From contig NZ_CP004353.1 of the NCBI RefSeq assembly GCF_000550805.1, positions 2,604,001 to 2,668,000 on the forward strand: a stretch of 64,000 bases of DNA, written 5' to 3'. Shown in pieces: positions 1-64,000 of the stretch. The notes under the pieces are model-generated. The model worked only from the letters and a program-made list of their open reading frames with translations. It had not been told where the DNA came from and ran no database searches. How positions within the stretch are numbered: position 1 is the first letter of the stretch; the number at the start of each line of letters is the position of its first letter. This DNA is from Corynebacterium vitaeruminis DSM 20294 (GTDB lineage: Bacteria > Actinomycetota > Actinomycetes > Mycobacteriales > Mycobacteriaceae). The position numbers were made by a program, and so were the translations under genes.

Positions 1-83
1 CGGGCGTGGAGCTCAACGTGAAGCTGCTGTCCGCCTTCGCCGAGCACGTCGCGCCGGCGCTCGGCTGGAAGCCCAGCCACTAA
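1..83 (+). CDS. C-terminal fragment of an unidentified protein
   Basis: An open frame enters from the left edge and stops with TAA at 81-83, giving about 26 residues that end in ALGWKPSH. The reading frame and GC-rich third positions fit a real gene 3' end, and a hairpin terminator follows 27 bases later. There is too little sequence to name a family. Confidence 0.5.
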   Translation, partial: GVELNVKLLSAFAEHVAPALGWKPSH

Positions 84-109
84 CGGCTCGTCCCAACGCC
101 GCAGCCTTT

Positions 110-150
110 AAGGCCCGATCGCGCAGCTCACGCCGCGAGGTCGGGCCTTT
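110..150. terminator. Intrinsic terminator hairpin
   Basis: AAGGCCCGA (110-118) pairs perfectly with TCGGGCCTT (141-149) and short T runs flank both arms. It lies just after the stop of the fragment entering from the left and before the next gene on the same strand. Confidence 0.65.
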
Positions 151-196
151 CGGTTGGGCCGCCGCGACACAGGCCAGGCGCTGTACCACCAAACTT

Positions 197-1426
197 GTGC
201 CGTGGTGCAAAATGGGGACTGTGAATACCTCCCCGCTGCGGGCAGTGGCGGACGTCATCTCTCGCAACCGCGAGGAACTCTCCGCCATCGCCTTCGACAT
301 GTTTTTCGCCACCCAACGCGATGCGCGCACCCGCATCCGGGCAACGCCCGCGATCGCCGACGCCCTCACCCTGCTCGCGCGCAGCTGCGACTCCGAGGGC
401 AAGCTGCCGTTGGACGTCGAAAAGCGGTTTCTGCAGCGGGCGACCACCCTGTGCGCGCACGGCCTGCGCGTCGACGACCTCGAGCCGCTGGCCGAGTCCG
501 CCCACCGCGCCATGCTCATCACCGCGGGCGGACAGCCCTTCGAGCTGGTGCTCCCCATCGAACGGGCGCTGCAGCAGCTGGCCAGGACCGTCGTCGAGCG
601 GCTGACCGCGTACCCGCCGCAGCCCGCCACCGAGGCGCGCGTGGCCCAGGTCCAGCGCCGCAGCCGCCGGTACACGGTCGTGCGGTTGGAGGCGGACCAG
701 GCCATCGCCTATCAGCCGGGACAGTCGGTGAGCGTCTCCGTCGCGTTCCTGCCGGGCGCGGTGGAATACCACTACCCCGCCAACCCCACCAACGAGCACG
801 GGCAGATCGAGTTCCACGTCTTCCACGACCCTGCCCAGGCGGGCGGCTCGGATCTCACCAAGCTCATGTCGGCTGCCGCCGTCGGCGACATCTGGCGGCT
901 CGGCCCCCACAGCGGCGAGGAGGGCGGCTGGGTGCTCGACAAGAAGCGGGAGGACCTGCTCATCGCGCACGGCATTGGGCTGGCGCCTATCCGCACGGTC
1001 GTCATCGACCGGCTCATCAACGGCCCGCAGGTGCGCACGCACCTGTTCCTGTCCGCCGAGTACCCCGGCGAGCTCTACGACCTCATGGGCCTGTGGCAGA
1101 TCGCCGCCAGCTCACCCTGGCTGTCGGTCACCCCGGTCAGCCTCCACGACGAGGACCCGTGGTGGGTGGCCGCCACCGAGCACAGTGCCCCGCCGCGCGG
1201 CCTGCACCTGCGCAAGACCGGCGAGGTGGGCGAGATCGTCTCCAGCTTCGGCAGCTGGGGCGACCGCGACGTGCTCATCGCGGGGCCCGGCGAACGCGTC
1301 GCCGCCACCGTCGGCTTCATGCGCGCGGCGGGCACCCCGCGCGGGCACATCCAGACCCGCGTGTGCGAGCAGCCCAGCCTGTGGGCCGTCGGCGCCGACG
1401 GCCGCCACCGCGCCAATCAGAGGTAG
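197..1426 (+). CDS. Flavohaemoprotein-like oxidoreductase (degenerate globin plus FAD/NAD reductase)
   Basis: This 409-residue protein resembles a flavohaemoglobin. Residues about 10-135 have the helical spacing of a globin, with a His at about 88 in a C-A-H-G-L-R-V context that could be the proximal haem ligand, although the rest of the haem pocket is poorly conserved. The reductase part carries an FAD-binding RRYT (157-160) and YQPGQSVSV (172-180), then a nucleotide-binding HGIGLAP (258-264). Known family members dioxygenate nitric oxide, but the divergent globin half makes that uncertain here. The start could be GTG at 197, ATG at 212 or GTG at 221, and no clear ribosome binding site decides. 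The 3' end overlaps the convergent nitrilase gene by 10 bases. Confidence 0.75.
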   Translation: MPWCKMGTVNTSPLRAVADVISRNREELSAIAFDMFFATQRDARTRIRATPAIADALTLLARSCDSEGKLPLDVEKRFLQRATTLCAHGLRVDDLEPLAESAHRAMLITAGGQPFELVLPIERALQQLARTVVERLTAYPPQPATEARVAQVQRRSRRYTVVRLEADQAIAYQPGQSVSVSVAFLPGAVEYHYPANPTNEHGQIEFHVFHDPAQAGGSDLTKLMSAAAVGDIWRLGPHSGEEGGWVLDKKREDLLIAHGIGLAPIRTVVIDRLINGPQVRTHLFLSAEYPGELYDLMGLWQIAASSPWLSVTPVSLHDEDPWWVAATEHSAPPRGLHLRKTGEVGEIVSSFGSWGDRDVLIAGPGERVAATVGFMRAAGTPRGHIQTRVCEQPSLWAVGADGRHRANQR

Positions 1427-2247
1427 TTTTCCGGGTAATCCAGCACCGGCAGGCTCGTGCGCATCTTGGCGACCTGCTCCTCGAGGTCCACGTCGTAGAC
1501 CGCGAGCGTTGCCTGCTCGCCCAGCTCGGCGATGGTGGTGCCGTCGGGGGCGAGGACGCCCGAGTGCCCGATCCCGCTGGGGGCCGCGGCGGTTCGTTCG
1601 TCGAGCGGCAGGGCCTGCCCCACCGCCACGATCACCGAGGTGGAGTCGAGCGCGCGCGCCCTGGTGAGCAGCCGCCACTGCTCGAGCTTCCCCTTCCCCG
1701 TCGCCCAGGAGGCGGGCAGGAGGATGGCCTGCGCGCCTCGGCGCGCCAGCGCCCGGAACTGCTGCGGGAAGCGCACGTCGTAGCAGGTGGCCAGGCCGAA
1801 GCGCACGCCCTTGTACAGGAAGGTGCTCAATTCCTTGCCAGCGGCGACGGTGTCGGACTCCGCGAACCCGAAGGCGTCGTAGGTGTGGATCTTGTCGTAG
1901 GTAAAAAGGCTCCCGTCGGGCAGGCAGGCGACCAGCGTGTTGGTGATGCGGTTGATGGTCTTGCCGTCGCGCTCCACGGTATCCGCCGGGGTGAACACGC
2001 CCGCGACGAGGGCGAGGTTGTAGCCCTCTGCCAGCTCGCGCAGGGCCGTGACGAACTCGCCGTCGAGCGGCTCGGCCTGGCTGTCGAGGCGGCCGGTGCC
2101 GAACCCCTGCATGGTCGCTTCGGGGAAGACGACCAGCTCGGCCCCCTCCTCCGCCGCCTCCTGCACGACGTGGCGGACCTTGTCCAAATTCGCCATCTTA
2201 TCGCGAATGCTCGAGATCTGTCCTAGTGCTATGCGCATGGTGCCCAA
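1417..2247 (-). CDS. Carbon-nitrogen hydrolase, nitrilase superfamily (Nit-type)
   Basis: This 276-residue protein has the complete nitrilase triad: Glu43 in FPEATMQG, Lys119 in YDKIHTYDAFG and Cys155 in LATCYDVRF. Length and motif spacing match the Nit1/Nit2 branch, whose studied members hydrolyse omega-amides or deaminated glutathione in the cytosol. The substrate cannot be fixed from sequence. Translation may begin at Met1 or at Met4 (2238). The gene stands alone, convergent with the flavohaemoprotein-like gene, and its upstream region holds an inverted pair of perfect DnaA boxes. Confidence 0.88.
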   Translation of the reverse strand: MGTMRIALGQISSIRDKMANLDKVRHVVQEAAEEGAELVVFPEATMQGFGTGRLDSQAEPLDGEFVTALRELAEGYNLALVAGVFTPADTVERDGKTINRITNTLVACLPDGSLFTYDKIHTYDAFGFAESDTVAAGKELSTFLYKGVRFGLATCYDVRFPQQFRALARRGAQAILLPASWATGKGKLEQWRLLTRARALDSTSVIVAVGQALPLDERTAAAPSGIGHSGVLAPDGTTIAELGEQATLAVYDVDLEEQVAKMRTSLPVLDYPENYL

Positions 2248-2251
2248 TATA

Positions 2252-2286
2252 TGTGGATAACTTCGCCGCGCGCCAACTTATCCACA
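2252..2286. repeat. Inverted pair of perfect DnaA-box sequences
   Basis: TGTGGATAA (2252-2260) and TTATCCACA (2278-2286) are exact inverted copies of the canonical bacterial DnaA box, separated by 17 bases, in the divergent gap between the nitrilase gene and the next operon. A similar pair is at 57477-57518. Confidence 0.7.
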
Positions 2287-2348
2287 GATTTCGGCCCGAT
2301 TTCCGGGCGGCGGTTGACGGCCCCTGCTCGCGCGGCGATGGTGGGGGC

Positions 2349-2594
2349 ATGAATCTCAGCTTCGAATCATCAGCACGTATCCGCCCGCTCGCGCTCACCG
2401 AGCCGTCCCCCACCGAGGCCGGCCCCAGCGCCACCGCCGCCGCGCTGCTCACCGCCCGCGAGGCCCTCACCGTTTCCCTCCGCCAGGTGCTTTCGCTTTT
2501 CGACGCCCACCGCCACGACCTGCACGCCTTCATCGGGGAGCTGGCCGCCATCGACGTCGGCCTTGCCCGCCGCCTCGAGGGGAGCGGCGCATGA
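2349..2594 (+). CDS. Small hypothetical protein paired with a DUF1023 hydrolase
   Basis: An 81-residue, Ala- and Leu-rich, mostly helical protein. ATG at 2349 is preceded by a G-rich GGTGGGGGC that can serve as ribosome binding site. Its stop overlaps the start of the DUF1023 gene in an ATGA junction, so the two are translationally coupled. Pairs of a small helical protein and a DUF1023 alpha/beta hydrolase are common in actinobacteria and recall WXG100-type partners, but no W-x-G motif is present. The function is unknown. Confidence 0.65.
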   Translation: MNLSFESSARIRPLALTEPSPTEAGPSATAAALLTAREALTVSLRQVLSLFDAHRHDLHAFIGELAAIDVGLARRLEGSGA

Positions 2595-3790
2595 CCCCGT
2601 TCGTACTCGATGCCTCGCTCCTGCGCGCCGAGGCCGCACGCCTCGGGCGGGACTCCGCCGTGCTCACCGCGGAGCGTGCGGCGGCCACCGACGCGCTCGG
2701 CGAGGACTTTCTTCTGCTCGACTCCCCCGCCTTCGCGGCCGGACGCAGGCGCTTCGGCGACATCCTCGAGGAGCTTGGCGCACCCCTTATGGCGCTGGGG
2801 AGGATGGAGGCCGCCTTGCTGCTCACGGCGATCGCCCAGGAGGAGCTCGAGCGCGCCTACCGGCTGGTCGCGGGCGTGGGCGGGATGTCCCCCGCGCACG
2901 AGCTAGCCGACCGCTCCGGGCTTATCAGCGCGATCCTGCGCGACCTCGTAGGACTCGGCCGAGCCCTCGACCTGGCGTGCGCGAAGGAGATCGAGGCCGC
3001 GGCCAGGCTGTGCACGCCTTTGGCCCCGCCGCCCCGGCACTCGTTGGGGGACTTCGCCGGGGTGAGGCTCGACGAGGTCAATGCCGTCAATCTCCTCGGC
3101 GCCCCGCCTGAGGTCCTCGCCCTCGCCGAGCGCTACCCCGATGCGCGCCTCCTCGAGGTCGGCGACGGCACGATCGCGGCGGCGTTCGGGGACCTCGACT
3201 CCGCGGACTGCGTGGTCACGATGGTCGCGGGCGTGGGATCCTCCGACCCGGCCGGGTGGGAGGGCAACCTCGGGCGCGCCGAGCGGCTCCACCGCTCGAC
3301 CGGCGCGGCCACCATAATGTGGCTGGGCTACGAGGCCCCCGACTCCGTGCCGGAGGCCTTAAGCACCGCACCCGCCCGCGCCGGCGGCGAGCGGCTGCGC
3401 GAGTTCCAGTCCGGCTTGCGCGGCCGCAATCCCGGCGCCGCGCTGGTGGTGGCGGGCCACTCCTACGGCTCGACCGTCGCGGGGCACGCCGCCACCGGCG
3501 AGGGGCTCGACGCCGACGCTCTGGTGCTCATGGGCAGCCCCGGCGTGCCCGGCGAGCTGACGCTGCGCGGCGAGGATCCACGGGTGGTGGCGGTGCTCGG
3601 CGACCGCGACCCCATCGGGTTGGCCGGCACCGGCGAGCTCGCCGTCCACGGCCGCGACCCCGCCGCGGCGACCAGCGGCTTTGAGCGCTGGCGGGTGCCG
3701 GGGGATCACTCGGGGTACGTGGATGACCCGGTGTTCGTCGACAAGCTGCGCGGGCTGCTTACAGAAACCGCGACGGCGAAGGGGGCCTAG
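2591..3790 (+). CDS. DUF1023 alpha/beta hydrolase
   Basis: A 399-residue protein. The N-terminal half (about 1-140) is helical and lacks known motifs. The C-terminal half is an alpha/beta hydrolase of the DUF1023 type: the nucleophile elbow GHSYGS places the catalytic Ser at 291, followed by a candidate acid in VLGDRDPIG and a His in PGDHSGY. No signal peptide is evident. It overlaps the small upstream gene by four bases. The substrate is unknown; family members are annotated as esterases or peptidoglycan-associated hydrolases without firm proof. Confidence 0.85.
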   Translation: MTPFVLDASLLRAEAARLGRDSAVLTAERAAATDALGEDFLLLDSPAFAAGRRRFGDILEELGAPLMALGRMEAALLLTAIAQEELERAYRLVAGVGGMSPAHELADRSGLISAILRDLVGLGRALDLACAKEIEAAARLCTPLAPPPRHSLGDFAGVRLDEVNAVNLLGAPPEVLALAERYPDARLLEVGDGTIAAAFGDLDSADCVVTMVAGVGSSDPAGWEGNLGRAERLHRSTGAATIMWLGYEAPDSVPEALSTAPARAGGERLREFQSGLRGRNPGAALVVAGHSYGSTVAGHAATGEGLDADALVLMGSPGVPGELTLRGEDPRVVAVLGDRDPIGLAGTGELAVHGRDPAAATSGFERWRVPGDHSGYVDDPVFVDKLRGLLTETATAKGA

Positions 3791-3949
3791 GCACGCAAGG
3801 ACCCCGCCACAAGCGAAGGGGCCGCAAAAATGGGTGAAAGGGGACCTGGCCGCGCTGACTTGCGATGGGGTGGTATGTGCTCCCGCGCCCGATCGTGACT
3901 GTCGCAAAACGGGTCGGGTGCGGGAAAGTATGTGTGGATTGATTGTGGG

Positions 3950-4990
3950 CTAGTAGCGGATCGCCATGCGCCCGTCGATCTTTCCTTGCTTCATGTCCTC
4001 GAAGACGCTGTTGACGTCGTCGAGCTTGCACTCGTGGACGGTGGGGTGGATCTTGCCGCGGGCGTAGAAGTCCAGCGCCTCCTCGAGATCCTGGCGCGTG
4101 CCCACGAGCGAGCCGCGGATGGTGAGCGCCTTGAACACGATCTCGAAGATCGGCGCGGGGAACTCCCCCGGCGGCAGGCCGTTGAACACGATGGTTCCGC
4201 CCTTGCGCGCCATGCCGATCGCCTGGGCGAAGGCCTGCGGGTGCACCGCCGTGACCAGCACGCCGTGCGCGCCGCCCTTGGTGTATGCCTCCACGGCCGC
4301 CGCCGGATCCTCGTCGCGGGCGTTGACGGTGAACTCGGCGCCGTGCTTCTTTGCCAGCGAGAGCTTGTCCTCCGCGACGTCGACCGCGATGACGCGCATG
4401 CCCATGGCCACCGCGTACTGCACCGCGATGTGGCCGAGGCCGCCCACGCCCGAGATGACCACGAACTGCCCCGGGCGGGTCTCGGTCATCCTCAGGCCCT
4501 TGTACACCGTCACGCCCGCGCAGAGGATGGGTGCGACCTCGAGCGGGTCGGAGCCCTCCGGGATGCGCGCACAGTAGCGGGTGTCCACCAGCATGTACTG
4601 CCCGAACGAGCCGTCGACGGTGTAGCCGCCGTATTCGGCCTCGTTGCACAGCGTCTCCCAGCCGGTGCGGCAGAACTCGCAGGTGCCGCAGGCCGACCAC
4701 AGCCACACGTTGCCCACCAAGTCACCGATGCCCACCTCGTGCTCGCCGGGGCCGAGCGCTACGACCTCGCCCACGCCCTCGTGGCCAGGGATGAACGGCG
4801 GCTCCGGCTTGACGGGCCAGTCGCCCTCCGCGGCGTGGAGGTCGGTGTGGCAGATGCCCGAGGCCAGAAGCTTTACCAGCGCCTGATTCGGGCCGGGCTC
4901 CGGCAGGTCAACTTCCTTGATGGTGAGCTCGGGCCCGAACTCCTCGACGACCGCTCCGGTGAAGCGATCGGGCAGATCGATGGTGGTCAT
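3950..4990 (-). CDS. adhA: Zinc-dependent alcohol dehydrogenase AdhA
   Basis: This 346-residue medium-chain dehydrogenase oxidises ethanol and other primary alcohols with NAD. The catalytic zinc ligands are in GICHTD (Cys47) and GHEGVG (His70, Glu71). The structural zinc site is CGTCEFC plus Cys116 (Cys102, 105, 108, 116). The nucleotide-binding GVGGLG is at 182-187. The sequence closely follows C. glutamicum AdhA as I remember it, including the RGSLVGTRQDL block. It lies 79 bases downstream of ald on the same strand, so ethanol to acetaldehyde to acetate can be made by neighbouring genes. The gap carries one motif-B element (near 5037). Confidence 0.95.
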   Translation of the reverse strand: MTTIDLPDRFTGAVVEEFGPELTIKEVDLPEPGPNQALVKLLASGICHTDLHAAEGDWPVKPEPPFIPGHEGVGEVVALGPGEHEVGIGDLVGNVWLWSACGTCEFCRTGWETLCNEAEYGGYTVDGSFGQYMLVDTRYCARIPEGSDPLEVAPILCAGVTVYKGLRMTETRPGQFVVISGVGGLGHIAVQYAVAMGMRVIAVDVAEDKLSLAKKHGAEFTVNARDEDPAAAVEAYTKGGAHGVLVTAVHPQAFAQAIGMARKGGTIVFNGLPPGEFPAPIFEIVFKALTIRGSLVGTRQDLEEALDFYARGKIHPTVHECKLDDVNSVFEDMKQGKIDGRMAIRY

Positions 4991-5069
4991 GGTGGTGCTC
5001 CTTTTGCGGAAGGTTAGGTGGTCATGGTCGCTTTCTTGCTTGCTTTCCGACGCCGTGCGCGCCCGGGTC

Positions 5070-6590
5070 TTAGAACAGGCCGGTGGCGTTCTCGTCGTAG
5101 GAGACGAGAAGGTTCTTGGTTTGCTGGTAGTGGTCGAGCATCATGAGGTGGGTCTCACGCCCGATGCCGGACTCCTTGTAGCCGCCGAACGCCGCGTGCG
5201 CCGGGTAGTTGTGGTACTGGTTGACCCACACGCGGCCGGCCTGGATGGCGCGACCCGCGCGGTAGGCGGTGTTCTGGTGCCGGGTCCACACGCCGGCGCC
5301 GAGGCCGTAGTTGGTGTCGTTGGCGATCTTGATGGCCTCGTCGAAGTCCTTGAAGGTCGCGACGGAGAGGACGGGGCCGAAGATCTCCTCCTGGAAGATG
5401 CGCATGTCGTTGGTGCCCTTGAAGATGGTCGGCTCTATGTAGTAGCCGCCGCCCAGTCCCTCGAGCTTGTTGACGTGGCCGCCGGTGAGCACCTCCGCGC
5501 CCTCCTTCGGCCCGATGTCCAGGTAGGAGGTGATCTTGTCCATCTGCTCCTGCGAGGCCTGCGCGCCCATCATCGTGGTGGAGTCGAGCGGGTTGCCCAG
5601 CTTGATGCGCTTGACGCGCTCGACGCCGAGCGCGAGGAAGTCCTCGGCGATGGACTCGTGCACCAGCGCGCGCGACGGGCAAGTGCAGACCTCGCCCTGG
5701 TTGAGGGCGAACATCGCAAGACCCTCGACGCACTTGTCGCGGAAGGCGTCGTCGAACTCCATGATGTCCGGGAAGAAGATGGACGGGGACTTGCCGCCGA
5801 GCTCCAGGGTGACCGGGATGATCTTGTCGGCCGCGGCCTTGTTGATGATCTTGCCGACCTGGGTGGAGCCGGTGAACGCGATCTTGCCGATGCGGTTGGA
5901 GCCCGACAGGGCAACGCCCGCCTCCTCGCCGATGCCGTTGACGATGTTGATCACACCCGCGGGCAGGAGGTCCGCGATGATCTCCATGAGGTAGAGGATC
6001 GACGCCGGGGTCTGCTCGGCCGGCTTGAGCACCACGCAGTTGCCCGCGGCGAGCGCCGGCGCCAGCTTCCAGGCGGCCATCAGGATCGGGAAGTTCCAGG
6101 GGATGATCTGGCCGACGACGCCGATCGGCTCGTGGAAGTGGTAGGCCACGGTGTTGTGGTCGATCTGGGAGGTGCGCGACTCCTGCGCGCGGATCGCACC
6201 CGCGAAGTAGCGGAAGTGATCGGCCGCCAGCGGGATGTCGGCGGCGAGCGTCTCGCGCACGGCCTTGCCGTTCTCCCAGGTCTCGGCCACGGCCAGCTCC
6301 TCGAGGTGCTCCTCGATGCGGTCGCCGATGCGGTGCAGAATGAGCGCGCGCTCGGCGGGCGAGGTCTTGCCCCACTCGTCCTTGGCCGCGTGCGCCGCGT
6401 CGAGCGCGAGCTCCACGTCCGCCGCCTGCGAGCGCGGCACTTGGCAGAACACCTCGCCGGTGACCGGGGTGATGTTGTCCATGTACTGGCCGTCGACGGG
6501 CGGAACCCACTTTCCGCCGATGAAGTTCTCGTAACGATCGCGGTAGGTAACGATCGAGCCCTCGGTGCCTGGGTTTGCGTAAACAGTCAT
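5070..6590 (-). CDS. ald: Acetaldehyde dehydrogenase Ald
   Basis: NAD-dependent aldehyde dehydrogenase of 506 residues when started at ATG 6590. This start matches the conserved MTVYANPG beginning of corynebacterial Ald and has an AAAGGGG ribosome site; the frame stays open further upstream to 6746 but that part is AT-rich and not protein-like. The catalytic Cys is in EVCTCPSR (302 or 304) and the general base Glu263 is in LELGGKSP. It oxidises acetaldehyde to acetate and works with adhA downstream. In C. glutamicum these two genes are carbon-controlled by RamA, RamB and GlxR; I could not identify such sites with confidence here. Confidence 0.95.
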
Positions 6591-6997
6591 TTTCCAGCCC
6601 CTTTCTTCTGGGAAACGTGAGTTCGTGGCGAGCTTGTGGCCGCCTGCGTAGTCGTCGACAAGCGAAATGCCTTCAATTAATGCCCGCGACGTGGCCCCAC
6701 CCCAGGAGAAAGTGTGGTGGAACCACATCCGCGATTGCCACCACACTAACGTGTGCTAGGTCACTTTTCTATAAGAAGTTAGATCTGACTTACTCGGTTT
6801 CGTCGAAGGCGACTTGTTCAGGATTCACAAAATTCACAAATGCTGCACATGCACCCGATTGCATGGCTAACCTCTTCACAATTCCCGAAGACCAAAGTCC
6901 CGCTACAATCCCCCCCACGACACCCCCGCGCCACGTAGGGTGCGCCCGCGCAACATACGGACGCACCCTCCTGTTCCTGAATCGTAAAAGGCGGTGG
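6591..6997. other. Intergenic region upstream of ald
   Basis: This 407-base gap is AT-richer than its neighbours. It holds the ald 5' region, a small palindrome CACACTAACGTGTG (6742-6755), a motif-B element (CGTCGACAAGCGAAATGC at 6653-6670) and the terminator hairpin of the taurine-type operon (6937-6969). I see no convincing gene in it. Confidence 0.6.
6937..6969 (-). terminator. Hairpin at the end of the taurine-type operon
   Basis: AGGGTGCG pairs with CGCACCCT around a 17-base loop, 29 bases after the stop of the last operon gene (stop at 6998, minus strand). There is no strong T tract, so it may be a weak terminator. Confidence 0.5.
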
Positions 6998-8053
6998 CTA
7001 CAGCGTTTGAGCGTCGATGACGAATCGATATCGAACATCGGAAGCCATCGTGCGTTCGTAAGCCTCATTGGCATAGCTTGCAGGAATTACCTCTACCTCC
7101 GCGCCAATCGAGTGGGCGGCACAAAAGTCGAGCATCTCTTGGGTTTCCCGCATCCCGCCAACAAGCGATCCGGAGATCGAGGTACGTTTCTGGGTAAACG
7201 ATCGTGCCCTCGTCACCATCGGTTCAGCTGGGAGCCCCAGTTGCACAAAGGTCCCATTGAACCGCAGCAAGGACAGGTAGGCATCGACGTCGAGCTCCGC
7301 AGAAACCGTGTTGATGATGAGATCGAAGTAATTGCACAGAGACTCCGGCAGCCCGTCCTTCGTTGAGACGTGGCGGACAGCCCCGAAGGAAAGGGCATCT
7401 GCCTTCTTGGAATCCGAATGCGAAAAGGCCGTAACCTCCGCACCCATAGCGGCCGCAATCTTTACTCCGACATGACCAAGCCCGCCCACACCGACGATGG
7501 CGACTCGTTTGCCGGGCCCCGCGCCCCAGTGCTTGAGCGGGGAGAAGGTGGTGATACCGGCACACAAGAGCGGAGCGGCCGCGGCCGGATCAAGCCCTTC
7601 GGGGATGCGCGCCACGAAGCGTTCCTTCACGACGATCCCCGTTGCATAACCGCCTTGCGTGTATTCGTTTCCGCTATAGCGGTCGACCACACCGTAAGTG
7701 CCGATCGGACCTTCAAAGCAATAGGATTCCTCGCCGGAGTCGCATGCCTCGCACTCTCCACAGGAGTTGACGAAGCAGCCTACACCCACTCGATCGCCGA
7801 CCTTGTAGCGAGACACGGCGTCCCCTACCGCATCGACAATTCCCACGATTTCGTGCCCGGGGACCAGAGGGTAACGACGCTCGCCCCAGTCGCCGCGGAC
7901 CGTGTGAATGTCGGAGTGACATATTCCAGCGAATTCGATGCGAATGGACACGTCATCCGTGCGAAGCTCCCTGCGTTCGAGGGTCACCGGCTCGAGCGGG
8001 CCGCCGAGGCTCTTTGTCGCTAGGGCGGTGACTGCCTGCCCTTGTCTTTGCAT
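6998..8053 (-). CDS. Zinc-dependent NAD(P) alcohol dehydrogenase (YahK/cinnamyl-alcohol type), possible sulfoacetaldehyde reductase
   Basis: A 351-residue medium-chain dehydrogenase. Zinc ligands are Cys45 in GICHSD, His67-Glu68 in GHEIVG, and a structural CGECEAC set (Cys98, 101, 104, 112); the Rossmann motif is GVGGLGHVG. I choose ATG at 8053 over ATG at 8062 because GGAGG lies about nine bases before the former and abuts the latter. It is the last gene of an operon with a class III aminotransferase and a taurine-type transporter, and overlaps the ATPase gene's end. Inference: it reduces the aldehyde made by the aminotransferase, perhaps sulfoacetaldehyde to isethionate. Known sulfoacetaldehyde reductases belong to other families, so this needs proof. 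Confidence 0.85.
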   Translation of the reverse strand: MQRQGQAVTALATKSLGGPLEPVTLERRELRTDDVSIRIEFAGICHSDIHTVRGDWGERRYPLVPGHEIVGIVDAVGDAVSRYKVGDRVGVGCFVNSCGECEACDSGEESYCFEGPIGTYGVVDRYSGNEYTQGGYATGIVVKERFVARIPEGLDPAAAAPLLCAGITTFSPLKHWGAGPGKRVAIVGVGGLGHVGVKIAAAMGAEVTAFSHSDSKKADALSFGAVRHVSTKDGLPESLCNYFDLIINTVSAELDVDAYLSLLRFNGTFVQLGLPAEPMVTRARSFTQKRTSISGSLVGGMRETQEMLDFCAAHSIGAEVEVIPASYANEAYERTMASDVRYRFVIDAQTL

Positions 8054-8054
8054 G

Positions 8055-8879
8055 TTAGGCATCCTCCAGTTCTAGGTCAGTTTCGGTTTCTCTAATAGAA
8101 TCGGCAATCTCGCGGCAATACCTTGCGAAATCCGGGTGATGGAGTTTTTCGCGGTCGGTGAGGTTTCCCTCGCCAATCTTTATGCCGATGTCCTTGATGA
8201 CCCTGCCCGGGCGTGGACTCATCACAAGCGTGCGGGTCGACAGCAGGACGGCCTCCTCCACGGAGTGGGTGATAAAGAAGTAGGTCCGCTTGTTTTGCCG
8301 CCATATTTCCAGCAGCTCGAATTGGAGCCGCTCTCGCGTGTTGGGATCGAGTGCGCCGAAAGGCTCATCCATGAGGACTACTTCAGGATTGGCTGCGAGC
8401 ACCCGTGCGATCTGGCAGCGTTGCTGCATGCCGCCGGACAGCTCGTACGTCTTCCTGTCCATGAACGACTCCAACCCCACCAGTTTGAGGAACTTCTCCG
8501 CCGTCGCCTCACGCTCATTCTTCGGTAGCTTCTGAAACACACCGTAGAGCGCGACGTTTTCCTTCACGCTCATCCACGGATAGAGATTCGCGTGCTGGAA
8601 AACCACGCCGCGGTCTTTGCCTGGCTTCGTCGCTGCGTTTCCATTGAGGCGAATCTCTCCAGTCGTCGGGACTAGGAAGCCCGCGAGCATCTTCAACATG
8701 GTCGATTTTCCGCATCCGGACGGCCCCACGATACAAACGAACTCGCCTGGCTCGATGGTGAGGTTTGTAGGTGCCAAGGCCACGACCTTTTCGCCCGAGT
8801 CGGTCACGTAGGTTTGGGAGACCTCATCGATTTCGATTACCGGGCTGTAGCCTCTATTCGGTTCAAAGTAGGTAGGCAT
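8055..8879 (-). CDS. ABC transporter ATPase, taurine/sulfonate/nitrate type
   Basis: A 274-residue ATP-binding subunit with Walker A GPSGCGKST (52-60), signature LSGGMQQR and Walker B VVLMDEPFGALD. The start at 8879 has a GGAG nine bases upstream; an upstream codon at 8897 lacks one. It belongs to the TauB/SsuB branch and should energise import together with the permease and lipoprotein encoded just upstream in the same operon. Its stop overlaps the 5' region of the dehydrogenase gene. Confidence 0.92.
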   Translation of the reverse strand: MPTYFEPNRGYSPVIEIDEVSQTYVTDSGEKVVALAPTNLTIEPGEFVCIVGPSGCGKSTMLKMLAGFLVPTTGEIRLNGNAATKPGKDRGVVFQHANLYPWMSVKENVALYGVFQKLPKNEREATAEKFLKLVGLESFMDRKTYELSGGMQQRCQIARVLAANPEVVLMDEPFGALDPNTRERLQFELLEIWRQNKRTYFFITHSVEEAVLLSTRTLVMSPRPGRVIKDIGIKIGEGNLTDREKLHHPDFARYCREIADSIRETETDLELEDA

Positions 8880-8919
8880 TATTGCTGCTCCAATCACGTT
8901 GTCGTGTTCGGCGAAAAGG

Positions 8920-9987
8920 TCATGAGTAATCCGTGACGGGTGCGTTCAGGTAGATGTCCTTATCCGACACCGCATCGATTTGCCCGACCGACTTGAGAAA
9001 CCCTGCGGCGTCGTAAAGCTGCTCACCGAGCTTCCCGCCCAATAGGTTCTCGCTATCTTGTTCCGCAGCCTGCGGGTACTGGTAGCCCTCAAGCTGGATC
9101 TTGACTTGATCCGCGTCCGTCCCGAGCGCTTCGGCAATGATCGGTGCCGCTTCGTCCGGAGAATCGGAAATCATCTTCGCCGCGTAGTTCTCCAGCTCGA
9201 CCCACTTGTTCATGAAGCCCGGGTTGTCGGATACGAAGTCGCTGCGCGCCATCGAAAGATCGTAGGTCGGTGCCCCTGCCTTGGCAGTTTCTGCAGACGA
9301 GGTCACCACAACGCCGCTTTCCTTCAACTGGGAAAGCGTCGGATCCCAAATCCACGCCGCATCTATATCACCGCTTTGCCAACCAGCGAGGATCTTGTCA
9401 GGCGCCATAAAGACGAGCTGCACGTCGGTGTCGCTCATCCCCGCCTGCTTGAGCGCCTGAAGCAGGGAATAGTGAGAAGTTGATGCAGACGGAACCGCTA
9501 TCTTCTTACCTCTGAGCGACTGCAGGGTCGTGTCCTGCGGGTCGCGCGCCACCAACGATTCCGAGGTGCCAATCACATCGAGCGCCCACGTGACCCTAGC
9601 GTCGAAGCTCAGGGGCTTGCTCAGGGCCTTGGCCACGCCCGCCGATCCGAGGGTTGCAAGGTCAATATCTCCCGCGCCAAAAGACTGGATAACGTCCCCA
9701 CCACCATCGAATCTTTGCCAGGTGATATGGGCATTGGGCATGCAGGATTCTAGGAGTCCTTGCTGGTAAACAATCAGGTCGCCGTTCGGGATGGCCTGCC
9801 AGCCGAGCGTGACATCACCGGTGACCGACTCGTCTACGGCAACAGGACACTCCGTCGTCGTCGCTTCGATCATCCCCCACTTTTCCGCCAGCTGATTCGC
9901 CGGCGGTCCGACGCACGCGGTCAGACTCACACCAGCGACCGCTATCGAGGCCGCCGTTCCCAGCTTGAGGATTCTTGTTTCCTTCAC
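8920..9987 (-). CDS. Taurine-type ABC substrate-binding lipoprotein (TauA-like)
   Basis: A 355-residue lipoprotein when started at GTG 9987, chosen because AGAAGG lies eight bases upstream and it gives a clean signal peptide ending in the lipobox SLTAC (Cys25). The mature part has the features of the TauA/SsuA solute-binding family, such as GDIDAAWIWDP and a central SLRGKKIAVP. It would be anchored outside the cytoplasmic membrane and deliver substrate to the permease. Taurine is the best guess given the aminotransferase in the operon, but other small sulfonates or omega-amines are possible. Confidence 0.88.
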   Translation of the reverse strand: MKETRILKLGTAASIAVAGVSLTACVGPPANQLAEKWGMIEATTTECPVAVDESVTGDVTLGWQAIPNGDLIVYQQGLLESCMPNAHITWQRFDGGGDVIQSFGAGDIDLATLGSAGVAKALSKPLSFDARVTWALDVIGTSESLVARDPQDTTLQSLRGKKIAVPSASTSHYSLLQALKQAGMSDTDVQLVFMAPDKILAGWQSGDIDAAWIWDPTLSQLKESGVVVTSSAETAKAGAPTYDLSMARSDFVSDNPGFMNKWVELENYAAKMISDSPDEAAPIIAEALGTDADQVKIQLEGYQYPQAAEQDSENLLGGKLGEQLYDAAGFLKSVGQIDAVSDKDIYLNAPVTDYS

Positions 9988-10012
9988 TGCACTCACCTTC
10001 TTTCTGCGTGCA

Positions 10013-10828
10013 TTAAGCACGGCCTTGCCACGGCACTAGTACTTTGGACGCCCACTTCAGAAAAGCGTCGAGAAGCAAGGCAGCGATTCCGATGACGATG
10101 ATGCAGGCGATCGTGAGCGCGGTATTGAGCTGAGTACCAGAAACATAGGCCAGCCCGCCGATTCCAGGAATGCCATTGTTAATTTCGGCCGCGACCACAG
10201 TCGTCCATGCAAACCCGACGGCCAAGCGAATGCCGCTGAGAACATCGGGCAAACTCGAGGGGACGATAACCTTCCACAACATGCTAAGAGGGTTCGCCCC
10301 CAGCGTGTACGCCGCTAAAATGCGGTTTTGTTGTGTGTTTCGCACTCCCGAGATCGTGCCCAAGACGATGGGAGAGAATGCTGCGAGAAACAGCAACCAG
10401 ATCTTGGACGTATCTCCGATACCAAACCAGACGATCAATAGGCCGATGTATCCGAGCGGTGGCAATGCTCGTAGAAAGTTGATGTACGGTTCCACTGCCA
10501 CGTAGATCCATTCGACAGTACCCATGAGGTACCCAACGAGGACGCCAGCGACCAGTGCAAGTCCTACGCCGATCCCGATGCGCTGGAGGCTAGCTAGGAC
10601 GTGTTGCCACAGGAAGTAATTCTGCGCGCCGCAGGTTGGTCGCCCACTCTCGAGCTGTTGACAGGTGTTTGCGTTCCAAAAGGCCACGACGACATCCCTC
10701 GGGCTGGGCAGGAACAAGGGTTTGACGACCCCAGACGCAGTCAGGCCCCACCACAGCAACAAAAAGGCGACGAATACGCTCACCTGTAGCAATAGTTTTG
10801 ATTTCTTTGTAAAACGCTGGTTGAGCAC
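10013..10828 (-). CDS. Taurine-type ABC transporter permease (TauC-like)
   Basis: A 271-residue inner-membrane protein with about six hydrophobic segments and the binding-protein-dependent transport signature region around AAYTLGANPLSMLWKVIVP, which contacts the ATPase. GTG at 10828 is preceded by GAGGTGG. It lies 52 bases after the aminotransferase gene and 25 bases before the lipoprotein start. TauC/SsuC family. Confidence 0.9.
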   Translation of the reverse strand: MLNQRFTKKSKLLLQVSVFVAFLLLWWGLTASGVVKPLFLPSPRDVVVAFWNANTCQQLESGRPTCGAQNYFLWQHVLASLQRIGIGVGLALVAGVLVGYLMGTVEWIYVAVEPYINFLRALPPLGYIGLLIVWFGIGDTSKIWLLFLAAFSPIVLGTISGVRNTQQNRILAAYTLGANPLSMLWKVIVPSSLPDVLSGIRLAVGFAWTTVVAAEINNGIPGIGGLAYVSGTQLNTALTIACIIVIGIAALLLDAFLKWASKVLVPWQGRA

Positions 10829-10880
10829 AATCCACCTCTATTTCCGTGTTCTCGCCAGATGACTGTTGTGAGGTTGTGAG

Positions 10881-12233
10881 CTATTTGGCTCCCACGTAGA
10901 ACTCATCGGCAACGCTGAGTGCATTGTCGAGAATGGCAAGCCCCTTGCGGGCATCCTCATCGGAAAGATTCAGCGGTGGCGTTATATGAATGCGATGCAT
11001 GTTGTTGAAGACGAGCAGCCCGTTTGCAGTGCACACAGACAGGACCTGCTTCATCTTTTCGTTGACCGTCCCATAGGGGCTGAGGGGTTCCTTTGTCTCT
11101 CGATCCGTGACCAGATCTAGCGCCCAGAAAGCGCCACGTCCACGCACCTCGCCAATGCTTGGATGCTTGTCTTGAAGCTCCGCAAGGGCCGGGCCGAAGA
11201 CGTCGTTGCCCAGATGCGCCGCGTTCTCAACGATCTTTTCGTCGGCCATGATCTTGAGGGTTTCAGCCGCGGCAGCAGCAGCGAGCGGGTGTCCCGAGTA
11301 GGTCAGCCCACCTGGGTAGGCCCGCTCATCGAAGAAGTGTGCGATGTCATCGCTCAATCCGATCCCGCCCATCGGCACATAGCCGGAATTGACCCCCTTG
11401 GCGAAGGTGACGAGATCTGGGGTGACGTCGAATTGATCGAGCGCGAACCAAGACCCGGTGCGGCCGAAGCCCACCATAACCTCGTCGAGGATCATGACGA
11501 TGCCGTATTTGTCGCAGAGCTCGCGAACGCCGGGCAGGAAGCCCTCCGGCGGAGGCATGAATCCAGCCGTGCCCGGGATTGTTTCGAGGATGATGGCGGC
11601 GAATGCCTCAGGCCCCTCGAAGGCGATCAGATTCTCCAAAGCCTCGAGAGCACGCTCACACTCCTCTTCCTCGCTTCGTGCGTGGTACACGCTCCGGTAG
11701 AGGAAGGGACCGAAGAATCTACACGTGGCTCCCGCACCGTAGTCGTTCGGCCAGCGCCGATTATCGCCGGAGATGTTCATCGCCTGCTGGGTTGCTCCGT
11801 GGTAACCACGGAACTGCGAGATCACCTTGTAGCGTCCGGTGTACAGCCTAGCCATTCGAATGGCATGCTCGACGGCATCCGCACCGCCGTTGGTAAACAT
11901 CACCTTGTTCAGGCTGTCCGGCAAGCGGTCGGTGATCAGCTTGGCCGCCTCACCGCGGGAGGCCACCGCGTGGGCGGGTGCGAGGGTGCACAATGTCTCG
12001 GCCTGCTTCTTGATCGCCTCGACCAAGCGCGGATGCTGGTGGCCGATGTTCGTAAAGACCAGTTGCGAAGAGAAGTCGAGGTAGCGCTTCCCATCCGCAT
12101 CGATGAGATATGACCCATCACCCTTGGCGAAAACGAAGGGGTCAAGCGATGCTTGCGCTGACCATGAATGGAACACGTGGGCTCGATCCAACTCGTACGC
12201 TTTACGGCCCTCAGCCGACTGCGGGATAGGCAT
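10881..12233 (-). CDS. Class III aminotransferase, probably taurine:pyruvate or omega-amino acid aminotransferase
   Basis: A 450-residue PLP enzyme. ATG at 12233 has a strong GGAGGGG seven bases upstream. The PLP-binding Lys is in LVTFAKGVNSG; ILDEVMVGFGRTG and TYSGHPLA are class III landmarks. It heads the operon that also encodes a taurine-type importer and an alcohol dehydrogenase. Taurine:pyruvate aminotransferases belong to this class and make sulfoacetaldehyde and alanine, which would release taurine nitrogen for growth. Two AmtR-type nitrogen-control boxes lie upstream, which supports a role in nitrogen supply. Beta-alanine or another omega-amine remains possible. Confidence 0.85.
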   Translation of the reverse strand: MPIPQSAEGRKAYELDRAHVFHSWSAQASLDPFVFAKGDGSYLIDADGKRYLDFSSQLVFTNIGHQHPRLVEAIKKQAETLCTLAPAHAVASRGEAAKLITDRLPDSLNKVMFTNGGADAVEHAIRMARLYTGRYKVISQFRGYHGATQQAMNISGDNRRWPNDYGAGATCRFFGPFLYRSVYHARSEEEECERALEALENLIAFEGPEAFAAIILETIPGTAGFMPPPEGFLPGVRELCDKYGIVMILDEVMVGFGRTGSWFALDQFDVTPDLVTFAKGVNSGYVPMGGIGLSDDIAHFFDERAYPGGLTYSGHPLAAAAAAETLKIMADEKIVENAAHLGNDVFGPALAELQDKHPSIGEVRGRGAFWALDLVTDRETKEPLSPYGTVNEKMKQVLSVCTANGLLVFNNMHRIHITPPLNLSDEDARKGLAILDNALSVADEFYVGAK

Positions 12234-12302
12234 ATTTCCCCTCCAAGAAAATGAGAGACAACGATATTTCCTCAGCTCAGAACCACAACAAGGTTTCTGT
12301 TG

Positions 12303-12317
12303 AGCTATAGGTAATAG
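12303..12317 (+). promoter_or_regulatory. Second AmtR-type box (one mismatch)
   Basis: AGCTATAG-GTA-ATAG differs at one base from the corynebacterial AmtR consensus ATCTATAG-N(1-4)-ATAG. It lies 70 bases upstream of the aminotransferase start. Confidence 0.65.
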
Positions 12318-12368
12318 TAAGCCCATCTTTTTCTGTCACCCAATAGGCTAGGGCATGTTGCCCATTTT

Positions 12369-12384
12369 ATCTATAGTTCAATAG
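12369..12384 (+). promoter_or_regulatory. Perfect AmtR box
   Basis: ATCTATAG-TTCA-ATAG matches every fixed base of the AmtR consensus ATCTATAG-N(1-4)-ATAG. AmtR is the TetR-family master repressor of nitrogen control in Corynebacterium. The box lies 136 bases upstream of the aminotransferase that heads the taurine-type operon. Confidence 0.8.
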
Positions 12385-12527
12385 GTAAATTCCCCCCTTT
12401 GGCCAGCACTTCTACCCCAGCCAAGATCACCCCCACTCCCTACCCCCGCGAGCCATTGATCCTCGCCTCAAGCTCCCCCAAAACCGCGAAAGTGAGAGGC
12501 TCCCCTCGCCCCCGGCGAAATAACGCC

Positions 12528-13271
12528 CTACTCGAACTCCCCCTTCTTCGGCTGCCTCGACTTCCTGCCAAGCACCCATCCCCTGTGCTCCGAGCGGCGA
12601 ACGAGCGCACGCAGCTGCGCCGCGGTCATGTTCACCGGCGCCCACTCCGCGCTTCTAAACAGCACCCATCCCCGCCAGTAGCTCATGATCGCCAGGCCCG
12701 CGCCAAGCACCGGCGAAACGATCATCCCGAGCGCATCCATCCCCGCCACGTGGAAGCCAACCATCGACACGGACGCGACCAGCGAGGGCACCGCGTACAG
12801 CGGGCCGCCGCCGAAGATGCCGGGCACCTCGCCCATGACCACGTCGCGGATCATGCCGCCGCCGACCGCGGTGAGCACGCCCATGAACACCGCCGAGGTC
12901 AGCGGCATGTCGAAGGTCAGCGCCTTCACGCAGCCGGTCACCGACCACACGCCCAAGATGATCGAATCCCCGTGGACGCGGAAGTACTCCCACGCCTTGC
13001 CCTTCAGGTGGGTCAGCAGCGCGAAGGCCGCGCCCGCGATCGCCAGCAGCAGGTAGGTCGGGTCCGCGATCGCCGCCGCGGTGCCCTTCTGCATGAGCAC
13101 GTCGCGGATCATGCCGCCGCCGAGCGCCGAGAACAGCGCGAGGAAGGCGAAGCCCACGAAATCGAAGTTGCGTTGGCGGGCGATCGTGCCGCCGATCATG
13201 CCGTTGAGAACCACGCCCAGCAGGTCGAAGGACTTGTACAGCGTCCAGATGAGGGGATCAATGTCAGACAC
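12528..13271 (-). CDS. TRIC-family (UPF0126/YadS-like) membrane channel protein
   Basis: A 247-residue polytopic membrane protein made of two homologous halves. Each contains the hallmark GGGMIRDV (about residues 51-58 and again near 137-144), typical of prokaryotic TRIC cation channels. The C-terminal 40 residues are basic and cytosolic. The gene is intact, but everything more than 53 bases upstream of its start has been replaced by the IS element, so its original promoter may now lie on the far side. A 5' copy of it sits beyond the IS. Confidence 0.9.
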   Translation of the reverse strand: MSDIDPLIWTLYKSFDLLGVVLNGMIGGTIARQRNFDFVGFAFLALFSALGGGMIRDVLMQKGTAAAIADPTYLLLAIAGAAFALLTHLKGKAWEYFRVHGDSIILGVWSVTGCVKALTFDMPLTSAVFMGVLTAVGGGMIRDVVMGEVPGIFGGGPLYAVPSLVASVSMVGFHVAGMDALGMIVSPVLGAGLAIMSYWRGWVLFRSAEWAPVNMTAAQLRALVRRSEHRGWVLGRKSRQPKKGEFE

Positions 13272-13324
13272 GATGTGTCAGCTTAGTGCCTGCGCACGGG
13301 CTTCCTAAAGCCGTTTACCCCCAA
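12892..13324. repeat. 433-bp direct repeat, left copy (target duplication)
   Basis: This stretch, the 5' part of the TRIC gene plus 53 bases upstream, is repeated with no difference that I can find at 15004-15436. The copies exactly bracket the IS element. Confidence 0.9.
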
Positions 13325-15003
13325 CCTGACTTAGGTCATTTTGGTGTGACATATTAGTCCTTGACGTGTTGACCTGGTGGTTTGTGTTGGTTGGTGGTGG
13401 TTTTTCGGCACTAAGGGTGCGGTCGTGGGGGTAGCTGTTAGTGTGATCTTTTATGAGTCCCTATGTCCGTACTGTGAAGACTGCTTCTGGGGCTACCGCT
13501 GTGCAAGTTGTTTTTGGTGAGCATGCGGGCAAAAAGACGCTGCGGCATGTCGGATCAGCTCACGATGAGCATGAATTGTCGTTGTTAAAGGCTCAAGCGC
13601 AGCGCATCATCGACGGGGACCAGCTGGTCTTAGATCTCCCCTTAGGGGGCTTGGGCACAGCCCTAGGCGGATCCGGTTCGAAGGACAATCCACTCCCGGT
13701 GACGGGGCAGAAGGCCGGGTATCTACTTGACTGTATTGACGCGTGTTACCAGCGGCTTGGTTTGGATGTTGCAACCGGTGACGATCAGGTGTTTTTGGAT
13801 CTAGTCAGGGCTCGGATTATCCAACCCGGATCGAAATTGGACTCGATTGAAACTCTTGCGGAAGTAGGTGTTGCGTCGGCAAGCTACAAAACGATCCAAC
13901 GCCGACTACCCGGGTACGCGACGGATGATTTCCGGGAAATCCTGTCCCAGTGCTTGGCTCGTCACGCAGGTGTTGGTCGGGGAAGTTTCATTCTCTACGA
14001 TGTCACGACCTTGTATTTCGAAACTGACACCCCGGATGATCTTCGCAAATCTGGGTACTCCAAAGAACGGCGAGTCGAACCCCAAATCTTGGTCGGGTTG
14101 CTCGCCGACCAAACCGGTTTTCCACTGCATATTGGGGCGTTCGAAGGCAACAAAGCAGAAACGCACACGATGCTGCCGATGATTCGAGCTTTCCAGCAGG
14201 CCTACAACTTAAACGAGGTCACTGTCGTCGCTGATGCGGGCATGTTTTCTGCTGGTAACAAGCAAGCGATTATCGATGCTGGTCTGGACTATATTTTGTC
14301 CACCAAAGTGCCCAACGTGCCTGAGGTTATTGCCTCCTGGGTACGTCAACATCCCGGACTGGAGTACACCCACGGGCAGATCTGGTCACAGCCGTCGTTT
14401 TCCGACGGACGTCAAAGCGGTACCCCGAACTCGGTGACGCATTATCACTACTCGTTTGATCGAGCTAGGCGAACCGTCCGTGGGATCGACGAGCAGCTCG
14501 CCAAAGCCAAGCGTGCTGTCAACGGTGAGGTAGCCATCAAACGCAATCGCTACGTTGATTTGAAAGCCCCGAACAAACAAGTCAACTTCACACTCGCTGC
14601 CAAACACCGGCAGCTAGCAGGAATCAAAGGATACGAAACCACCCTGACCAGCATGTCTGCTTCTGATGTGTTGGGGATGTACCGTCGACTGCTCAACATT
14701 GAGCGGTCGTTTCGGATGGCAAAATCAGACCTCCAGGCCAGGCCGATATACGCGCGCAAGCACGACTCCATCAACGCTCACCTCAACATCGTGATGGCTG
14801 CACTCGCGATCAGCAAAATGATGGAAAACGCCACAGGGGAAACCATCAAACGACTCGTGAGAACCTTGAAAAAGTACCGGAGTTTCGAACTCACCGTCGC
14901 CGGCCGCGCCATCCACGCCGCGACACCGCTACCCGCTGACACCCAAGCCATCGTCACCAAAATCCTCCAACCCTAATTTCGGCACTAATCTGACCTAACT
15001 CGG
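13325..15003. mobile_element. IS1634-family insertion sequence
   Basis: A 1.68-kb element with one transposase gene. The ends form imperfect inverted repeats: left CTGACTTAGGTCATTTTGGTG and right (complement) CCGAGTTAGGTCAGATTAGTG agree at about 16 of 21 bases. It is lower in GC than the surroundings. It is bracketed by a 433-bp direct duplication. The outer boundary is uncertain by one base. Confidence 0.9.
13453..14976 (+). CDS. IS1634-family transposase
   Basis: A 507-residue DDE transposase. Candidate catalytic residues are the Asp in ILYDVTTLYFET, the Asp in VVADAGMFSAGNKQ, and the Glu in LNIERSFRMAKSDL. The C-terminal YARKHDSINAHLNIV block is typical of the IS1634/IS1549 group. The frame is complete and uninterrupted, and the flanking duplication has not diverged, so the insertion is recent and the enzyme is probably active. 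Codon use is AT-richer than in the neighbours. Confidence 0.93.
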   Translation: MSPYVRTVKTASGATAVQVVFGEHAGKKTLRHVGSAHDEHELSLLKAQAQRIIDGDQLVLDLPLGGLGTALGGSGSKDNPLPVTGQKAGYLLDCIDACYQRLGLDVATGDDQVFLDLVRARIIQPGSKLDSIETLAEVGVASASYKTIQRRLPGYATDDFREILSQCLARHAGVGRGSFILYDVTTLYFETDTPDDLRKSGYSKERRVEPQILVGLLADQTGFPLHIGAFEGNKAETHTMLPMIRAFQQAYNLNEVTVVADAGMFSAGNKQAIIDAGLDYILSTKVPNVPEVIASWVRQHPGLEYTHGQIWSQPSFSDGRQSGTPNSVTHYHYSFDRARRTVRGIDEQLAKAKRAVNGEVAIKRNRYVDLKAPNKQVNFTLAAKHRQLAGIKGYETTLTSMSASDVLGMYRRLLNIERSFRMAKSDLQARPIYARKHDSINAHLNIVMAALAISKMMENATGETIKRLVRTLKKYRSFELTVAGRAIHAATPLPADTQAIVTKILQP

Positions 15004-15383
15004 GCCGAGGTCAGCGGCATGTCGAAGGTCAGCGCCTTCACGCAGCCGGTCACCGACCACACGCCCAAGATGATCGAATCCCCGTGGACGCGGAAGTACT
15101 CCCACGCCTTGCCCTTCAGGTGGGTCAGCAGCGCGAAGGCCGCGCCCGCGATCGCCAGCAGCAGGTAGGTCGGGTCCGCGATCGCCGCCGCGGTGCCCTT
15201 CTGCATGAGCACGTCGCGGATCATGCCGCCGCCGAGCGCCGAGAACAGCGCGAGGAAGGCGAAGCCCACGAAATCGAAGTTGCGTTGGCGGGCGATCGTG
15301 CCGCCGATCATGCCGTTGAGAACCACGCCCAGCAGGTCGAAGGACTTGTACAGCGTCCAGATGAGGGGATCAATGTCAGACAC
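15004..15383 (-). pseudogene. Truncated 5' copy of the TRIC gene
   Basis: The first about 126 codons of the TRIC protein, ending at the IS border. The frame runs a few codons into the IS end and stops at 14985. It is a by-product of the target duplication. It keeps the original upstream DNA, so the native promoter may now drive this fragment instead of the intact gene. Confidence 0.88.
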
Positions 15384-15436
15384 GATGTGTCAGCTTAGTG
15401 CCTGCGCACGGGCTTCCTAAAGCCGTTTACCCCCAA
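15004..15436. repeat. 433-bp direct repeat, right copy (target duplication)
   Basis: Same sequence as 12892-13324 as far as I can read. The first base outside each copy differs (12891 versus 15003; 13325 versus 15437), which fixes the repeat length at 433. Confidence 0.9.
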
Positions 15437-15517
15437 GCCGTAGGCGTCGAAAAGCGACGCCCAGCAAGAGGACGTCGCTTGTCGACGCGTGACCGCGCGT
15501 GGCCTGCAACCGCGCGG

Positions 15518-16741
15518 CTAGGACCAGCCGTTCGGGAGGATGCCTAAGATGGCAGCCACCGAGTAAAGGAAGGCGATCACGTAGACGGCGATGAGGGTGC
15601 CGCGAACGATGATGTGGCCCTGCCAGGTCACCTGCCAGACCGGCTGCGCATCGCCGTACTTCCGCGAGGCGCTCAGCAGAAGGACGGGGACGATGGACAT
15701 GATCGCGCCCGCGAACCCGCCGGCGTAGGACAGCGCGGAAACGAAGCCGCCCAGGCCGAGGATCGAGATGACCAGCGGCGGGAGCACCGTGAGCAGGACC
15801 GCGAGGAGGCGCTTGTTGCCGTGCTCGTCCCAGCGGGTCATGTCCAGAATGTTGCGCATGGCGGTGTACCCGATGGCGATGAAGGAGGTAAACATCGCCA
15901 GCAGCGCGAAGGCGTTGGCCAGGTAGAACGCGACCGGGCCGAGCGACTCGCCCCACGAGAGGGTGACCACCTCGGAGACGCCGTCGCCGAGCAGGCCGAG
16001 GGCGACGAAGGGGACCAGCGCAAGAGTGAAACCGGTGATGCCCATTCCGGCGACGATCGTGCGCGGGATTGCCTTGGGATTGTTCGGGTCGAGGCCGCGG
16101 ACCAGCTCCGGCACCACGTACTGCGCCATGAAGGTAAACACGGCCAGGTTCATGATCGGCACGATGAAGAAGGGGTGAAGCACCAGGAGGTTGCTTACGT
16201 CGATGCCCGGGCCGAAGAGGGTCCAGCCGCTCAGGATGAGGATGATGGCGGCCATGCCGGAGGTGATCAGGCCCTCGACGAAGCCGGTTGCGTGGAGGCC
16301 CTTCCACATGACGAAGCTACCGAGGATGAAGAAGAACAAAGTACCCGCCATCGGCGGCAGCCCGAAGATGCTGTTGAGCAGGGTTCCGGAGCCCGCGGCG
16401 TAGGCGATGAGCGCGCCGATGCTGTTGACCATGATGGCGACGAAGACCAACCACCTTCCCCACTGCCCGAGGTATTTCTCGGCAAGTCCCGAGAGCTGGA
16501 GCGGTTCCTTCGTCCGCTGAGAGACCTCGGCCACGTACATCATGGAGAACGTGGTCAGGGTTCCCGCCACGAGCAGGGCGATGATAAGGGCGAGGAACCC
16601 GCCGTTGCGCGCGGCGTAGGGCAGGCTCAGGATGCCCGCGCCGATGTTGGTGCCGAAGATGAGGGCAACTCCCTGCAAAACTGACAGGGTGGGGGTGTCT
16701 TTCACTTCTGTCTCCGTGGGGCGAACTTGCGTCTGAGTCAT
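15518..16741 (-). CDS. Aromatic/hydroxy amino acid permease family transporter, likely GABA-cluster uptake
   Basis: A 407-residue inner-membrane protein with about 11 hydrophobic segments. The N-terminal GTNIGAGILSLPYAA is the signature of the HAAAP/AAAP transporters such as TyrP and Mtr. AAGGAGG before ATG 16741 is a strong ribosome site. It follows gabD by 40 bases on the same strand, so it is probably the operon's importer. The C. glutamicum cluster also encodes a permease (GabP); whether this is its ortholog or a different transporter is uncertain, and the substrate could be GABA or another amine. Confidence 0.85.
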   Translation of the reverse strand: MTQTQVRPTETEVKDTPTLSVLQGVALIFGTNIGAGILSLPYAARNGGFLALIIALLVAGTLTTFSMMYVAEVSQRTKEPLQLSGLAEKYLGQWGRWLVFVAIMVNSIGALIAYAAGSGTLLNSIFGLPPMAGTLFFFILGSFVMWKGLHATGFVEGLITSGMAAIILILSGWTLFGPGIDVSNLLVLHPFFIVPIMNLAVFTFMAQYVVPELVRGLDPNNPKAIPRTIVAGMGITGFTLALVPFVALGLLGDGVSEVVTLSWGESLGPVAFYLANAFALLAMFTSFIAIGYTAMRNILDMTRWDEHGNKRLLAVLLTVLPPLVISILGLGGFVSALSYAGGFAGAIMSIVPVLLLSASRKYGDAQPVWQVTWQGHIIVRGTLIAVYVIAFLYSVAAILGILPNGWS

Positions 16742-16781
16742 TGTCTATCCTCCTTGTGATCCATTCATGGGTGGTGCGTTT

Positions 16782-18257
16782 CTAGGTCCACGCCAGGTAC
16801 TGGACGTGTTGGTATTCTTCGATGCCCTCGGTCCCGCCCTCGCGGCCGAAACCGGACTGCTTGATTCCTCCGAACGGTGCCGCCGGGTCCGAGATGGCCC
16901 CGCGATTGATGCCCACCATGCCCGCCTCGAGGCGCGAGGCGAAGTACTGCGCGGTGTGGACGTTCTCGGTGAAGGCGTAGGCGGCGAGGCCGAACTCGGT
17001 CGCGTTGGCCTTGGCCACCGCCTCCTCGTTGGAGGCGAAAGTGGTGACCGTGGCCACGGGGCCGAAGATCTCCTCGCGGAGAATGCGCGCATCCTCGGGG
17101 ACGTCGACGAGCACGGTCGCCGGGTAGAAATAGCCCTGCCCGGATGGCGTGCTGCCGCCGGTGGTGGCGCGTGCGCCGCCCGCGATCGCTTCGTCGACGA
17201 GCTCCGCGATGCGGTCGCGCTGCTTTCTCGTGATGATAGGGCCCAAGGTGGTTCCCTCCTCGAGACCGTGTCCGGTGCGCACCGCCTGCATGCTCGCGGT
17301 GAGCTTGTCGACGAATGCCTCCGCAACTGCCTCGTGGACGAGGAAGCGGTTGGCCGCGATGCACGCCTCGCCGCCGTTGCGCATCTTCGCTTGCATCGCG
17401 CAGGTGAGAACCAGGTCGAGGTCCGCGTCCTCGGCGACGACGAACGGCGCGTTACCGCCGAGCTCCATCGAGGTGCGCTGCAGGTTGTCCGCGGACTGAC
17501 GGACGAGGAGCTTGCCCACCCCGGTCGACCCGGTGAAGGTGACCTTCTTGACCCGTGGGTCCTTCATGAGGGAGGAGGAGAACCCGGCGGCATCGGTGGT
17601 GGGCAGGATAGACACGATCCCGTTGGGCGCGCCCAACTTGAGGCACACTCCCGCGATGACCTCGCCAAGGAGCAGCAGGGTAAGCGGGGTTTCCGCAGCC
17701 GGTTTCACGATGATCGGGCAACCGGCGGCGAGCGCGGGTGCGATCTTGCGCGTGGCCATTGCCAGCGGGAAATTCCACGGCGTGATCGCGACGACGGTGC
17801 CGACCGGCTTCCGCGTGACGATGATGGTCCCGTTGCCGGCGGGGGCTGGCGCGACGCGCCCATTCGAGCGCACCGCTTCCTCGGCAAACCAGCGGAAATA
17901 CTCGGCACCGTAGGCCACCTCGCCGAGCGCCTCGGCGAAGGGTTTGCCCATCTCGCAGCTCATCGCCACAGCGAACTCGTCCTTGCGCCGAACGATTTCG
18001 TTGAAGATTTCGCGAAGCAGCTCGGAGCGCTCGCGCGGCGACGTGGCCTCCCATTCCGGGCGTGCCTGCTCGGCGAGATCGAGCGCATCGAACCAATCCT
18101 TTTCCGTGGTATCGGCCACCTCGGCGATGACCGCCTCAGTGGCGGGATCGTCGACCGCGAATTGTTGCCCGCGGTTCGCGGCGAGCAGGCTGGTCCCCAG
18201 CCACATTCCGGTGGGGACCTGGGCTGCGTGCTGGGCGTTTCCGATTCCAGTTCTCAT
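16782..18257 (-). CDS. gabD: Succinate-semialdehyde dehydrogenase GabD
   Basis: A 491-residue NAD(P)-dependent aldehyde dehydrogenase. ATG at 18257 is chosen because GAGGT lies seven bases before it. The active-site Cys is in NGGEACIAANRF and the Glu in MELGGNAP; the cofactor loop is FTGSTGVGK. It oxidises succinate semialdehyde to succinate, finishing GABA degradation after GabT, whose gene ends 38 bases upstream. Confidence 0.92.
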   Translation of the reverse strand: MRTGIGNAQHAAQVPTGMWLGTSLLAANRGQQFAVDDPATEAVIAEVADTTEKDWFDALDLAEQARPEWEATSPRERSELLREIFNEIVRRKDEFAVAMSCEMGKPFAEALGEVAYGAEYFRWFAEEAVRSNGRVAPAPAGNGTIIVTRKPVGTVVAITPWNFPLAMATRKIAPALAAGCPIIVKPAAETPLTLLLLGEVIAGVCLKLGAPNGIVSILPTTDAAGFSSSLMKDPRVKKVTFTGSTGVGKLLVRQSADNLQRTSMELGGNAPFVVAEDADLDLVLTCAMQAKMRNGGEACIAANRFLVHEAVAEAFVDKLTASMQAVRTGHGLEEGTTLGPIITRKQRDRIAELVDEAIAGGARATTGGSTPSGQGYFYPATVLVDVPEDARILREEIFGPVATVTTFASNEEAVAKANATEFGLAAYAFTENVHTAQYFASRLEAGMVGINRGAISDPAAPFGGIKQSGFGREGGTEGIEEYQHVQYLAWT

Positions 18258-18295
18258 TGACTTACCTCGTGGTGGGTGGGCCGTATTAGACAGCA

Positions 18296-19627
18296 TTAGG
18301 CGTTGTCGCGAATGGCTGCGGCGAGGATGCGGAGCCCCTCGCGCAGGGTGGCTTCAGGGATGACCAGCGGCGGGAGCAGGCGAATGACGTTGTAGTCCAT
18401 GCCGCAGGTGAGGATGAGGACGCCAGCATCCATGCAGGCCTTCGCGGCCGCCTTGGTCAGCGCGGCGTTCGGCTTGCCGTCCGCGTCCACGAACTCCAGG
18501 CCGATCATCGCGCCGTGCCCGCGGATCTCCGCGACCTCCGGGAGCTCGAGCAGGGGCTCGAGCTCTTCGCGAACGATCTTTTCAATCTCCTGGGCGCGGC
18601 CGGGGAGATCAAGCTCCTCCATCTGCCCGAGCGCCGCGACCGCCGCGGCGCAAGCCACGGGGTTGCCGCCGTAGGTCCCGCCGAGGCCGCCGACGACGGG
18701 GGCGTCCATGATCTCGGCCCGACCGGTTACCGCCGACAGCGGCATGCCGCCCGCAATGCCCTTCGCGATGGTGACGAGGTCCGGAACCACGCTCTCGTGG
18801 TCGACCGCCCACCACTTTCCGGTGCGGGCAAGGCCCGCCTGGATTTCATCGGCGACGAAGACGACGCCATTGTCCTTGCACCATGCGGCGATCGCGGGCA
18901 GGAAGCCTTCCGCCGGGACGATGAATCCGCCCTCGCCCTGGATGGGCTCGATGACCACGCACGCCAGGTTCTCAGCCCCGACTTCCTTCTCGATCATGTG
19001 GATCGTGCGCGCGGCGGCCGCCTCGCCGGTGAGCCCGTCGCGCAGCGGGTAGGACATGGGCGCGCGGTAGACCTCGGTGGCGAAGGGGCCGAAACCGGTC
19101 TTGTACGGGGTGTTCTTCGCCGTCATGGCCATGGTGAGGTTCGTGCGGCCGTGGTAGGAGTTGTCGAAGACGACGACGGCGTCCTTCTTGGTGTAGGCGC
19201 GCGCGATCTTCACCGCGTTCTCCACCGCCTCTGCGCCGGAGTTGAGGAGCACGGTCTTCTTCTCGTGGTCGCCCGGGGTGAGCGCGTTGAGTTTCTCTGC
19301 CACCGCGACGTAGGACTCGTAGGGGGAGACCATGAAGCAGGTGTGGGTGAAGTGGGCGGCCGATTCCTGGACGGCGGCGACCACCGCCGGGTTGGACGCG
19401 CCCACGGAGGTCACCGCGATGCCGGAGGCGAAGTCGATGTAGGAGTTGCCGTCCGCGTCGACCAAGACGCCGCCGTCTGCATCGACGACGTAGCCCGGCA
19501 GCCCGGGGGTGAGGGCGCGCGGCACGGCCTTCACGCGACGCTCGTCCAGCTGCTGGTTGAGCGAGCCTCCGGTTTCGACATCTGCCTTCTTCACCGTCTG
19601 CTCGAGGTGGTACTCAAGGTCCTTCAT
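18296..19627 (-). CDS. gabT: 4-aminobutyrate aminotransferase GabT
   Basis: A 443-residue class III aminotransferase. The PLP Lys is in LVTIAKGIAGG, the cofactor Asp in VADEIQAGLARTG, and LNSGAEAVENAVKIAR binds phosphate. It transfers the amino group of GABA to 2-oxoglutarate. GGAAGGA precedes ATG 19627. It heads the gabT-gabD-permease operon and is divergent from the PucR-type regulator gene. A perfect 8-bp inverted repeat lies in its leader. Confidence 0.93.
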   Translation of the reverse strand: MKDLEYHLEQTVKKADVETGGSLNQQLDERRVKAVPRALTPGLPGYVVDADGGVLVDADGNSYIDFASGIAVTSVGASNPAVVAAVQESAAHFTHTCFMVSPYESYVAVAEKLNALTPGDHEKKTVLLNSGAEAVENAVKIARAYTKKDAVVVFDNSYHGRTNLTMAMTAKNTPYKTGFGPFATEVYRAPMSYPLRDGLTGEAAAARTIHMIEKEVGAENLACVVIEPIQGEGGFIVPAEGFLPAIAAWCKDNGVVFVADEIQAGLARTGKWWAVDHESVVPDLVTIAKGIAGGMPLSAVTGRAEIMDAPVVGGLGGTYGGNPVACAAAVAALGQMEELDLPGRAQEIEKIVREELEPLLELPEVAEIRGHGAMIGLEFVDADGKPNAALTKAAAKACMDAGVLILTCGMDYNVIRLLPPLVIPEATLREGLRILAAAIRDNA

Positions 19628-19636
19628 GGTGTTCCT

Positions 19637-19678
19637 TCCGTGTCAGTTGAAGTGGATGAGTTCATACTGAGACACGGA
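19637..19678. promoter_or_regulatory. Inverted repeat in the gabT leader
   Basis: TCCGTGTC (19637-19644) and GACACGGA (19671-19678) form a perfect 8-bp inverted repeat with a 26-base spacer, ending nine bases from the gabT start. It could be an operator or an mRNA stem next to the ribosome site. Confidence 0.45.
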
Positions 19679-19693
19679 CCAGCCTTCGACATA

Positions 19694-19731
19694 TGGCCAT
19701 GTTGTCGAAATTTGAACCAGATCATTGGCCA
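19694..19731. promoter_or_regulatory. Direct repeat, candidate GabR operator
   Basis: TGGCCA occurs at 19694-19699 and 19726-19731, each in a similar context (ATATGGCCATGTTG and CATTGGCCAGTTTG). The 32-base spacing is three helical turns. It lies between the divergent gabT and regulator genes. Confidence 0.45.
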
Positions 19732-19742
19732 GTTTGTATAAT
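19712..19742 (+). promoter_or_regulatory. Promoter of the gabR-like gene, probably leaderless
   Basis: TATAAT at 19737-19742 is a perfect -10 and TTGAAC at 19712-19717 a plausible -35 with a 19-base spacer. A start site seven bases after the -10 would fall at or beside the ATG at 19751, so the mRNA would lack a leader. Confidence 0.65.
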
Positions 19743-19750
19743 CGTGCAGC

Positions 19751-21241
19751 ATGGAGCATCATTTCGAATCGAATGAACTGCCATTACGATGGCTACTTTC
19801 GCAGAAGTCGCTCGAATTACTTTCTATTAACCAACAGTCATCAAGCTTCAGGGTCGTCCAAGCGACCGAGCTCACCGACCCCTCCCCCTTCCTCTCCGAC
19901 AAGGCGATCGTCCTTACGGTGGGCCTCGGCTTCGAGGGCAACGCGGACGGATTCGGTGACTACGTCCGGACGCTCAAGAGGGCGGGCGTCGCCGCCATTG
20001 GTTTCGGCACCGGGCTGATCTTCGACGCCGTGCCGACCCAACTCATCGACGGTGCGCGCGCGGAAGACATGGCGTTGTTCGAGGTGCCCCACGACACCGC
20101 GTTCCTTTCCATCACGGAGGCCGTCAACCGCGAGTTCTCCAAGCGCGAATCCCTCATGCAAGAGGAGCTATCCCGCAAGCAGCGCAACGCGACCCAGGCG
20201 GCGATCACCGGCGGGATCGATGCCCTGATCGAGCTCGCCTCGCGGGATCTCGGGTGCGCGGTGGCGATCATCGACAACGACGACCGCGTCGTTGCCCGCG
20301 CCAACCGCGATGGTCTCGACGCTACCGTAGCCCCCGACCACGCGCAGCACCACATCCACCACCGGATGCTGAGCTTCGGGGAGCGCTTTCACTCGTTCGT
20401 CACGCTCAGCAACAGCTCGCTGACTCCCCTCGATCGCCAGTACATCAAGCACGTGGCAGGCCTTGCCGACCTCCTCCTCCAGCGCCCACTCAGCCTGCGC
20501 CGCGCCCGTGCCTCCCTCAACTCCCTGGCCCTGAGCGTCCTGCTCGGGCTCGACGCCCAGCCGCAACACCTGACCCGTGCCTTCTCCCGGATCGCCGATT
20601 CCAGGGGGATGATCCGCCCCGTCATCATCCACACGAACGTCGACAAGCAAAGCGCAAGGCTGCTCAATGGGATCGACGAGGCCCTGTCCAAGTCGGACCG
20701 CGAGCTGTGCGCGCTATCGCTTGATTCCAAGACCACCCTGGTTTTCTTCCGCGGCTCGCGCACCCCGGAGGAGATCATGGAGCTCGTCGGCGCGCGGCGC
20801 GAGTTCGCCCGGATCGCCATCGGCGCGGCCTTGGAGTGGGAAAACATCGACGCCACGATCGTCGATGCACTGGTTACCACGGCAAAGTCCCTGCCCTTGG
20901 GGCATTTCCTCGGCCCGGAAAGCTCTCCGCTCAAGTGGATTCACGACGCCGCCGTGCGCCAGGCCCTCGACCACCGAGCGCGCGAGACCCTGTCCAAGCT
21001 CGCCGATCATGACGGGGCCCATCACAACGATCTCGTGCAGACGCTCGTGACCTACCTCTACTCCGGGGCCAACGCGAAGGCGACGGCCGCTACTCTCGGC
21101 GTCCATCGGCACACCATCCGCGGCAAGCTGACCAAGATCGAGGAGATCTGCGAGGTCGACTTGAACGACCCGGTCACTCGCGCGGAGCTGCTCATCGTCG
21201 CGGTCTCCCGCCACGCGCACGAAAAGCCGACACAGAACTAA
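19751..21241 (+). CDS. gabR: PucR-family transcriptional regulator of the GABA cluster (GabR-like)
   Basis: A 496-residue regulator. The N-terminal region (about 1-130) is a PucR ligand-sensing domain and the C-terminus (about 425-490) a PucR-type helix-turn-helix, with the block ATAATLGVHRHTIRGKL typical of HTH_30. It is divergent from gabT. In C. glutamicum a PucR-type GabR activates the gabTDP genes, and the same arrangement here supports that role. It is unrelated to the MocR-type GabR of Bacillus. The gene appears to be transcribed without a leader. Confidence 0.88.
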   Translation: MEHHFESNELPLRWLLSQKSLELLSINQQSSSFRVVQATELTDPSPFLSDKAIVLTVGLGFEGNADGFGDYVRTLKRAGVAAIGFGTGLIFDAVPTQLIDGARAEDMALFEVPHDTAFLSITEAVNREFSKRESLMQEELSRKQRNATQAAITGGIDALIELASRDLGCAVAIIDNDDRVVARANRDGLDATVAPDHAQHHIHHRMLSFGERFHSFVTLSNSSLTPLDRQYIKHVAGLADLLLQRPLSLRRARASLNSLALSVLLGLDAQPQHLTRAFSRIADSRGMIRPVIIHTNVDKQSARLLNGIDEALSKSDRELCALSLDSKTTLVFFRGSRTPEEIMELVGARREFARIAIGAALEWENIDATIVDALVTTAKSLPLGHFLGPESSPLKWIHDAAVRQALDHRARETLSKLADHDGAHHNDLVQTLVTYLYSGANAKATAATLGVHRHTIRGKLTKIEEICEVDLNDPVTRAELLIVAVSRHAHEKPTQN

Positions 21242-21290
21242 CTGCCTGCATCGGCTTCTCGACGCCTTCGGCCTCGCAGCCAAGCCCCGC

Positions 21291-21707
21291 CTAGCGGCGG
21301 CGGCCCCTGCGCGGCTCCCACATGACCACCGCGGTCGAGCGCGGCACGTGGACGATCTCCCCGCGGGGGCGGTTGCCGTGGGCGAGCAGCTGCTCGTTCT
21401 CGCCCTTGAGCTCCTCGTTTTCCTTGCGCAGGCGCGCGTTTTCCTTCTTGAGCTCGATGATCGCCTTGATGCCCGCCAGGTTCACGCCGTCCTCCTGGCT
21501 GAGGCGCTGAACGCTGCGGAGCAGCTCGACGTCGTGGAGCGAGTAGCGGCGCCCGCCGCCCGAGGTCCGTTGCGGCGTGACCAAACCAAGGCGGTCGTAC
21601 TGGCGCAGCGTCTGCGCGTGCATGCCCGCGAGCTCCGCGGCGACGGAGATCACGAAGACCTCGCCGAGCTCCTCGTCGTGTGCCGAGCGGTCGTTCTTCC
21701 TAGCCAT
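21291..21707 (-). CDS. hspR: HspR, MerR-type heat-shock repressor
   Basis: A 138-residue repressor. The MerR-type helix-turn-helix spans about 20-85 with AGMHAQTLRQYDRLGLV and GGGRRYS, followed by a Lys/Glu-rich coiled coil (about 86-110) used for dimerisation and DnaK contact. It is the last gene of the dnaK-grpE-dnaJ-hspR set, 51 bases after dnaJ. HspR binds HAIR inverted repeats; three HAIR-like sites lie upstream of dnaK, so the operon is autoregulated. Confidence 0.95.
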   Translation of the reverse strand: MARKNDRSAHDEELGEVFVISVAAELAGMHAQTLRQYDRLGLVTPQRTSGGGRRYSLHDVELLRSVQRLSQEDGVNLAGIKAIIELKKENARLRKENEELKGENEQLLAHGNRPRGEIVHVPRSTAVVMWEPRRGRRR

Positions 21708-21758
21708 GGTCTGTCACCTCCCATCACGATGAATTCTTAAAGCGTTGTGTTTTCCTGA

Positions 21759-22964
21759 TTAGACGGCGCCCGCCCAGCCCGCGCGCGGGTTGAAGCCGGC
21801 GTCCTTTTCCGCCTGGGCGTAGGTGCGCAGCGCGCTGCTGGCCGCTGCGTCGAGGTGCTTCGGCACCTGGATCGACACCTTGACCAGAAGGTCGCCCGCC
21901 GAGCCGTTGCGCTTGGGGACGCCGCGGCCGCGCACGCGCAGCACGCGCCCGTTCGGGGTGCCCGCCGGGATCTTCAGCCGCACCGGCTGGTCGAGGGTGG
22001 GCACCGAGACGGTGTCGCCCAGGCTGGCCTCGGCGAAGGTGATCGGGACGGTGACCTCGAGGTCGTCGCCCGCGCGGGTGAACACCGGGTCGGCCTTCAC
22101 GTGTACGTTGACGAACAGGTCGCCGGCCGGGGTCCCGTTGGGCCCGGCTTCGCCCTGCCCTGCCAGCCGCACTTTCTGGCCGTCGATAACGCCGACGGGG
22201 ATGCGAACCGTGATCGAGCGCGAGCGGCGGACGGTTCCGGTGCCGTTGCAATCGGGGCAGGGGTCGGTGATCATCTTGCCGGTGCCGCCGCAGTGGGTGC
22301 ACGGCGCGGAGAACCCGAACGCGCCCCTGTTTTCCGAGGTAAATCCGGTTCCGTTGCAGTAGGTGCACTGCGACGACTTACCGGACTTCGAGCCGGAGCC
22401 GTGGCAGGTGGTGCAGGGTGCGTCGCCGGTCAGCTCTAGCGGGATCGTCGTCCCTTTTGCCGCCTCCCGGAATTCAAGGGTGATGTCCGTTTCGACGTCC
22501 GCCCCTCGTTGCGGCCGGCCTGCGTTGCGATGAGCACCGCCGCGGTTGAAAAGCCCACCGAAGATATCCCCAAAACCACCTTCCTGAGCGTTGCTTCCAC
22601 CCGTTCCAGATCGATGTCCGAAAATGTCCCCGAGGTCGAAGTCGAAGTTTTCGCCCGTCTGCGTGCGAAACCCGCCCGGAAAGCCGGACCCCGCATTCTG
22701 TCCAAAGCCGCGGAAGCCACCCGAGGCAATCATGGACCGGAACTCGTCGTATTCCTTGCGCTTGTTCTCGTCGCCGATGACGTCGTACGCCTCGGCGATC
22801 TCCTTGAACCTTTCCTCCGCAGCCTTATCGCCCGGGTGCGAGTCGGGGTGGTTTTCGCGGGCGAGCTTGCGGTAGGCCTTCTTGATCTCGGCCTCGGTCG
22901 CGGTCTTGGACACGCCCAGGTCGGCGTAGTAGTCCTTGTCCGCCCATTCGTTCTTTGGTGCCAT
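21759..22964 (-). CDS. dnaJ: Chaperone DnaJ
   Basis: A 401-residue type I co-chaperone. The J domain (about 8-75) carries HPD in NHPDSHPG, followed by a Gly/Phe-rich stretch, then four zinc repeats ([32 protein letters not shown]) and the substrate-binding C-terminus. It stimulates DnaK's ATPase and presents unfolded clients. Unlike the dnaK-grpE junction, 373 bases separate grpE from dnaJ, including a large hairpin, so dnaJ probably has its own promoter. Confidence 0.96.
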
Positions 22965-23062
22965 TAGTGGTTGCCTCCTTCCTTGGTTGAACTGTAACTA
23001 GCGCGGATCGCGCCGCCTCTTGCGCGCACGGGGTCATCCGCCGGGGTGTGAATACGTTTCAT
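22964..23062 (-). CDS. Possible 32-residue leader peptide upstream of dnaJ
   Basis: ATG at 23062, preceded by AAGGAAAG, opens a 32-codon frame whose TAA overlaps the dnaJ ATG by one base (TAATG). This arrangement would couple dnaJ translation to the small frame. The peptide is basic and matches no family I know. It may be an artefact of an open frame, so I rate it low. Confidence 0.3.
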
Positions 23063-23337
23063 GCACTTTCCTTCTGTTTTTATTTGCCCCTGCTTAGCTT
23101 TCAACAGAGGTTCCATACACTTAATAAAACGCCCGCGACGTGGAAGAATTCCCAAATTGCGGCAATAAGTTGAGTCTATCAGGCTAATGTTTCTTGAGCG
23201 TAGTTATATCAGGTTTTGGGTTGCCCGGCGGGGACAGTATGAGAAAGCCCGCCAGCCGCAGCACTTGGGGTTTCCAAGCTGCCTGCAGGTGGCGGGCTCC
23301 CTTTTTCTTGCTTGTCGACGCCTGCGGCGCCGAGACG
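22967..23337. other. Intergenic region between dnaJ and grpE
   Basis: A 371-base gap, AT-rich between 23080 and 23215, with the terminator hairpin at 23246-23298 and a motif-B copy (GCTTGTCGACGCC, 23310-23322). Apart from the short candidate leader frame, I see no gene. A dnaJ promoter must lie here if transcription stops at the hairpin. Confidence 0.6.
23246..23298. terminator. Large branched hairpin after grpE
   Basis: AGCCCGCCA (23246-23254) pairs with TGGCGGGCT (23290-23298). Inside it a second stem forms from GCAGCACTTGG and CCAAGCTGC. A T-rich CCTTTTTCTT follows on the plus side and TTTCTC on the minus side. Confidence 0.65.
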
Positions 23338-23990
23338 CTAGGCCGGGTCGGCGATGATCACCATCGCCGTGCGCAGCAGCCGCTCGTCGAGCTGGTAGCC
23401 CTTGCGCAGCACCGTGCCGATGGCCTTCTCGTCGCCGGTGGAAAGATCCTGGACCGCCTCGTGGCGCTCCGGGTCGAAGGCGTCGCCCTCCTCGCCGAAG
23501 GAGGTGACCTTCAGTCCGTCCAGGATGCCCACCAACTTGTCGCGGAACACCTTGAGCGGGCCTTCGGCGAGGTCGCCGTGCTTTTCCGCCAGCTCGAGGT
23601 CGTCTAGGACCGGCAGCAGCTGGGCGATGACCTGCGCCTTGGCGTTGTCGATGCTCACCTTGCGCTCGCGGTCCGTGCGGCGGCGGTAGTTCGCGTACTC
23701 CGCGGACAGCCGCTGCAGGTCCTCGGTGCGCTCGGCGAGCTGCGCCTCGACCGAGTCCACCTTGCCGTCGCCATCGGCGTCGGCGGGTGCGTCCGGATCG
23801 ATGTCGGCGAGCGCCTCGGCGAGGTCCGCCTCGAGCGTGGGATCCAGCTCGGAGGCGTCGGCAGCCTGGGCGGCGGCGTCCGCCGGGTCCGCGGCGCGGG
23901 CCTCGGACCCCGTGGACCCAGTGGACCCGGTGGGCTCGTTGGGCTCAGCAGGCTCGGTGAAGTCCTTGTCGCCCGGGTTGTCGTTTACGC

Positions 23991-23994
<4 letters not shown>
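23338..23994 (-). CDS. grpE: Nucleotide exchange factor GrpE
   Basis: A 218-residue protein. The first about 90 residues are acidic and low-complexity; residues about 90-150 form the coiled-coil dimer stalk with the recognisable [11 protein letters not shown] and [11 protein letters not shown] blocks; the beta domain ends near VITVIADPA-type sequence (here MVIIADPA). It releases ADP from DnaK. Its start overlaps the dnaK stop (ATGA at 23994), so both are translated together. Confidence 0.95.
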
Positions 23995-25826
<1,832 letters not shown>

Positions 25827-25873
25827 AATGATTTCCTCCAGAAAAAGTAGTGATTGTTGACTGCGTTTATGAA

Positions 25874-25894
25874 GTTGACTGCCGTCGACTCAAC
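25874..25894. promoter_or_regulatory. HAIR element 1 (HspR operator)
   Basis: GTTGACT-N7-ACTCAAC resembles the HAIR consensus CTTGAGT-N7-ACTCAAG, with the correct seven-base spacer. The site is also flanked by an exact AAGTTGA / TCAACTT inverted repeat. Confidence 0.65.
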
Positions 25895-25929
25895 TTAGTA
25901 TCCACCACCGGAGCGGTAATGTCCAGCTA

Positions 25930-25950
25930 CTTGAGTCGGCCTCACTCAAC
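25930..25950. promoter_or_regulatory. HAIR element 2 (HspR operator)
   Basis: CTTGAGT-N7-ACTCAAC matches the HAIR consensus CTTGAGT-N7-ACTCAAG at 13 of 14 fixed bases. It is about 105 bases upstream of the dnaK start. Confidence 0.85.
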
Positions 25951-25982
25951 CTGACACTTAGAGTAACGCGGCTTCCCACAAA

Positions 25983-26003
25983 GTTGTTCCCACCTGACTC
26001 AAC
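25983..26003. promoter_or_regulatory. HAIR element 3 (weak)
   Basis: GTTGTTC-N7-ACTCAAC has one good half-site and one poor one with the right spacer. It could give cooperative binding with the two stronger sites. Confidence 0.4.
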
Positions 26004-26168
26004 TTTTTTTATTTCCGTTCTTTTCGCGCTGGTCATCGCCCGCTTTCGCTTTCCGACGCCTATGGCTTTGAACCCTACACACCCCACCCGACACGCGCCT
26101 TCGCGCGCGAGACGTCGGCAAACTTCTGTGGCCACTTCCTGCGGGATTGTGGCAAAGTGGTAGGCACT

Positions 26169-27512
26169 ATGAGTAGCGAAGACAAGCCGAACCCTGAGGC
26201 GGGAGCCGAAGGCGTCGACAAGCGAAATGCGAAAGACCCCGCGACCCGCCTCGACGAGGTGCTGGACCAAGTCGTGGAGGAAGACGTCCTCCCCCTCGAA
26301 GAGGAGCCACTGGTCGCGCCGGCGCCCACGGTCGACCGCGCGCTGATCCTCGGGCAGGACGGCCGCTGGGTCGCGGGCTGGGCGCTGCGGTTTATCATCA
26401 TGGCCGCGGCCGTGGTCATACTGTGGAAGGCGCTCGGCACGATCTGGTCGGGACTGTTGCCCGTCATGCTCGCGCTCATCGTCTGCACCGTGTGGTGGCC
26501 GCCGGTGCGCTGGCTGCGCGCCCGCAAGGTTCCCGCCGCGCTCGCCGTCATCCTCGTGATCCTGGGCTCGATCGCGCTCATCGGCGGCATCGTCGCGCTC
26601 ATCGCCCCGAGCATCGCCGGCCAGTCGAAGGACCTCGTGGACAAGGCCAGCCAGGGCATCGACCAGGTGCGCAACTGGCTGGAGACGGGCCCGCTCAATA
26701 TTGATATGAGCCAGTACGACAACCTCATTCAGAAGGGAATCACCTTCCTGCAGAACCAGATGTCCAACATCGCCTCCGGCGTGGTGGGCGGCGTGGCCAT
26801 GGCCAGCGAGGTGCTCGTCACGGTCGTGCTCATGATCATCCTGTCGTTCTTCTTCCTAAAGGACGGCGACAAGTTCCTGCCGATGATCCGCAAGACCACC
26901 GGCCCGAACGTCGGCTGGCACCTCACCGAGGTGCTCACCCGCATGTGGAACACCCTCGGCGGCTACGTCCGCGCGCAGGCCACGGTCTCGATGGTCGACG
27001 CCATCTTCATCGGGGTGGGCCTCATCGTGCTCAAGGTGCCGCTGGCGCTCGCGCTGGCCGTGGTCACCTTCTTCGCGGGCTTTATCCCGATCGTCGGTGC
27101 GTTCTCCGCGGGCGCGCTGGCAGTCATCATCGCGCTGGTGTCCAACGGCATCCAGAGCGCGGTGTTCGTGCTCATCCTCATCATCGCCGTCCAGCAGATC
27201 GAGGGCCACATCCTGCAGCCGCTGCTGCAGTCAAAGGCCATGAACCTGCACGCGGCGATCGTCCTGCTCTCGGTCACGCTCGGCTCCACCCTGTTCGGCG
27301 TCATCGGCGCGTTCCTCGCGGTGCCGATCGCGGCGACGTTGGCGGTGCTCGTGCGCTACCACACCGAGCTGGTGGCGCTGCGCGCGGGCGAGATCACCAT
27401 CGACGACATGGAGATGGCCACCTCCATGGAGACCGAGACCAACGTCAGCGTCCAGGAGGCGTGGGGGAGCTTCCGAGAGAGCCTGAGCGGATTGGGAAAG
27501 AAGAGCGAGTAG
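26169..27512 (+). CDS. AI-2E (UPF0118/PerM) family membrane transporter
   Basis: A 447-residue polytopic membrane protein. After a charged cytosolic N-terminus (about 1-65) there are about eight hydrophobic segments, a long loop in the middle and the family's C-terminal helices with GHILQPLLQSKAMNLH. ATG at 26169 is chosen over GTG 26157. Family members include the AI-2 exporter TqsA and Na+/H+ antiporters, so the substrate is open. A motif-B element (26211-26223) lies inside the first codons. Confidence 0.85.
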   Translation: MSSEDKPNPEAGAEGVDKRNAKDPATRLDEVLDQVVEEDVLPLEEEPLVAPAPTVDRALILGQDGRWVAGWALRFIIMAAAVVILWKALGTIWSGLLPVMLALIVCTVWWPPVRWLRARKVPAALAVILVILGSIALIGGIVALIAPSIAGQSKDLVDKASQGIDQVRNWLETGPLNIDMSQYDNLIQKGITFLQNQMSNIASGVVGGVAMASEVLVTVVLMIILSFFFLKDGDKFLPMIRKTTGPNVGWHLTEVLTRMWNTLGGYVRAQATVSMVDAIFIGVGLIVLKVPLALALAVVTFFAGFIPIVGAFSAGALAVIIALVSNGIQSAVFVLILIIAVQQIEGHILQPLLQSKAMNLHAAIVLLSVTLGSTLFGVIGAFLAVPIAATLAVLVRYHTELVALRAGEITIDDMEMATSMETETNVSVQEAWGSFRESLSGLGKKSE

Positions 27513-27522
27513 CACGCTTGCC

Positions 27523-27537
27523 GACGCCTACGGCGTC
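27523..27537. terminator. Small hairpin between convergent genes
   Basis: GACGCC-TAC-GGCGTC, immediately preceded by GCTTGCC, is a motif-B element that folds into a 6-bp hairpin. It lies between the ends of the AI-2E family gene and cysZ. Confidence 0.4.
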
Positions 27538-27554
27538 TGGCCCGCGGCCTTCCT

Positions 27555-28502
27555 TTAGGACGCCACCGCGGCGGTCTCCGAATCCTCGAACTCCTCGCTG
27601 CGCGAGGTGCTCACCTGCCCCTCGGCGCGGCGGGCGCGGGCGATCGCGACGCCGCGGAGCGTGAGCAGCACGCCCACCGCGAAGACCGCGGCCTGGATCC
27701 CCCACTGCACCGGGGTGTGCGCGATCGATCCCGCGCCGAGCAGGGCGAGGACGTTCGGCAGGTTGAGCATGACGATGAGCGAGCCCACGATCCCGCCGAG
27801 CGCCACCGGGTTCATGCGCGAGATGAGGAACGCGGCGATCGGGGTGGTGATGACGCCGCCGATGAGCAGCGCGACCACGGCCGCGAGGTTGGCGGTGAGG
27901 TCGTCCCACAGCCCCACGACGAAGCCTAGGGTCGCGGCCACCGAGACGAGAAACTCCGCGGTGTTGACGGTGCCGACGATCCGGCGCGGCTCCTGACGCC
28001 CCAGCCCCATGAGCGTCGAGGTGGTCACCGGCCCCCAGCCGCCGCCACCGGAGGCGTCGACAAAGCCGCCGACCGAGCCCAAGAGCACGAGGAAGGGCGT
28101 CGAGTAGGTGCGCTTGGTCACCTCGCGCGCGACGCGCCCCTTGGAGAAGCGCCACACGAGGTTGATGCCGATGGCGACGAGGATCGCCGAGGTGACCGGC
28201 TTCGCGGCGGACGTCGAGAGGTTCGCCAGCAGCGTGGACCCGATGAAGGCGGCGATCGCACCGGGGACGCCGAGCTTGAGCACCACCTTCCAGTCGACGT
28301 TGCCGAAGCGCCAGTGGGCAAGCCCGGACATGAGAGTGGTGCCCACCTCGGCGGCGTGGACGATGGCCGAGGCCTGCGCCGGGCCGGCGCCCGCGAGCAG
28401 GATGAGGATGGTGGTCGAGGTGACGCCGAAGCCCATGCCGAGCCCGCCGTCGACGAGCTGGGCCGCGGCGCCAGCGATGGCGATGAAGATGAGTGTGCGC
28501 AT
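27555..28502 (-). CDS. cysZ: TauE/SafE-family permease CysZ
   Basis: A 315-residue membrane protein of the TauE/SafE family with about eight hydrophobic segments; GGLGMGFG and GGFVDASGGGGWGP are the family's paired motifs. By position, last in the cysIXHDNYZ order, it corresponds to the C. glutamicum protein proposed to import sulfate, although TauE relatives elsewhere export sulfite or sulfoacetate. It is unrelated to the E. coli CysZ fold. Confidence 0.87.
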   Translation of the reverse strand: MRTLIFIAIAGAAAQLVDGGLGMGFGVTSTTILILLAGAGPAQASAIVHAAEVGTTLMSGLAHWRFGNVDWKVVLKLGVPGAIAAFIGSTLLANLSTSAAKPVTSAILVAIGINLVWRFSKGRVAREVTKRTYSTPFLVLLGSVGGFVDASGGGGWGPVTTSTLMGLGRQEPRRIVGTVNTAEFLVSVAATLGFVVGLWDDLTANLAAVVALLIGGVITTPIAAFLISRMNPVALGGIVGSLIVMLNLPNVLALLGAGSIAHTPVQWGIQAAVFAVGVLLTLRGVAIARARRAEGQVSTSRSEEFEDSETAAVAS

Positions 28503-28554
28503 TGGAAGGTCCTTCTAAGAGAAGTGGTGGTGGGAAAGTCGTTGCAAGCGGCTT

Positions 28555-29262
28555 CTAGCAGCTGGCGCAGAGCATCGCTGCAGCGCGTCGGCCGACGACC
28601 GGGGCCAGCGCCGCGCCGAGCGGGGCCGAATGGGTGATGACGGAGCCCGTCGCGTCTTGGATCTTGGAGATGGACGAAGTCGCTGCATCGAGCAGCAGCC
28701 CGTGGGTGACGAACAACGGGAGCACGTGGACCCGCGGGTGCATGATGGTGACCTCCAGCAGCGAGGACTTGTTCGCCCCGGTCGCCTGGACGCTGGTCAC
28801 GCCGCGCCCCAAAGTCGTTGCAAGGGTACGAGCCAGTCCCATGACCTGCTCGTTCGCCGCCTCGTCGGAGGAGCCGACGGAGTAGAGGGCGATGTGGCTT
28901 CCGGCAGGAGCCTCTGCAGCGACTTTCTCCGCGAGCACTCGGGCGACGAGGAGGTCGGTGCCGAGCGCGTCCGCGAGCACCAGCCGCAGGCCGGTGGCCG
29001 ACTGCGTTGCAGCGACTTCGCGCGGCACGTCGACCTTGTGGTGGTAGGCGCTGCTAAACAGCAGCGGAACCACCACCGCGTCCTCGATCCCCTCGGCGAC
29101 GAGCCGGCGTGCGACGGCCCCGAGGTCGGGTGCCGAGAAGTCGAGGTGTGCCTCGAAACATGGCATGCCCATTCGCTCCGCCACGGCCTGGCGCAGCTCG
29201 CGCACGGTCGCTGCGGCCTTGGGGTTGCGGGACCCGTGGGAGAGGAGGATGAGGGCAGTCAT
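28555..29262 (-). CDS. cysY: Sirohydrochlorin chelatase family protein CysY
   Basis: A 235-residue CbiX/SirB-type chelatase. The metal-binding His are in ILLSHGSRNPKA near the N-terminus and in SSAYHHKVDVPRE at mid-length. It probably inserts iron into sirohydrochlorin to give the sirohaem needed by CysI in the same cluster. It ends 52 bases before cysZ. The gene contains several motif-A sequences, beginning at 28678. Confidence 0.88.
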   Translation of the reverse strand: MTALILLSHGSRNPKAAATVRELRQAVAERMGMPCFEAHLDFSAPDLGAVARRLVAEGIEDAVVVPLLFSSAYHHKVDVPREVAATQSATGLRLVLADALGTDLLVARVLAEKVAAEAPAGSHIALYSVGSSDEAANEQVMGLARTLATTLGRGVTSVQATGANKSSLLEVTIMHPRVHVLPLFVTHGLLLDAATSSISKIQDATGSVITHSAPLGAALAPVVGRRAAAMLCASC

Positions 29263-29291
29263 GTCGGTGTTCCTTCCTTATCTATTGGTGC

Positions 29292-30584
29292 CTAGCGCAG
29301 GCGCTGTCCTACCAGCCCTGCGGCCAGGGTGTTGCCGGAGGCGTTGTCGACGAGCAGGAACGATCCCACCGCGCCGCGCGCCGCGTACTCGTCGATCGGC
29401 AACGGCTTTTGCGTTTCGACGACTACGTGGGCGATGTCATTGAGGGCGATCTCCTCGGGCGCATCGACGTCGTGAATCCCGTCGATGTCGAGGGTGCGCG
29501 TGATCTCCGCGATGCGGCCGCGCACCAGCGCGGTGCCGTAGCGGACCTTGAGCAGCTGGCCCGCGCGCAGGCTCTTTTCCGTGAGCCCCACGACGGTGGC
29601 CGCGAAACTGCGGCGCTCCTCTGGGCGATTCGTCGAAGAGATGAGCTCGCCGCGGACGAGGTCGATCTCGTCGGCAAGCCGCAGCACGACCGAGTCGCCC
29701 GCGGTCGCTGCAACGACTTCGCCGTCGGAGGTGTCGATGCCCACGACCGTGGAGGTGCGTCCCTCCGGCAGCGCGACGGTGTCGCCGACGTGGACGGTGC
29801 CTGCAGCGACTTGGCCGGCGTACCCGCGGTAGTCGCTCGCGTGCTCGCGGATGACGTACTGGATCGGGAAGCGGAAGTCGAGCTCGTTCGCCCGCCCGGT
29901 GGACACCGGGATGGTCTCCAGCAGCTCGAGGACGGTCGGGCCCTCGTACCAAGGCAGGTTCTCGCTGCGGGTGACCACGTTGTCGCCCTTGAGGGCGGAG
30001 ATCGGCACGACGTGCGGGTCGGCGACGCCGAGCGTTGCAGCGAGTTGCTCGAAGTCGTCTCGGATCGCGTCGAAGGTCTCCTTCGAGTAGCCGACGAGGT
30101 CGATCTTGTTCACGGCGAGCACCACGGTGCGGACGCCGAGCAGCGCTGCCACCGACAGGTGGCGGCGGGTCTGCTCCACCACGCCATGGCGGGCGTCGAC
30201 AAGCAATACAACGACTTGGGAGGTGCTCACGCCGGTGACGGTGTTGCGGGTGTACTGCACGTGCCCCGGGGTGTCCGCGAGGATGAAGGTGCGGCGATCG
30301 GTGGCGAAGTAGCGGTAGGCCACGTCGATGGTGATGCCCTGCTCGCGCTCGGCGCGCAGACCGTCGACCAGCAACGATAAGTCGAGCCCCTCGAAGCCGC
30401 GGTCGGCGGAGGTGCGCTTCACGGACTCCAACTGGTCGGAGAGGACGGACTTGGTGTCGTGCAGCAGGCGGCCGACGAACGTGGACTTGCCGTCGTCGAC
30501 GCTGCCCGCGGTGCAAAAGCGCAGGGTCTCGCGCTGGGCGAGCAGTTTCGTGGCGGAGGTCTTCTCCTGGGTGGCGGTGGTCAT
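29292..30584 (-). CDS. cysN: Sulfate adenylyltransferase large (GTPase) subunit CysN
   Basis: A 430-residue translation-factor-like GTPase. The P-loop is GSVDDGKST, G3 is DTPGH and G4 is NKID. With CysD it makes adenosine 5'-phosphosulfate from ATP and sulfate, driven by GTP. There is no APS kinase extension, which agrees with a pathway that reduces APS directly. The start overlaps the cysD stop (TGATG). Confidence 0.95.
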   Translation of the reverse strand: MTTATQEKTSATKLLAQRETLRFCTAGSVDDGKSTFVGRLLHDTKSVLSDQLESVKRTSADRGFEGLDLSLLVDGLRAEREQGITIDVAYRYFATDRRTFILADTPGHVQYTRNTVTGVSTSQVVVLLVDARHGVVEQTRRHLSVAALLGVRTVVLAVNKIDLVGYSKETFDAIRDDFEQLAATLGVADPHVVPISALKGDNVVTRSENLPWYEGPTVLELLETIPVSTGRANELDFRFPIQYVIREHASDYRGYAGQVAAGTVHVGDTVALPEGRTSTVVGIDTSDGEVVAATAGDSVVLRLADEIDLVRGELISSTNRPEERRSFAATVVGLTEKSLRAGQLLKVRYGTALVRGRIAEITRTLDIDGIHDVDAPEEIALNDIAHVVVETQKPLPIDEYAARGAVGSFLLVDNASGNTLAAGLVGQRLR

Positions 30585-31510
30585 CAGAAGTAGCCTTCCT
30601 TCTTGCGGTCTTCCATAGCGGATTCGCTGAGCCTGTCGTCAGCGCGGGTGGCGCCGCGCTCGGTGAGGCGGCTGGTGGAGATTTCGGCGAGGACGTCGTC
30701 GATGGTGGTGGCGTCGGACTCGACGGCGCCGGTGCAGCTCATATCGCCGACGGTGCGGTAGCGCACGCGCTTAGTCACGAGCTTTTCCCCGCGCGAGTCG
30801 TCGGGCTCGCCCCACTCGCCGGGGGTCAGCCACATGCCGCCACGGTTGAACACCTCGCGGTCGTGGGCGAAGTAGATCTCGGGCAGCGCGATGCCGCGCG
30901 CGCCGATGTACTCCCACACGTCGGTCTCGGTCCAGTTGGAGATCGGGAAGACGCGGATGTTCTCCCCCGGCAGCTTGCCGCCGTTGTAGAGGTTCCACAG
31001 CTCGGGTCGCTGGCGGCGCGGGTCCCACCCGCCGAAGGAGTCGCGCACGGAGAAGACGCGCTCCTTGGCGCGTGCCCGCTCCTCGTCGCGGCGCGCGCCG
31101 CCGAGGACCGCGTCGTAGCCCTGCTCGGCGATGGTCTCGACGAGCGGGACGGTTTGCAGCGGGTTGCGGGTGCCGTCGGGGCGCTCCTGGAGGTCGCCGC
31201 GGTCGATCCAGTCCTGGACCTTGGCCACTCGCAGCCGGGCGCCGGTCTCCGCCACGAGGCGGTCGCGGAACTCGATGACCTCGGGGAAGTTGTGGCCGGT
31301 GTCCACGTGCAGCAACTCGAAGGGCACGGCGGCGGGTGCGAAGGCGCGGCGGGCGAGCTCGAAGACGACGACGGAGTCCTTGCCGCCGGAGAACAACAGC
31401 CCGACCTTGTCGAACTGCCCGGCCACCTCGCGCAGGATGTGGATGGACTCGTTTTCTAGGTCTTTGAGGTGGGGGGAAAGCAGAGTGTCGGTGGTAATCG
31501 TGGTGGTCAT
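30584..31510 (-). CDS. cysD: Sulfate adenylyltransferase small subunit CysD
   Basis: A 308-residue ATP pyrophosphatase-type enzyme with the PP-loop SGGKDS near residue 42 and the family blocks FELLHVDTGHNFPEV and ISNWTETDVWEYI. ATG at 31510 overlaps the cysH TGA (ATGA), so translation is coupled. It activates sulfate together with CysN. Confidence 0.95.
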   Translation of the reverse strand: MTTTITTDTLLSPHLKDLENESIHILREVAGQFDKVGLLFSGGKDSVVVFELARRAFAPAAVPFELLHVDTGHNFPEVIEFRDRLVAETGARLRVAKVQDWIDRGDLQERPDGTRNPLQTVPLVETIAEQGYDAVLGGARRDEERARAKERVFSVRDSFGGWDPRRQRPELWNLYNGGKLPGENIRVFPISNWTETDVWEYIGARGIALPEIYFAHDREVFNRGGMWLTPGEWGEPDDSRGEKLVTKRVRYRTVGDMSCTGAVESDATTIDDVLAEISTSRLTERGATRADDRLSESAMEDRKKEGYF

Positions 31511-32298
31511 GTGTGCAGTCCGCATTCTGTCTTGGCGTTGCCGGCCCAGCGGCCGGATCGGGGGTCTTGTCCTTCTAGCACCGGCAGGGTGCAGGTCGCG
31601 CAGCCGATGGAGGGGTAGTTCTGCTTGGTCAGGGGGTGGACGATGAGGTCGCGCTCGGCGATGAATCGCTCGGTGTCCTCGAGCGTCCAGGTGATGATCG
31701 GGGAGATCTTCAGCCGCCCGGTCTTGTCCAGCGACAGCGCCGGAGCGGTGGCGCGGGTAGGCCCGTCGGCGCGCCGCAGGCCGGTGATCCAGCCCTGGTA
31801 GTCGGAAAGCGCCACCGCGAGCGGCTCGACCTTGCGCATTCGGCAGCAGGCGGTCGGGTTGGAACGGTAGAGGTTCGCGCCATAGGTCGCGTCCTGTTGC
31901 TTACGGGAAAGTTGCGCGGTAGCGCGCACCAGCTTGTTCGCGTATCGACGTTCCACTAGGTCGGCGACCTCGAGGGTCTCCGGGAAGTGGTATTCGGTGT
32001 CGAGGAACAGGAAGTCCGCGTCGGGCAGGTGGTCGTGGGCCAGCTCCGCGAGGACGGTGTTTTCCATGGACAGGGTGACCACGAGGTCGCCGGAAGTGTG
32101 CTCGCGCGCCCAGTCCAGGATGTCGCCCGCCTTGGCGTCGTAAAGCGAATCCGCCCATTTTTCGACGAGCTCGGCGTTGGTGCGGCGAACGTCTTCCGGC
32201 AGCGGCGCGGTGGTTTTAGGCCCCTCGGGCGAGATCCCCGGGTCGCGCAGCGGTGCGCGCGAACCCAGGACGGGGCTGGTGGGGAGGGTGAAAGTCAT
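31507..32298 (-). CDS. cysH: Adenylyl-sulfate (APS) reductase CysH
   Basis: A 263-residue reductase. Two cysteine pairs for a 4Fe-4S cluster are present (TACCRMRK and IGCATC), which marks the APS-using branch, and the redox Cys is in the C-terminal ECGLHT. It converts APS to sulfite and AMP. It lies 23 bases after cysX and is coupled to cysD. Confidence 0.95.
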   Translation of the reverse strand: MTFTLPTSPVLGSRAPLRDPGISPEGPKTTAPLPEDVRRTNAELVEKWADSLYDAKAGDILDWAREHTSGDLVVTLSMENTVLAELAHDHLPDADFLFLDTEYHFPETLEVADLVERRYANKLVRATAQLSRKQQDATYGANLYRSNPTACCRMRKVEPLAVALSDYQGWITGLRRADGPTRATAPALSLDKTGRLKISPIITWTLEDTERFIAERDLIVHPLTKQNYPSIGCATCTLPVLEGQDPRSGRWAGNAKTECGLHT

Positions 32299-32321
32299 GG
32301 TGGGTCTTTTCGTTGCAAGGA

Positions 32322-32570
32322 TCAGGCGGTAACGAGCGTGTGGCCGTGGCGGGCGAGCGACTGCTGCAGAGCCTGGGCGGAGGACGGTGCCTTGTCCGGC
32401 CGGTGCTCCGCATCGTCTTGTCCGTGGAACATGACGGAGAAGACGCGGTGGCAGTCGGCGCAGCTCCAGGCGAACTCGTCCTCGACGTCCGGGAACAGCG
32501 AGGTGCCTGCGCAGTAGGGGCAGTACTCGGGGTGGTTGCGGTTGGGGTTGGGCTTGCGGCGGAAACTCAT
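32322..32570 (-). CDS. cysX: Small Cys-rich protein CysX
   Basis: An 82-residue protein with two CxxC pairs (EYCPYCAG and SCADCHRVF) that form a zinc-ribbon or rubredoxin-like knuckle. ATG at 32570 overlaps the cysI TGA. In C. glutamicum CysX is suggested to carry electrons for sulfite reduction; the spacing of the cysteines fits a metal site but not a classic 4Fe-4S ferredoxin. Confidence 0.85.
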   Translation of the reverse strand: MSFRRKPNPNRNHPEYCPYCAGTSLFPDVEDEFAWSCADCHRVFSVMFHGQDDAEHRPDKAPSSAQALQQSLARHGHTLVTA

Positions 32571-34291
32571 TGCAGATCGGCCTCCTCGGCGCGCAGCACC
32601 CATTCGCGGAACTGCTCGCCCTCGGTGCGTTGCTTCTTGTACTTGGTCACGAGGCGGACGACGTAGTTGCCGACCTCGGCGGAGGTGACCTTGTGCCCGC
32701 GCAGCTTGCGGCCCCAGTCCGGGTGCAGGCCGAGCGCGCCGCCCAGGTGCACCTGGAAGCCCTCGACGCGGTTGCCCTCGTCGTCGGTGACGGTCTGTCC
32801 CTTGAAGCCGATGTCGGCGACCTGCGTGCGGGCGCAGGAGTTCGGGCAGCCGTTGAGCGAGATGCGGATGGGGACGTCGAGGTCGCCGACGCGCTCCTCG
32901 AGGTCGTCGACCAGCTCGATCGCGCGGGCCTTGGTGGTCACGTGCGCGAGCTTGCAGAACTCCAGGCCGGTGCAGGAGACGATGCCGCGGCGGAACTCCG
33001 AGGGCTTGGAGTACAGGCCGGTCTCATCCAGCGCCGCCGACAGCGGCTCGACGTCTCCTGGCTCGATGTCGAGGAAGAGCAGCTCCTTGTCCGGGGTGGT
33101 GCGCAGGCGTTCGATGCCGAAGCGCTCCGCGACGTCCGCGATGGCGATGAGCTGCTCGCCGGTGGCGTGCCCCACGGTGGGCTTAACACCGAGGTAGAAC
33201 CGGCCGTCCTTCTGCTTGTGCAGGCCGAGGTGGTCGCGGGCGCCGGGGTTTTCCGGCACGTGGGGCCCGTCGATGAGCGGGGCGTCGAGGTATTCGGTCT
33301 CGAGCACCTCGCGGAACTTCTCGATGCCCCACTGCGCGACCAAGAACTTCAGGCGCGCGCGGTTGCGCAGGCGGCGGAAGCCGTAGTCGCGGAAGATGCG
33401 GGCGACGCCAGCCCAAACCTCGGGCACGCGCTCGAGCGGGACCCACGCGCCGAGCGAGCGGGCGAGCATCGGGTTGGTGGACAGCCCGCCGCCGACGTAG
33501 CACTCGAAGCCGGGGCCGAACTCGGGGTGGACCGAGCCGATGAAGGAGATGTCCTGGATCTCGTGGGTGACGTCCTGGCGAGCATTGCCGGAGATGGCCG
33601 TCTTAAACTTGCGCGGCAGGTTGTGGAACTCCTCGCGCGGCAGGTAGTTTGCAACGATCTCGTCGATGGCCGGGGTGGCGTCGATGATCTCGTCCGCGGC
33701 CACACCCGCGACCGGGGAGCCCAGGATGACGCGCGGGACGTCGCCGCAGCCCAGCAGCGTGGACAGGCCGTTGACCTCGAGCTTGTCCCAGATGGCGGGG
33801 ACGTCCTCGATGCGGATCCAGTGCAGCTGGATGTTCTGCCGATCGGTGAAGTCGGCGGTGGAGCGGGCGTAGTCGCGGGAGATCTCGCCGACGGTGCGCA
33901 GCTGCTGCGGGGTGACCCGGCCGCCGTCGAAGCGCACTCGCATCATGAAGAACTCGTCCTGGAGCTCGGAGTTTTCCAGCTGGCCGGTCAGCTCCCCGCC
34001 CAGGTCCTGGCGGCGTTGGGTGTACAGACCCAGCCACTTGAAGCGGGGCGCGAGGTCTTCTGCCGGGATGGAGGAGAACCCCTGCTTGGAGTAGATGTCG
34101 ATCACGCGTTGGCGCGCGGACAGGCCGCCGTCTTCCTGCTTGATGCGCTCGTCGCCGTTGAGGGGTTCGCGCCCGTCCAGCTTCCACTGTCCTTCAGATT
34201 TCTTGGCGCGGGCAGGTCGCTTCTCGACGCCCGCCGCTTGGGTCGCTGCACGCTGGGCGGGGGCTGCGTCGCGGATGGTTGTCGTGGTCAT
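32567..34291 (-). CDS. cysI: Ferredoxin-dependent sulfite reductase CysI
   Basis: A 574-residue sirohaem enzyme. The cluster cysteines are in CTGLEFC and NGCPNSC near the C-terminus; sirohaem-binding Arg-rich blocks such as DFTDRQNIQLHW lie earlier. It reduces sulfite to sulfide, with electrons probably from Fpr2 through ferredoxin or CysX. It heads the cysIXHDNYZ operon. A typical promoter with an overlapping McbR-like box is 190 bases upstream. Confidence 0.94.
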   Translation of the reverse strand: MTTTTIRDAAPAQRAATQAAGVEKRPARAKKSEGQWKLDGREPLNGDERIKQEDGGLSARQRVIDIYSKQGFSSIPAEDLAPRFKWLGLYTQRRQDLGGELTGQLENSELQDEFFMMRVRFDGGRVTPQQLRTVGEISRDYARSTADFTDRQNIQLHWIRIEDVPAIWDKLEVNGLSTLLGCGDVPRVILGSPVAGVAADEIIDATPAIDEIVANYLPREEFHNLPRKFKTAISGNARQDVTHEIQDISFIGSVHPEFGPGFECYVGGGLSTNPMLARSLGAWVPLERVPEVWAGVARIFRDYGFRRLRNRARLKFLVAQWGIEKFREVLETEYLDAPLIDGPHVPENPGARDHLGLHKQKDGRFYLGVKPTVGHATGEQLIAIADVAERFGIERLRTTPDKELLFLDIEPGDVEPLSAALDETGLYSKPSEFRRGIVSCTGLEFCKLAHVTTKARAIELVDDLEERVGDLDVPIRISLNGCPNSCARTQVADIGFKGQTVTDDEGNRVEGFQVHLGGALGLHPDWGRKLRGHKVTSAEVGNYVVRLVTKYKKQRTEGEQFREWVLRAEEADLQ

Positions 34292-34448
34292 GTGCGAATG
34301 TCAGGCTTTCTTGGTGTCTCGTGGATCGGGTGCGAGTGCCGCTTTGTGCTCGGGGCCGCGAAAGGCACCCCCGGGCGAATAAAAATCGGGCACGGCGATG
34401 CAGTGCGCTCCCCGGTTTTGCGGGGTGGTGGTTCTTCTAGGTGATCGA

Positions 34449-34471
34449 GAGCCACCCTGGCAGGGCGGCTC
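34449..34471. promoter_or_regulatory. Near-perfect 23-bp palindrome in the cysI leader
   Basis: GAGCCACCCTG and CAGGGCGGCTC flank a single base, with one mismatch in 11 pairs. It would lie about 10 bases downstream of the predicted cysI transcription start, so it is either an operator or an mRNA stem. Confidence 0.5.
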
Positions 34472-34487
34472 CGTTGCCGTAACAGAC

Positions 34488-34516
34488 AATGTAGATATAC
34501 CAAGTTGTCTAAGCAA
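34488..34516 (-). promoter_or_regulatory. cysI promoter with McbR-like box in the spacer
   Basis: On the minus strand, TTGCTT (34511-34516) and TACATT (34488-34493) are separated by 17 bases. Within the spacer, TAGAC-AACTTG-GTATA (34496-34511) matches the McbR box TAGAC-N6-GTCTA at 9 of 10 fixed bases. McbR represses sulfur genes in C. glutamicum. Confidence 0.7.
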
Positions 34517-34525
34517 GGGTTTTCA

Positions 34526-34541
34526 TAGACCGAGCTGTACA
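34526..34541 (+). promoter_or_regulatory. Weak second McbR-like box
   Basis: TAGAC-CGAGCT-GTACA matches the McbR consensus at 8 of 10 fixed bases and lies on the fpr2 side of the region. Confidence 0.4.
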
Positions 34542-34604
34542 TTAAACGGCGCTTTGATGGCTTTGTCCTGCACATTTAAAAAATAATCGCGGTGAATTTA
34601 ATAC

Positions 34605-34618
34605 AGACCACTTGGTTC
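34605..34618. promoter_or_regulatory. Unassigned near-palindrome upstream of fpr2, copy 1
   Basis: AGACCACTTGGTTC is a near-palindrome; its mirror version GAACCACTTGGTCT occurs 83 bases later at 34688-34701. They may be binding sites for another sulfur regulator such as CysR, which I cannot confirm. Confidence 0.35.
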
Positions 34619-34687
34619 ATTTTTCGCGTATTTTGAATTTAAATACCCGAATTCTTGCCAAGATGCGACGCAAGACGCTAGCTTTAC

Positions 34688-34701
34688 GAACCACTTGGTC
34701 T
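34688..34701. promoter_or_regulatory. Unassigned near-palindrome upstream of fpr2, copy 2
   Basis: GAACCACTTGGTCT shares ACCACTTGGT with the copy at 34605-34618 and carries the other complete outer half-site. Confidence 0.35.
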
Positions 34702-34836
34702 AGTTCCATTGAGATTCGCCCCGCCGGGGGCGAACCGCTGGGCCAAAGACGAGAAACCTTGGCGTCGACAAGCACAATGCAACGAGCACGGCGCGCATCC
34801 AATCACGAATTCCTAGAAAGGCTTCGGCTACTTCCC

Positions 34837-36195
34837 ATGACCACCTCTACCCCGCTTCGCGTCGCCGTCATCGGTGCAGGCCCCGCCGGCATCTACGCCT
34901 CCGACATCCTGGTGAAAAACACCGAGGGCGACGTGGCCATCGACCTCATCGAGCAGATGCCAGCGCCCTTCGGGCTGATCCGCTACGGCGTGGCCCCCGA
35001 CCACCCGCGCATCAAGGGGATTATCAAGTCGTTGCATCGCGTCCTCGACACCCCGCAGATCCGCCTGCTCGGCAACATCCACGTCGGCCGCGACGTGAGC
35101 GTTGAGGAGCTGCAGCAGTACTACGACGCCGTAGTCTTCGCGACCGGCGCCGTCGGCGACCGCTCCATCGGCATCCCCGGCGAGGACCTCGAGGGCGTGC
35201 ACGGCGCGGGCGAGTTCGTGGGATTCTACGACGGCAATCCGCGGTTCGAGCGCGACTGGGACCTGTCGGCGAAGGAGGTCGCGGTCATCGGCGTCGGCAA
35301 CGTGGGCCTCGATGTCGCCCGCATCCTTGCAAAGACCGGCGACGAGCTGCTGGTCACCGAGATCCCCGACAATGTCTATGCATCGCTGAAGGACAACCAG
35401 GCCGAGACCGTCCGCGTGTTCGGCCGCCGCGGCCCGGCCCAGGTGAAGTTCTCGCCGCAGGAGCTCAAGGAGCTCGACCACTCGCCCACCATCAACGTGG
35501 TCGTCGACCCGGAGGACATCGACTACGACGCCGCCTCCGAGCAGGCCCGCCGCGATTCCAAGTCCCAGGACCTCGTCTGCCAGATCATCGAGGGCTACGC
35601 GCTGCGTGAGCCGAAGGAGGCCCCGCACGCGCTGCAGATCCACCTCTTCGAGAACCCCGTGGAGATCCTCGGCGAGAACGGCAAGGTGGTGGGGCTTCGC
35701 ACCGAGCGCACGGAGCTCGCCGGCGACGGCTCCGTCCGCGGCACCGGCAAGTTCACGGACTGGCCGGTCCAGGCCATCTATGCCGCGGTGGGCTACCGCT
35801 CGGACGCCATCGACGGCGTGCCCTTCAACGACGCACAGCACGTCATCAACAACGACGGCGGCCACGTCGTGGACCTCGACGGCGCGATCGTCCCCGGCCT
35901 CTACACCACCGGCTGGATCAAGCGCGGCCCCGTCGGCCTCATCGGAAACACCAAGTCCGACGCGAAGGAGACCATTGACATGCTGCTTTCCGACGCCAAG
36001 GCGGGCCTACTCGGTGCCGAGTACACCTCCGACTTCACCGAGCTGCTTCGCGAGCGCGGCATCGACTACACCACCTGGGAGGGCTGGCACGCCCTCGACG
36101 CCGCGGAGCGCGCGCTCGGCGAGGCCGAGGACCGCGAGCGCAAGAAGATCGTCGAGTGGGAGGAGATGGTCGAGGCCTCGAAGGTGACCGTCTAG
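34837..36195 (+). CDS. fpr2: Ferredoxin/adrenodoxin-type NADP reductase Fpr2
   Basis: A 452-residue flavoenzyme of the adrenodoxin reductase/FprA family. FAD binds at GAGPAGIYASD near the start and NADP at GVGNVGLDVARIL in the middle; PFGLIRYGVAPDHP and TGWIKRGPVGLIG are family blocks. ATG at 34837 starts at the conserved region; the frame is open to 34612 but that part is regulatory. It probably passes NADPH electrons to ferredoxin for CysI, and is divergent from cysI as in C. glutamicum. An in-gene AAGTCGTTGCA (35026-35036) encodes K-S-L-H. Confidence 0.93.
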   Translation: MTTSTPLRVAVIGAGPAGIYASDILVKNTEGDVAIDLIEQMPAPFGLIRYGVAPDHPRIKGIIKSLHRVLDTPQIRLLGNIHVGRDVSVEELQQYYDAVVFATGAVGDRSIGIPGEDLEGVHGAGEFVGFYDGNPRFERDWDLSAKEVAVIGVGNVGLDVARILAKTGDELLVTEIPDNVYASLKDNQAETVRVFGRRGPAQVKFSPQELKELDHSPTINVVVDPEDIDYDAASEQARRDSKSQDLVCQIIEGYALREPKEAPHALQIHLFENPVEILGENGKVVGLRTERTELAGDGSVRGTGKFTDWPVQAIYAAVGYRSDAIDGVPFNDAQHVINNDGGHVVDLDGAIVPGLYTTGWIKRGPVGLIGNTKSDAKETIDMLLSDAKAGLLGAEYTSDFTELLRERGIDYTTWEGWHALDAAERALGEAEDRERKKIVEWEEMVEASKVTV

Positions 36196-36346
36196 TCCGG
36201 GTCGGCGCGAGTCAGTGCGGGCGGGGCGGGGTCCCCCTGTTTCGCTCGATATTGGTCACAAAAGTTCATCGAATAAAATGAGTCATCGTAATATTTTCTG
36301 TCATACATTTCCCCCTCTTTGCTGACGATGGCGATGGACTCCCACG

Positions 36347-37519
36347 ATGACTTACTTTGATCTCCCCTTTCAGCCCGACGAGCTGACCCAAGAAGCTATT
36401 TTTGCCGCGCACGAGGGCGGCAAGCTGGCTGTGGCCTCCGCCCGCCCGCTGCGCTCTCGTCACGACCTCTCCCTCGCCTACACCCCGGGCGTGGCCCAGG
36501 TGTGCAAGGCCATCGAGGCCGACGAGTCCCTGTACCCGCGCTACACCGGCGCCGGCCGCACCGTCGCCGTGATCTCCGACGGCACCGCGGTCTTGGGGCT
36601 TGGCGACATCGGCCCGAAGGCCGCCATGCCCGTCATGGAGGGCAAGTGCCAGCTGTTTTCCTCCTTCGTCGACGTCAACGCGATCCCGATCGTCGTCAAC
36701 GAGACCGACACCGACAAGCTCATCGAGGCCATTGCTGCCATCGCCTTGAGCTTCGGCGCCATCAACCTGGAGGACATCTCCGCGCCGCGCTGCTTCGAGG
36801 TGGAGCGCCGCCTCGACAAGATGCTCGACATCCCGGTCTTCCATGACGACCAGCACGGCACCGCCATCGTGCTCACTGCGGGCATCAAGAACGCCTGTAA
36901 GCTCGCCGGCCGCACGCTCGAGGACCTGCAGGTGGTCATCTCCGGCGCGGGTGCCGCGGGCATCGCCTGCTGCAAGATGCTTCTCGACGCTGGTGTGAAA
37001 GACATCATCCTGCTTGACTCCAAGGGCGTTATCCACCCTGACCGCGAGGGCGGCCTACACCCGGTCAAGCAGGAGATCGCCGAGATTACCAACCCGCGTC
37101 GGGTCACCGAACGCGAGGCCGCCTTCGACGGCGCGAGCGTGTTCATCGGCCTCTCGCGCGGCAAGGTCGGCGAGGACCTGCTCAAGCGCATGGCCGAGAA
37201 GCCCTTCCTGTTCTCGCTCGCGAACCCGGACCCGGAGATCGAGCCGGAGCTGGCCGCTAAGTACGCCTCTGTCGTTGCAACGGGGCGCAGCGACCTGCCC
37301 AACCAGATCAACAACGTGCTGGCCTTCCCTGGCATCTTCCAGGGCGCGCTCAACGCGCAGGCCACCTCGATCACCCCGGCGATGAAACTCGCTGCATCGG
37401 AGGCGATCGCCTCGATCGTGGGCGACGACCTCGCCGTCGACTACATCATCCCGTCCGCGCTCGACAGCCGCGTCGCCCCGGCGGTCGCTGCAGCAGTCGA
37501 AAAGGCGGCACTCGCTTAA
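36347..37519 (+). CDS. malE: NADP-dependent malic enzyme MalE
   Basis: A 390-residue short-form malic enzyme. The catalytic/metal region is PVFHDDQHGTAIV, and the dinucleotide motif is GAGAAGIACCKML. It decarboxylates malate to pyruvate and makes NADPH. Length agrees with the C. glutamicum enzyme (about 390). A 151-base gap separates it from fpr2, with TAAAATG-type AT-rich promoter DNA. Several motif-A variants lie in the last 250 bases. Confidence 0.93.
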   Translation: MTYFDLPFQPDELTQEAIFAAHEGGKLAVASARPLRSRHDLSLAYTPGVAQVCKAIEADESLYPRYTGAGRTVAVISDGTAVLGLGDIGPKAAMPVMEGKCQLFSSFVDVNAIPIVVNETDTDKLIEAIAAIALSFGAINLEDISAPRCFEVERRLDKMLDIPVFHDDQHGTAIVLTAGIKNACKLAGRTLEDLQVVISGAGAAGIACCKMLLDAGVKDIILLDSKGVIHPDREGGLHPVKQEIAEITNPRRVTEREAAFDGASVFIGLSRGKVGEDLLKRMAEKPFLFSLANPDPEIEPELAAKYASVVATGRSDLPNQINNVLAFPGIFQGALNAQATSITPAMKLAASEAIASIVGDDLAVDYIIPSALDSRVAPAVAAAVEKAALA

Positions 37520-37585
37520 ACACGCCTTCGGCTCCTCGCCCCCGTTCCCCTGCTGCGGAGCGGGGGCGACGTCGTTGCAACGACT

Positions 37586-38176
37586 TTAGATAAGCCCCAA
37601 TTCCTCGACTGCCTGCGCGAGTTCGCGCGCCCCGCGCGCCACCGCGTCTGCCCACGTCCCCGTGGATTCCTCGTTGGCGTTGTCGCTGACCTGCTTGAGC
37701 AGCCGGACCGGGATCTCGAAGTGCTGGCAAGTCTTTGCAACGGCGTAGCCCTCCATGTCGACCAGCTCCGCGATCCGCGCGAGCTTCTCGCGGCGCAGCG
37801 AGTCGTTGATGAAGGAGTCGCCGGTCGCAAGCCTCGCAGTGGGAAGCGGGCCACCGGATTGCTGCAGAGCCAGGGCGTTGGGGAAGGGGCGGCCGGTGAT
37901 CTGCTCGATGGCGCTCGTGTCGAAGTCGTGCTTGATCACCTCGGTAATCTCGTACACCCCGGCGTAGCCGTCGACAAGCGAGCCAGCAGTGCCGATGTTG
38001 ATCACCGCTGCAGGGCGCGGTCCGCGCGCGAGTACTTCCGCCAGGGCGATGGTCGCGTTGAGCGTGCCGATGCCGGTGATCAAAGTCGTTGCATCGTGTG
38101 GCAGCGCCGCCGCCTCGCCCGCGACCGCCGCGATGAACAGAGGGCGACGGGGATCGATCTCGTGATTCAGGTGCAT
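37586..38176 (-). CDS. MTA/SAH nucleosidase-family protein
   Basis: A 196-residue nucleoside phosphorylase-fold protein. GTAGSLVDG and LVDMEGYAVAKTC match the phosphate/ribose and adenine pockets of methylthioadenosine/S-adenosylhomocysteine nucleosidases, and DNANEEST the catalytic Asp block. ATG at 38176 is taken because upstream sequence belongs to the YwiC-like gene. It probably recycles methionine by-products, fitting the nearby sulfur genes. At 196 residues it is shorter than typical MTAN (about 230). Confidence 0.82.
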   Translation of the reverse strand: MHLNHEIDPRRPLFIAAVAGEAAALPHDATTLITGIGTLNATIALAEVLARGPRPAAVINIGTAGSLVDGYAGVYEITEVIKHDFDTSAIEQITGRPFPNALALQQSGGPLPTARLATGDSFINDSLRREKLARIAELVDMEGYAVAKTCQHFEIPVRLLKQVSDNANEESTGTWADAVARGARELAQAVEELGLI

Positions 38177-38195
38177 GCCCTCGAGCTTAAACGCC

Positions 38196-39107
38196 CTATC
38201 CGGCAAAGAGCACGGCAAGCCCCGCGAGGATGCACAGCGGCACCTCGGCAACACCGATCTGCTTCGGGGTCCACGCCCAGCGGTGGAGCGTGAGCGGGAA
38301 AGTCGTTGCACGCACGAGCGCCCACACGGCGACCACGATCATGAGCCACCACGACGCGACAGGGACGATGCGTCCGGCCCCGAGAAAGAGCACCGCAACG
38401 ACGACCACTGCGTGGTAGGCCACCGAGCCAACCAGGTAGCCGGATTTGCCGCGCTCGCGCACCATCGTCTTCACGAACGGTATGGTGCCGGTGAAGTACG
38501 CGGCGAGGAAGGCCGTCGCCGCCCACTGCGATGCCGGGATCCCCGCGAGACTCCTGGTTGCATCGCTTCGAGCGACCTCGCCGACCAAGTACAGCGCTGG
38601 CAGCAGCAGCGCGGAGGCGCACGTGGTGGACACGCCCGAGAGCAGCGAGCGGGGTCGGTGCCGCAAAGTCTCTGCAACGGCGATGAGAACCAGCGGAGCG
38701 AACAGCGGTGCGAACCACAATAGACAAGGAGCAAGGAGGACGACGATAACGATGCACGCCAGGCTCATCGCCCCGGTGACCGCCATCGGCACGGCGTATT
38801 CGTGTTTGCGGTGCGGGTTGCGCGCCTTGACCCACTGGCCGAAGGCGAAGAAACAGAAGTAGCCGGAAAACCAAGCGCCGAGGATGAGCGCCAGCGTAAC
38901 CACGAGCCGGGGTAAAGTCGTTGCATCCTGGCGAAGTAGCGCCACCAGCACCCCGGCGACCGCGGGCGTGGACAGCATCGCCCACGCGCCGTGTTGGTTG
39001 GGCACCCACCGGGCAGCCGTTCGCCGGGCCTTTCGCGTCGGCGGTGACGGAGTTGCCGGGGTGGAGTTCGATGCAGCGACAGGATACACATCGTCATGGT
39101 ACATCAT
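38196..39107 (-). CDS. YwiC-like membrane protein
   Basis: A roughly 303-residue protein. After a Pro/Ser/Thr-rich N-terminus comes PNQHGAWAMLSTP, the hallmark of the YwiC-like family, then about eight hydrophobic segments. The function is unknown. The start is uncertain: ATG pairs at 39107/39104 follow an AT-rich promoter-like stretch, while the frame stays open to 39206. It ends 19 bases before the nucleosidase start and is probably cotranscribed with it. It carries at least three motif-A copies. Confidence 0.8.
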   Translation of the reverse strand: MMYHDDVYPVAASNSTPATPSPPTRKARRTAARWVPNQHGAWAMLSTPAVAGVLVALLRQDATTLPRLVVTLALILGAWFSGYFCFFAFGQWVKARNPHRKHEYAVPMAVTGAMSLACIVIVVLLAPCLLWFAPLFAPLVLIAVAETLRHRPRSLLSGVSTTCASALLLPALYLVGEVARSDATRSLAGIPASQWAATAFLAAYFTGTIPFVKTMVRERGKSGYLVGSVAYHAVVVVAVLFLGAGRIVPVASWWLMIVVAVWALVRATTFPLTLHRWAWTPKQIGVAEVPLCILAGLAVLFAG

Positions 39108-39288
39108 CCAAAAGTTTGATGCCGACACCCCGGACCGGACCGATCTGTCTAGATTTACACCTTCCAAGAGCCCAAAAAGAACCAATCGGTCTATATTTTT
39201 ATTCATTCCCTACATGCCGACTACCTGTGGCTTTTCGTTCGCTAACACCAGACGCTAGACACGGTAAACGGCCAAGGTATAGATTCGT

Positions 39289-39304
39289 TAGACAAAGCAG
39301 TCTA
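39289..39304. promoter_or_regulatory. Perfect McbR box
   Basis: TAGAC-AAAGCA-GTCTA matches all ten fixed bases of the McbR operator TAGAC-N6-GTCTA. It lies 50 bases upstream of the miniature Fpr-like gene and about 180 bases from the divergent YwiC-like gene. Confidence 0.8.
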
Positions 39305-39353
39305 CAAATACTGAACCACTGAAATACTGAACTGCTGAGCTGAAAGGTAAACG

Positions 39354-39842
39354 ATGAGTCGCTCACTTTCCATCGCTGTCATCGGCGCCGGCGCGTCCGG
39401 CCTCTACATTGCCGATCAGCTCATGTGCCGCACCGTGGGCGCCCACATCGATCTCATTGACCAGACCCCGGCACCCATCGGCATCGCCGCCTACAGCGCC
39501 CGCCCGCCGCGAAGCGTTGCAGCTTCGACCACCCACCTCATCGGCAACGTCCGCGTCGGCACCGATGTTTCGGCTGCAGAGCTTCGCGGCGTCTACGACG
39601 TCGTCATCGATGCAACGACTTTCGCCGAGGGGGTCTCCGAGTTCACCCTCGACGCGACGATCGACATCGCCCTCGCAGGCGCCGAGGCCACGCATCCGCG
39701 CCTCGAGCTCGCCGAGCTGCTGCAGCGCCGAGGCGTCCCGGCGACGCGGTGGGTCAACCCGCTCAACCTCCCCACCGGCCGGGGCCTTCGCGAATGGCAG
39801 GCGGCGCTCGCCACCTCCCGCGGCGTCCCGGTGTGCTTTTAA
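39354..39842 (+). CDS. Miniature Fpr-like protein lacking the NADP domain
   Basis: A 162-residue protein. Its first about 110 residues follow the N-terminal half of Fpr2 from the same window: IAVIGAGASGLYIADQL parallels VAVIGAGPAGIYASDIL, DLIDQTPAPIGI parallels DLIEQMPAPFGL, and IGNVRVGTDVSAAEL parallels LGNIHVGRDVSVEEL. The NADP-binding domain is absent; the C-terminal 50 residues are unrelated to Fpr2. AAAGG precedes ATG 39354. A perfect McbR box lies upstream, so it is likely sulfur-regulated. It may be a decayed paralog or a small FAD-binding partner. Confidence 0.75.
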   Translation: MSRSLSIAVIGAGASGLYIADQLMCRTVGAHIDLIDQTPAPIGIAAYSARPPRSVAASTTHLIGNVRVGTDVSAAELRGVYDVVIDATTFAEGVSEFTLDATIDIALAGAEATHPRLELAELLQRRGVPATRWVNPLNLPTGRGLREWQAALATSRGVPVCF

Positions 39843-39910
39843 AAAGTCGTTGCAACAACTCCCGCAGGCCCCTTCACCCGGGGCTGCCGGGAGTTTTGCG
39901 CGTGAAGGAA

Positions 39911-39969
39911 AAGTCGTTGCATCGCTTTCCGACGCCTTCGGCGCCGTAGGCGTCGACAAGCGTGCAACT
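39911..39969. repeat. Head-to-head pair of motif A+B elements
   Basis: Positions 39911-39936 read AAGTCGTTGCA-T-CGCTTTCCGACGCC and 39949-39969 read GGCGTCGACAAGC-G-TGCAACT. They face each other around TTCGGCGCCGTA, so the block can fold as one long imperfect hairpin. It lies between the mini-Fpr gene and the Fe-S oxidoreductase gene. Confidence 0.75.
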
Positions 39970-40063
39970 AGGCTCACGCGATGCCACGCCTTAAAGTAAG
40001 AGCCATGTCCTCCGCGACGCGGGCCCCCTCCCGCGTGCGGTCAAGCCTCACCCCAGAAGGACC

Positions 40064-42934
40064 GTGAATCAACCCGTGATCTCCCACGTGCTCGCAAGCC
40101 CGGCGACCACCCCGGTGACGACGACGCTCGGTATCGCAGGCATCGTACTTTCGCTGCCGGCCTGGATCTACTTCATCCTTGCCGTGGCGAGGCTCTACCG
40201 CTTCGTCGCCGCGGGAAAGCCCAGCTACGAGCGCACGAACCAGCCTTTGCAAAGACTTGGGACCATGCTCAAGGAGGTCTTCTTCCACACCGAGCTCGTG
40301 CGCAAGCCCGCCGTCGCGGTGGCGCACTGGTTCGTCATGCTTGGATTCCTCATCGGCTCGCTCGTCTGGTTCGAGGCCTATATTCAGACCTTCGCGCCGG
40401 ATTCCGGCTGGCCGATCATCGGCCACTGGGCGATCTACCACCTCGCCGAGGAAGTCCTTGCATTGGGAACGGTCATCGGCATCGCGTTCCTGTTCGCGCT
40501 GCGTATCAGTAAGGGCACCCGTGAGCGACTGTCGCGCTTCTACGGTTCGAACAGCGCCGCGGCGTTCTTCGTCGAGGCGGTCGTCTTCGTCGAGGGGCTG
40601 GGGATGCTGCTGGTCAAGGCGTCGAAGATCGCCACCTACGGCCACGCCTCCTGGACGGACTTTGTCACCCGCGAAGTCGCTGCATTGCTCCCGGCATCCG
40701 CCACGCTGGTCTCGGCGTTCGCACTCGTCAAGCTGCTCACGGGCATGATCTGGCTCGTCGTCGTGGCACGCAACCTCAACTGGGGCGTTGCGTGGCACCG
40801 CTTCCTCGCCTTCTTCAACATCTTCTTCCGCAGGAATCCAGGCGGCGCCAAGGCGCTCGGTGCTGCCGCTCCCATGCTTTCCGACGGCCAGCCCCTCACC
40901 CTGGAGACCCTCGACGAGGCCGGGGACGAGCCCACCTTGGGCGTCGGAAAGCTAGGCGATGCACCGTGGAAGATGCTGCTCGATGCGGCAACCTGTACCG
41001 AGTGCGGCCGATGCCAGGAGCAGTGCCCCGCCTGGCACACCGAAAAGCCGCTGTCGCCGAAGCTTTTCGTCACCGACATCCGCGACGCGGCGGTGGCCAA
41101 CTCCGCTTACCTCACCGATCCCGCGACCTTTGCGGCCGACGAGTCGCACGCGGGCGTCGACGTGCTCAAGCTCGTGGGCGAGTCCCAGGTGATCAAGCCC
41201 GATGTCCTGTGGAGCTGCACCAACTGCGGCGCCTGCGTCGAGCAGTGCCCCGTCGACATCGAACACATCGATCACGTGCTCAACCTGCGCCGCTTCCAAG
41301 TCCTTGCAGAGTCCGACTTCCCCTCCGAGCTCACTGGCCTGTTCAAGAACCTCGAGACCAAGGGCAACCCGTGGGGACGCAACAACTCCGAGCGCCAGTC
41401 CTGGATCGACGAGGCCCGCCGCGACGGGCTGGAGGTCCCCGTCTTCGGCGAGGACGTCCACGACTTTGACGACCTCGAGTACCTGTTCTGGGTCGGTTGC
41501 GCCGGCGCCTTCGACGACGAGGGCAAGAAGACCACCCGCGCCGTCGTCGAGTTGCTGCATACCGCGGGCGTGAAGTTCGCCGTCTTGTCCAAGGGCGAGA
41601 CCTGCACCGGCGACCCGGCCCGCCGCGCGGGCAACGAGTTCCTGTTCCAGCAGCTTGCGCTCGACAACGTCGCCACCTTGAACGGCGTCTTCGAGGGCGT
41701 CCCGCAGGGCCAGCGCAAGATCATCACCACCTGCGCGCACTGCTTCAACACGCTGCGCAACGAGTACCCCGACTTCGACGGCCACTTCGACGTCTTCCAC
41801 CACACCCAGCTCTTAAGCCGCCTCGTGCGCGACAAGCTGCTCACCCCGATCCCGCGCACGGCGGACAACCGCCAGCCGATCACCTACCACGACCCGTGCT
41901 TCCTCGGCCGCCACAACAAGGTCTTCGACCCGCCGCGCGAGCTGCTCGGGCTCACCGGCGCCAACCTCATCGAGATGGACCGCAACCGCAACGAGGGCTT
42001 CTGCTGCGGTGCGGGCGGCGCGCGCATGTTCATGGAGGAAAAGCTCGGCACCCGCATCAACGAAAATCGTGCCGCCGAGGCCGTCGCCACCGGCGCCGAG
42101 GTCATTGCGGTGGGTTGCCCGTATTGCAACACCATGCTCACCACAGGTGTGAAGACCGTTGCAGAAAAGCAGGCGGCACCGGTGGTCAAGGACGTTGCGC
42201 GTCTGCTTCGCGATAGCGTGCTTGTCGACGGCACGCTCCCGGAGCCTCGGGCGAAGGCGTTCCTCGAGTCGCCCCGCAGGACGCCGCGCCGCGAGGACAA
42301 GCAGCAACCGAAAGTCGTTGCAACGCCTCCGACCACGCCGGGAGCACCGGTATCAGCAACCCACACGCCCGCGACGCCAGCCGCTGGCGTGCCCGCGCCC
42401 GGGGTCCCGGCGCCGACTGCAGGTGTCCCACAGCCTGGCACCGTCCCGACCCCCGCCGCCATCCCGTCGGTGCCCGTCCCGGGTGCTGCCGTGCCGCCCC
42501 CCACCGCGGTGCCGACGCTGCAGGCTGCGGCGCCTACTCCGACGGTTCCGACGCCAGCATCGCCGAGCGTGCCCTCCCCGGCAGTTCCGACGCCAACGCC
42601 TGCCGTCCCGACTCCGGGTGCTGCCGTGCCGAAACCGACCATCCCCGCACCGGGCTCTGCGGCCCCTGCGCCTGCGGTGCCTTCCCCCGGCGCCGTGCCT
42701 CCGCCGAGCGTGCCGACTCCGGCAGCCGCTGCGCCGAAACCGACCATCCCCGCGCCCGGCGCGATTCCACCGCCCGCAGCGCCTATGCCCAATGTGCCGG
42801 TACCGGGCGCTTCGGCGCCAGCTCCCGCAGTGCCCGCGCCGACGCCTTCGGTCCCAGCGCCGGGGGCTGCTATCCCCCGCCCCGCTGTTCCCTCACCCAG
42901 CCCGACGGCTGGGGAGGACGAGGCGGAAGACTGA
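40064..42934 (+). CDS. Membrane-bound Fe-S oxidoreductase (GlpC/HdrD-like) with Pro-rich tail
   Basis: A 956-residue protein in three parts. Residues about 15-250 hold five hydrophobic segments like the NarI/HdrE-type membrane domain. Two 4Fe-4S motifs follow, CTECGRCQEQCP and CTNCGACVEQCP (about 309-395). Then come two CCG domains with CAHCFNTLRNEYP, FCCGAGGARMF and VGCPYCNTM. Residues about 745-956 are a Pro/Ala/Val/Thr tail with repeated PKPTIPAPG units and an acidic end. M. tuberculosis Rv0338c is a known relative of the core. GTG 40064 follows AGAAGG closely. It probably moves electrons between the quinone pool and an unknown donor. Confidence 0.87.
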   Translation: MNQPVISHVLASPATTPVTTTLGIAGIVLSLPAWIYFILAVARLYRFVAAGKPSYERTNQPLQRLGTMLKEVFFHTELVRKPAVAVAHWFVMLGFLIGSLVWFEAYIQTFAPDSGWPIIGHWAIYHLAEEVLALGTVIGIAFLFALRISKGTRERLSRFYGSNSAAAFFVEAVVFVEGLGMLLVKASKIATYGHASWTDFVTREVAALLPASATLVSAFALVKLLTGMIWLVVVARNLNWGVAWHRFLAFFNIFFRRNPGGAKALGAAAPMLSDGQPLTLETLDEAGDEPTLGVGKLGDAPWKMLLDAATCTECGRCQEQCPAWHTEKPLSPKLFVTDIRDAAVANSAYLTDPATFAADESHAGVDVLKLVGESQVIKPDVLWSCTNCGACVEQCPVDIEHIDHVLNLRRFQVLAESDFPSELTGLFKNLETKGNPWGRNNSERQSWIDEARRDGLEVPVFGEDVHDFDDLEYLFWVGCAGAFDDEGKKTTRAVVELLHTAGVKFAVLSKGETCTGDPARRAGNEFLFQQLALDNVATLNGVFEGVPQGQRKIITTCAHCFNTLRNEYPDFDGHFDVFHHTQLLSRLVRDKLLTPIPRTADNRQPITYHDPCFLGRHNKVFDPPRELLGLTGANLIEMDRNRNEGFCCGAGGARMFMEEKLGTRINENRAAEAVATGAEVIAVGCPYCNTMLTTGVKTVAEKQAAPVVKDVARLLRDSVLVDGTLPEPRAKAFLESPRRTPRREDKQQPKVVATPPTTPGAPVSATHTPATPAAGVPAPGVPAPTAGVPQPGTVPTPAAIPSVPVPGAAVPPPTAVPTLQAAAPTPTVPTPASPSVPSPAVPTPTPAVPTPGAAVPKPTIPAPGSAAPAPAVPSPGAVPPPSVPTPAAAAPKPTIPAPGAIPPPAAPMPNVPVPGASAPAPAVPAPTPSVPAPGAAIPRPAVPSPSPTAGEDEAED

Positions 42935-42950
42935 TTTGCAACGACTTTGT

Positions 42951-42992
42951 CGGTGCCCCGCGTGTCTTCGCGTGGGGCACCGATCCTTTTTC
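42951..42992 (+). terminator. Intrinsic terminator after the Fe-S oxidoreductase
   Basis: CGGTGCCCCGCG pairs with CGCGTGGGGCACCG (one bulged T) and is followed by ATCCTTTTTCTC. Confidence 0.85.
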
Positions 42993-43070
42993 TCATTTGC
43001 AATTACGCCCACAGCGAAATGGGTGATTTCCCTGATGCGCTAGGAAATTGGCGTGACTATGGTGAGGGGT

Positions 43071-43706
43071 ATGAGCAACCCTTTTCAGCCTGACTACCGG
43101 ATTAGCGATGCGGAGCGTCGCCAAGCGATGGAAGACCTTGGCGCGCACTTCGCCGCGGGTCGGCTGGACATGAGCACCTACGAGCAGCGGATCGACCAGG
43201 TCGCCTCGGCGACCATGCGTTCTGAGATCTCGTACCTCTTCGACGATCTGCCTGCGGCTGGTCTGGTGGCTCCCACCTTGGCGTCGACAAGCATTGCAGG
43301 AGAACCGACCTATACGGCCTCGGAGATCGATCGGGTGCGCCGGGAGGGGCAACGCACCCGGGCGGGGATTCTGGGGGTGACCACCGTCGGCTGCTTCATC
43401 GCGCTGGCCACGGGCGGCCCGTCGGTGGGCGTCGTAATGTTCCTCATCCCGCTGGTGTGGCTGCTGCTGTACGTGATGAAGGTGGGGCCCGACTCGTGGT
43501 ACATGCCCTCGCGCGCGAAGCTCGAGCGCGAGCGGTTGCGGCAGGTCCGGATGCTCGAGGCCCAGCACACCCAGGCGATTCGCCTGGCCCACGCCGAGCA
43601 GCTCGCCCATCAAAAGGCCCTGAGGCAGCAGCGCCAGAACGAACTGGCGTCCACGGCCATGGAGTTCGCGGACGAGGCCCTGAAAAAGCTCCGGCGCCGA
43701 CGCTAA
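43071..43706 (+). CDS. DUF1707 membrane protein
   Basis: A 211-residue protein. The N-terminal DUF1707 block is RISDAERRQAMEDLG with AAGRLDMSTYEQRI (about 9-45). Two hydrophobic segments (about 110-150) are followed by a Lys/Arg/Gln-rich helical C-terminus likely to be a coiled coil. ATG 43071 starts the family motif; ATG 43059 is an alternative. Function unknown. Motif B plus a partial motif A lie at 43280-43298. Confidence 0.82.
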   Translation: MSNPFQPDYRISDAERRQAMEDLGAHFAAGRLDMSTYEQRIDQVASATMRSEISYLFDDLPAAGLVAPTLASTSIAGEPTYTASEIDRVRREGQRTRAGILGVTTVGCFIALATGGPSVGVVMFLIPLVWLLLYVMKVGPDSWYMPSRAKLERERLRQVRMLEAQHTQAIRLAHAEQLAHQKALRQQRQNELASTAMEFADEALKKLRRRR

Positions 43707-43880
43707 CGGGACGTCCGGGCGGCGCTGTGGTCACACCTTTGTGAGGGAAACTATTGAATTCTCCGCAATGCGCGAGAAGGATTTTTGAAATAGGTTCTCT
43801 GTTCATCTGCTGCGCTCTCCCGCCGACTCGCGCACGTGAGGTTGCGCGGGGAGCTCAGGCACTACCCGAAAGGTAGCCCC

Positions 43881-44717
43881 ATGAAGCTCCGCCGCTACGC
43901 AACCAGCCTCCTCGGCGCCCTCGCGCTCGTCGCCGCAGGATGGAGCGCCCCCGCGACCGGCGCCGAGTCCAACAACCTCGTCATTTTCGGCGACTCGGTA
44001 GCCGCCGACCCGCCGCTCGGCGCGTACCTGGCTGGCAGCTCCGCCGACCGGCTCGGGCTCAACACGACTGGCCTGCGCAGCTGCCCGCGCAGCGACTCGA
44101 GCTACGGCGTGCAGGCCGCCCATCTGCTCGGGCTCGAGGCGAGCGATTACTCCTGCTCCGGCATGTCCGCGATCTCCAAGGACCCGGCGGTCCCGCAGTT
44201 TTCGCAGCAGGTCGACGCCGCGCAGTCGGACGGTTCCCTGAGCGCGCGCACCCAGCGCGTGGTCATCACCGCCGGGTTCAACGACACTTACAGTCAAAAC
44301 TCCCTCGCCGACGACCAGGCCGTCGGCAATTACGTCGGGGCGATGATTCCGCAGATCCAGCGTATCCGCGCCGCCGCGCCCAACGCGCGCATCCAGCTGG
44401 TCGGCTACCCCACGATCACCGCGAACAGCGACGTCTGCCTCGGTCACCTGTTCCCGAACTCCTCCGTCTCGGTCCCCGCCGGCATAGTCGAGCGATTCGA
44501 GAATGAGGCCGAGTCCATGGGCGCGCAGCTCGCGGCGTCGACAGGTGTCGAGTTCCTGAGCCTCAAGCAGGCCACCGCGGGCAACGGCATGTGCGCCAGC
44601 GACGCCGACCGTTACTGGACGAGCATCATCGACTTCACTGGTGGCCCCGCGCACCTGCCGATCCACCTCAACGCCAGAGGCCACGCAGCCGTCGCGAACG
44701 CGATTGCTGCAAGCTAG
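43881..44717 (+). CDS. Secreted SGNH-hydrolase (lipase/esterase)
   Basis: A 278-residue exported esterase. A Sec signal peptide of about 29 residues ends at ATGAES. Block I is FGDSVAADPP (catalytic Ser), block III contains GFNDT, and block V LPIHLNARGH supplies the Asp/His region, as in GDSL/SGNH enzymes. ATG 43881 follows GAAAGG with suitable spacing. Cysteines are spaced to form disulfides outside the cell. Substrate may be a lipid or acetylated envelope sugar. The 174-base gap before it shows nothing recognisable. Confidence 0.87.
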   Translation: MKLRRYATSLLGALALVAAGWSAPATGAESNNLVIFGDSVAADPPLGAYLAGSSADRLGLNTTGLRSCPRSDSSYGVQAAHLLGLEASDYSCSGMSAISKDPAVPQFSQQVDAAQSDGSLSARTQRVVITAGFNDTYSQNSLADDQAVGNYVGAMIPQIQRIRAAAPNARIQLVGYPTITANSDVCLGHLFPNSSVSVPAGIVERFENEAESMGAQLAASTGVEFLSLKQATAGNGMCASDADRYWTSIIDFTGGPAHLPIHLNARGHAAVANAIAAS

Positions 44718-44878
44718 TTCCTGCCCGGGATAGCGGTCGGTGGCTATTGCCGTCGGCAAGCTGCTGTGCAAGAAGCTTGTCAACGCGTCACCGCGCCGCG
44801 CCTTCGTTGCATAGCGGGCACGCACGTATTGGGGAGCGCTTCTGTTGCAAGCGTTAAAAAAGTGGCAACATATACCGG

Positions 44879-46147
44879 GTGAGTAAAAAAGAAGCCACCC
44901 CCAGCCAGAGCGCGCCGAAGAAGAAGCAGCGCCGCATCTTCGATCAGTCGGAGAAGATGAAGGACGTCCTGTACGAAATTCGCGGGCCGGTGGCGGCGGA
45001 GGCCGAGCGCCTTGAGCTTGACGGCCACCGCATCCTCAAGCTCAACACCGGCAACCCGGCGATCTTCGGGTTCGAGGCGCCGGATGTGATCATGCGCGAC
45101 ATGATCGCCGCGCTGCCGACCTCCCAGGGATACTCCACCTCCAAGGGCATCATCCCGGCGCGCCGCGCGATCGTGACCCGATACGAGGTGATCCCGGGCT
45201 TCCCGTCTTTCGACGTCGAGGACGTCTACATCGGCAACGGCGTCTCCGAGCTCATCACCATGACGATGCAGGCGCTGCTCAACGACGGCGACGAGGTGCT
45301 CATCCCCGCGCCCGACTACCCGCTGTGGACCGCAGCGACGTCGCTGGCCGGCGGCAAGCCGGTGCACTACCTGTGCGACGAGGACAACAAGTGGTTCCCG
45401 GACATCGAGGACATTAAGGCAAAGGTCTCGGATAAGACCAAGGCCATCGTCATCATCAACCCGAACAACCCCACGGGCGCGGTGTACTCGAAGGAGATCC
45501 TGCAGCAAATCGTCGACATCGCCCGCGAGCACGACCTGCTCATCCTGGCCGACGAGATCTACGACCGCATCCTTTACGACGGTGCCGTGCACACCTCCAT
45601 CGCGACGCTCGCACCCGATCTGCTGTGCATCACCTACAACGGCCTGTCCAAGGCCTACCGAGTCTGCGGCTACCGCGCCGGTTGGATGGTCGTGACCGGC
45701 CCGAAGCAGTACGCAAAGGGCTTCATCGAGGGCCTCGACCTGCTCTCAGGCACCCGTCTGTGCCCGAACGTTCCGGGGCAGCACGCCATTCAGGTCGCCC
45801 TCGGCGGGCGGCAGTCCATCTACGACCTCACCGCCGAGTCCGGGCGCCTACACAAGCAGCGCGACGCCGCGTGGGAGGGCCTCAACGCCATCCCAGGTGT
45901 CAGCTGCGTGAAGCCGATGGGCGCGCTGTACGCCTTCCCGAAGCTCGACCTCAATTACTACGACATCCACGACGACACGCAGCTCATGCTCGACCTGCTG
46001 CGCGCGGAGAAGATCCTCCTCGTCCAGGGCACGGGATTCAACTGGCCAAAGCCCGACCACTTCCGAGTAGTATTCCTGCCATGGGCTTCTGAGCTGAAGG
46101 AAGCAATCGAAAGGCTGGGCAACTTCCTGTCCGGCTACAAGCAGTAA
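44879..46147 (+). CDS. alaT: Alanine aminotransferase AlaT
   Basis: A 422-residue class I aminotransferase. The PLP Lys is in NGLSKAYRVCGYRAGW, and INPNNPTGAVYS is the class hallmark. It matches the corynebacterial AlaT start region (K-M-K-D-V-L-Y-E-I-R-G-P) and interconverts pyruvate/glutamate with alanine/2-oxoglutarate. The start GTG 44879 has no clear ribosome site; a TATACC stands just before it. Confidence 0.9.
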   Translation: MSKKEATPSQSAPKKKQRRIFDQSEKMKDVLYEIRGPVAAEAERLELDGHRILKLNTGNPAIFGFEAPDVIMRDMIAALPTSQGYSTSKGIIPARRAIVTRYEVIPGFPSFDVEDVYIGNGVSELITMTMQALLNDGDEVLIPAPDYPLWTAATSLAGGKPVHYLCDEDNKWFPDIEDIKAKVSDKTKAIVIINPNNPTGAVYSKEILQQIVDIAREHDLLILADEIYDRILYDGAVHTSIATLAPDLLCITYNGLSKAYRVCGYRAGWMVVTGPKQYAKGFIEGLDLLSGTRLCPNVPGQHAIQVALGGRQSIYDLTAESGRLHKQRDAAWEGLNAIPGVSCVKPMGALYAFPKLDLNYYDIHDDTQLMLDLLRAEKILLVQGTGFNWPKPDHFRVVFLPWASELKEAIERLGNFLSGYKQ

Positions 46148-46212
46148 GCGAATCGCTGCATCCTTGCGGGTGTCCTCCGTGGGCTCCATGTGAGACGGCT
46201 TCACTTGAGACG

Positions 46213-46252
46213 ACTCCTCTAGGCCGGCGATTGCTTCGCCGACTAGAGGAGT
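46213..46252 (+). promoter_or_regulatory. Hairpin that buries the yibE/F ribosome binding site
   Basis: ACTCCTCTAG (46213-46222) pairs with CTAGAGGAGT (46243-46252), and an inner CGGCGA/TCGCCG stem closes a five-base loop. The 3' arm contains AGAGGAG, the ribosome site of the TTG start at 46260. There is no T tract after the stem. Confidence 0.55.
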
Positions 46253-46259
46253 TCGTGCT

Positions 46260-47597
46260 TTGGGACGACATAGCGCACCGGGGAAGCGCCGGGCTAGCGA
46301 CCAACCGGGGCCTAGCTACCAGGGGCTACAGGGAACTTCGGGGGAGCCGGAAGTCGTTGCAACGACTTCAAACGGTGGTTCTGAAGGCATCGATGGTGAC
46401 GGGAGTATCCGGCTGTGGCGCAAAGCGTTGGCAGCGTTGCTCATCGTTGGCGCGATCGTCACCGCGGTAGGCGTTGGCCTTTTGTGGCCAAGCAGAGAGG
46501 AGCCCAACGTCTCGCCGGAGTTCTACACCTCCTTCTCGCTCGGCCAGCACCAAGTAGACGGCCAGGTCGTCACCATGACGCCCGGCGCGTGCACTGCGGC
46601 CGAGCTCGGCAAGACCTTCGACGACGCCCCGCGCGTGGTCCCAGGCTCCGACTCCACCTGCACCTGGGTCATCACCCAGATCGACTCCGGCGACAACGCT
46701 GGCAAGCGCACCCTGCTCATCAACTCCGGCCAGGTGGGCGAGCCCGAGCTCAAGGTCGGCGAGAAGATCCGCCTCGTGGAGGCAGCCGACGCGGACGGGT
46801 CGCTCAACTACTCCTTCGGCGACTACCAGCGCACCACCCCGCTCCTCGCGTGGCTGATCCTCATCGCGGTGGCCATCATCCTATTCGCCGCGTGGCGAGG
46901 GTTCAGGGCGCTCATCGGACTTTTCGTCACGATGGTAGTCGTTGCAATATTCTTCCTTCCCGCCATCCTTCACGGCGCCTCGCCGCTGCTCATCGCGGTC
47001 TTCGGCGGTGCCTTGATCCTCTACCTCGTGCTGTTTCTGGTGCACGGCTGGAACTGGAAGACCGCCTCCGCGCTCGGCGGCACCCTCATCGCGCTGTGTT
47101 TCTCGGCGGTGCTGGCGCATTTCGCCATCGCGCAGAACCAATTGCGAGGGCTTGGCGACGACAACAACCTCCACATCATCTTGTACCTACCCGACGTGTC
47201 GGTCACGGGACTCATGCTCTGCGGCTTCATCATCGGTGCCTTGGGCGTGCTCAACGACGTCGCGATCTCCCAAGCCTCCACCGTCAACGAGCTCTCCGAG
47301 CTGGATCCGCAAGCCTCCCCCTGGCGGCTGTTCCTCTCCGCCATGGATGTTGGCCGCGACCACATCTCATCGATGGTTTACACCCTTGTCTTGAGCTACA
47401 CAGGCGCGTCGTTGCCGCTGTTGCTGCTGCTGAGCCTATCCAATCGCCCCATCACGCAGACGCTCTCGAGCGACATCATGTCCACCGAGCTGCTGCGCTC
47501 CGGCATCGGCGCGCTGGCGCTGACCCTCGCGGTCCCGATCACAACGATGATCGCTGCATTTACGGTCCCTAACCGCGAAGCAAAGTCGACGCAATGA
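46260..47597 (+). CDS. YibE/F-family membrane protein
   Basis: A 445-residue membrane protein. A cytosolic start (GRHSAPGKRR), one anchor segment (about 52-75), a roughly 120-residue external domain with a Cys pair, and then about seven hydrophobic segments of the YibE/F domain with MDVGRDHISSMVYTLVLSY. The start is TTG at 46260 with AGAGGAG eight bases before it, inside a hairpin. Function is unknown. The perfect palindrome of motif A (46351-46368) is in the coding region, giving V-V-A-T-T. Confidence 0.83.
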   Translation: MGRHSAPGKRRASDQPGPSYQGLQGTSGEPEVVATTSNGGSEGIDGDGSIRLWRKALAALLIVGAIVTAVGVGLLWPSREEPNVSPEFYTSFSLGQHQVDGQVVTMTPGACTAAELGKTFDDAPRVVPGSDSTCTWVITQIDSGDNAGKRTLLINSGQVGEPELKVGEKIRLVEAADADGSLNYSFGDYQRTTPLLAWLILIAVAIILFAAWRGFRALIGLFVTMVVVAIFFLPAILHGASPLLIAVFGGALILYLVLFLVHGWNWKTASALGGTLIALCFSAVLAHFAIAQNQLRGLGDDNNLHIILYLPDVSVTGLMLCGFIIGALGVLNDVAISQASTVNELSELDPQASPWRLFLSAMDVGRDHISSMVYTLVLSYTGASLPLLLLLSLSNRPITQTLSSDIMSTELLRSGIGALALTLAVPITTMIAAFTVPNREAKSTQ

Positions 47598-48166
47598 CCA
47601 TCGAGGTACGCCCTGCAACGAGTTTCGACGACGTCGCGCTTCTCCTTGGCCCGAAGAAGCCCACCTCCAACGTGTGTTTCTGCCTGTCGTACCGCTTGGG
47701 ATCCAAGGAGAACAATGCGCTGCGTGGCCCCGCGCGCGCAGAGAAGGTCCGGGAGCTTTGCAACCTCGACATCCCACCCGGGGTCATCGCTTACCTCGAC
47801 GGCGAGCCGGTTGGCTGGGCGGCGGTGCAGCCTCGCCGCGACACGAGCTTCGCGCGAAGTCGTCGCATCCCGCGCATCGACGACCGCGACCCGTGGTGCG
47901 TCTGGTGCTTCCGCGTGCGCCCCGGCCACCGCAAGCAGGGCATCATGCACCCACTGCTCGAAGGCGCCGTCGACTTCGCGCGCTCACGCGGCGCGGAGGT
48001 CATTGAAGGATACCCGGTCGACAACGACGGCCAGCGCATCGATACAACGATGGCCTACGTCGGTTCGCGTTCGCTTTTCGACGCCCATGGTTTCCGCCTC
48101 GCCTCCCCCACCACCTCCATGCTGGGCGGCTTCCCGCGGGTGATCATGCGCAAGGAGTTGGCCTAG
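47594..48166 (+). CDS. GNAT-family N-acetyltransferase
   Basis: A 190-residue acetyltransferase. VRPGHRKQGIMHPLLEGAVDFA is a variant of the GNAT acetyl-CoA motif A (R-x-x-G-x-G/A, here R-K-Q-G-I). The ATG overlaps the yibE/F stop (ATGA), so the genes are coupled. Substrate unknown. A hairpin terminator follows at 48181-48209. Confidence 0.82.
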   Translation: MTIEVRPATSFDDVALLLGPKKPTSNVCFCLSYRLGSKENNALRGPARAEKVRELCNLDIPPGVIAYLDGEPVGWAAVQPRRDTSFARSRRIPRIDDRDPWCVWCFRVRPGHRKQGIMHPLLEGAVDFARSRGAEVIEGYPVDNDGQRIDTTMAYVGSRSLFDAHGFRLASPTTSMLGGFPRVIMRKELA

Positions 48167-48326
48167 CCCCCATACGGCCGAAGGCCTGCCGGTGTCCACG
48201 GCAGGCCTTCTTGGCGTTTTCCTTCTTCTTGTCCGGTATCCTCGTTGCCCGGCCACGCAACATGAGATGTTGTTGCAGCTGTTCCGGGGACATCTTCCAT
48301 ACCGAGCGATCGTGTCGCTTCGCCAT
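48144..48326 (-). CDS. Small basic protein downstream of ugd
   Basis: A 60-residue Lys/Arg-rich protein starting MAKRHDRSVWKMSPEQ. The sequence to about residue 46 looks like a genuine small basic protein; the last 15 residues run through the GNAT terminator hairpin. ATG 48326 directly follows a hairpin that displays AAGGAGGTGA in its loop. It lies 35 bases after ugd on the same strand and overlaps the GNAT 3' end by 23 bases. I do not recognise the family with certainty. Confidence 0.55.
   Translation of the reverse strand: MAKRHDRSVWKMSPEQLQQHLMLRGRATRIPDKKKENAKKACRGHRQAFGRMGARPTPCA
48181..48209. terminator. Intrinsic terminator of the GNAT gene
   Basis: AAGGCCTGCCG and CGGCAGGCCTT form a perfect 11-bp stem with a seven-base loop; CTTGGCGTTTTCC follows on the plus strand. 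Confidence 0.8.
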
Positions 48327-48356
48327 CTCCTTGGATCACCTCCTTCGTCCAAGGAG
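48327..48356 (-). promoter_or_regulatory. Hairpin presenting a perfect Shine-Dalgarno in its loop
   Basis: On the minus strand, CTCCTTGGA and TCCAAGGAG form a 9-bp stem around the loop CGAAGGAGGTGA, and the ATG follows directly. AAGGAGGTGATCC (48333-48345 complement) is complementary to all 13 terminal bases of 16S rRNA. Confidence 0.6.
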
Positions 48357-48361
48357 CAAGC

Positions 48362-49684
48362 TTACAGGCTGCGGCCCAGCGCCTTGTAGGTCCATCCGGC
48401 GTCCATCCACGCCTTCGCGTCGAGAACGTTGCGCCCATCGATGATGACCGCGTTGCGCACGAGCTTCGCCACCTCGGCGGGATCGAGGTCGACGAACTCG
48501 CGCCACTCGGTCGCCAGCACCACAAGGTCGGCGCCTTGCAACGCTTCCTTCGCGCTGGCTGCGTAGTTGAGGGTCGGAAAGATCGCGCGGGCGTTGTCCA
48601 TTGCCTGCGGATCGTAGACAGTGGTTTGGGCGCCCTGCAGCGACAACTGGCCCGCAACGTTGAGCGCCGGGGAGTCGCGAACGTCGTCGGAGTTGGGCTT
48701 GAAGGCGCAGCCCAGCACGGTCACGGACTTGCCGATGAGCGAGCCGCCCGCGGCCTTCTTCGCGAGCTGGACCATGTGCTCGCGGCGGCGCATGTTGATT
48801 GCATCGACTTCGCGGAGGAACGTCAGCGCCTCGTTGGCGCCGAGCTCACCTGCGCGCGCCATAAAGGCGCGGATATCCTTGGGCAGGCAGCCGCCGCCGA
48901 AGCCCAGTCCGGCGCCGAGGAACTTCCGGCCGATGCGATCGTCGTAGCCGATGGCGTCGGCAAGCAGGGTGACATCCGCGCCGGCCGCCTCGCAGACCTC
49001 GCTGACCGCGTTGATGAAGGAGATCTTCGTGGCGAGGAAGGCGTTTGCAGCGACTTTGACGAGTTCCGCAGTGGCTAGGTCCGTCACGAGGAACGGCGTT
49101 CCGCCCTCGAGCGGGGTTGCATAGACTTCGCGGGCGACCGCCTCTGCTTGAGAGGCACCCGGGCGGACGCCGACGACGATGCGGTCGGGGGTGATGGTGT
49201 CGCGGACCGCGAAGCCCTCGCGCAGAAACTCCGGATTCCAGGCGATCTCTACGCTTGAGCCGGGCTTTACGAGGGAGTCGGCAAGTCGTTGCATCTCCTC
49301 CGCCGTGCCCACCGGCACCGTCGACTTTCCGAAGATGATGTGCTCACCCTCGAGCAAGGGAACGAGGGACTCGATCGCCGCACGCACGTAGCGCAGGTCG
49401 GCTGCATAGGAGCCCTTCTGCTGAGGGGTGCCCACACCGAGGAAGTGCACGTTGGCGAACGCGGCGGCGTCTTCGAAAGACGTGCTAAAGCGCAGCCTGC
49501 CCACCTCGCTGGTGCGCTGCAGAACCTCCGGCAGGCCCGGCTCGAAGAAGGGGACCTCACCCTTTGCCAGGGACTCGATCTTTTTCTCATCCACGTCCAC
49601 GCCGAGCACCTCGTGGCCGAGCTCGGCCATGCAGGCGGCGTGGGTTGCACCGAGGTAGCCGGTGCCAATTACCGTCATTCGCAT
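48362..49684 (-). CDS. ugd: UDP-glucose 6-dehydrogenase
   Basis: A 440-residue NAD enzyme. The Rossmann motif is VIGTGYLGATHA at the N-terminus, the catalytic Cys is in FGGGCLPKDIRAF, and ALNVAGQLSLQGAQTTVYDP is the C-terminal UDP-binding region. It makes UDP-glucuronate for envelope polysaccharides. Its position next to dcd agrees with C. glutamicum gene order as I recall it. Several motif-A sequences lie in the gene. Confidence 0.94.
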   Translation of the reverse strand: MRMTVIGTGYLGATHAACMAELGHEVLGVDVDEKKIESLAKGEVPFFEPGLPEVLQRTSEVGRLRFSTSFEDAAAFANVHFLGVGTPQQKGSYAADLRYVRAAIESLVPLLEGEHIIFGKSTVPVGTAEEMQRLADSLVKPGSSVEIAWNPEFLREGFAVRDTITPDRIVVGVRPGASQAEAVAREVYATPLEGGTPFLVTDLATAELVKVAANAFLATKISFINAVSEVCEAAGADVTLLADAIGYDDRIGRKFLGAGLGFGGGCLPKDIRAFMARAGELGANEALTFLREVDAINMRRREHMVQLAKKAAGGSLIGKSVTVLGCAFKPNSDDVRDSPALNVAGQLSLQGAQTTVYDPQAMDNARAIFPTLNYAASAKEALQGADLVVLATEWREFVDLDPAEVAKLVRNAVIIDGRNVLDAKAWMDAGWTYKALGRSL

Positions 49685-49794
49685 AAGTGTTAGGTCTACG
49701 TTTCAAAAATGAATATCGATGAAACGCGGGCTGAAATGCCCTACTTCCCACCTATAAGGGGGTGCGGTGGGCGTCGACAAGCTAAAAGCGCAGG

Positions 49795-50358
49795 CTAGCG
49801 GAAGTTGAGGTACGCCTTTGACGGCGTCGGTCCCCGCTGGCCCTGGTACTTGGAGCCGAGCGCGCCGGATCCGTACGGGGTCTCCGCAGGCGAGCTGAGC
49901 TTGAAGATCGCGAGCTGGCCTACCTTCATCCCCGGCCACAGGGTAATCGGCAGGTTGGCTACGTTCGACAGCTCGAGGGTGATGTAGCCGGAGAACCCCG
50001 GGTCGATGAACCCGGCGGTCGAGTGCGTGAGCAGGCCGAGTCGGCCGAGCGACGACTTGCCCTCGAGGCGGCCTGCAAGATGCGCGGGGAGGGTGAACTT
50101 CTCCAGCGTGGATCCGAGCACGAATTCGCCTGGGTGCAAGACGAAGGGCTCATCCTCGGCGACCTCGACGAGGCTGGTCAGCTCGTCTTGCTGCAACTTC
50201 GGATCGATGTGGGTGTACTTGGAGTTATTGAACACTCGGAAGAACCGATCCATGCGCACGTCGACGCTGGACGGCTGGATGAGCGCCGCATCGAAGGGCT
50301 CGATGATCAGCTCGCCGGAGTCGATGGAAGTACGGATGTCGCGATCAGATAAAAGCAC
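49795..50358 (-). CDS. dcd: dCTP deaminase
   Basis: A 187-residue trimeric deaminase. GTG at 50358 gives the conserved M-L-L-S-D-R-D-I-R start; longer frames upstream are spurious. [14 protein letters not shown] and [13 protein letters not shown] are the nucleotide and catalytic blocks. It deaminates dCTP, possibly also cleaving it to dUMP as in bifunctional actinobacterial enzymes. A -10 seven bases upstream implies leaderless mRNA. Confidence 0.94.
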
Positions 50359-50371
50359 GGTACCAAGTGTA
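50359..50371 (-). promoter_or_regulatory. Leaderless promoter of dcd
   Basis: TACACT (minus strand, 50371-50366) is followed by seven bases and then the GTG start at 50358, the distance at which transcription would begin on the start codon. No ribosome binding site is present. Confidence 0.6.
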
Positions 50372-50497
50372 GTAGTTGGGTCAGGGGCGCATCGACAAAG
50401 CGTTGCAACGACTTCGATTTCGCCGCCTGCCACCCGGTTCATTTTATTGCAGCGGCCGGTGCTATGATTGTCCACAGTCATTCTTCGGAACGACGGT

Positions 50498-50568
50498 GCC
50501 GATGTAGTTCAATGGTAGAACTCCTGCTTCCCAAGCAGGCAGCGCGGGTTCGATTCCCGTCATCGGCT
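50498..50568 (+). tRNA. tRNA-Gly (anticodon CCC)
   Basis: A full cloverleaf: acceptor GCCGATG/CATCGGC, D-arm with TAGTTCAATGGTAGA, anticodon stem CCTGC/GCAGG with loop TTCCCAA, and a T-arm with GGTTCGATTCC. The anticodon CCC reads GGG. The CCA end is not encoded. A -10-like TATGAT at 50463-50468 lies 29 bases upstream, and a terminator follows at once. Confidence 0.96.
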
Positions 50569-50579
50569 CAAATTTTTTT

Positions 50580-50601
50580 CCGCCCCTCGGGGCGGCTTTT
50601 T
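50580..50601 (+). terminator. Intrinsic terminator of tRNA-Gly
   Basis: CCGCCCC-TC-GGGGCGG followed by CTTTTTG, preceded by a run of seven T after the tRNA. Confidence 0.9.
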
Positions 50602-50699
50602 GCTTTACGACGACTAAAGCGCGCGCCTTCCGCGCAAGGAAAACCCGCACCGGCTACTCAGGCTTGGTGCGGGTTTCGTGAGGTTTGCTGCGTCGCGGC

Positions 50700-52419
50700 T
50701 TACTTGCAAGTCACGATCGGCGACGGGTCGTAGACCGTGGTGGTGGTTTCGCGGGAAAGCTCGTTTCCGGAAAGGTCGCGGATGATGCGGGTATCAGAGG
50801 TGGTAAAGCCCTGGGCACCGGTGGACGGGGTACACGTGTCGCCGCTCAAGGTCATCGGCTGCGGGGCGGTGTAGTTCCAACGCCCACCGTTTTGCGACTC
50901 GACGTTGACTGCCTTCACACCCATGAGGGCGACCGAGATGTTCGAGCCGTCGAAGTTGGTGACGATGCGCACCGGGTACTGGGAGGTGTTCTTGAACTGC
51001 AAGTCGATGGCGCCCTCATAGACGGTGGCCTCGCGCCCAGCCGGATACCGGGAAATGTAGTAGGAGTGCGGGGTGTGCGCCACGTCCTCCATGCCGGCGA
51101 AGTAGGCGGCGTTATACAAAGTCGTTGCAAACTGCGAGATGCCGCCGCCGACTGCCTTGTCGGCGTGCCCGTTGAGGATGATGCCGGACTCAACGAATCC
51201 CTGCGCCGTACCGCGCGGGCCAGTGTACCCGTTCAGCGAGAAGGTATCGCCGGGGGCGACGATGGCACCGTTGACGATCTCCGCGACGCGGCGGATGTTC
51301 TCGCCAGAGGCCTCCGCGAATCCGCCGGTGGAGAACTCGCCGACGACCTCGTCAAAGGTCGCCTTCTCCGCCATGTCCGTCGTAAACGTTGCGGGCTCGT
51401 CGGTGTAGACCGCATCGAGCGTGCGCTGATCGGAGCTGAGGACTCGCCCGCTGAAGCCCTCCAGAGTCTTGTCCCAATCGATGGTGACGCCGTCCTGGCT
51501 CGGCGTTATCGACTTCGTGCCACCAGCGTAGGAAATCGTTGCATTCTGTTTCTTGGTCTCTGTGGCACCGAGGGCCTCATTCAGAATCGACCGCGCGGCG
51601 TCGGCGTTGACGTCGGTACGGAACTTGTCGCCGTCGGGGACGAAGCTGACCACCTCGGCCATCCGGTCGACGGGGATCACGCCGTCAACGCCGTCGCGGC
51701 CATGGACCGTAATCGGGGCGGACAGCGCCTTTGCGGCGTCGCCGTCTTGCACCGACTTGACCACCTTATCGCCCAGCGTCGGCTCGGTCACCTGTGCATC
51801 GACCTCGACCCCGCCCGGCTTGAGCCAGTCGGAGGTCACTGCGTCCTTGAGCTTCGTTGCATCGACTTGCTGCCCGTTCTTGGGCTGCGGGTCGACGTTG
51901 ATGGTGCCGCCGTTGAGATTGACGCCTGCCTCCACCGCCGCCGGGCTCAGCTCGGTGCGAATGCGATCGAGCTGCGGCGCAAAGACCTGCTCATCGATGG
52001 TAGAGGCAGGTTCAATCTCATGGGTAGTAAAAAAGCTAGTCAGGCGAGTGATAGGGTTCGCCGATTGCTTGCCAGCGCCCGCAACCGTGGCCTCCCAATC
52101 GATGGCAACGCCAGCGTCTTGCGGCACGAAGGTAGAGCTCAGGTCGCCAGCACGCACGGTCACAGGCGTCGTCCCTGCCGCACCGAGCTCGGATTGCAGC
52201 TTGTCGACGGCTGCCGCCTGCTGCAGCCCCCCCGATTTCGACGCCTCCGACGGTCACGCCTCGAGGGACGGAGTCCCTGGACATGAAAAGGTCGGCACCG
52301 TATGCCACGCCGCCGATCACGGCAAGGCCTAGGACCGTGCCGCCTGCGATGCGGGCGGCCTTCTTGCCGCCGCGGGAGCGTTGCCCCTGTTTCGAATCTG
52401 AGCGAGTCACGGTTCCCAA
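50700..52419 (-). pseudogene. VanW-family peptidoglycan-binding membrane protein, frameshifted
   Basis: Two overlapping frames encode one protein. The first (start 52419) gives a basic N-terminus, one membrane anchor (about 23-45) and GVTVGGVEIGG, the usual entry to a PG-binding domain; the second continues with LQQAAAVDKLQSELG, tandem PG-binding-type domains and a VanW domain with APGDTFSLNGYTG and GGGISQFATTLYNAA. The break is a run of seven G (52227-52233 on the complement); six G would restore one 560-570 residue frame. It may be a sequencing error, a phase-variable tract or a true pseudogene. The intact form would sit in the cell envelope. Confidence 0.85.
52227..52233 (-). repeat. G7 homopolymer at the VanW frameshift
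   Basis: ATC-GGGGGGG-CTGCAG on the coding strand. Removing one G joins the two halves of the VanW gene exactly. Confidence 0.85.
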
Positions 52420-52616
52420 TTTAATAGAACATAAGCGCCAAACAACAAACGATGGTTCCCCGAGAGGGTACCTCTGGGCCAGTACTACGAGGTAGTTGAA
52501 GTTTTCATAATATTTTCGCCACGGAAACTGTCGGAAAGCTAGAGAATCGCGCTCATACTTTTCTCAGTCTTCTCAACGCGCGTGAGATAAATGAGGGTGC
52601 GGGGGCTTTAGCGTCG

Positions 52617-53789
52617 CTAAGCGAACTGCAACTTCACGCGGGCAACGCTGCGATCGAACTGCTCGCGGGGGTATTGGCCGCTATTGACCGCCGCGACGAC
52701 CCCATCGATCGCTTCGTCGAGGCCGGCCGTGGAAATCCACAGCGCCTGGTCGGCGCCAGCCTCAAGTGCGGTGATCGCCGCCTGCTGCGGAGGCATGAGG
52801 TCGGAGACCGCTTTCATGCCGGACAGGTCATCGGTATAGACCACGCCATCGAATGGGCGCCCGCCCGGGTAGCTTCCCGAACGCAGCAACTGGTAGGCCG
52901 CCGGATTCAAGCTCGACGGGAGGTACTCGCCTAGGCCAGGTACGACCATGTGCCCCACCATCACGCCCGCACCCGTCACCGAGAGGGCCGTGTTGTACGG
53001 CACGAGATCGAATTGCTCGACATCTGCCAGCGGCGGGGTGACCACCTGACCGGTGTGCGAGTCCCCGCTCGCGCGGCCATGCCCTGGGAAGTGCTTGAAC
53101 ACCGGCTTGACCCCCGCGTCGAGCATCCCCTGCGCGAAGGACGCCGCATAGCTACCGGCCACGGCGGGATCGTCGGAGAAGGAACGGTCGCCGACGACGT
53201 CAAGGTTTGCACCATCGACATCGAGCACCGGTGCGAAGTTGACCGTGACCCCATGCTGTGCCAGCGAGGTACCCATGTCAAAGGCAATGCCCCGGACCTG
53301 GTCTGGACTCATCGTCTGCGCCATGACCTGCGGCGAGGGAAAGTTGCCGAGGATCTCGGGGAAGCGCAGCACGCGGCCGCCCTCGAAATCGATGCTGACC
53401 TGGAAGGGGTGGGCGACCTGTGCGCGCAATGTAGCGATGTCCCGCCCAGGCACGTTCAGCAACTCCGGGTTCGTGTCGGAGCCGATGAAGATGCCGCCAG
53501 CGCCCTGGTTCAGAGCCCACAGCGCGTCATCGAAGTCGCGCACACCGACCATCATGAGGCTCGCTGCCGCCGCGCGCACATCGACCGTCGGGGCGGGGGC
53601 CTCGGTGGTCGCGGAAGTCGTTGCATCCGAAGAGGCAGTGCTTGGGTAGCTCGCGGAGGTCGAAGTCTCCGCCGATTGCGCAGCCGACTGCGGCGAAGCG
53701 TCTTGAGAATTCGAGCACGCCGCGAGACCCAAGGCACTCACGCAGGCGAGCGCTAAGAGGGGACGCGCGAGGATTCTCATGGTTATCAT
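52617..53789 (-). CDS. nagA2: GH3 beta-N-acetylglucosaminidase lipoprotein (NagA2-like)
   Basis: A 390-residue lipoprotein with lipobox LGLAAC near residue 25, then a Ser/Thr-rich linker (about 28-68). The catalytic domain has KHFPGHGRASGDSH, the NagZ His/Asp loop, and VYTDDLSGM with the nucleophile Asp. It should remove N-acetylglucosamine from cell wall fragments on the outer face. Position between dcd and the AftD-like gene resembles C. glutamicum nagA2 as I recall it. Start is Met1 or Met4 (53780). Confidence 0.87.
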   Translation of the reverse strand: MITMRILARPLLALACVSALGLAACSNSQDASPQSAAQSAETSTSASYPSTASSDATTSATTEAPAPTVDVRAAAASLMMVGVRDFDDALWALNQGAGGIFIGSDTNPELLNVPGRDIATLRAQVAHPFQVSIDFEGGRVLRFPEILGNFPSPQVMAQTMSPDQVRGIAFDMGTSLAQHGVTVNFAPVLDVDGANLDVVGDRSFSDDPAVAGSYAASFAQGMLDAGVKPVFKHFPGHGRASGDSHTGQVVTPPLADVEQFDLVPYNTALSVTGAGVMVGHMVVPGLGEYLPSSLNPAAYQLLRSGSYPGGRPFDGVVYTDDLSGMKAVSDLMPPQQAAITALEAGADQALWISTAGLDEAIDGVVAAVNSGQYPREQFDRSVARVKLQFA

Positions 53790-54000
53790 CGTCTGCCTTT
53801 AGTTCATCGTTCAACCGCCGTGCTTTGTGTCCACGGCGCCTACGGTTCACACCCTATCGTCCGCGCGCCTTGTTCGTGAGGTCTTGGCATTTCGGCGAGG
53901 TGTAAAGTCGTTGCAATTTCTCTTCTAGGGTGTCTTCCGTTGGGTGCTTTGGTGGCGGTGCGCCTTTAGGCATGGAGACGCGTTTGCTAGTGTTGAGCGC

Positions 54001-54198
54001 ATGGCATTCGAATCCGACTCTCTCAATCGCCGCAGCCTTGGCCCCGTCATCGCGAGCGGAGTCGTTGGAATCGCCTTGGGAGTCGTCGCAGTCGTGGGTG
54101 CATCGACATTTAGTGACCGAAACACCATCCCCACCTCCGATGCCGCCACCGCGGATCAGTCCCTTCTGGGCGACCCACAGTACGGCTCGCGCCAGTAA
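54001..54198 (+). CDS. DUF2613-family small membrane protein
   Basis: A 65-residue protein with a single hydrophobic segment (about 14-36) and a short polar end. It fits the DUF2613 family seen in corynebacteria, of unknown function. It is 12 bases before the AftD-like gene on the same strand, so the two are probably cotranscribed. In the 211-base gap before it lies one exact motif A (53907-53915). Confidence 0.75.
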   Translation: MAFESDSLNRRSLGPVIASGVVGIALGVVAVVGASTFSDRNTIPTSDAATADQSLLGDPQYGSRQ

Positions 54199-54210
54199 GA
54201 ACGGGCCGTC

Positions 54211-57200
54211 TTGCCTGCGCAGCTCTCGCGCCTCGGCGTTATCGGCCGAAAGGGATCGCACTTCCTCCGCGGCAACGGTGCGGTGCACCTTCTCGGTTGG
54301 CTCGCTCTTTGTCTTATCTTTTTCTTGCAGTCTCCTGGGCTGACTGCCGCTGACACGAAGCTCGATCTCGTGGCGGACCCCACGAAGTTCCTGCATGATG
54401 CGCTCAGCGCCTACACTGACACGTTTACCCTCGGCCAGTTACAAAATCAGGCATACGGGTATCTCTTTCCACAGGGCTTCTTCTTTCTCCTAGCAGGCCC
54501 GCTCCCCGATTGGGTGGCGCAACGGCTGTGGTGGACACTCGTGTGCGGCATTGGGTTTTCCGGTTTTCTAGCGCTAAGCAGAAGGCTTGGGGTCGGCACG
54601 CCTGTTTTTCAAGTCGTTGCGGCATCCTTGTATGCACTGTCCCCGCATACACTCACGACGCTGGGTGCCATCAGCTCAGAGACGTGGCCGGCCATGCTTG
54701 CTCCGTGGATCCTGTTGCCTTTCTTGGGGCCGAAGGTCGGACGCGCGCAAGTCGCTGCATCGGTGATAGGCGTCGCATGTCTCGGCGCAGTGAATGCAAC
54801 GGCGACGCTCGCGGCCTGCGTTCCCGCGGGCGTTGCGCTCCTGTTCTACCGGCGGTTCAAGGCGCTGGCCGCGTGGCTAGGCGGTTGCCTCCTCGTCAGC
54901 TCGTGGTGGATAGTCCCCCTCGTGGTGCTGGCTAGGTACTCCAGCCCGTTCACGGATTACATCGAGTCAGCAGGCGTTACCACCCGGTGGCTCAATCTCG
55001 CGGAGATCCTTCGAGGAACGACAAGCTGGGCACCGTTCGTGGACAGCGAACGCATCGCGGGCAATGCCTTGGTGACCAGCCCGTACTTTGTCGTCGCAAC
55101 CCTCATCGTGGCTGGAGCGGGACTCGTCGGCCTCGGCAAGTCCTTCCCTAGGCATGCCTTTTTCGTGGCACTTTTAGGGATCGGCATCTTCATCCTCGGC
55201 GGGGCACACCTTGCAACGACTTTCCTCGACGGCACTGGGTCCGCCTTACGCAACGTGCACAAGTTCGATCTGTTGGTTCGACTCCCGCTTGCGGTGGGCC
55301 TTGCCGCACTAGGGCCGAGCATCGCCAGCATAGCGTCGGCAAGCAAGAAAGCAACCGCGGTGGCGCTTTGCATCGTTTTCGCAGTGGGTGCGACTGCGCC
55401 GGTGTTCAATCGGGTCTTACCGCAGGGCGCCTACCAGCAGATCCCGGACTATTGGAAGCAAGCGGCGGAGTTTATCAATGCAAACGCCGTCAACACTCGC
55501 ACGCTGATCTTGCCGTCGAGTAGCTTCGCCCGGCAAACCTGGGGGTGGACCCGCGACGAACCTGCGCAGGCGCTTCTCGACGTTCCGTGGGCGGTGCGCG
55601 ACGCCATCCCGCTGGTCGACCCCGAGGCCATCCGCGGTCTCGACGGGCTCACGGAGCGCCCCACCGAAGACAATCTCACGCGCATGGGCATCGGCGCGAT
55701 CATCGTTCGCCACGATCTTTCCGGGAACGACGTCTCTACCGCGTCATACTTCCCCGAAGCGGACGTGCAAAGCTTCGGCGACGTCGACGTGGTGCTGCTC
55801 AATCCGAAGCTCAGCATGCTCATGACGCAGCAAGTCAACCTACCCACCGTGGCTGGTGGCGGCGAGATCCTTTCGCTTCTCGGCGCTGGCTCCTACCAAC
55901 TCGTCGGCGGCGACGCGGACATCGTGACAGACACGCCGGCGCTCGTTGCCCGCAACTACGGCACGCTTGGTAGCGTCTCGGCGCCTTTGGCGTCGACAAG
56001 CGAAGGAAAAGACGTGCTCAACCCCGTCAAGGACTATCCCTCCGTGGGGCCCATGAGCGTCGTTTCGGAGGTCGGACATGTCTCCGCATCGTCCTCGGCC
56101 TCCGATGCAACAAGTTTCGGCGGCAGTGTACCGTCGGAGTCAATCACCGCGGCCGTCGACGGCAACGACCAGACCGCCTGGTATCCCACACCAGGAACGC
56201 AGCAGGGGCAATGGATCGAGGTCACGCCCGATCAGTTCCCGGCGCGCACCATCACCATCGAAACCACCGGGGACACCGTGGAACTCGAGGTATCGGCGGG
56301 CCAGGCGCATGTCTCTGCAGTCGCAGCGCCGCGCGAGCCCTTGACTCTGACGGTGCCCGGTGACGGTAACTCCCCCGTACGCATCACCCTCGGCGCATCG
56401 AAATACCGGGTGGGTATCTCGGAGGTATCCTTCGCCGAGGGAACCGTGAGCCGCGTTCTCACCGTGCCAGATACCTCCCCCAATGTCAGCGAATTCCTGT
56501 TCCAACGCGTGCTCAGCGGGGAAAAGGAGATCGTTCGCTCGTTTACCGCGCCGCGTGACATGACGGTGTCGGTCTCCCCCTCCGAGTGCTTCCGAGAGGT
56601 TCTCATCGATGACCACTCCTATCGGTGTGGGGATGACGTGCAGCTCGCACAAGGCCGGCACACGCTGCGAACTTTGGCGCAGTCCATCAAGCTCACCGTC
56701 CCCGGTTTTGCAGACGCGGGAACCCCCAACGACGTCCTCACGCTCGGCGATGACGGCCAGGTGAAAGTCGATGCAAGCGATCGTGACCGCTTGCTCGTCA
56801 CTACCCGTTCCGTGAACTCGGGGTTGCGCGGGTACATCGAGACCAGTAGCGGCGAGGTTGCGCTCGAACCGCGCACCGTCAACGCTGGCTCCCAAGCGTT
56901 CGTCGTACCCGCAGGCACCTCGGGTTCCTTCCGCATGACCTTTGCTGGCAACCGCCCCTACAGGTGGGGGCTTCTTGTCGGCGCCGTCGTCGGCTTCCTC
57001 ACCGTTGCTGTCTGCTTGCTGCTTGTCGACGCTACGCGACGCCGCCCCTCGGCAGAGGGAGAACTACATCCTGACTCCGGACCTGAAGAAGTCGTTGCAT
57101 GGCTACTAGTAGCCCTCGGTTGCGTTGCAAGCATCGGCTGGCCCGCCGTCATCGTTGCACTCGCGATGTGGGCTATCCACCGTTTCACCATCATTCCTCG

Positions 57201-57408
57201 GGCGCTGATGACCTCGGCGCTGGCCGTGACTGCCGCGATGTGGCTTGCGCGTGCTCCGTGGCCCAGCGCCCACTACGCCGGCGGCTCGCTTCTGCTCGGA
57301 TTGGTCTGCGCCGGGGCACTCCTTGGTGCCACGCTGCCGCGTGCTTGGCTCGCCCGCAATGCTGCAACGATTCCCGAAACCAGCGGCCCGGGCGCTCCTG
57401 CAGCGTGA
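54211..57408 (+). CDS. aftD: AftD-like alpha-(1->3)-arabinofuranosyltransferase (DUF3367)
   Basis: A 1065-residue membrane enzyme. An N-terminal GT-C-type core has about 10 hydrophobic segments (to about 400), with the acidic ADTKLDLVADP loop after the first; a long external part (about 400-905) includes a discoidin/carbohydrate-binding-like region (about 640-740); four C-terminal segments follow. It would add arabinose to arabinogalactan or lipoarabinomannan using decaprenyl donor. AftD of mycobacteria is about 1400 residues, so this is a shorter corynebacterial form. The start, TTG 54211, is doubtful. Confidence 0.85.
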   Translation: MPAQLSRLGVIGRKGSHFLRGNGAVHLLGWLALCLIFFLQSPGLTAADTKLDLVADPTKFLHDALSAYTDTFTLGQLQNQAYGYLFPQGFFFLLAGPLPDWVAQRLWWTLVCGIGFSGFLALSRRLGVGTPVFQVVAASLYALSPHTLTTLGAISSETWPAMLAPWILLPFLGPKVGRAQVAASVIGVACLGAVNATATLAACVPAGVALLFYRRFKALAAWLGGCLLVSSWWIVPLVVLARYSSPFTDYIESAGVTTRWLNLAEILRGTTSWAPFVDSERIAGNALVTSPYFVVATLIVAGAGLVGLGKSFPRHAFFVALLGIGIFILGGAHLATTFLDGTGSALRNVHKFDLLVRLPLAVGLAALGPSIASIASASKKATAVALCIVFAVGATAPVFNRVLPQGAYQQIPDYWKQAAEFINANAVNTRTLILPSSSFARQTWGWTRDEPAQALLDVPWAVRDAIPLVDPEAIRGLDGLTERPTEDNLTRMGIGAIIVRHDLSGNDVSTASYFPEADVQSFGDVDVVLLNPKLSMLMTQQVNLPTVAGGGEILSLLGAGSYQLVGGDADIVTDTPALVARNYGTLGSVSAPLASTSEGKDVLNPVKDYPSVGPMSVVSEVGHVSASSSASDATSFGGSVPSESITAAVDGNDQTAWYPTPGTQQGQWIEVTPDQFPARTITIETTGDTVELEVSAGQAHVSAVAAPREPLTLTVPGDGNSPVRITLGASKYRVGISEVSFAEGTVSRVLTVPDTSPNVSEFLFQRVLSGEKEIVRSFTAPRDMTVSVSPSECFREVLIDDHSYRCGDDVQLAQGRHTLRTLAQSIKLTVPGFADAGTPNDVLTLGDDGQVKVDASDRDRLLVTTRSVNSGLRGYIETSSGEVALEPRTVNAGSQAFVVPAGTSGSFRMTFAGNRPYRWGLLVGAVVGFLTVAVCLLLVDATRRRPSAEGELHPDSGPEEVVAWLLVALGCVASIGWPAVIVALAMWAIHRFTIIPRALMTSALAVTAAMWLARAPWPSAHYAGGSLLLGLVCAGALLGATLPRAWLARNAATIPETSGPGAPAA

Positions 57409-57476
57409 GAAGCCCAACCTATGGTTGGACGCGCGAGAGGGCTTTTGGTTCCCATAGCCCTGCTGAGGCGCCGGAA

Positions 57477-57518
57477 TTCTGTGGATAACTCCGGCTCCCA
57501 AAAAAGTTATCCACAGAA
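57477..57518. repeat. Inverted repeat containing two perfect DnaA boxes
   Basis: TTCTGTGGATAACT (57477-57490) and AGTTATCCACAGAA (57505-57518) are perfect 14-bp inverted arms, each containing TTATCCACA or its complement, around a 14-base spacer. It lies between the AftD-like gene and the HNH gene and might also act as a hairpin. Confidence 0.75.
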
Positions 57519-57633
57519 ATTGGCCCTTTTTCCGAACCCCTCCTGACACGGCTTGCTTTCGGCGTTAGCGTCGCTAAGCGAAAGCACAGGAAGACGCAAC
57601 GGCGCCTTCGAGACAAGCCAAAAGGAGACCGAA

Positions 57634-58713
57634 ATGAGCACCGCCTTTTTCACCGCCACGAGCCAAGACTGCCTCCTCGCAGAGAACGAGACCACCCACA
57701 ACCGACGGATTCTCGAGCGCTGGTGCCCGTTCATCAACGAGCGGCGAGCCGCTGGGATGACCCCGACGTCGATCGCCAAGGAGATCAAGCAGCGGGTAAG
57801 CAAATCGATGTCCAAAGTCAAGCCACTGGTCAACGCCCTTATCGAGTTCCAGCGACTTCCGAAGTCGCTGGCGGTGGCTATGGAGCTGGGCCACCTCGAT
57901 CCCGACAGGATCGTCGCCATCGGCAACAAGCTGCGCGGCGTCGCCGACGAGGCCCTTGACGCCATCGATGAGGATTTCGCGCAGTATCTCAGGCCAACGC
58001 TCGCCGACGAGGCGCTCGTCCTTGCCCGGTCGATGGCCGATCACTTGGGGAAACTGATTCTGGAGCACGATCCAGGTAAGCGCGAGGGGCCGAAGGCGTC
58101 GGAAAGCAAGGGCAAGGTCCACGTCGATCCCGATCAGCGCTTTCGCTTCTCATTCTCGCTGCCGCCGGTCGAGGGCGCGGCCGCGTACGCGAACCTGCAG
58201 GCGTTTTGCAACAAGCATGGCTGTGGCATTGGCGAGGCATTTCAGCGGATAGTCGCGGGCGAGAAGCGCCCCAAAGCAGTGCTCAACGTGTACGCCTCAC
58301 CAGAGGGCATCGCGTACCTTCCCGGTCCCGGTTGGCTTTCCGACGCTGACGCCCGCCGACTCCATCTGACGAAGAAGCAGGTGATCTCCGAGCTCATCAC
58401 CACCCTGAAATACCAACCGAGAAAAGACATCCGGGCGTTTGTAAAGGGCCGTGACGGATCGTGCAGATTCCCCGGCTGCGACGTCGATGCCCTGCACTGC
58501 CAGCTCGATCACGCGGTGCCGCACGCGAAGGGAGGAGCGACGAGCGCGCGCAACCTGCACCTTCTGTGCCAGCACCATCACAACATGAAGACAAACGGCG
58601 AGGTGAGCGTGGTCCTAGGGCCAGACGGCACGGACACGTGGACGCTCGCCGACGGCTCGACCGCCGTCACCCTCCCCTCAGGCCCGCTGGCTGAGATAAC
58701 GGACGATAGTTAG
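57634..58713 (+). CDS. DUF222 / HNH endonuclease-domain protein (13E12 type)
   Basis: A 359-residue protein. The N-terminal two-thirds is the helical DUF222 region. The C-terminus is an HNH nuclease: CRFPGC, then LDHAVPHAKGG and NLHLLCQHHHNMK give the zinc and catalytic His/Asn/His. AAAGGAG lies nine bases before ATG 57634. Such genes are multicopy in many actinobacteria and their role (mobile, repair or recombination) is unclear. The 3' end overlaps crtI by four bases. Confidence 0.88.
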   Translation: MSTAFFTATSQDCLLAENETTHNRRILERWCPFINERRAAGMTPTSIAKEIKQRVSKSMSKVKPLVNALIEFQRLPKSLAVAMELGHLDPDRIVAIGNKLRGVADEALDAIDEDFAQYLRPTLADEALVLARSMADHLGKLILEHDPGKREGPKASESKGKVHVDPDQRFRFSFSLPPVEGAAAYANLQAFCNKHGCGIGEAFQRIVAGEKRPKAVLNVYASPEGIAYLPGPGWLSDADARRLHLTKKQVISELITTLKYQPRKDIRAFVKGRDGSCRFPGCDVDALHCQLDHAVPHAKGGATSARNLHLLCQHHHNMKTNGEVSVVLGPDGTDTWTLADGSTAVTLPSGPLAEITDDS

Positions 58714-60299
58714 CTCGCCAACGGTCCGCCGGAGGTGTCGCCACGCAAGCGCTTGACGACATTCTCCGCGGAGATAAGGCACATCGGTACGCCCACGCCG
58801 GGCACGGTCGTGGCACCCGCGTAGTAGAGCCCGTCGACTTTGCGGGACTTATTGCGCCCTCGAAGGAAGGCCGACTGACGCAGCGTTTGGGCGGGGCCAA
58901 TCGCCCCAGCCGACCACGCATTGTAACGGTCGGCGAAGTCTTCGGGACCGATGGTCTTTTTCACCACGATGCGTTCGCGCAGGTCATCGATCCCCGCCCA
59001 CGCGGCGATCTGGTCGATCGCGGCGTCAGCGATGGCGGCCACCCGCGGTGACTCCTGCCTGTAGGCGCTTCCGAATCCCATGCTGGCATCCGCGGGAACG
59101 GGGATCAGGACGAAGAGGTTTTCGCATCCCTCGGGGGCTACATTTGGATCCGTTGCAGAGGGTTTAGAAATGTAGATCGACTCCGAGGCGCCCAGCGGCC
59201 GCCGCGGCTCCGGACCCTCGTAGACGGCCTTGAAGTCGGGATCCCAGTCCTTCGAGAACAACAAGGTATGGTGCAGAAGCTGCGGTAGCGTTCCTTTGAC
59301 ACCGAGGAGGACTAAGACCGACGACAATCCTGGTTCCCGGCTGGCAAAGTAGTGTTCTGGATAGCTGCGAAGCTTTGCTGGTAGAAGGGCGGTCTCGGTG
59401 TGGTGCAGGTCGGCCGCGGAGACGACGATATCAGCGAGGATGAGTTGTTCCTCCCCAGCCTGGTTGACCACTCGCACGCCGACCGCTTTGCTGCGCTGGC
59501 GGCTTGGAGCGGTCTCAATTGCACTTACGTTGGTGTTCATCACGAAGGACGCACCAACTTGGCGTGCTTGCTTCTCTATTGCTCGAATGAGCCCCGTAAA
59601 ACCACCTTGCGGATATCGGACTCCCTCCACCAGGTCGGTGTGGCTCATGAGCTGGTAGAGTGCCGGGGCTTTGCTCGGCTGCGAGGAGAGGAACACCGCT
59701 GGATACTGGAGGATCTGCCGCAGACGGAAATCGGTAAATTGCTCGTCCACTTCGCTCTTGAGGCTCCGGGTCAGCAGCCGAGCTAGCAGGCGCAGCCGCT
59801 GGCGCACGTCCCTAGTCACCATCGTGCGGGGATCGCTAAACGTGGTGTAGAGGAAGGACGCGAGGGAAATCCGATACACGTCGCTGGCCTGATCGAGGTA
59901 CGCACGAACGGCTGCGCCAGCGCCGGGTTCGATCGACTCAAACAATGCAACGACTTTATCCACACCAGTTTCGACGTCAACGAAACTCCGGTCGTTTGGC
60001 CCCGAGTACACGCGGTAGGCGGGACTGAGATCCTTAAGCTCCAGCTCGTCCTCTGTGCTCGTTCCGCACAGCTCGAAGAAATGGTCGAATGCTTCGGGCA
60101 TAAGGTACCAGCTGGGGCCAGTGTCGAAGCGGAAGCCGTCGACCTCGAGGTTGCCGGCCCGACCGCCGACCTCTTCGTTCTTCTCGACGACCACCACCTC
60201 GTAGCCTTCTCGCCCGAGCAGAGCAGCTGTTGCAAGGCCTGCAACACCTGCCCCGATGACCACGGCACGCTGACCGTGTCCGATGCCCATTGACACCAT
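58710..60299 (-). CDS. crtI: Phytoene desaturase CrtI
   Basis: A 529-residue FAD enzyme. The dinucleotide motif VVIGAGVAGLATAALL is at the N-terminus and the C-terminal FAD region is GLYYAGATTVPGVGVPMCL, typical of CrtI. It desaturates phytoene towards lycopene or neurosporene at the membrane. It starts 12 bases after crtB. ATG 60299 has GGAGAAC just before it. A DnaA box (59956-59964) and an exact motif A (59946-59954) lie inside. Confidence 0.92.
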   Translation of the reverse strand: MVSMGIGHGQRAVVIGAGVAGLATAALLGREGYEVVVVEKNEEVGGRAGNLEVDGFRFDTGPSWYLMPEAFDHFFELCGTSTEDELELKDLSPAYRVYSGPNDRSFVDVETGVDKVVALFESIEPGAGAAVRAYLDQASDVYRISLASFLYTTFSDPRTMVTRDVRQRLRLLARLLTRSLKSEVDEQFTDFRLRQILQYPAVFLSSQPSKAPALYQLMSHTDLVEGVRYPQGGFTGLIRAIEKQARQVGASFVMNTNVSAIETAPSRQRSKAVGVRVVNQAGEEQLILADIVVSAADLHHTETALLPAKLRSYPEHYFASREPGLSSVLVLLGVKGTLPQLLHHTLLFSKDWDPDFKAVYEGPEPRRPLGASESIYISKPSATDPNVAPEGCENLFVLIPVPADASMGFGSAYRQESPRVAAIADAAIDQIAAWAGIDDLRERIVVKKTIGPEDFADRYNAWSAGAIGPAQTLRQSAFLRGRNKSRKVDGLYYAGATTVPGVGVPMCLISAENVVKRLRGDTSGGPLAS

Positions 60300-60311
60300 C
60301 GTTCTCCGTTT

Positions 60312-61241
60312 CTATCTGTGTGCCGCGGCCCTTGCCAGGATCATTAGCTTCTTGTTGCGCGGCACCCGTACTCGGGAGGTCAGGACCTCGCTGGCGGGAA
60401 GAGCATCGATGCGGTCGGTAAGCTCCGTAAACAGGTCTGCTGCGGCTTGGACTCCCCAGCGCGCATCTACGGGCAACTCGGGGATCACCTGGTAGGCGCA
60501 GCCCAGATCCTCCCTAATGTCTTGTACGATGTCCGCCTTGGTGGCGTCGTCAAGCGATCTGCCTCGCAGACCGGGGAAATACGTTCTTCCCAGCTGCGAG
60601 GTGTCCTCGGCGATGTCGCGGAGGAAGTTGACCTTCTGGAAGGCTGCTCCCAGCCGGCGCGCCCCCTCATCGAGGCGCCGCCGCTTTTCGGGCGTGAGCT
60701 TGTCACCTGCGACGAAGATGCTCACGCACAAGAGCCCGATGACCTCGGCGGATCCGTAGACGTACTCCTCGAATTCCTCCGCATCGTAGGTGTTCTGTCG
60801 CAGATCCCTACGCATCGATGCGAAAAAGGCCTTGATGTGCTCCGGGTCGAAGGTGCAGCGCCTCGCGGTCATCGCGTACGCGTGAAGGATCGGGTCGGTA
60901 TGGAAGCGCAGTTGCGGGGCCGCGAGGACCGCGCGCTCGTACTCGTTCAGCAAAGATGCAGCCTGCTCTCTATCGTCGCCCGCCGCCTTCGCGGTGCCGT
61001 CGACGATCTCGTCGGCGATGCGCACCATCGCGTAAAGGTTGCTGACATCGGTGCGGATTCGACCGCGCAGGAGCCTCGTTGCAAGCGAGAAGCTTGTGGA
61101 GTAACTGGTGATCACCGCGCGCGCCGCCTCGCAGGCCATGGCATCGAATCGTTGCAGGTAGTTCGCGTTGCCGTGGCTTAGCTTGCCACGCCGTGGCTTG
61201 AACATGTTCACCTGCTTCGATCGGTCCGGCTTCGTCTCCAC
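60312..61241 (-). CDS. crtB: Phytoene synthase CrtB
   Basis: A 309-residue trans-isoprenyl synthase. The two Asp-rich regions are VRIADEIVDGT (first) and LRDIAEDTSQLGR (second), which bind pyrophosphate through magnesium. It condenses two geranylgeranyl-PP to phytoene; a C30 or squalene-type product is possible. It starts with GTG 61241 and heads a two-gene operon with crtI. No crtE, crtY or crtEb lies in this window. Confidence 0.9.
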   Translation of the reverse strand: METKPDRSKQVNMFKPRRGKLSHGNANYLQRFDAMACEAARAVITSYSTSFSLATRLLRGRIRTDVSNLYAMVRIADEIVDGTAKAAGDDREQAASLLNEYERAVLAAPQLRFHTDPILHAYAMTARRCTFDPEHIKAFFASMRRDLRQNTYDAEEFEEYVYGSAEVIGLLCVSIFVAGDKLTPEKRRRLDEGARRLGAAFQKVNFLRDIAEDTSQLGRTYFPGLRGRSLDDATKADIVQDIREDLGCAYQVIPELPVDARWGVQAAADLFTELTDRIDALPASEVLTSRVRVPRNKKLMILARAAAHR

Positions 61242-61296
61242 TAGCTTATTCCGTCTAGGCCCGAATTCATGAACCCTCCACCCGCTTGCGCCCCAC

Positions 61297-61336
61297 CGTA
61301 GGCGTCGAAAAGCAGTCGCTTAGCGACGCCTACGGC
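61297..61336. terminator. Hairpin built from inverted motif-B copies
   Basis: CCGTAGGCGTCG (61297-61308) pairs perfectly with CGACGCCTACGG (61325-61336) around a 16-base loop. It overlaps the stop of the acyltransferase gene (61320) and precedes crtB on the same strand. Confidence 0.6.
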
Positions 61337-62381
61337 CGCGATCATTCACCCACGCACGCGCGGGCGCCTCGATCCACTCGTAGCTGGCCGCTGCAACCGC
61401 AATGCTGACGACAATCGTCAGCGCCGCCACACCGACGAAGTCCCCGAGCTCACCGCTAAAGAGATGCACCCCGGACAACGGGATGACGAAGGTGAGCACC
61501 GGCAGGTGCCACAGGAACACCGAGTACGACCACGTGCCCACCCGCACCGCTGGGCGCGATGCGAGCACCCCCTGTGTACGCCCCAGCGCGTAGGGCAGCA
61601 ACAAGACGGCGGCGAACACGGTGCCGCCCACGACTCGTCGCACGAACGCCGCGGGCCCCGGGTGTTCGAGCCCTAACGGCCCGAACCACTCCTGCCCCGC
61701 GACCCAGCACACGATAAGCGCCACGGGCCATGCAACGACTCTCGTCCAGTTCGGCAGGAGAATTTCGCCTTCAAACTCCGCAGCGATGAGTCCGACCACA
61801 AACCACGGCAGATAGCTGGGCGGGAAGATCTGGAAGTTCACCCCCGGTTCCGGCCAAGGCATCCCCGCCCACACGAGCCCGAGCCCGCCGAGCAGCACGA
61901 ACACACCCACCCGTGCCCGGCGCGATCGCAGCCGCCTGACAAGCAGGAAGATCCCCGGCAGCGCGACGTAGAAGGCGACCTCCACGCACAGCGACCACAG
62001 GTGGGTCAGCCCGCCCGCAAGGAAGTCAGGGAAGTAGATCTGCGTAAACGTCAGCGTCGACAAGCTTTCTAACGGCGAGGTACCAAAAGCGGCCGGGACG
62101 AGCGCGAGGACGACGAGGACGACGACCCAGTACGCGGGAAGGATGCGTGCCGCGCGGCGCAGGTAGTAGCCGTCGAGGCGGAAACCGCGCCACAGCAGAA
62201 ACGCCGAGAGCGCGAAGAAAATTGCAACGAAGTAGTCGAAGCGCGCGACGATGGCGCCGAGCACTGAGTGCTGCGACAATCCGGTCTGGAAACCAACGTG
62301 CGTGAGCAAGACCCCAGTGGCCGCAACCCCGCGCAGCCCCTCCAACTGGGGAAGGAAGCGCCGTGGGTACGATGGAGACAC
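61320..62381 (-). CDS. Acyltransferase-3 family membrane protein, probable TmaT
   Basis: A 353-residue OafA/YrhL-type membrane acyltransferase with about ten hydrophobic segments. RFLPQLEGLRGVAATGVLL and the catalytic-type His in LTHVGF mark the family. GTG 62381 is chosen because AAAAGG lies seven bases upstream. C. glutamicum TmaT, which acetylates trehalose mycolates for export, belongs to this family and lies beside a DUF3068 gene as here, so TmaT is the best assignment but is inferred from context. Confidence 0.82.
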   Translation of the reverse strand: MSPSYPRRFLPQLEGLRGVAATGVLLTHVGFQTGLSQHSVLGAIVARFDYFVAIFFALSAFLLWRGFRLDGYYLRRAARILPAYWVVVLVVLALVPAAFGTSPLESLSTLTFTQIYFPDFLAGGLTHLWSLCVEVAFYVALPGIFLLVRRLRSRRARVGVFVLLGGLGLVWAGMPWPEPGVNFQIFPPSYLPWFVVGLIAAEFEGEILLPNWTRVVAWPVALIVCWVAGQEWFGPLGLEHPGPAAFVRRVVGGTVFAAVLLLPYALGRTQGVLASRPAVRVGTWSYSVFLWHLPVLTFVIPLSGVHLFSGELGDFVGVAALTIVVSIAVAAASYEWIEAPARAWVNDRGRRRR

Positions 62382-62495
62382 AATCTGCCTTTTGTGTAGT
62401 CGTTGCAATCGGTGCCCGCGCGATCCCGCGCGGATGCCGCGAACCGCAGGGGGCTCAAACTAGGGAAAGTCTAGCTGAAGAAGGGGCAGTGCCAG

Positions 62496-63680
62496 GTGCG
62501 CAGCAAGTCAGTGTGGGTTCACCGCAGCGCGATTATCGCTGCATTCGTCGTGCTCGCGCTCTCCTCCCTGATACCTGCGATCGTGTTGCAGGGAATCAAG
62601 CCGATCCCGGTCAACACGAGCCGGACGGTGTCCACCGAGCCCGCGGCGACCAAGCTCTACGATCCGCAGGCCAGCTGCCCAGAGGGGTCGCCGCGCAGCT
62701 GTTACGTCGTGGACACCTTCTCCAGCCTGCAGCGCACGCTGCAGACCAGCGCTTCGGAGAAGCGAGACGAGGTCAATCTCGCGGTCAACGAGGAGCTCGT
62801 GCGCACCTCCGCCCCCGATGCAACGACTTCGTCGACTGAATCGGCTGATGCGTCGAACACCGCGCCGGGCAACCAAACCGACGCAGAAAAACTCATCAGC
62901 GTCGACGACTCGCTGCGACTCATCCGTCACTCGACCTACCCGGTCGTCGACACGGTCTCCCACCTTTCGCTCACCGCCCCGAGCTTGGGCGTGGATATCT
63001 CCACCGGCGACTTCGCCCGCGGCGGTTTGCAGTACTTCTTCCCCTTCGAGACCGAGCGCCGCTCGTACCAGTACTTCGATGTCATCGCGCAGCAATCGGC
63101 GCCATTGGATTACGTCGGTCTGGAGGGCGAGACCTACGTCTTTACCCAGAAGATCCCGGCGGTGAGCCTGCGCGAGGCCGTGACCCGCTCTTTTACCCAC
63201 CCGACCGACCTGTCGGACGAACCAGGCGCCCAGTCGAGCCAGTCTGATCTCAGCGATGAGGAGCGCCAGCGCGTCGACAAGCTGCAAGTAACCGGGCCTG
63301 CGTCCGAGTTCTATCCGGCAAGCGACACCGCGCCGACAGGCACGGTCGTCCTCGACCCCTACTATGCAGCGACTCGCACGCTGTGGGTCGAGCCGAAGTC
63401 GGGCACCATCGTCAACCAGGTCGAGGACATGTTCGTCTTCCTTGCCCGTAACCAGCAGGAGGCCGATGACACCGTGGCCGCGGGCAGCGACGACTACCGC
63501 ACCCTATTGCAGACCTCGCTGGCCTGGGATAACGAAACCCGCGAGACGGCGTGGGCGCAAGCACGCCCGGTGGTAAGCACGCTGTATTACCTCAAGCTGT
63601 CGGCGTTCTTGGCCCGCGTGCTCGCCGGCATCTTGCTCGTCTACGGGCTGGTACGGTTCAACCGCGTCCGCAAGTCCTAG
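62496..63680 (+). CDS. DUF3068 (porin PorA family) membrane protein
   Basis: A 394-residue envelope protein with an N-terminal anchor (about 12-34), a large external domain and a C-terminal anchor (about 363-388) ending in a basic tail. This layout, with YFFPFETERRSYQYFD in the middle, is characteristic of actinobacterial DUF3068. GTG 62496 follows AAGAAGGGG. It is divergent from the TmaT-like gene and may take part in mycolate or envelope assembly. Confidence 0.85.
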   Translation: MRSKSVWVHRSAIIAAFVVLALSSLIPAIVLQGIKPIPVNTSRTVSTEPAATKLYDPQASCPEGSPRSCYVVDTFSSLQRTLQTSASEKRDEVNLAVNEELVRTSAPDATTSSTESADASNTAPGNQTDAEKLISVDDSLRLIRHSTYPVVDTVSHLSLTAPSLGVDISTGDFARGGLQYFFPFETERRSYQYFDVIAQQSAPLDYVGLEGETYVFTQKIPAVSLREAVTRSFTHPTDLSDEPGAQSSQSDLSDEERQRVDKLQVTGPASEFYPASDTAPTGTVVLDPYYAATRTLWVEPKSGTIVNQVEDMFVFLARNQQEADDTVAAGSDDYRTLLQTSLAWDNETRETAWAQARPVVSTLYYLKLSAFLARVLAGILLVYGLVRFNRVRKS

Positions 63681-63684
63681 CGCT

Positions 63685-64000
63685 ATGCACCGCCAGCAGC
63701 TCCCGCTCGTCGCGCTCGGCACTGCACTAGTCGTTGCATTGCTCTGGGCGTTGGCGTTCCCCGGCGTTTTAGGTCTGCGCGACATGGTCGTGCTCGATCA
63801 CCCAGCCTTGTCGACGTCTGCCTTCGGCTTCGGAGCAACGCCCGCCCGCAATGCCCCGCAGGACGGGGCGCTCGCATTAGTGGGACTCGTTCTCCCGGCG
63901 TCCTGGGTCGCGCGGTTGGCGCTAGTCGGCGCGGCTACTGCATGCGCTGTGTTCTCCGCGCGATTTGGTGCAACGACGTGGCAGAAAGCCGCGGCAATGA
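63685..64000 (+). CDS. Membrane protein, N-terminal part (cut by window end)
   Basis: An open frame from ATG 63685 to the window edge, 105 codons with no stop. There are hydrophobic segments at about 6-28, 62-82 and 83-95. It is four bases after the DUF3068 stop, so it belongs to the same operon. In C. glutamicum a polytopic mycolate-related protein (MtrP) is encoded near TmaT and DUF3068, so this could be its start, but the sequence alone does not show it. Confidence 0.7.
   Translation, partial: MHRQQLPLVALGTALVVALLWALAFPGVLGLRDMVVLDHPALSTSAFGFGATPARNAPQDGALALVGLVLPASWVARLALVGAATACAVFSARFGATTWQKAAAM

Follow-up and report, generated by a model that had tools for sequence, protein, structure and literature searches.

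A dense array of short sites in one 55-kb segment of the Corynebacterium vitaeruminis chromosome, possibly recognition sites accumulated in place

Short DNA sites can mark one region of a chromosome, as ram and parS do. Stoperators follow transcription, and HIP1 is a genome-wide, perfect octamer palindrome. To our knowledge, uptake sequences are established only in Neisseriaceae and Pasteurellaceae.

The available part of PMC1939737 places 65% of uptake sequences in genes in Haemophilus and 35% in the gonococcus, and also gives about 10% inverted repeats, a non-coding excess, graded partial matches and accumulation by point mutation. In the accessible part of PMC2397512 the inverted repeats of DUS are described as terminators, and that of PMC8669397 calls matS the signature sequence of Ter. 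The available parts of these three papers and of PMC5217627 describe no array like the one reported here. Among the literature titles listed, none concerned this motif or a corynebacterial uptake signal.

The window is a stretch of 64,000 nucleotides of the Corynebacterium vitaeruminis DSM 20294 chromosome (NZ_CP004353.1, positions 2,604,001 to 2,668,000). It holds 31 exact copies of GTCGTTGCA on both strands, 20 plus and 11 minus. These make up 29 loci, two of which are palindromes matched on both strands. Every copy lies within 28538-63977, with none in 1-28537. In 100 dinucleotide shuffles the mean count was 0.66 and the largest 3. An earlier note, made from the window's letters, had put the exact 9-mer loci at about 29 on both strands and the chance level at well under one. 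Both figures hold, and the one-base variants it mentioned are plentiful across 28538-63977 too. The sites are as follows.

28538..64000, no strand: window part of the motif domain (whole domain, genome C1:2632538-2687701)
28538..28546, plus strand: first exact site and left domain edge, 8 nt past the CbiX-like gene's stop codon
28814..28822, plus strand: exact site in the CbiX-like gene
29709..29717, minus strand: exact site in cysN
35028..35036, plus strand: exact site in the fpr2-like gene (presumed name)
37271..37279, plus strand: exact site in the malic enzyme gene
37571..37584, both strands: double site, intergenic, with convergent malic enzyme and nucleosidase genes either side
38085..38093, plus strand: exact site
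38302..38310, plus strand: exact site
38917..38925, plus strand: exact site
39611..39619, minus strand: exact site
39846..39854, plus strand: exact site, intergenic, 3 nt past a stop codon
39913..39921, plus strand: exact site, intergenic
42314..42322, plus strand: exact site in the Fe-S/CCG-domain gene
42937..42945, minus strand: exact site, intergenic, 2 nt past a stop codon
46353..46366, both strands: double site, intergenic, with the full 18-mer AAGTCGTTGCAACGACTT
46938..46946, plus strand: exact site in the YibE/F-like gene
49285..49293, plus strand: exact site in the ugd-like gene
50404..50412, minus strand: exact site, intergenic
51121..51129, plus strand: exact site in the VanW-domain gene
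53617..53625, plus strand: exact site, intergenic by the gene calls of this analysis
53907..53915, plus strand: exact site, intergenic by the gene calls of this analysis
55212..55220, minus strand: exact site in the AftD-like gene
57091..57099, plus strand: exact site in the AftD-like gene
59946..59954, minus strand: exact site in crtI
61731..61739, minus strand: exact site
62399..62407, plus strand: exact site, intergenic
62819..62827, minus strand: exact site
63730..63738, plus strand: exact site, intergenic
63969..63977, minus strand: exact site, intergenic

The note had also named genes with copies inside them. Family searches back the names malic enzyme, NDP-sugar dehydrogenase, AftD-like and CrtI. 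The gene at 34837-36192, which we take to be fpr2, does contain a site; its name lacks family support, with no NCBIfam family at E 1e-30.

The whole motif domain measures 55.2 kb, stops sharply at both ends and runs 19.7 kb beyond the window. This one block of core genes holds 43 of the 44 copies of AAGTCGTTGCA in the 2.93-Mb genome. GTCGTTGCA occurs 56 times in the block (34 plus, 22 minus), 0 times in 65 kb of flanks and 8 times elsewhere, which rules out a genome-wide element such as the note had proposed. Within the block its density is about one per kb, through ordinary genes. Good matches to the consensus AAGTCGYTGCAW number about 110, or one per 0.5 kb. With a matrix trained on sites inside the block, merged loci of at least 12 bits number 112 inside versus 4 in 64.8 kb of flanks. 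Their positions in the block are even (KS p 0.28 against uniform).

The consensus is asymmetric and can be written (A)AAGTCG[T/C]TGCA[A/T]; positions 3' of it each carry about 0.2 bits or less. The note had taken an 18-bp palindrome for the intact form. Given the asymmetric consensus, the palindrome is not the repeat unit: only four of the 52 merged exact loci in the block are double matches, and only two carry the full 18-mer.

The array looks like a set of sites read by something specific. The best reading, which we give a probability of roughly 40%, is that recognition sites accumulated in place for a DNA-binding reader that marks a domain. About 110 AAGTCGYTGCAW sites would have built up in one 55-kb native core segment, and a sequence-specific DNA-binding reader would act on that segment and nowhere else. 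The reader, presumably a host DNA-binding protein, would occupy and mark the segment, perhaps by domain addressing in the manner of MatP/matS, RacA/ram or ParB/parS. Its job may be to fold, anchor or segregate the domain. Behind this reading stand a block with sharp bounds, tolerance that depends on the position in the motif, partial matches in graded excess, proteins that are less identical to the relative where sites lie, host-like tetranucleotides and the absence of the array from the 241 other genus genomes searched. A ParB_N family search for a cognate protein found one gene, as in four relatives, which counts against it.

So does the count outside the block. In a 1.26-Mb sample there are 3 copies of GTCGTTGCA versus 7.4-10.7 expected (Markov orders 2-5), a weak case for avoidance (Poisson p 0.06 at order 4). 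Outside the block the motif is at or slightly below chance. In favour of accumulation in place, 66 stretches of 20 kb each, 1.32 Mb in all and counting the six around the block, showed no second motif domain. The other strong outlier among these stretches is a CRISPR-like array.

Imperfect copies are informative about the reader. One-mismatch copies of the 11-mer number 41 in the block, with 0.6 expected. They differ at the seventh base in 19 cases and in the leading AA in 10; the six strict bases T, C, T, G, C, A are changed in only 3 of the 41. This spectrum is not uniform across positions (chi-square p 2e-13). Two-mismatch copies are 3.6-fold enriched (40 control 11-mers: 1.0, sd 0.55, maximum 2.9) and three-mismatch copies 1.61-fold (same controls: 1.0, sd 0.16, maximum 1.37). 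At four mismatches the value is 1.19-fold, within the controls (maximum 1.26), and this counts against accumulation in place.

Judged from the letters, the mismatch pattern is the putative footprint of a reader and not neutral decay. Decay of old sites is rejected on the non-random spectrum and the graded partial matches, and the note's idea of a mutational footprint, taken as plain decay, loses ground with it. Its suggestion of a protein-binding site, still putative, holds up and gains from the way tolerance varies by position. Strict bases nearly free of random change imply either active reading or very recent arrival.

Genes hold 36 of the 52 loci and intergenic gaps 16, a non-coding excess (binomial p 7e-4). 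In the locus list, 7 of the 16 intergenic loci follow a stop codon within 20 nt. Terminator hairpins are a weak explanation: the four double sites fold with z of -0.5 to -1.9. Sites tied to transcription, as in stoperators, are ruled out by the orientation of the coding sites, 18 along the gene and 18 opposite.

The coding sites are spread over many genes, mostly in two tolerated frames. This spread, like the 31 copies against 0.66 expected, makes chance, an assembly error or engineered sequence exceedingly improbable, even though the array is found in only 1 of 242 genomes. An aminopeptidase 99% identical to the one here is found in another record, whose longest contig has 7,779 bases, and keeps 6 of the 7 motif-coded sites, which tells against the assembly or strain-engineering artefact that the note had kept in view.

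The sites also leave a mark on proteins. Residues encoded by motif codons are identical to the nearest relative in 51 of 127 cases (40%), versus 931 of 1375 (68%) in flanking codons. Amino-acid change on the host's own lineage amounts to 69/3156 inside the block (16 genes) and 60/2863 outside (11 genes, right flank only); at motif codons it is 5/54 (Fisher p 0.007). On the relative's lineage the same codons changed in 2/54 versus 76/3156 (p 0.38). This case suggests that, within a single lineage, a motif is able to alter the amino acids that core genes encode.

Such differences at sites would suit a local transmission drive at least as well as a need for the sites. Under such a drive the 55-kb segment would be preferentially transferred from cell to cell (packaged, exported or mobilised), and motif copies would be transmitted more often, with sites building up nowhere else as the outcome. 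The excess reaching weak partial matches fits as well, and an HNH endonuclease gene near the block middle (57634-58710) has no match in the relative's 120 kb. We nevertheless think a drive improbable. Density would be expected to fall off with distance, yet it is flat and the edges are sharp. A scan of 25 of the 43 called block genes found no integrase, relaxase or packaging family, and 39 of the 43 have a match in the relative in unchanged order. The HNH gene is a weak candidate for a driver, its protein's named relatives being ordinary HNH proteins, mostly corynebacterial.

That nearest relative, by PEPCK, is the genome labelled G205, and its syntenic 120 kb has no AAGTCGTTGCA. The conserved gene order rules out a mobile element or prophage; compared with G205, the block is no insertion missing from the syntenic place. 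None of the 241 other genomes of the genus has more than 4 copies of AAGTCGTTGCA, and the syntenic parts from G205, G079, G082 and G151, with 40-kb parts of ten more relatives, are without such an array. The domain is therefore not an old conserved one, which also counts against accumulation in place. An AT-rich repeat in G082 consists of spaced tandem units running for 1.8 kb, unlike the array here. No comparable domain of another motif was seen in 26 stretches of G205 (taken every 50 kb over the first 970 kb, together with the syntenic 120 kb).

The tetranucleotide composition of the block is native. Ranked by distance from the genome mean with the motif masked (rank 1 being most deviant), the two stretches wholly in the block come 43rd and 59th of 66, and two that are partly flank 20th and 32nd. 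A second, dispersed motif has the same dialect inside and outside (p 0.28). Among 14 relatives, G205 comes closest in every g054-g087 row that has another relative. Import from a distant donor is ruled out by this closeness inside and outside the block, by equal relative rates and by the native composition. Motif-masked GC3 drops from 0.923 outside to 0.879 inside (p 5e-4); gene by gene the drop is seen in the block middle, and the two edges do not share it. An import might show the like, so this counts against sites built up in place.

The main rival is accordingly an import from closer by, which we regard as conceivable if somewhat doubtful. Here the 55-kb block would come from an unsampled sibling with AAGTCGYTGCAW as a genome-wide uptake-type (DUS/USS-like) sequence, through a single homologous replacement, and the motif would be a passenger in its present host. 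Sharp edges and flat density suit this, as does the lower GC3 in the block middle. The fraction of loci in genes, the double sites, the non-coding excess and the mismatch gradient fit uptake-sequence features as given in the available part of the literature; since an uptake drive is said there to leave a like share of sites in genes, inverted pairs and a gradient of partial matches, these count against an origin in place. The loci just past stop codons recall the DUS terminators in the accessible part of PMC2397512.

No donor is seen in the 241 other genomes, though, and the block is host-like in its tetranucleotides, its dispersed-motif dialect and its relative rate. A search of 84,980 genomes, from which near records may be left out, turned up the 18-mer in 3 records of other phyla, one copy in each; the host block itself has only the two copies. 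A phage carrying the motif finds little favour: viral contigs gave 0 stretches with the 18-mer, and 32 with one match each to the 15-mer AAAGTCGTTGCATCG. Smaller imports do not appear either, with only 8 other GTCGTTGCA genome-wide. The few changes at strict bases leave a narrow time window, though for one gene the protein in another record already has 6 of the 7 sites. Uptake sequences, finally, are known to us from those two families only. An imported block would be the trace left by an uptake-type motif of some actinobacterial lineage outside the searched genomes.

Sites read in place could amount to more than a binding array. A rather unlikely extension is a newly evolved, species-specific chromosome address, in which a sequence-specific protein would define the 55-kb domain via some hundred sites, many of them written into genes at a cost to protein sequence. 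We know of no precedent for a bacterial domain of such site density. If this is true, it has been caught soon after its origin, since the nearest relative at hand is without the array. Provided that reading happens in place at all, the sites offer a natural experiment on the origin of a chromosome domain with its own code, the array being present in one species, missing in the nearest relative and exact at its edges.

Among known systems, mycobacteriophage L5-type stoperators resemble the array as tens of short asymmetric sites over some 50 kb; here there is no phage genome, and coding sites are evenly split in orientation. HIP1 of cyanobacteria is likewise an overrepresented short motif within genes, but the motif here is local and asymmetric.

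Like USS in Haemophilus and DUS in Neisseria, the motif has an asymmetric core of about 10 bp, lies on both strands at about one per kb, and occupies genes and gaps. Some inverted pairs (4/52 double), a non-coding excess (16/52 intergenic) and a graded, position-specific mismatch tolerance, up to three mismatches in the block, are shared too, as far as the available source text describes them. A ComEC-family (PF03772) gene is found in the genome, the family being also in 10 of 14 control genomes. Unlike USS and DUS, the motif is confined to 55 kb of one genome, in a Gram-positive host; genome-wide overrepresentation is absent, with all but one AAGTCGTTGCA in the block. The earlier likening to USS, DUS or HIP1 thus stands for the local footprint and fails for the genome-wide spread.

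The motif differs from the parS sequence TGTTTCACGTGAAACA, and the sampled block has no parS-like site; five such sites (at most 2 mismatches) lie at 2,888-2,929 kb, apart from the motif domain. Compared with matS, ram and parS, the array is denser, at one site per 0.5 kb, has many coding copies and occurs in one species. What it has in common with RacA ram and parS/ParB is that a short specific site marks one chromosome region. The same can be said of matS/MatP and the Ter macrodomain, going by the available part of PMC8669397.

The window holds 31 copies of the 9-mer core GTCGTTGCA (20 on the plus strand, 11 on the minus), all between 28538 and 63977, while 100 dinucleotide shuffles of it have a mean of 0.66 and a maximum of 3. 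In this respect the earlier note, which described a dense repeat far above chance, was right. It also likened the motif to uptake signal sequences and HIP1, which are genome-wide, and a whole-genome count goes against such a spread. On the single contig of 2,931,780 bp, where the window spans 2,604,001-2,668,000, 43 of the 44 copies of the 11-mer form AAGTCGTTGCA lie at 2,632,536-2,687,696, within a 55-kb block, and the rest is sparse. The core has 56 copies (34 plus, 22 minus) in the block (2,632,538-2,687,701) and 64 genome-wide, which leaves 8 beyond it; read backwards, as a control, it occurs 13 times genome-wide. The 65 kb flanking the block, in the 120 kb searched around it, contain none, and a 1.26-Mb sample beyond the block has 3 against 7.4-10.7 expected (Markov orders 2-5). 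A scan of sixty-six stretches of 20 kb in this genome turns up no second such block.

Training a matrix on the sites yields the consensus (A)AAGTCG[T/C]TGCA[A/T], with further 3' bases carrying around 0.2 bits or less. Good loci, at a threshold of at least 12 bits, number 112 in the block, or one per 497 bp, versus 4 in 64.8 kb of flanks, and are spread evenly (KS p 0.28). Since the matrix was trained on inside sites, the exact counts, which merge into 52 loci, are the independent evidence. Only 4 of these 52 are double sites on both strands, and the full palindromic 18-mer AAGTCGTTGCAACGACTT occurs just twice in the block, so it is hardly the intact form it was earlier thought to be. Past the consensus the copies have no further sequence in common, so they did not arise by copying of an inserted unit.

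One-mismatch forms of the 11-mer number 41 in the block, where the remaining genome sample predicts 0.6. By place, 19 of these mismatches are at the seventh base, 10 at the two leading A's, 4 at the third base and 5 at the sixth; the six bases T, C, T, G, C and A together account for 3. This departs from uniformity (p 2e-13). The fold excess is 72, 3.6, 1.61 and 1.19 at one, two, three and four mismatches. Forty control 11-mers (39 shuffled, one reversed) have an excess of 1.0, with standard deviations of 0.55, 0.16 and 0.09 and maxima of 2.9, 1.37 and 1.26 at two, three and four, so that the 1.19 is not clear. The three-mismatch excess is still 1.49 after masking all forms with two or fewer mismatches. 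Neutral decay would hit every position, and the mismatches do not; the sites were therefore made or kept by a force with position-specific tolerance. This footprint supports a specific reader or a transmission bias at work on the block. The reading we favour, at a probability of roughly 0.4, is that recognition sites accumulated in place for a putative DNA-binding reader that would mark the block.

The block is core chromosome: 39 of its 43 called genes have a hit in G205, the nearest relative by PEPCK (92%) and syntenic, in the same order. Its content includes sulfate-assimilation genes, malic enzyme, ugd, AftD-like, crtI, PEPCK and pepN. The contig end is some 244-299 kb away, and parS-like sites lie apart from the block at 2,888-2,929 kb. 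Features of the region are:

Left edge: after dnaK and a TauE-like gene.
Right edge: adjoins a carboxyltransferase gene, beside what we take to be a pks13-like gene.
Window 57634-58710: HNH endonuclease-like gene, near the block centre.
G000:C1:2618716-2618976 (+) and 2704102-2704362 (-), in this genome: two 86-aa ORFs in opposite orientation, first 60 residues identical, 14 and 16 kb beyond the block's two edges; transposase-like, at a guess.
Window 12528-13271 and 14985-15383: ORFs of 247 and 132 aa, first 60 residues identical, starts 2.5 kb apart.

The HNH gene has no match in G205's syntenic 120 kb; the named relatives of its protein are HNH proteins, mostly corynebacterial. The 247- and 132-aa ORFs lie where G+C in the window falls to 58-60% (8-16 kb), which suggests a local duplication or insertion.

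Coding sequence contains 36 of the 56 hits, 18 along the gene and 18 opposite, mostly read as x-Ala-Thr-Thr (14) or Val-Val-Ala (13), with other frames at 4, 3, 1 and 1. Orthologues exist for 35 coding sites (one orthologue-less gene is excluded, and four sites touch alignment gaps, which are scored as mismatch); there, 51 of 127 site-coded residues are identical to G205, versus 931 of 1375 in the 20 residues on each side. This can mean that sites altered the protein, or that they settled at variable places. In columns with full agreement among the outgroups, changes on the own lineage affect 5 of 54 motif codons against 69 of 3156 elsewhere in the block (Fisher p 0.007), and relative-lineage changes 2 of 54 against 76 of 3156 (p 0.38). 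Some of the amino-acid change is thus the sites' own, though numbers are small. Inheritance may explain one of the 56, which lies in the PEPCK gene and codes Cys-Asn-Asp, the same in G205; the exact 9-mer also lies within the PEPCK match of other species, for example G006, G041, G048 and G049. Of the 52 loci, 16 are intergenic, more than the 13% share of non-coding DNA predicts (p 7e-4); on our reading of the locus list, seven of these lie no more than 20 nt downstream of a stop codon. Both counts follow our own gene calls.

Among 242 genus genomes, counting this one, every other has at most 4 copies of the 11-mer. The core is absent from the syntenic 120 kb of G205; stretches partially covering that region hold 1 in 100 kb (G079), 0 in 100 kb (G082) and 1 in 80 kb (G151), and ten further relatives 0-2 each per 40 kb. 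A search of 84,980 genomes finds the 18-mer once each in three records, from other phyla. A 99% identical pepN protein in a different record, which we infer from this identity to be conspecific, keeps 6 of 7 motif-coded sites, so the block is no peculiarity of a single assembly, which makes an assembly artefact improbable.

Divergence looks native. At four-fold sites the weighted difference from G205 is 0.466 inside versus 0.419 outside (MWU p 0.23), amino-acid identity is similar (p 0.79), and lineage-specific change is equal in the 16 inside genes and the 11 right-flank genes. With the motif masked, tetranucleotide profiles are unremarkable: wholly-inside stretches rank 43 and 59 of 66 and partly-inside ones 20 and 32. 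Together these exclude a distant donor; a close sibling is possible. Speaking against a native origin, motif-masked GC3 is 0.879 in 34 genes inside versus 0.923 in 33 outside (p 5e-4), and its difference from G205 orthologues 0.034 versus 0.111 (p 2e-7). Among individual genes, the low values fall in the block middle (~2,641-2,670 kb) and at neither edge; in G205, middle genes are likewise below left-edge genes. We rate second, as somewhat doubtful, a one-step import of the 55 kb from an unsampled sibling lineage that carries an uptake-type motif genome-wide. It would make the sharp edges natural and resembles, in local statistics, what passages of PMC1939737 and PMC2397512 describe for uptake sequences, but no donor and no smaller imports are seen, and the time window is narrow. 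Drive on a locally transferred segment is improbable, well behind both import and accumulation in place.

A second motif, CGTCGNNAAGC, is dispersed in the genome, with 641 copies in 1.26 Mb beyond the block, or roughly 10 per 20 kb, and window positions such as 3736, 6653, 26213 and 30194. Its density per 20 kb is 18.5 inside versus 10.1, and its dialect is alike inside and outside (p 0.28). In 11 of 14 relatives one of its forms ranks first among 11-mers; the others have a tandem run (G082), a weak word (G069) or none (G062). Its NN varies by species, reading AC in this genome and G079, GC/GA in G205, AT in G236, AG in G019 and AA in G233, and the motif looks genus-wide and DUS-like. Elsewhere, G000:C1:2270001-2290000 has about 42 copies of a CRISPR-array-like repeat with AAAACCCCTGGTAGACTT. 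In the G082 run (C1:2670951-2672743), TAAACCAGTTAC and AACACCGGTATC recur in eighteen spaced units, all on one strand over 1.8 kb; the run is repeat-protein-like and differs from the block motif.

A literature search gave, among the matches listed, no description of such an array by title. We file it as neither an uptake sequence nor a matS-type address. It is like uptake sequences in its drive footprint, but those are genome-wide and it is not; it is like matS-type addresses in its confinement, but lacks their conservation.
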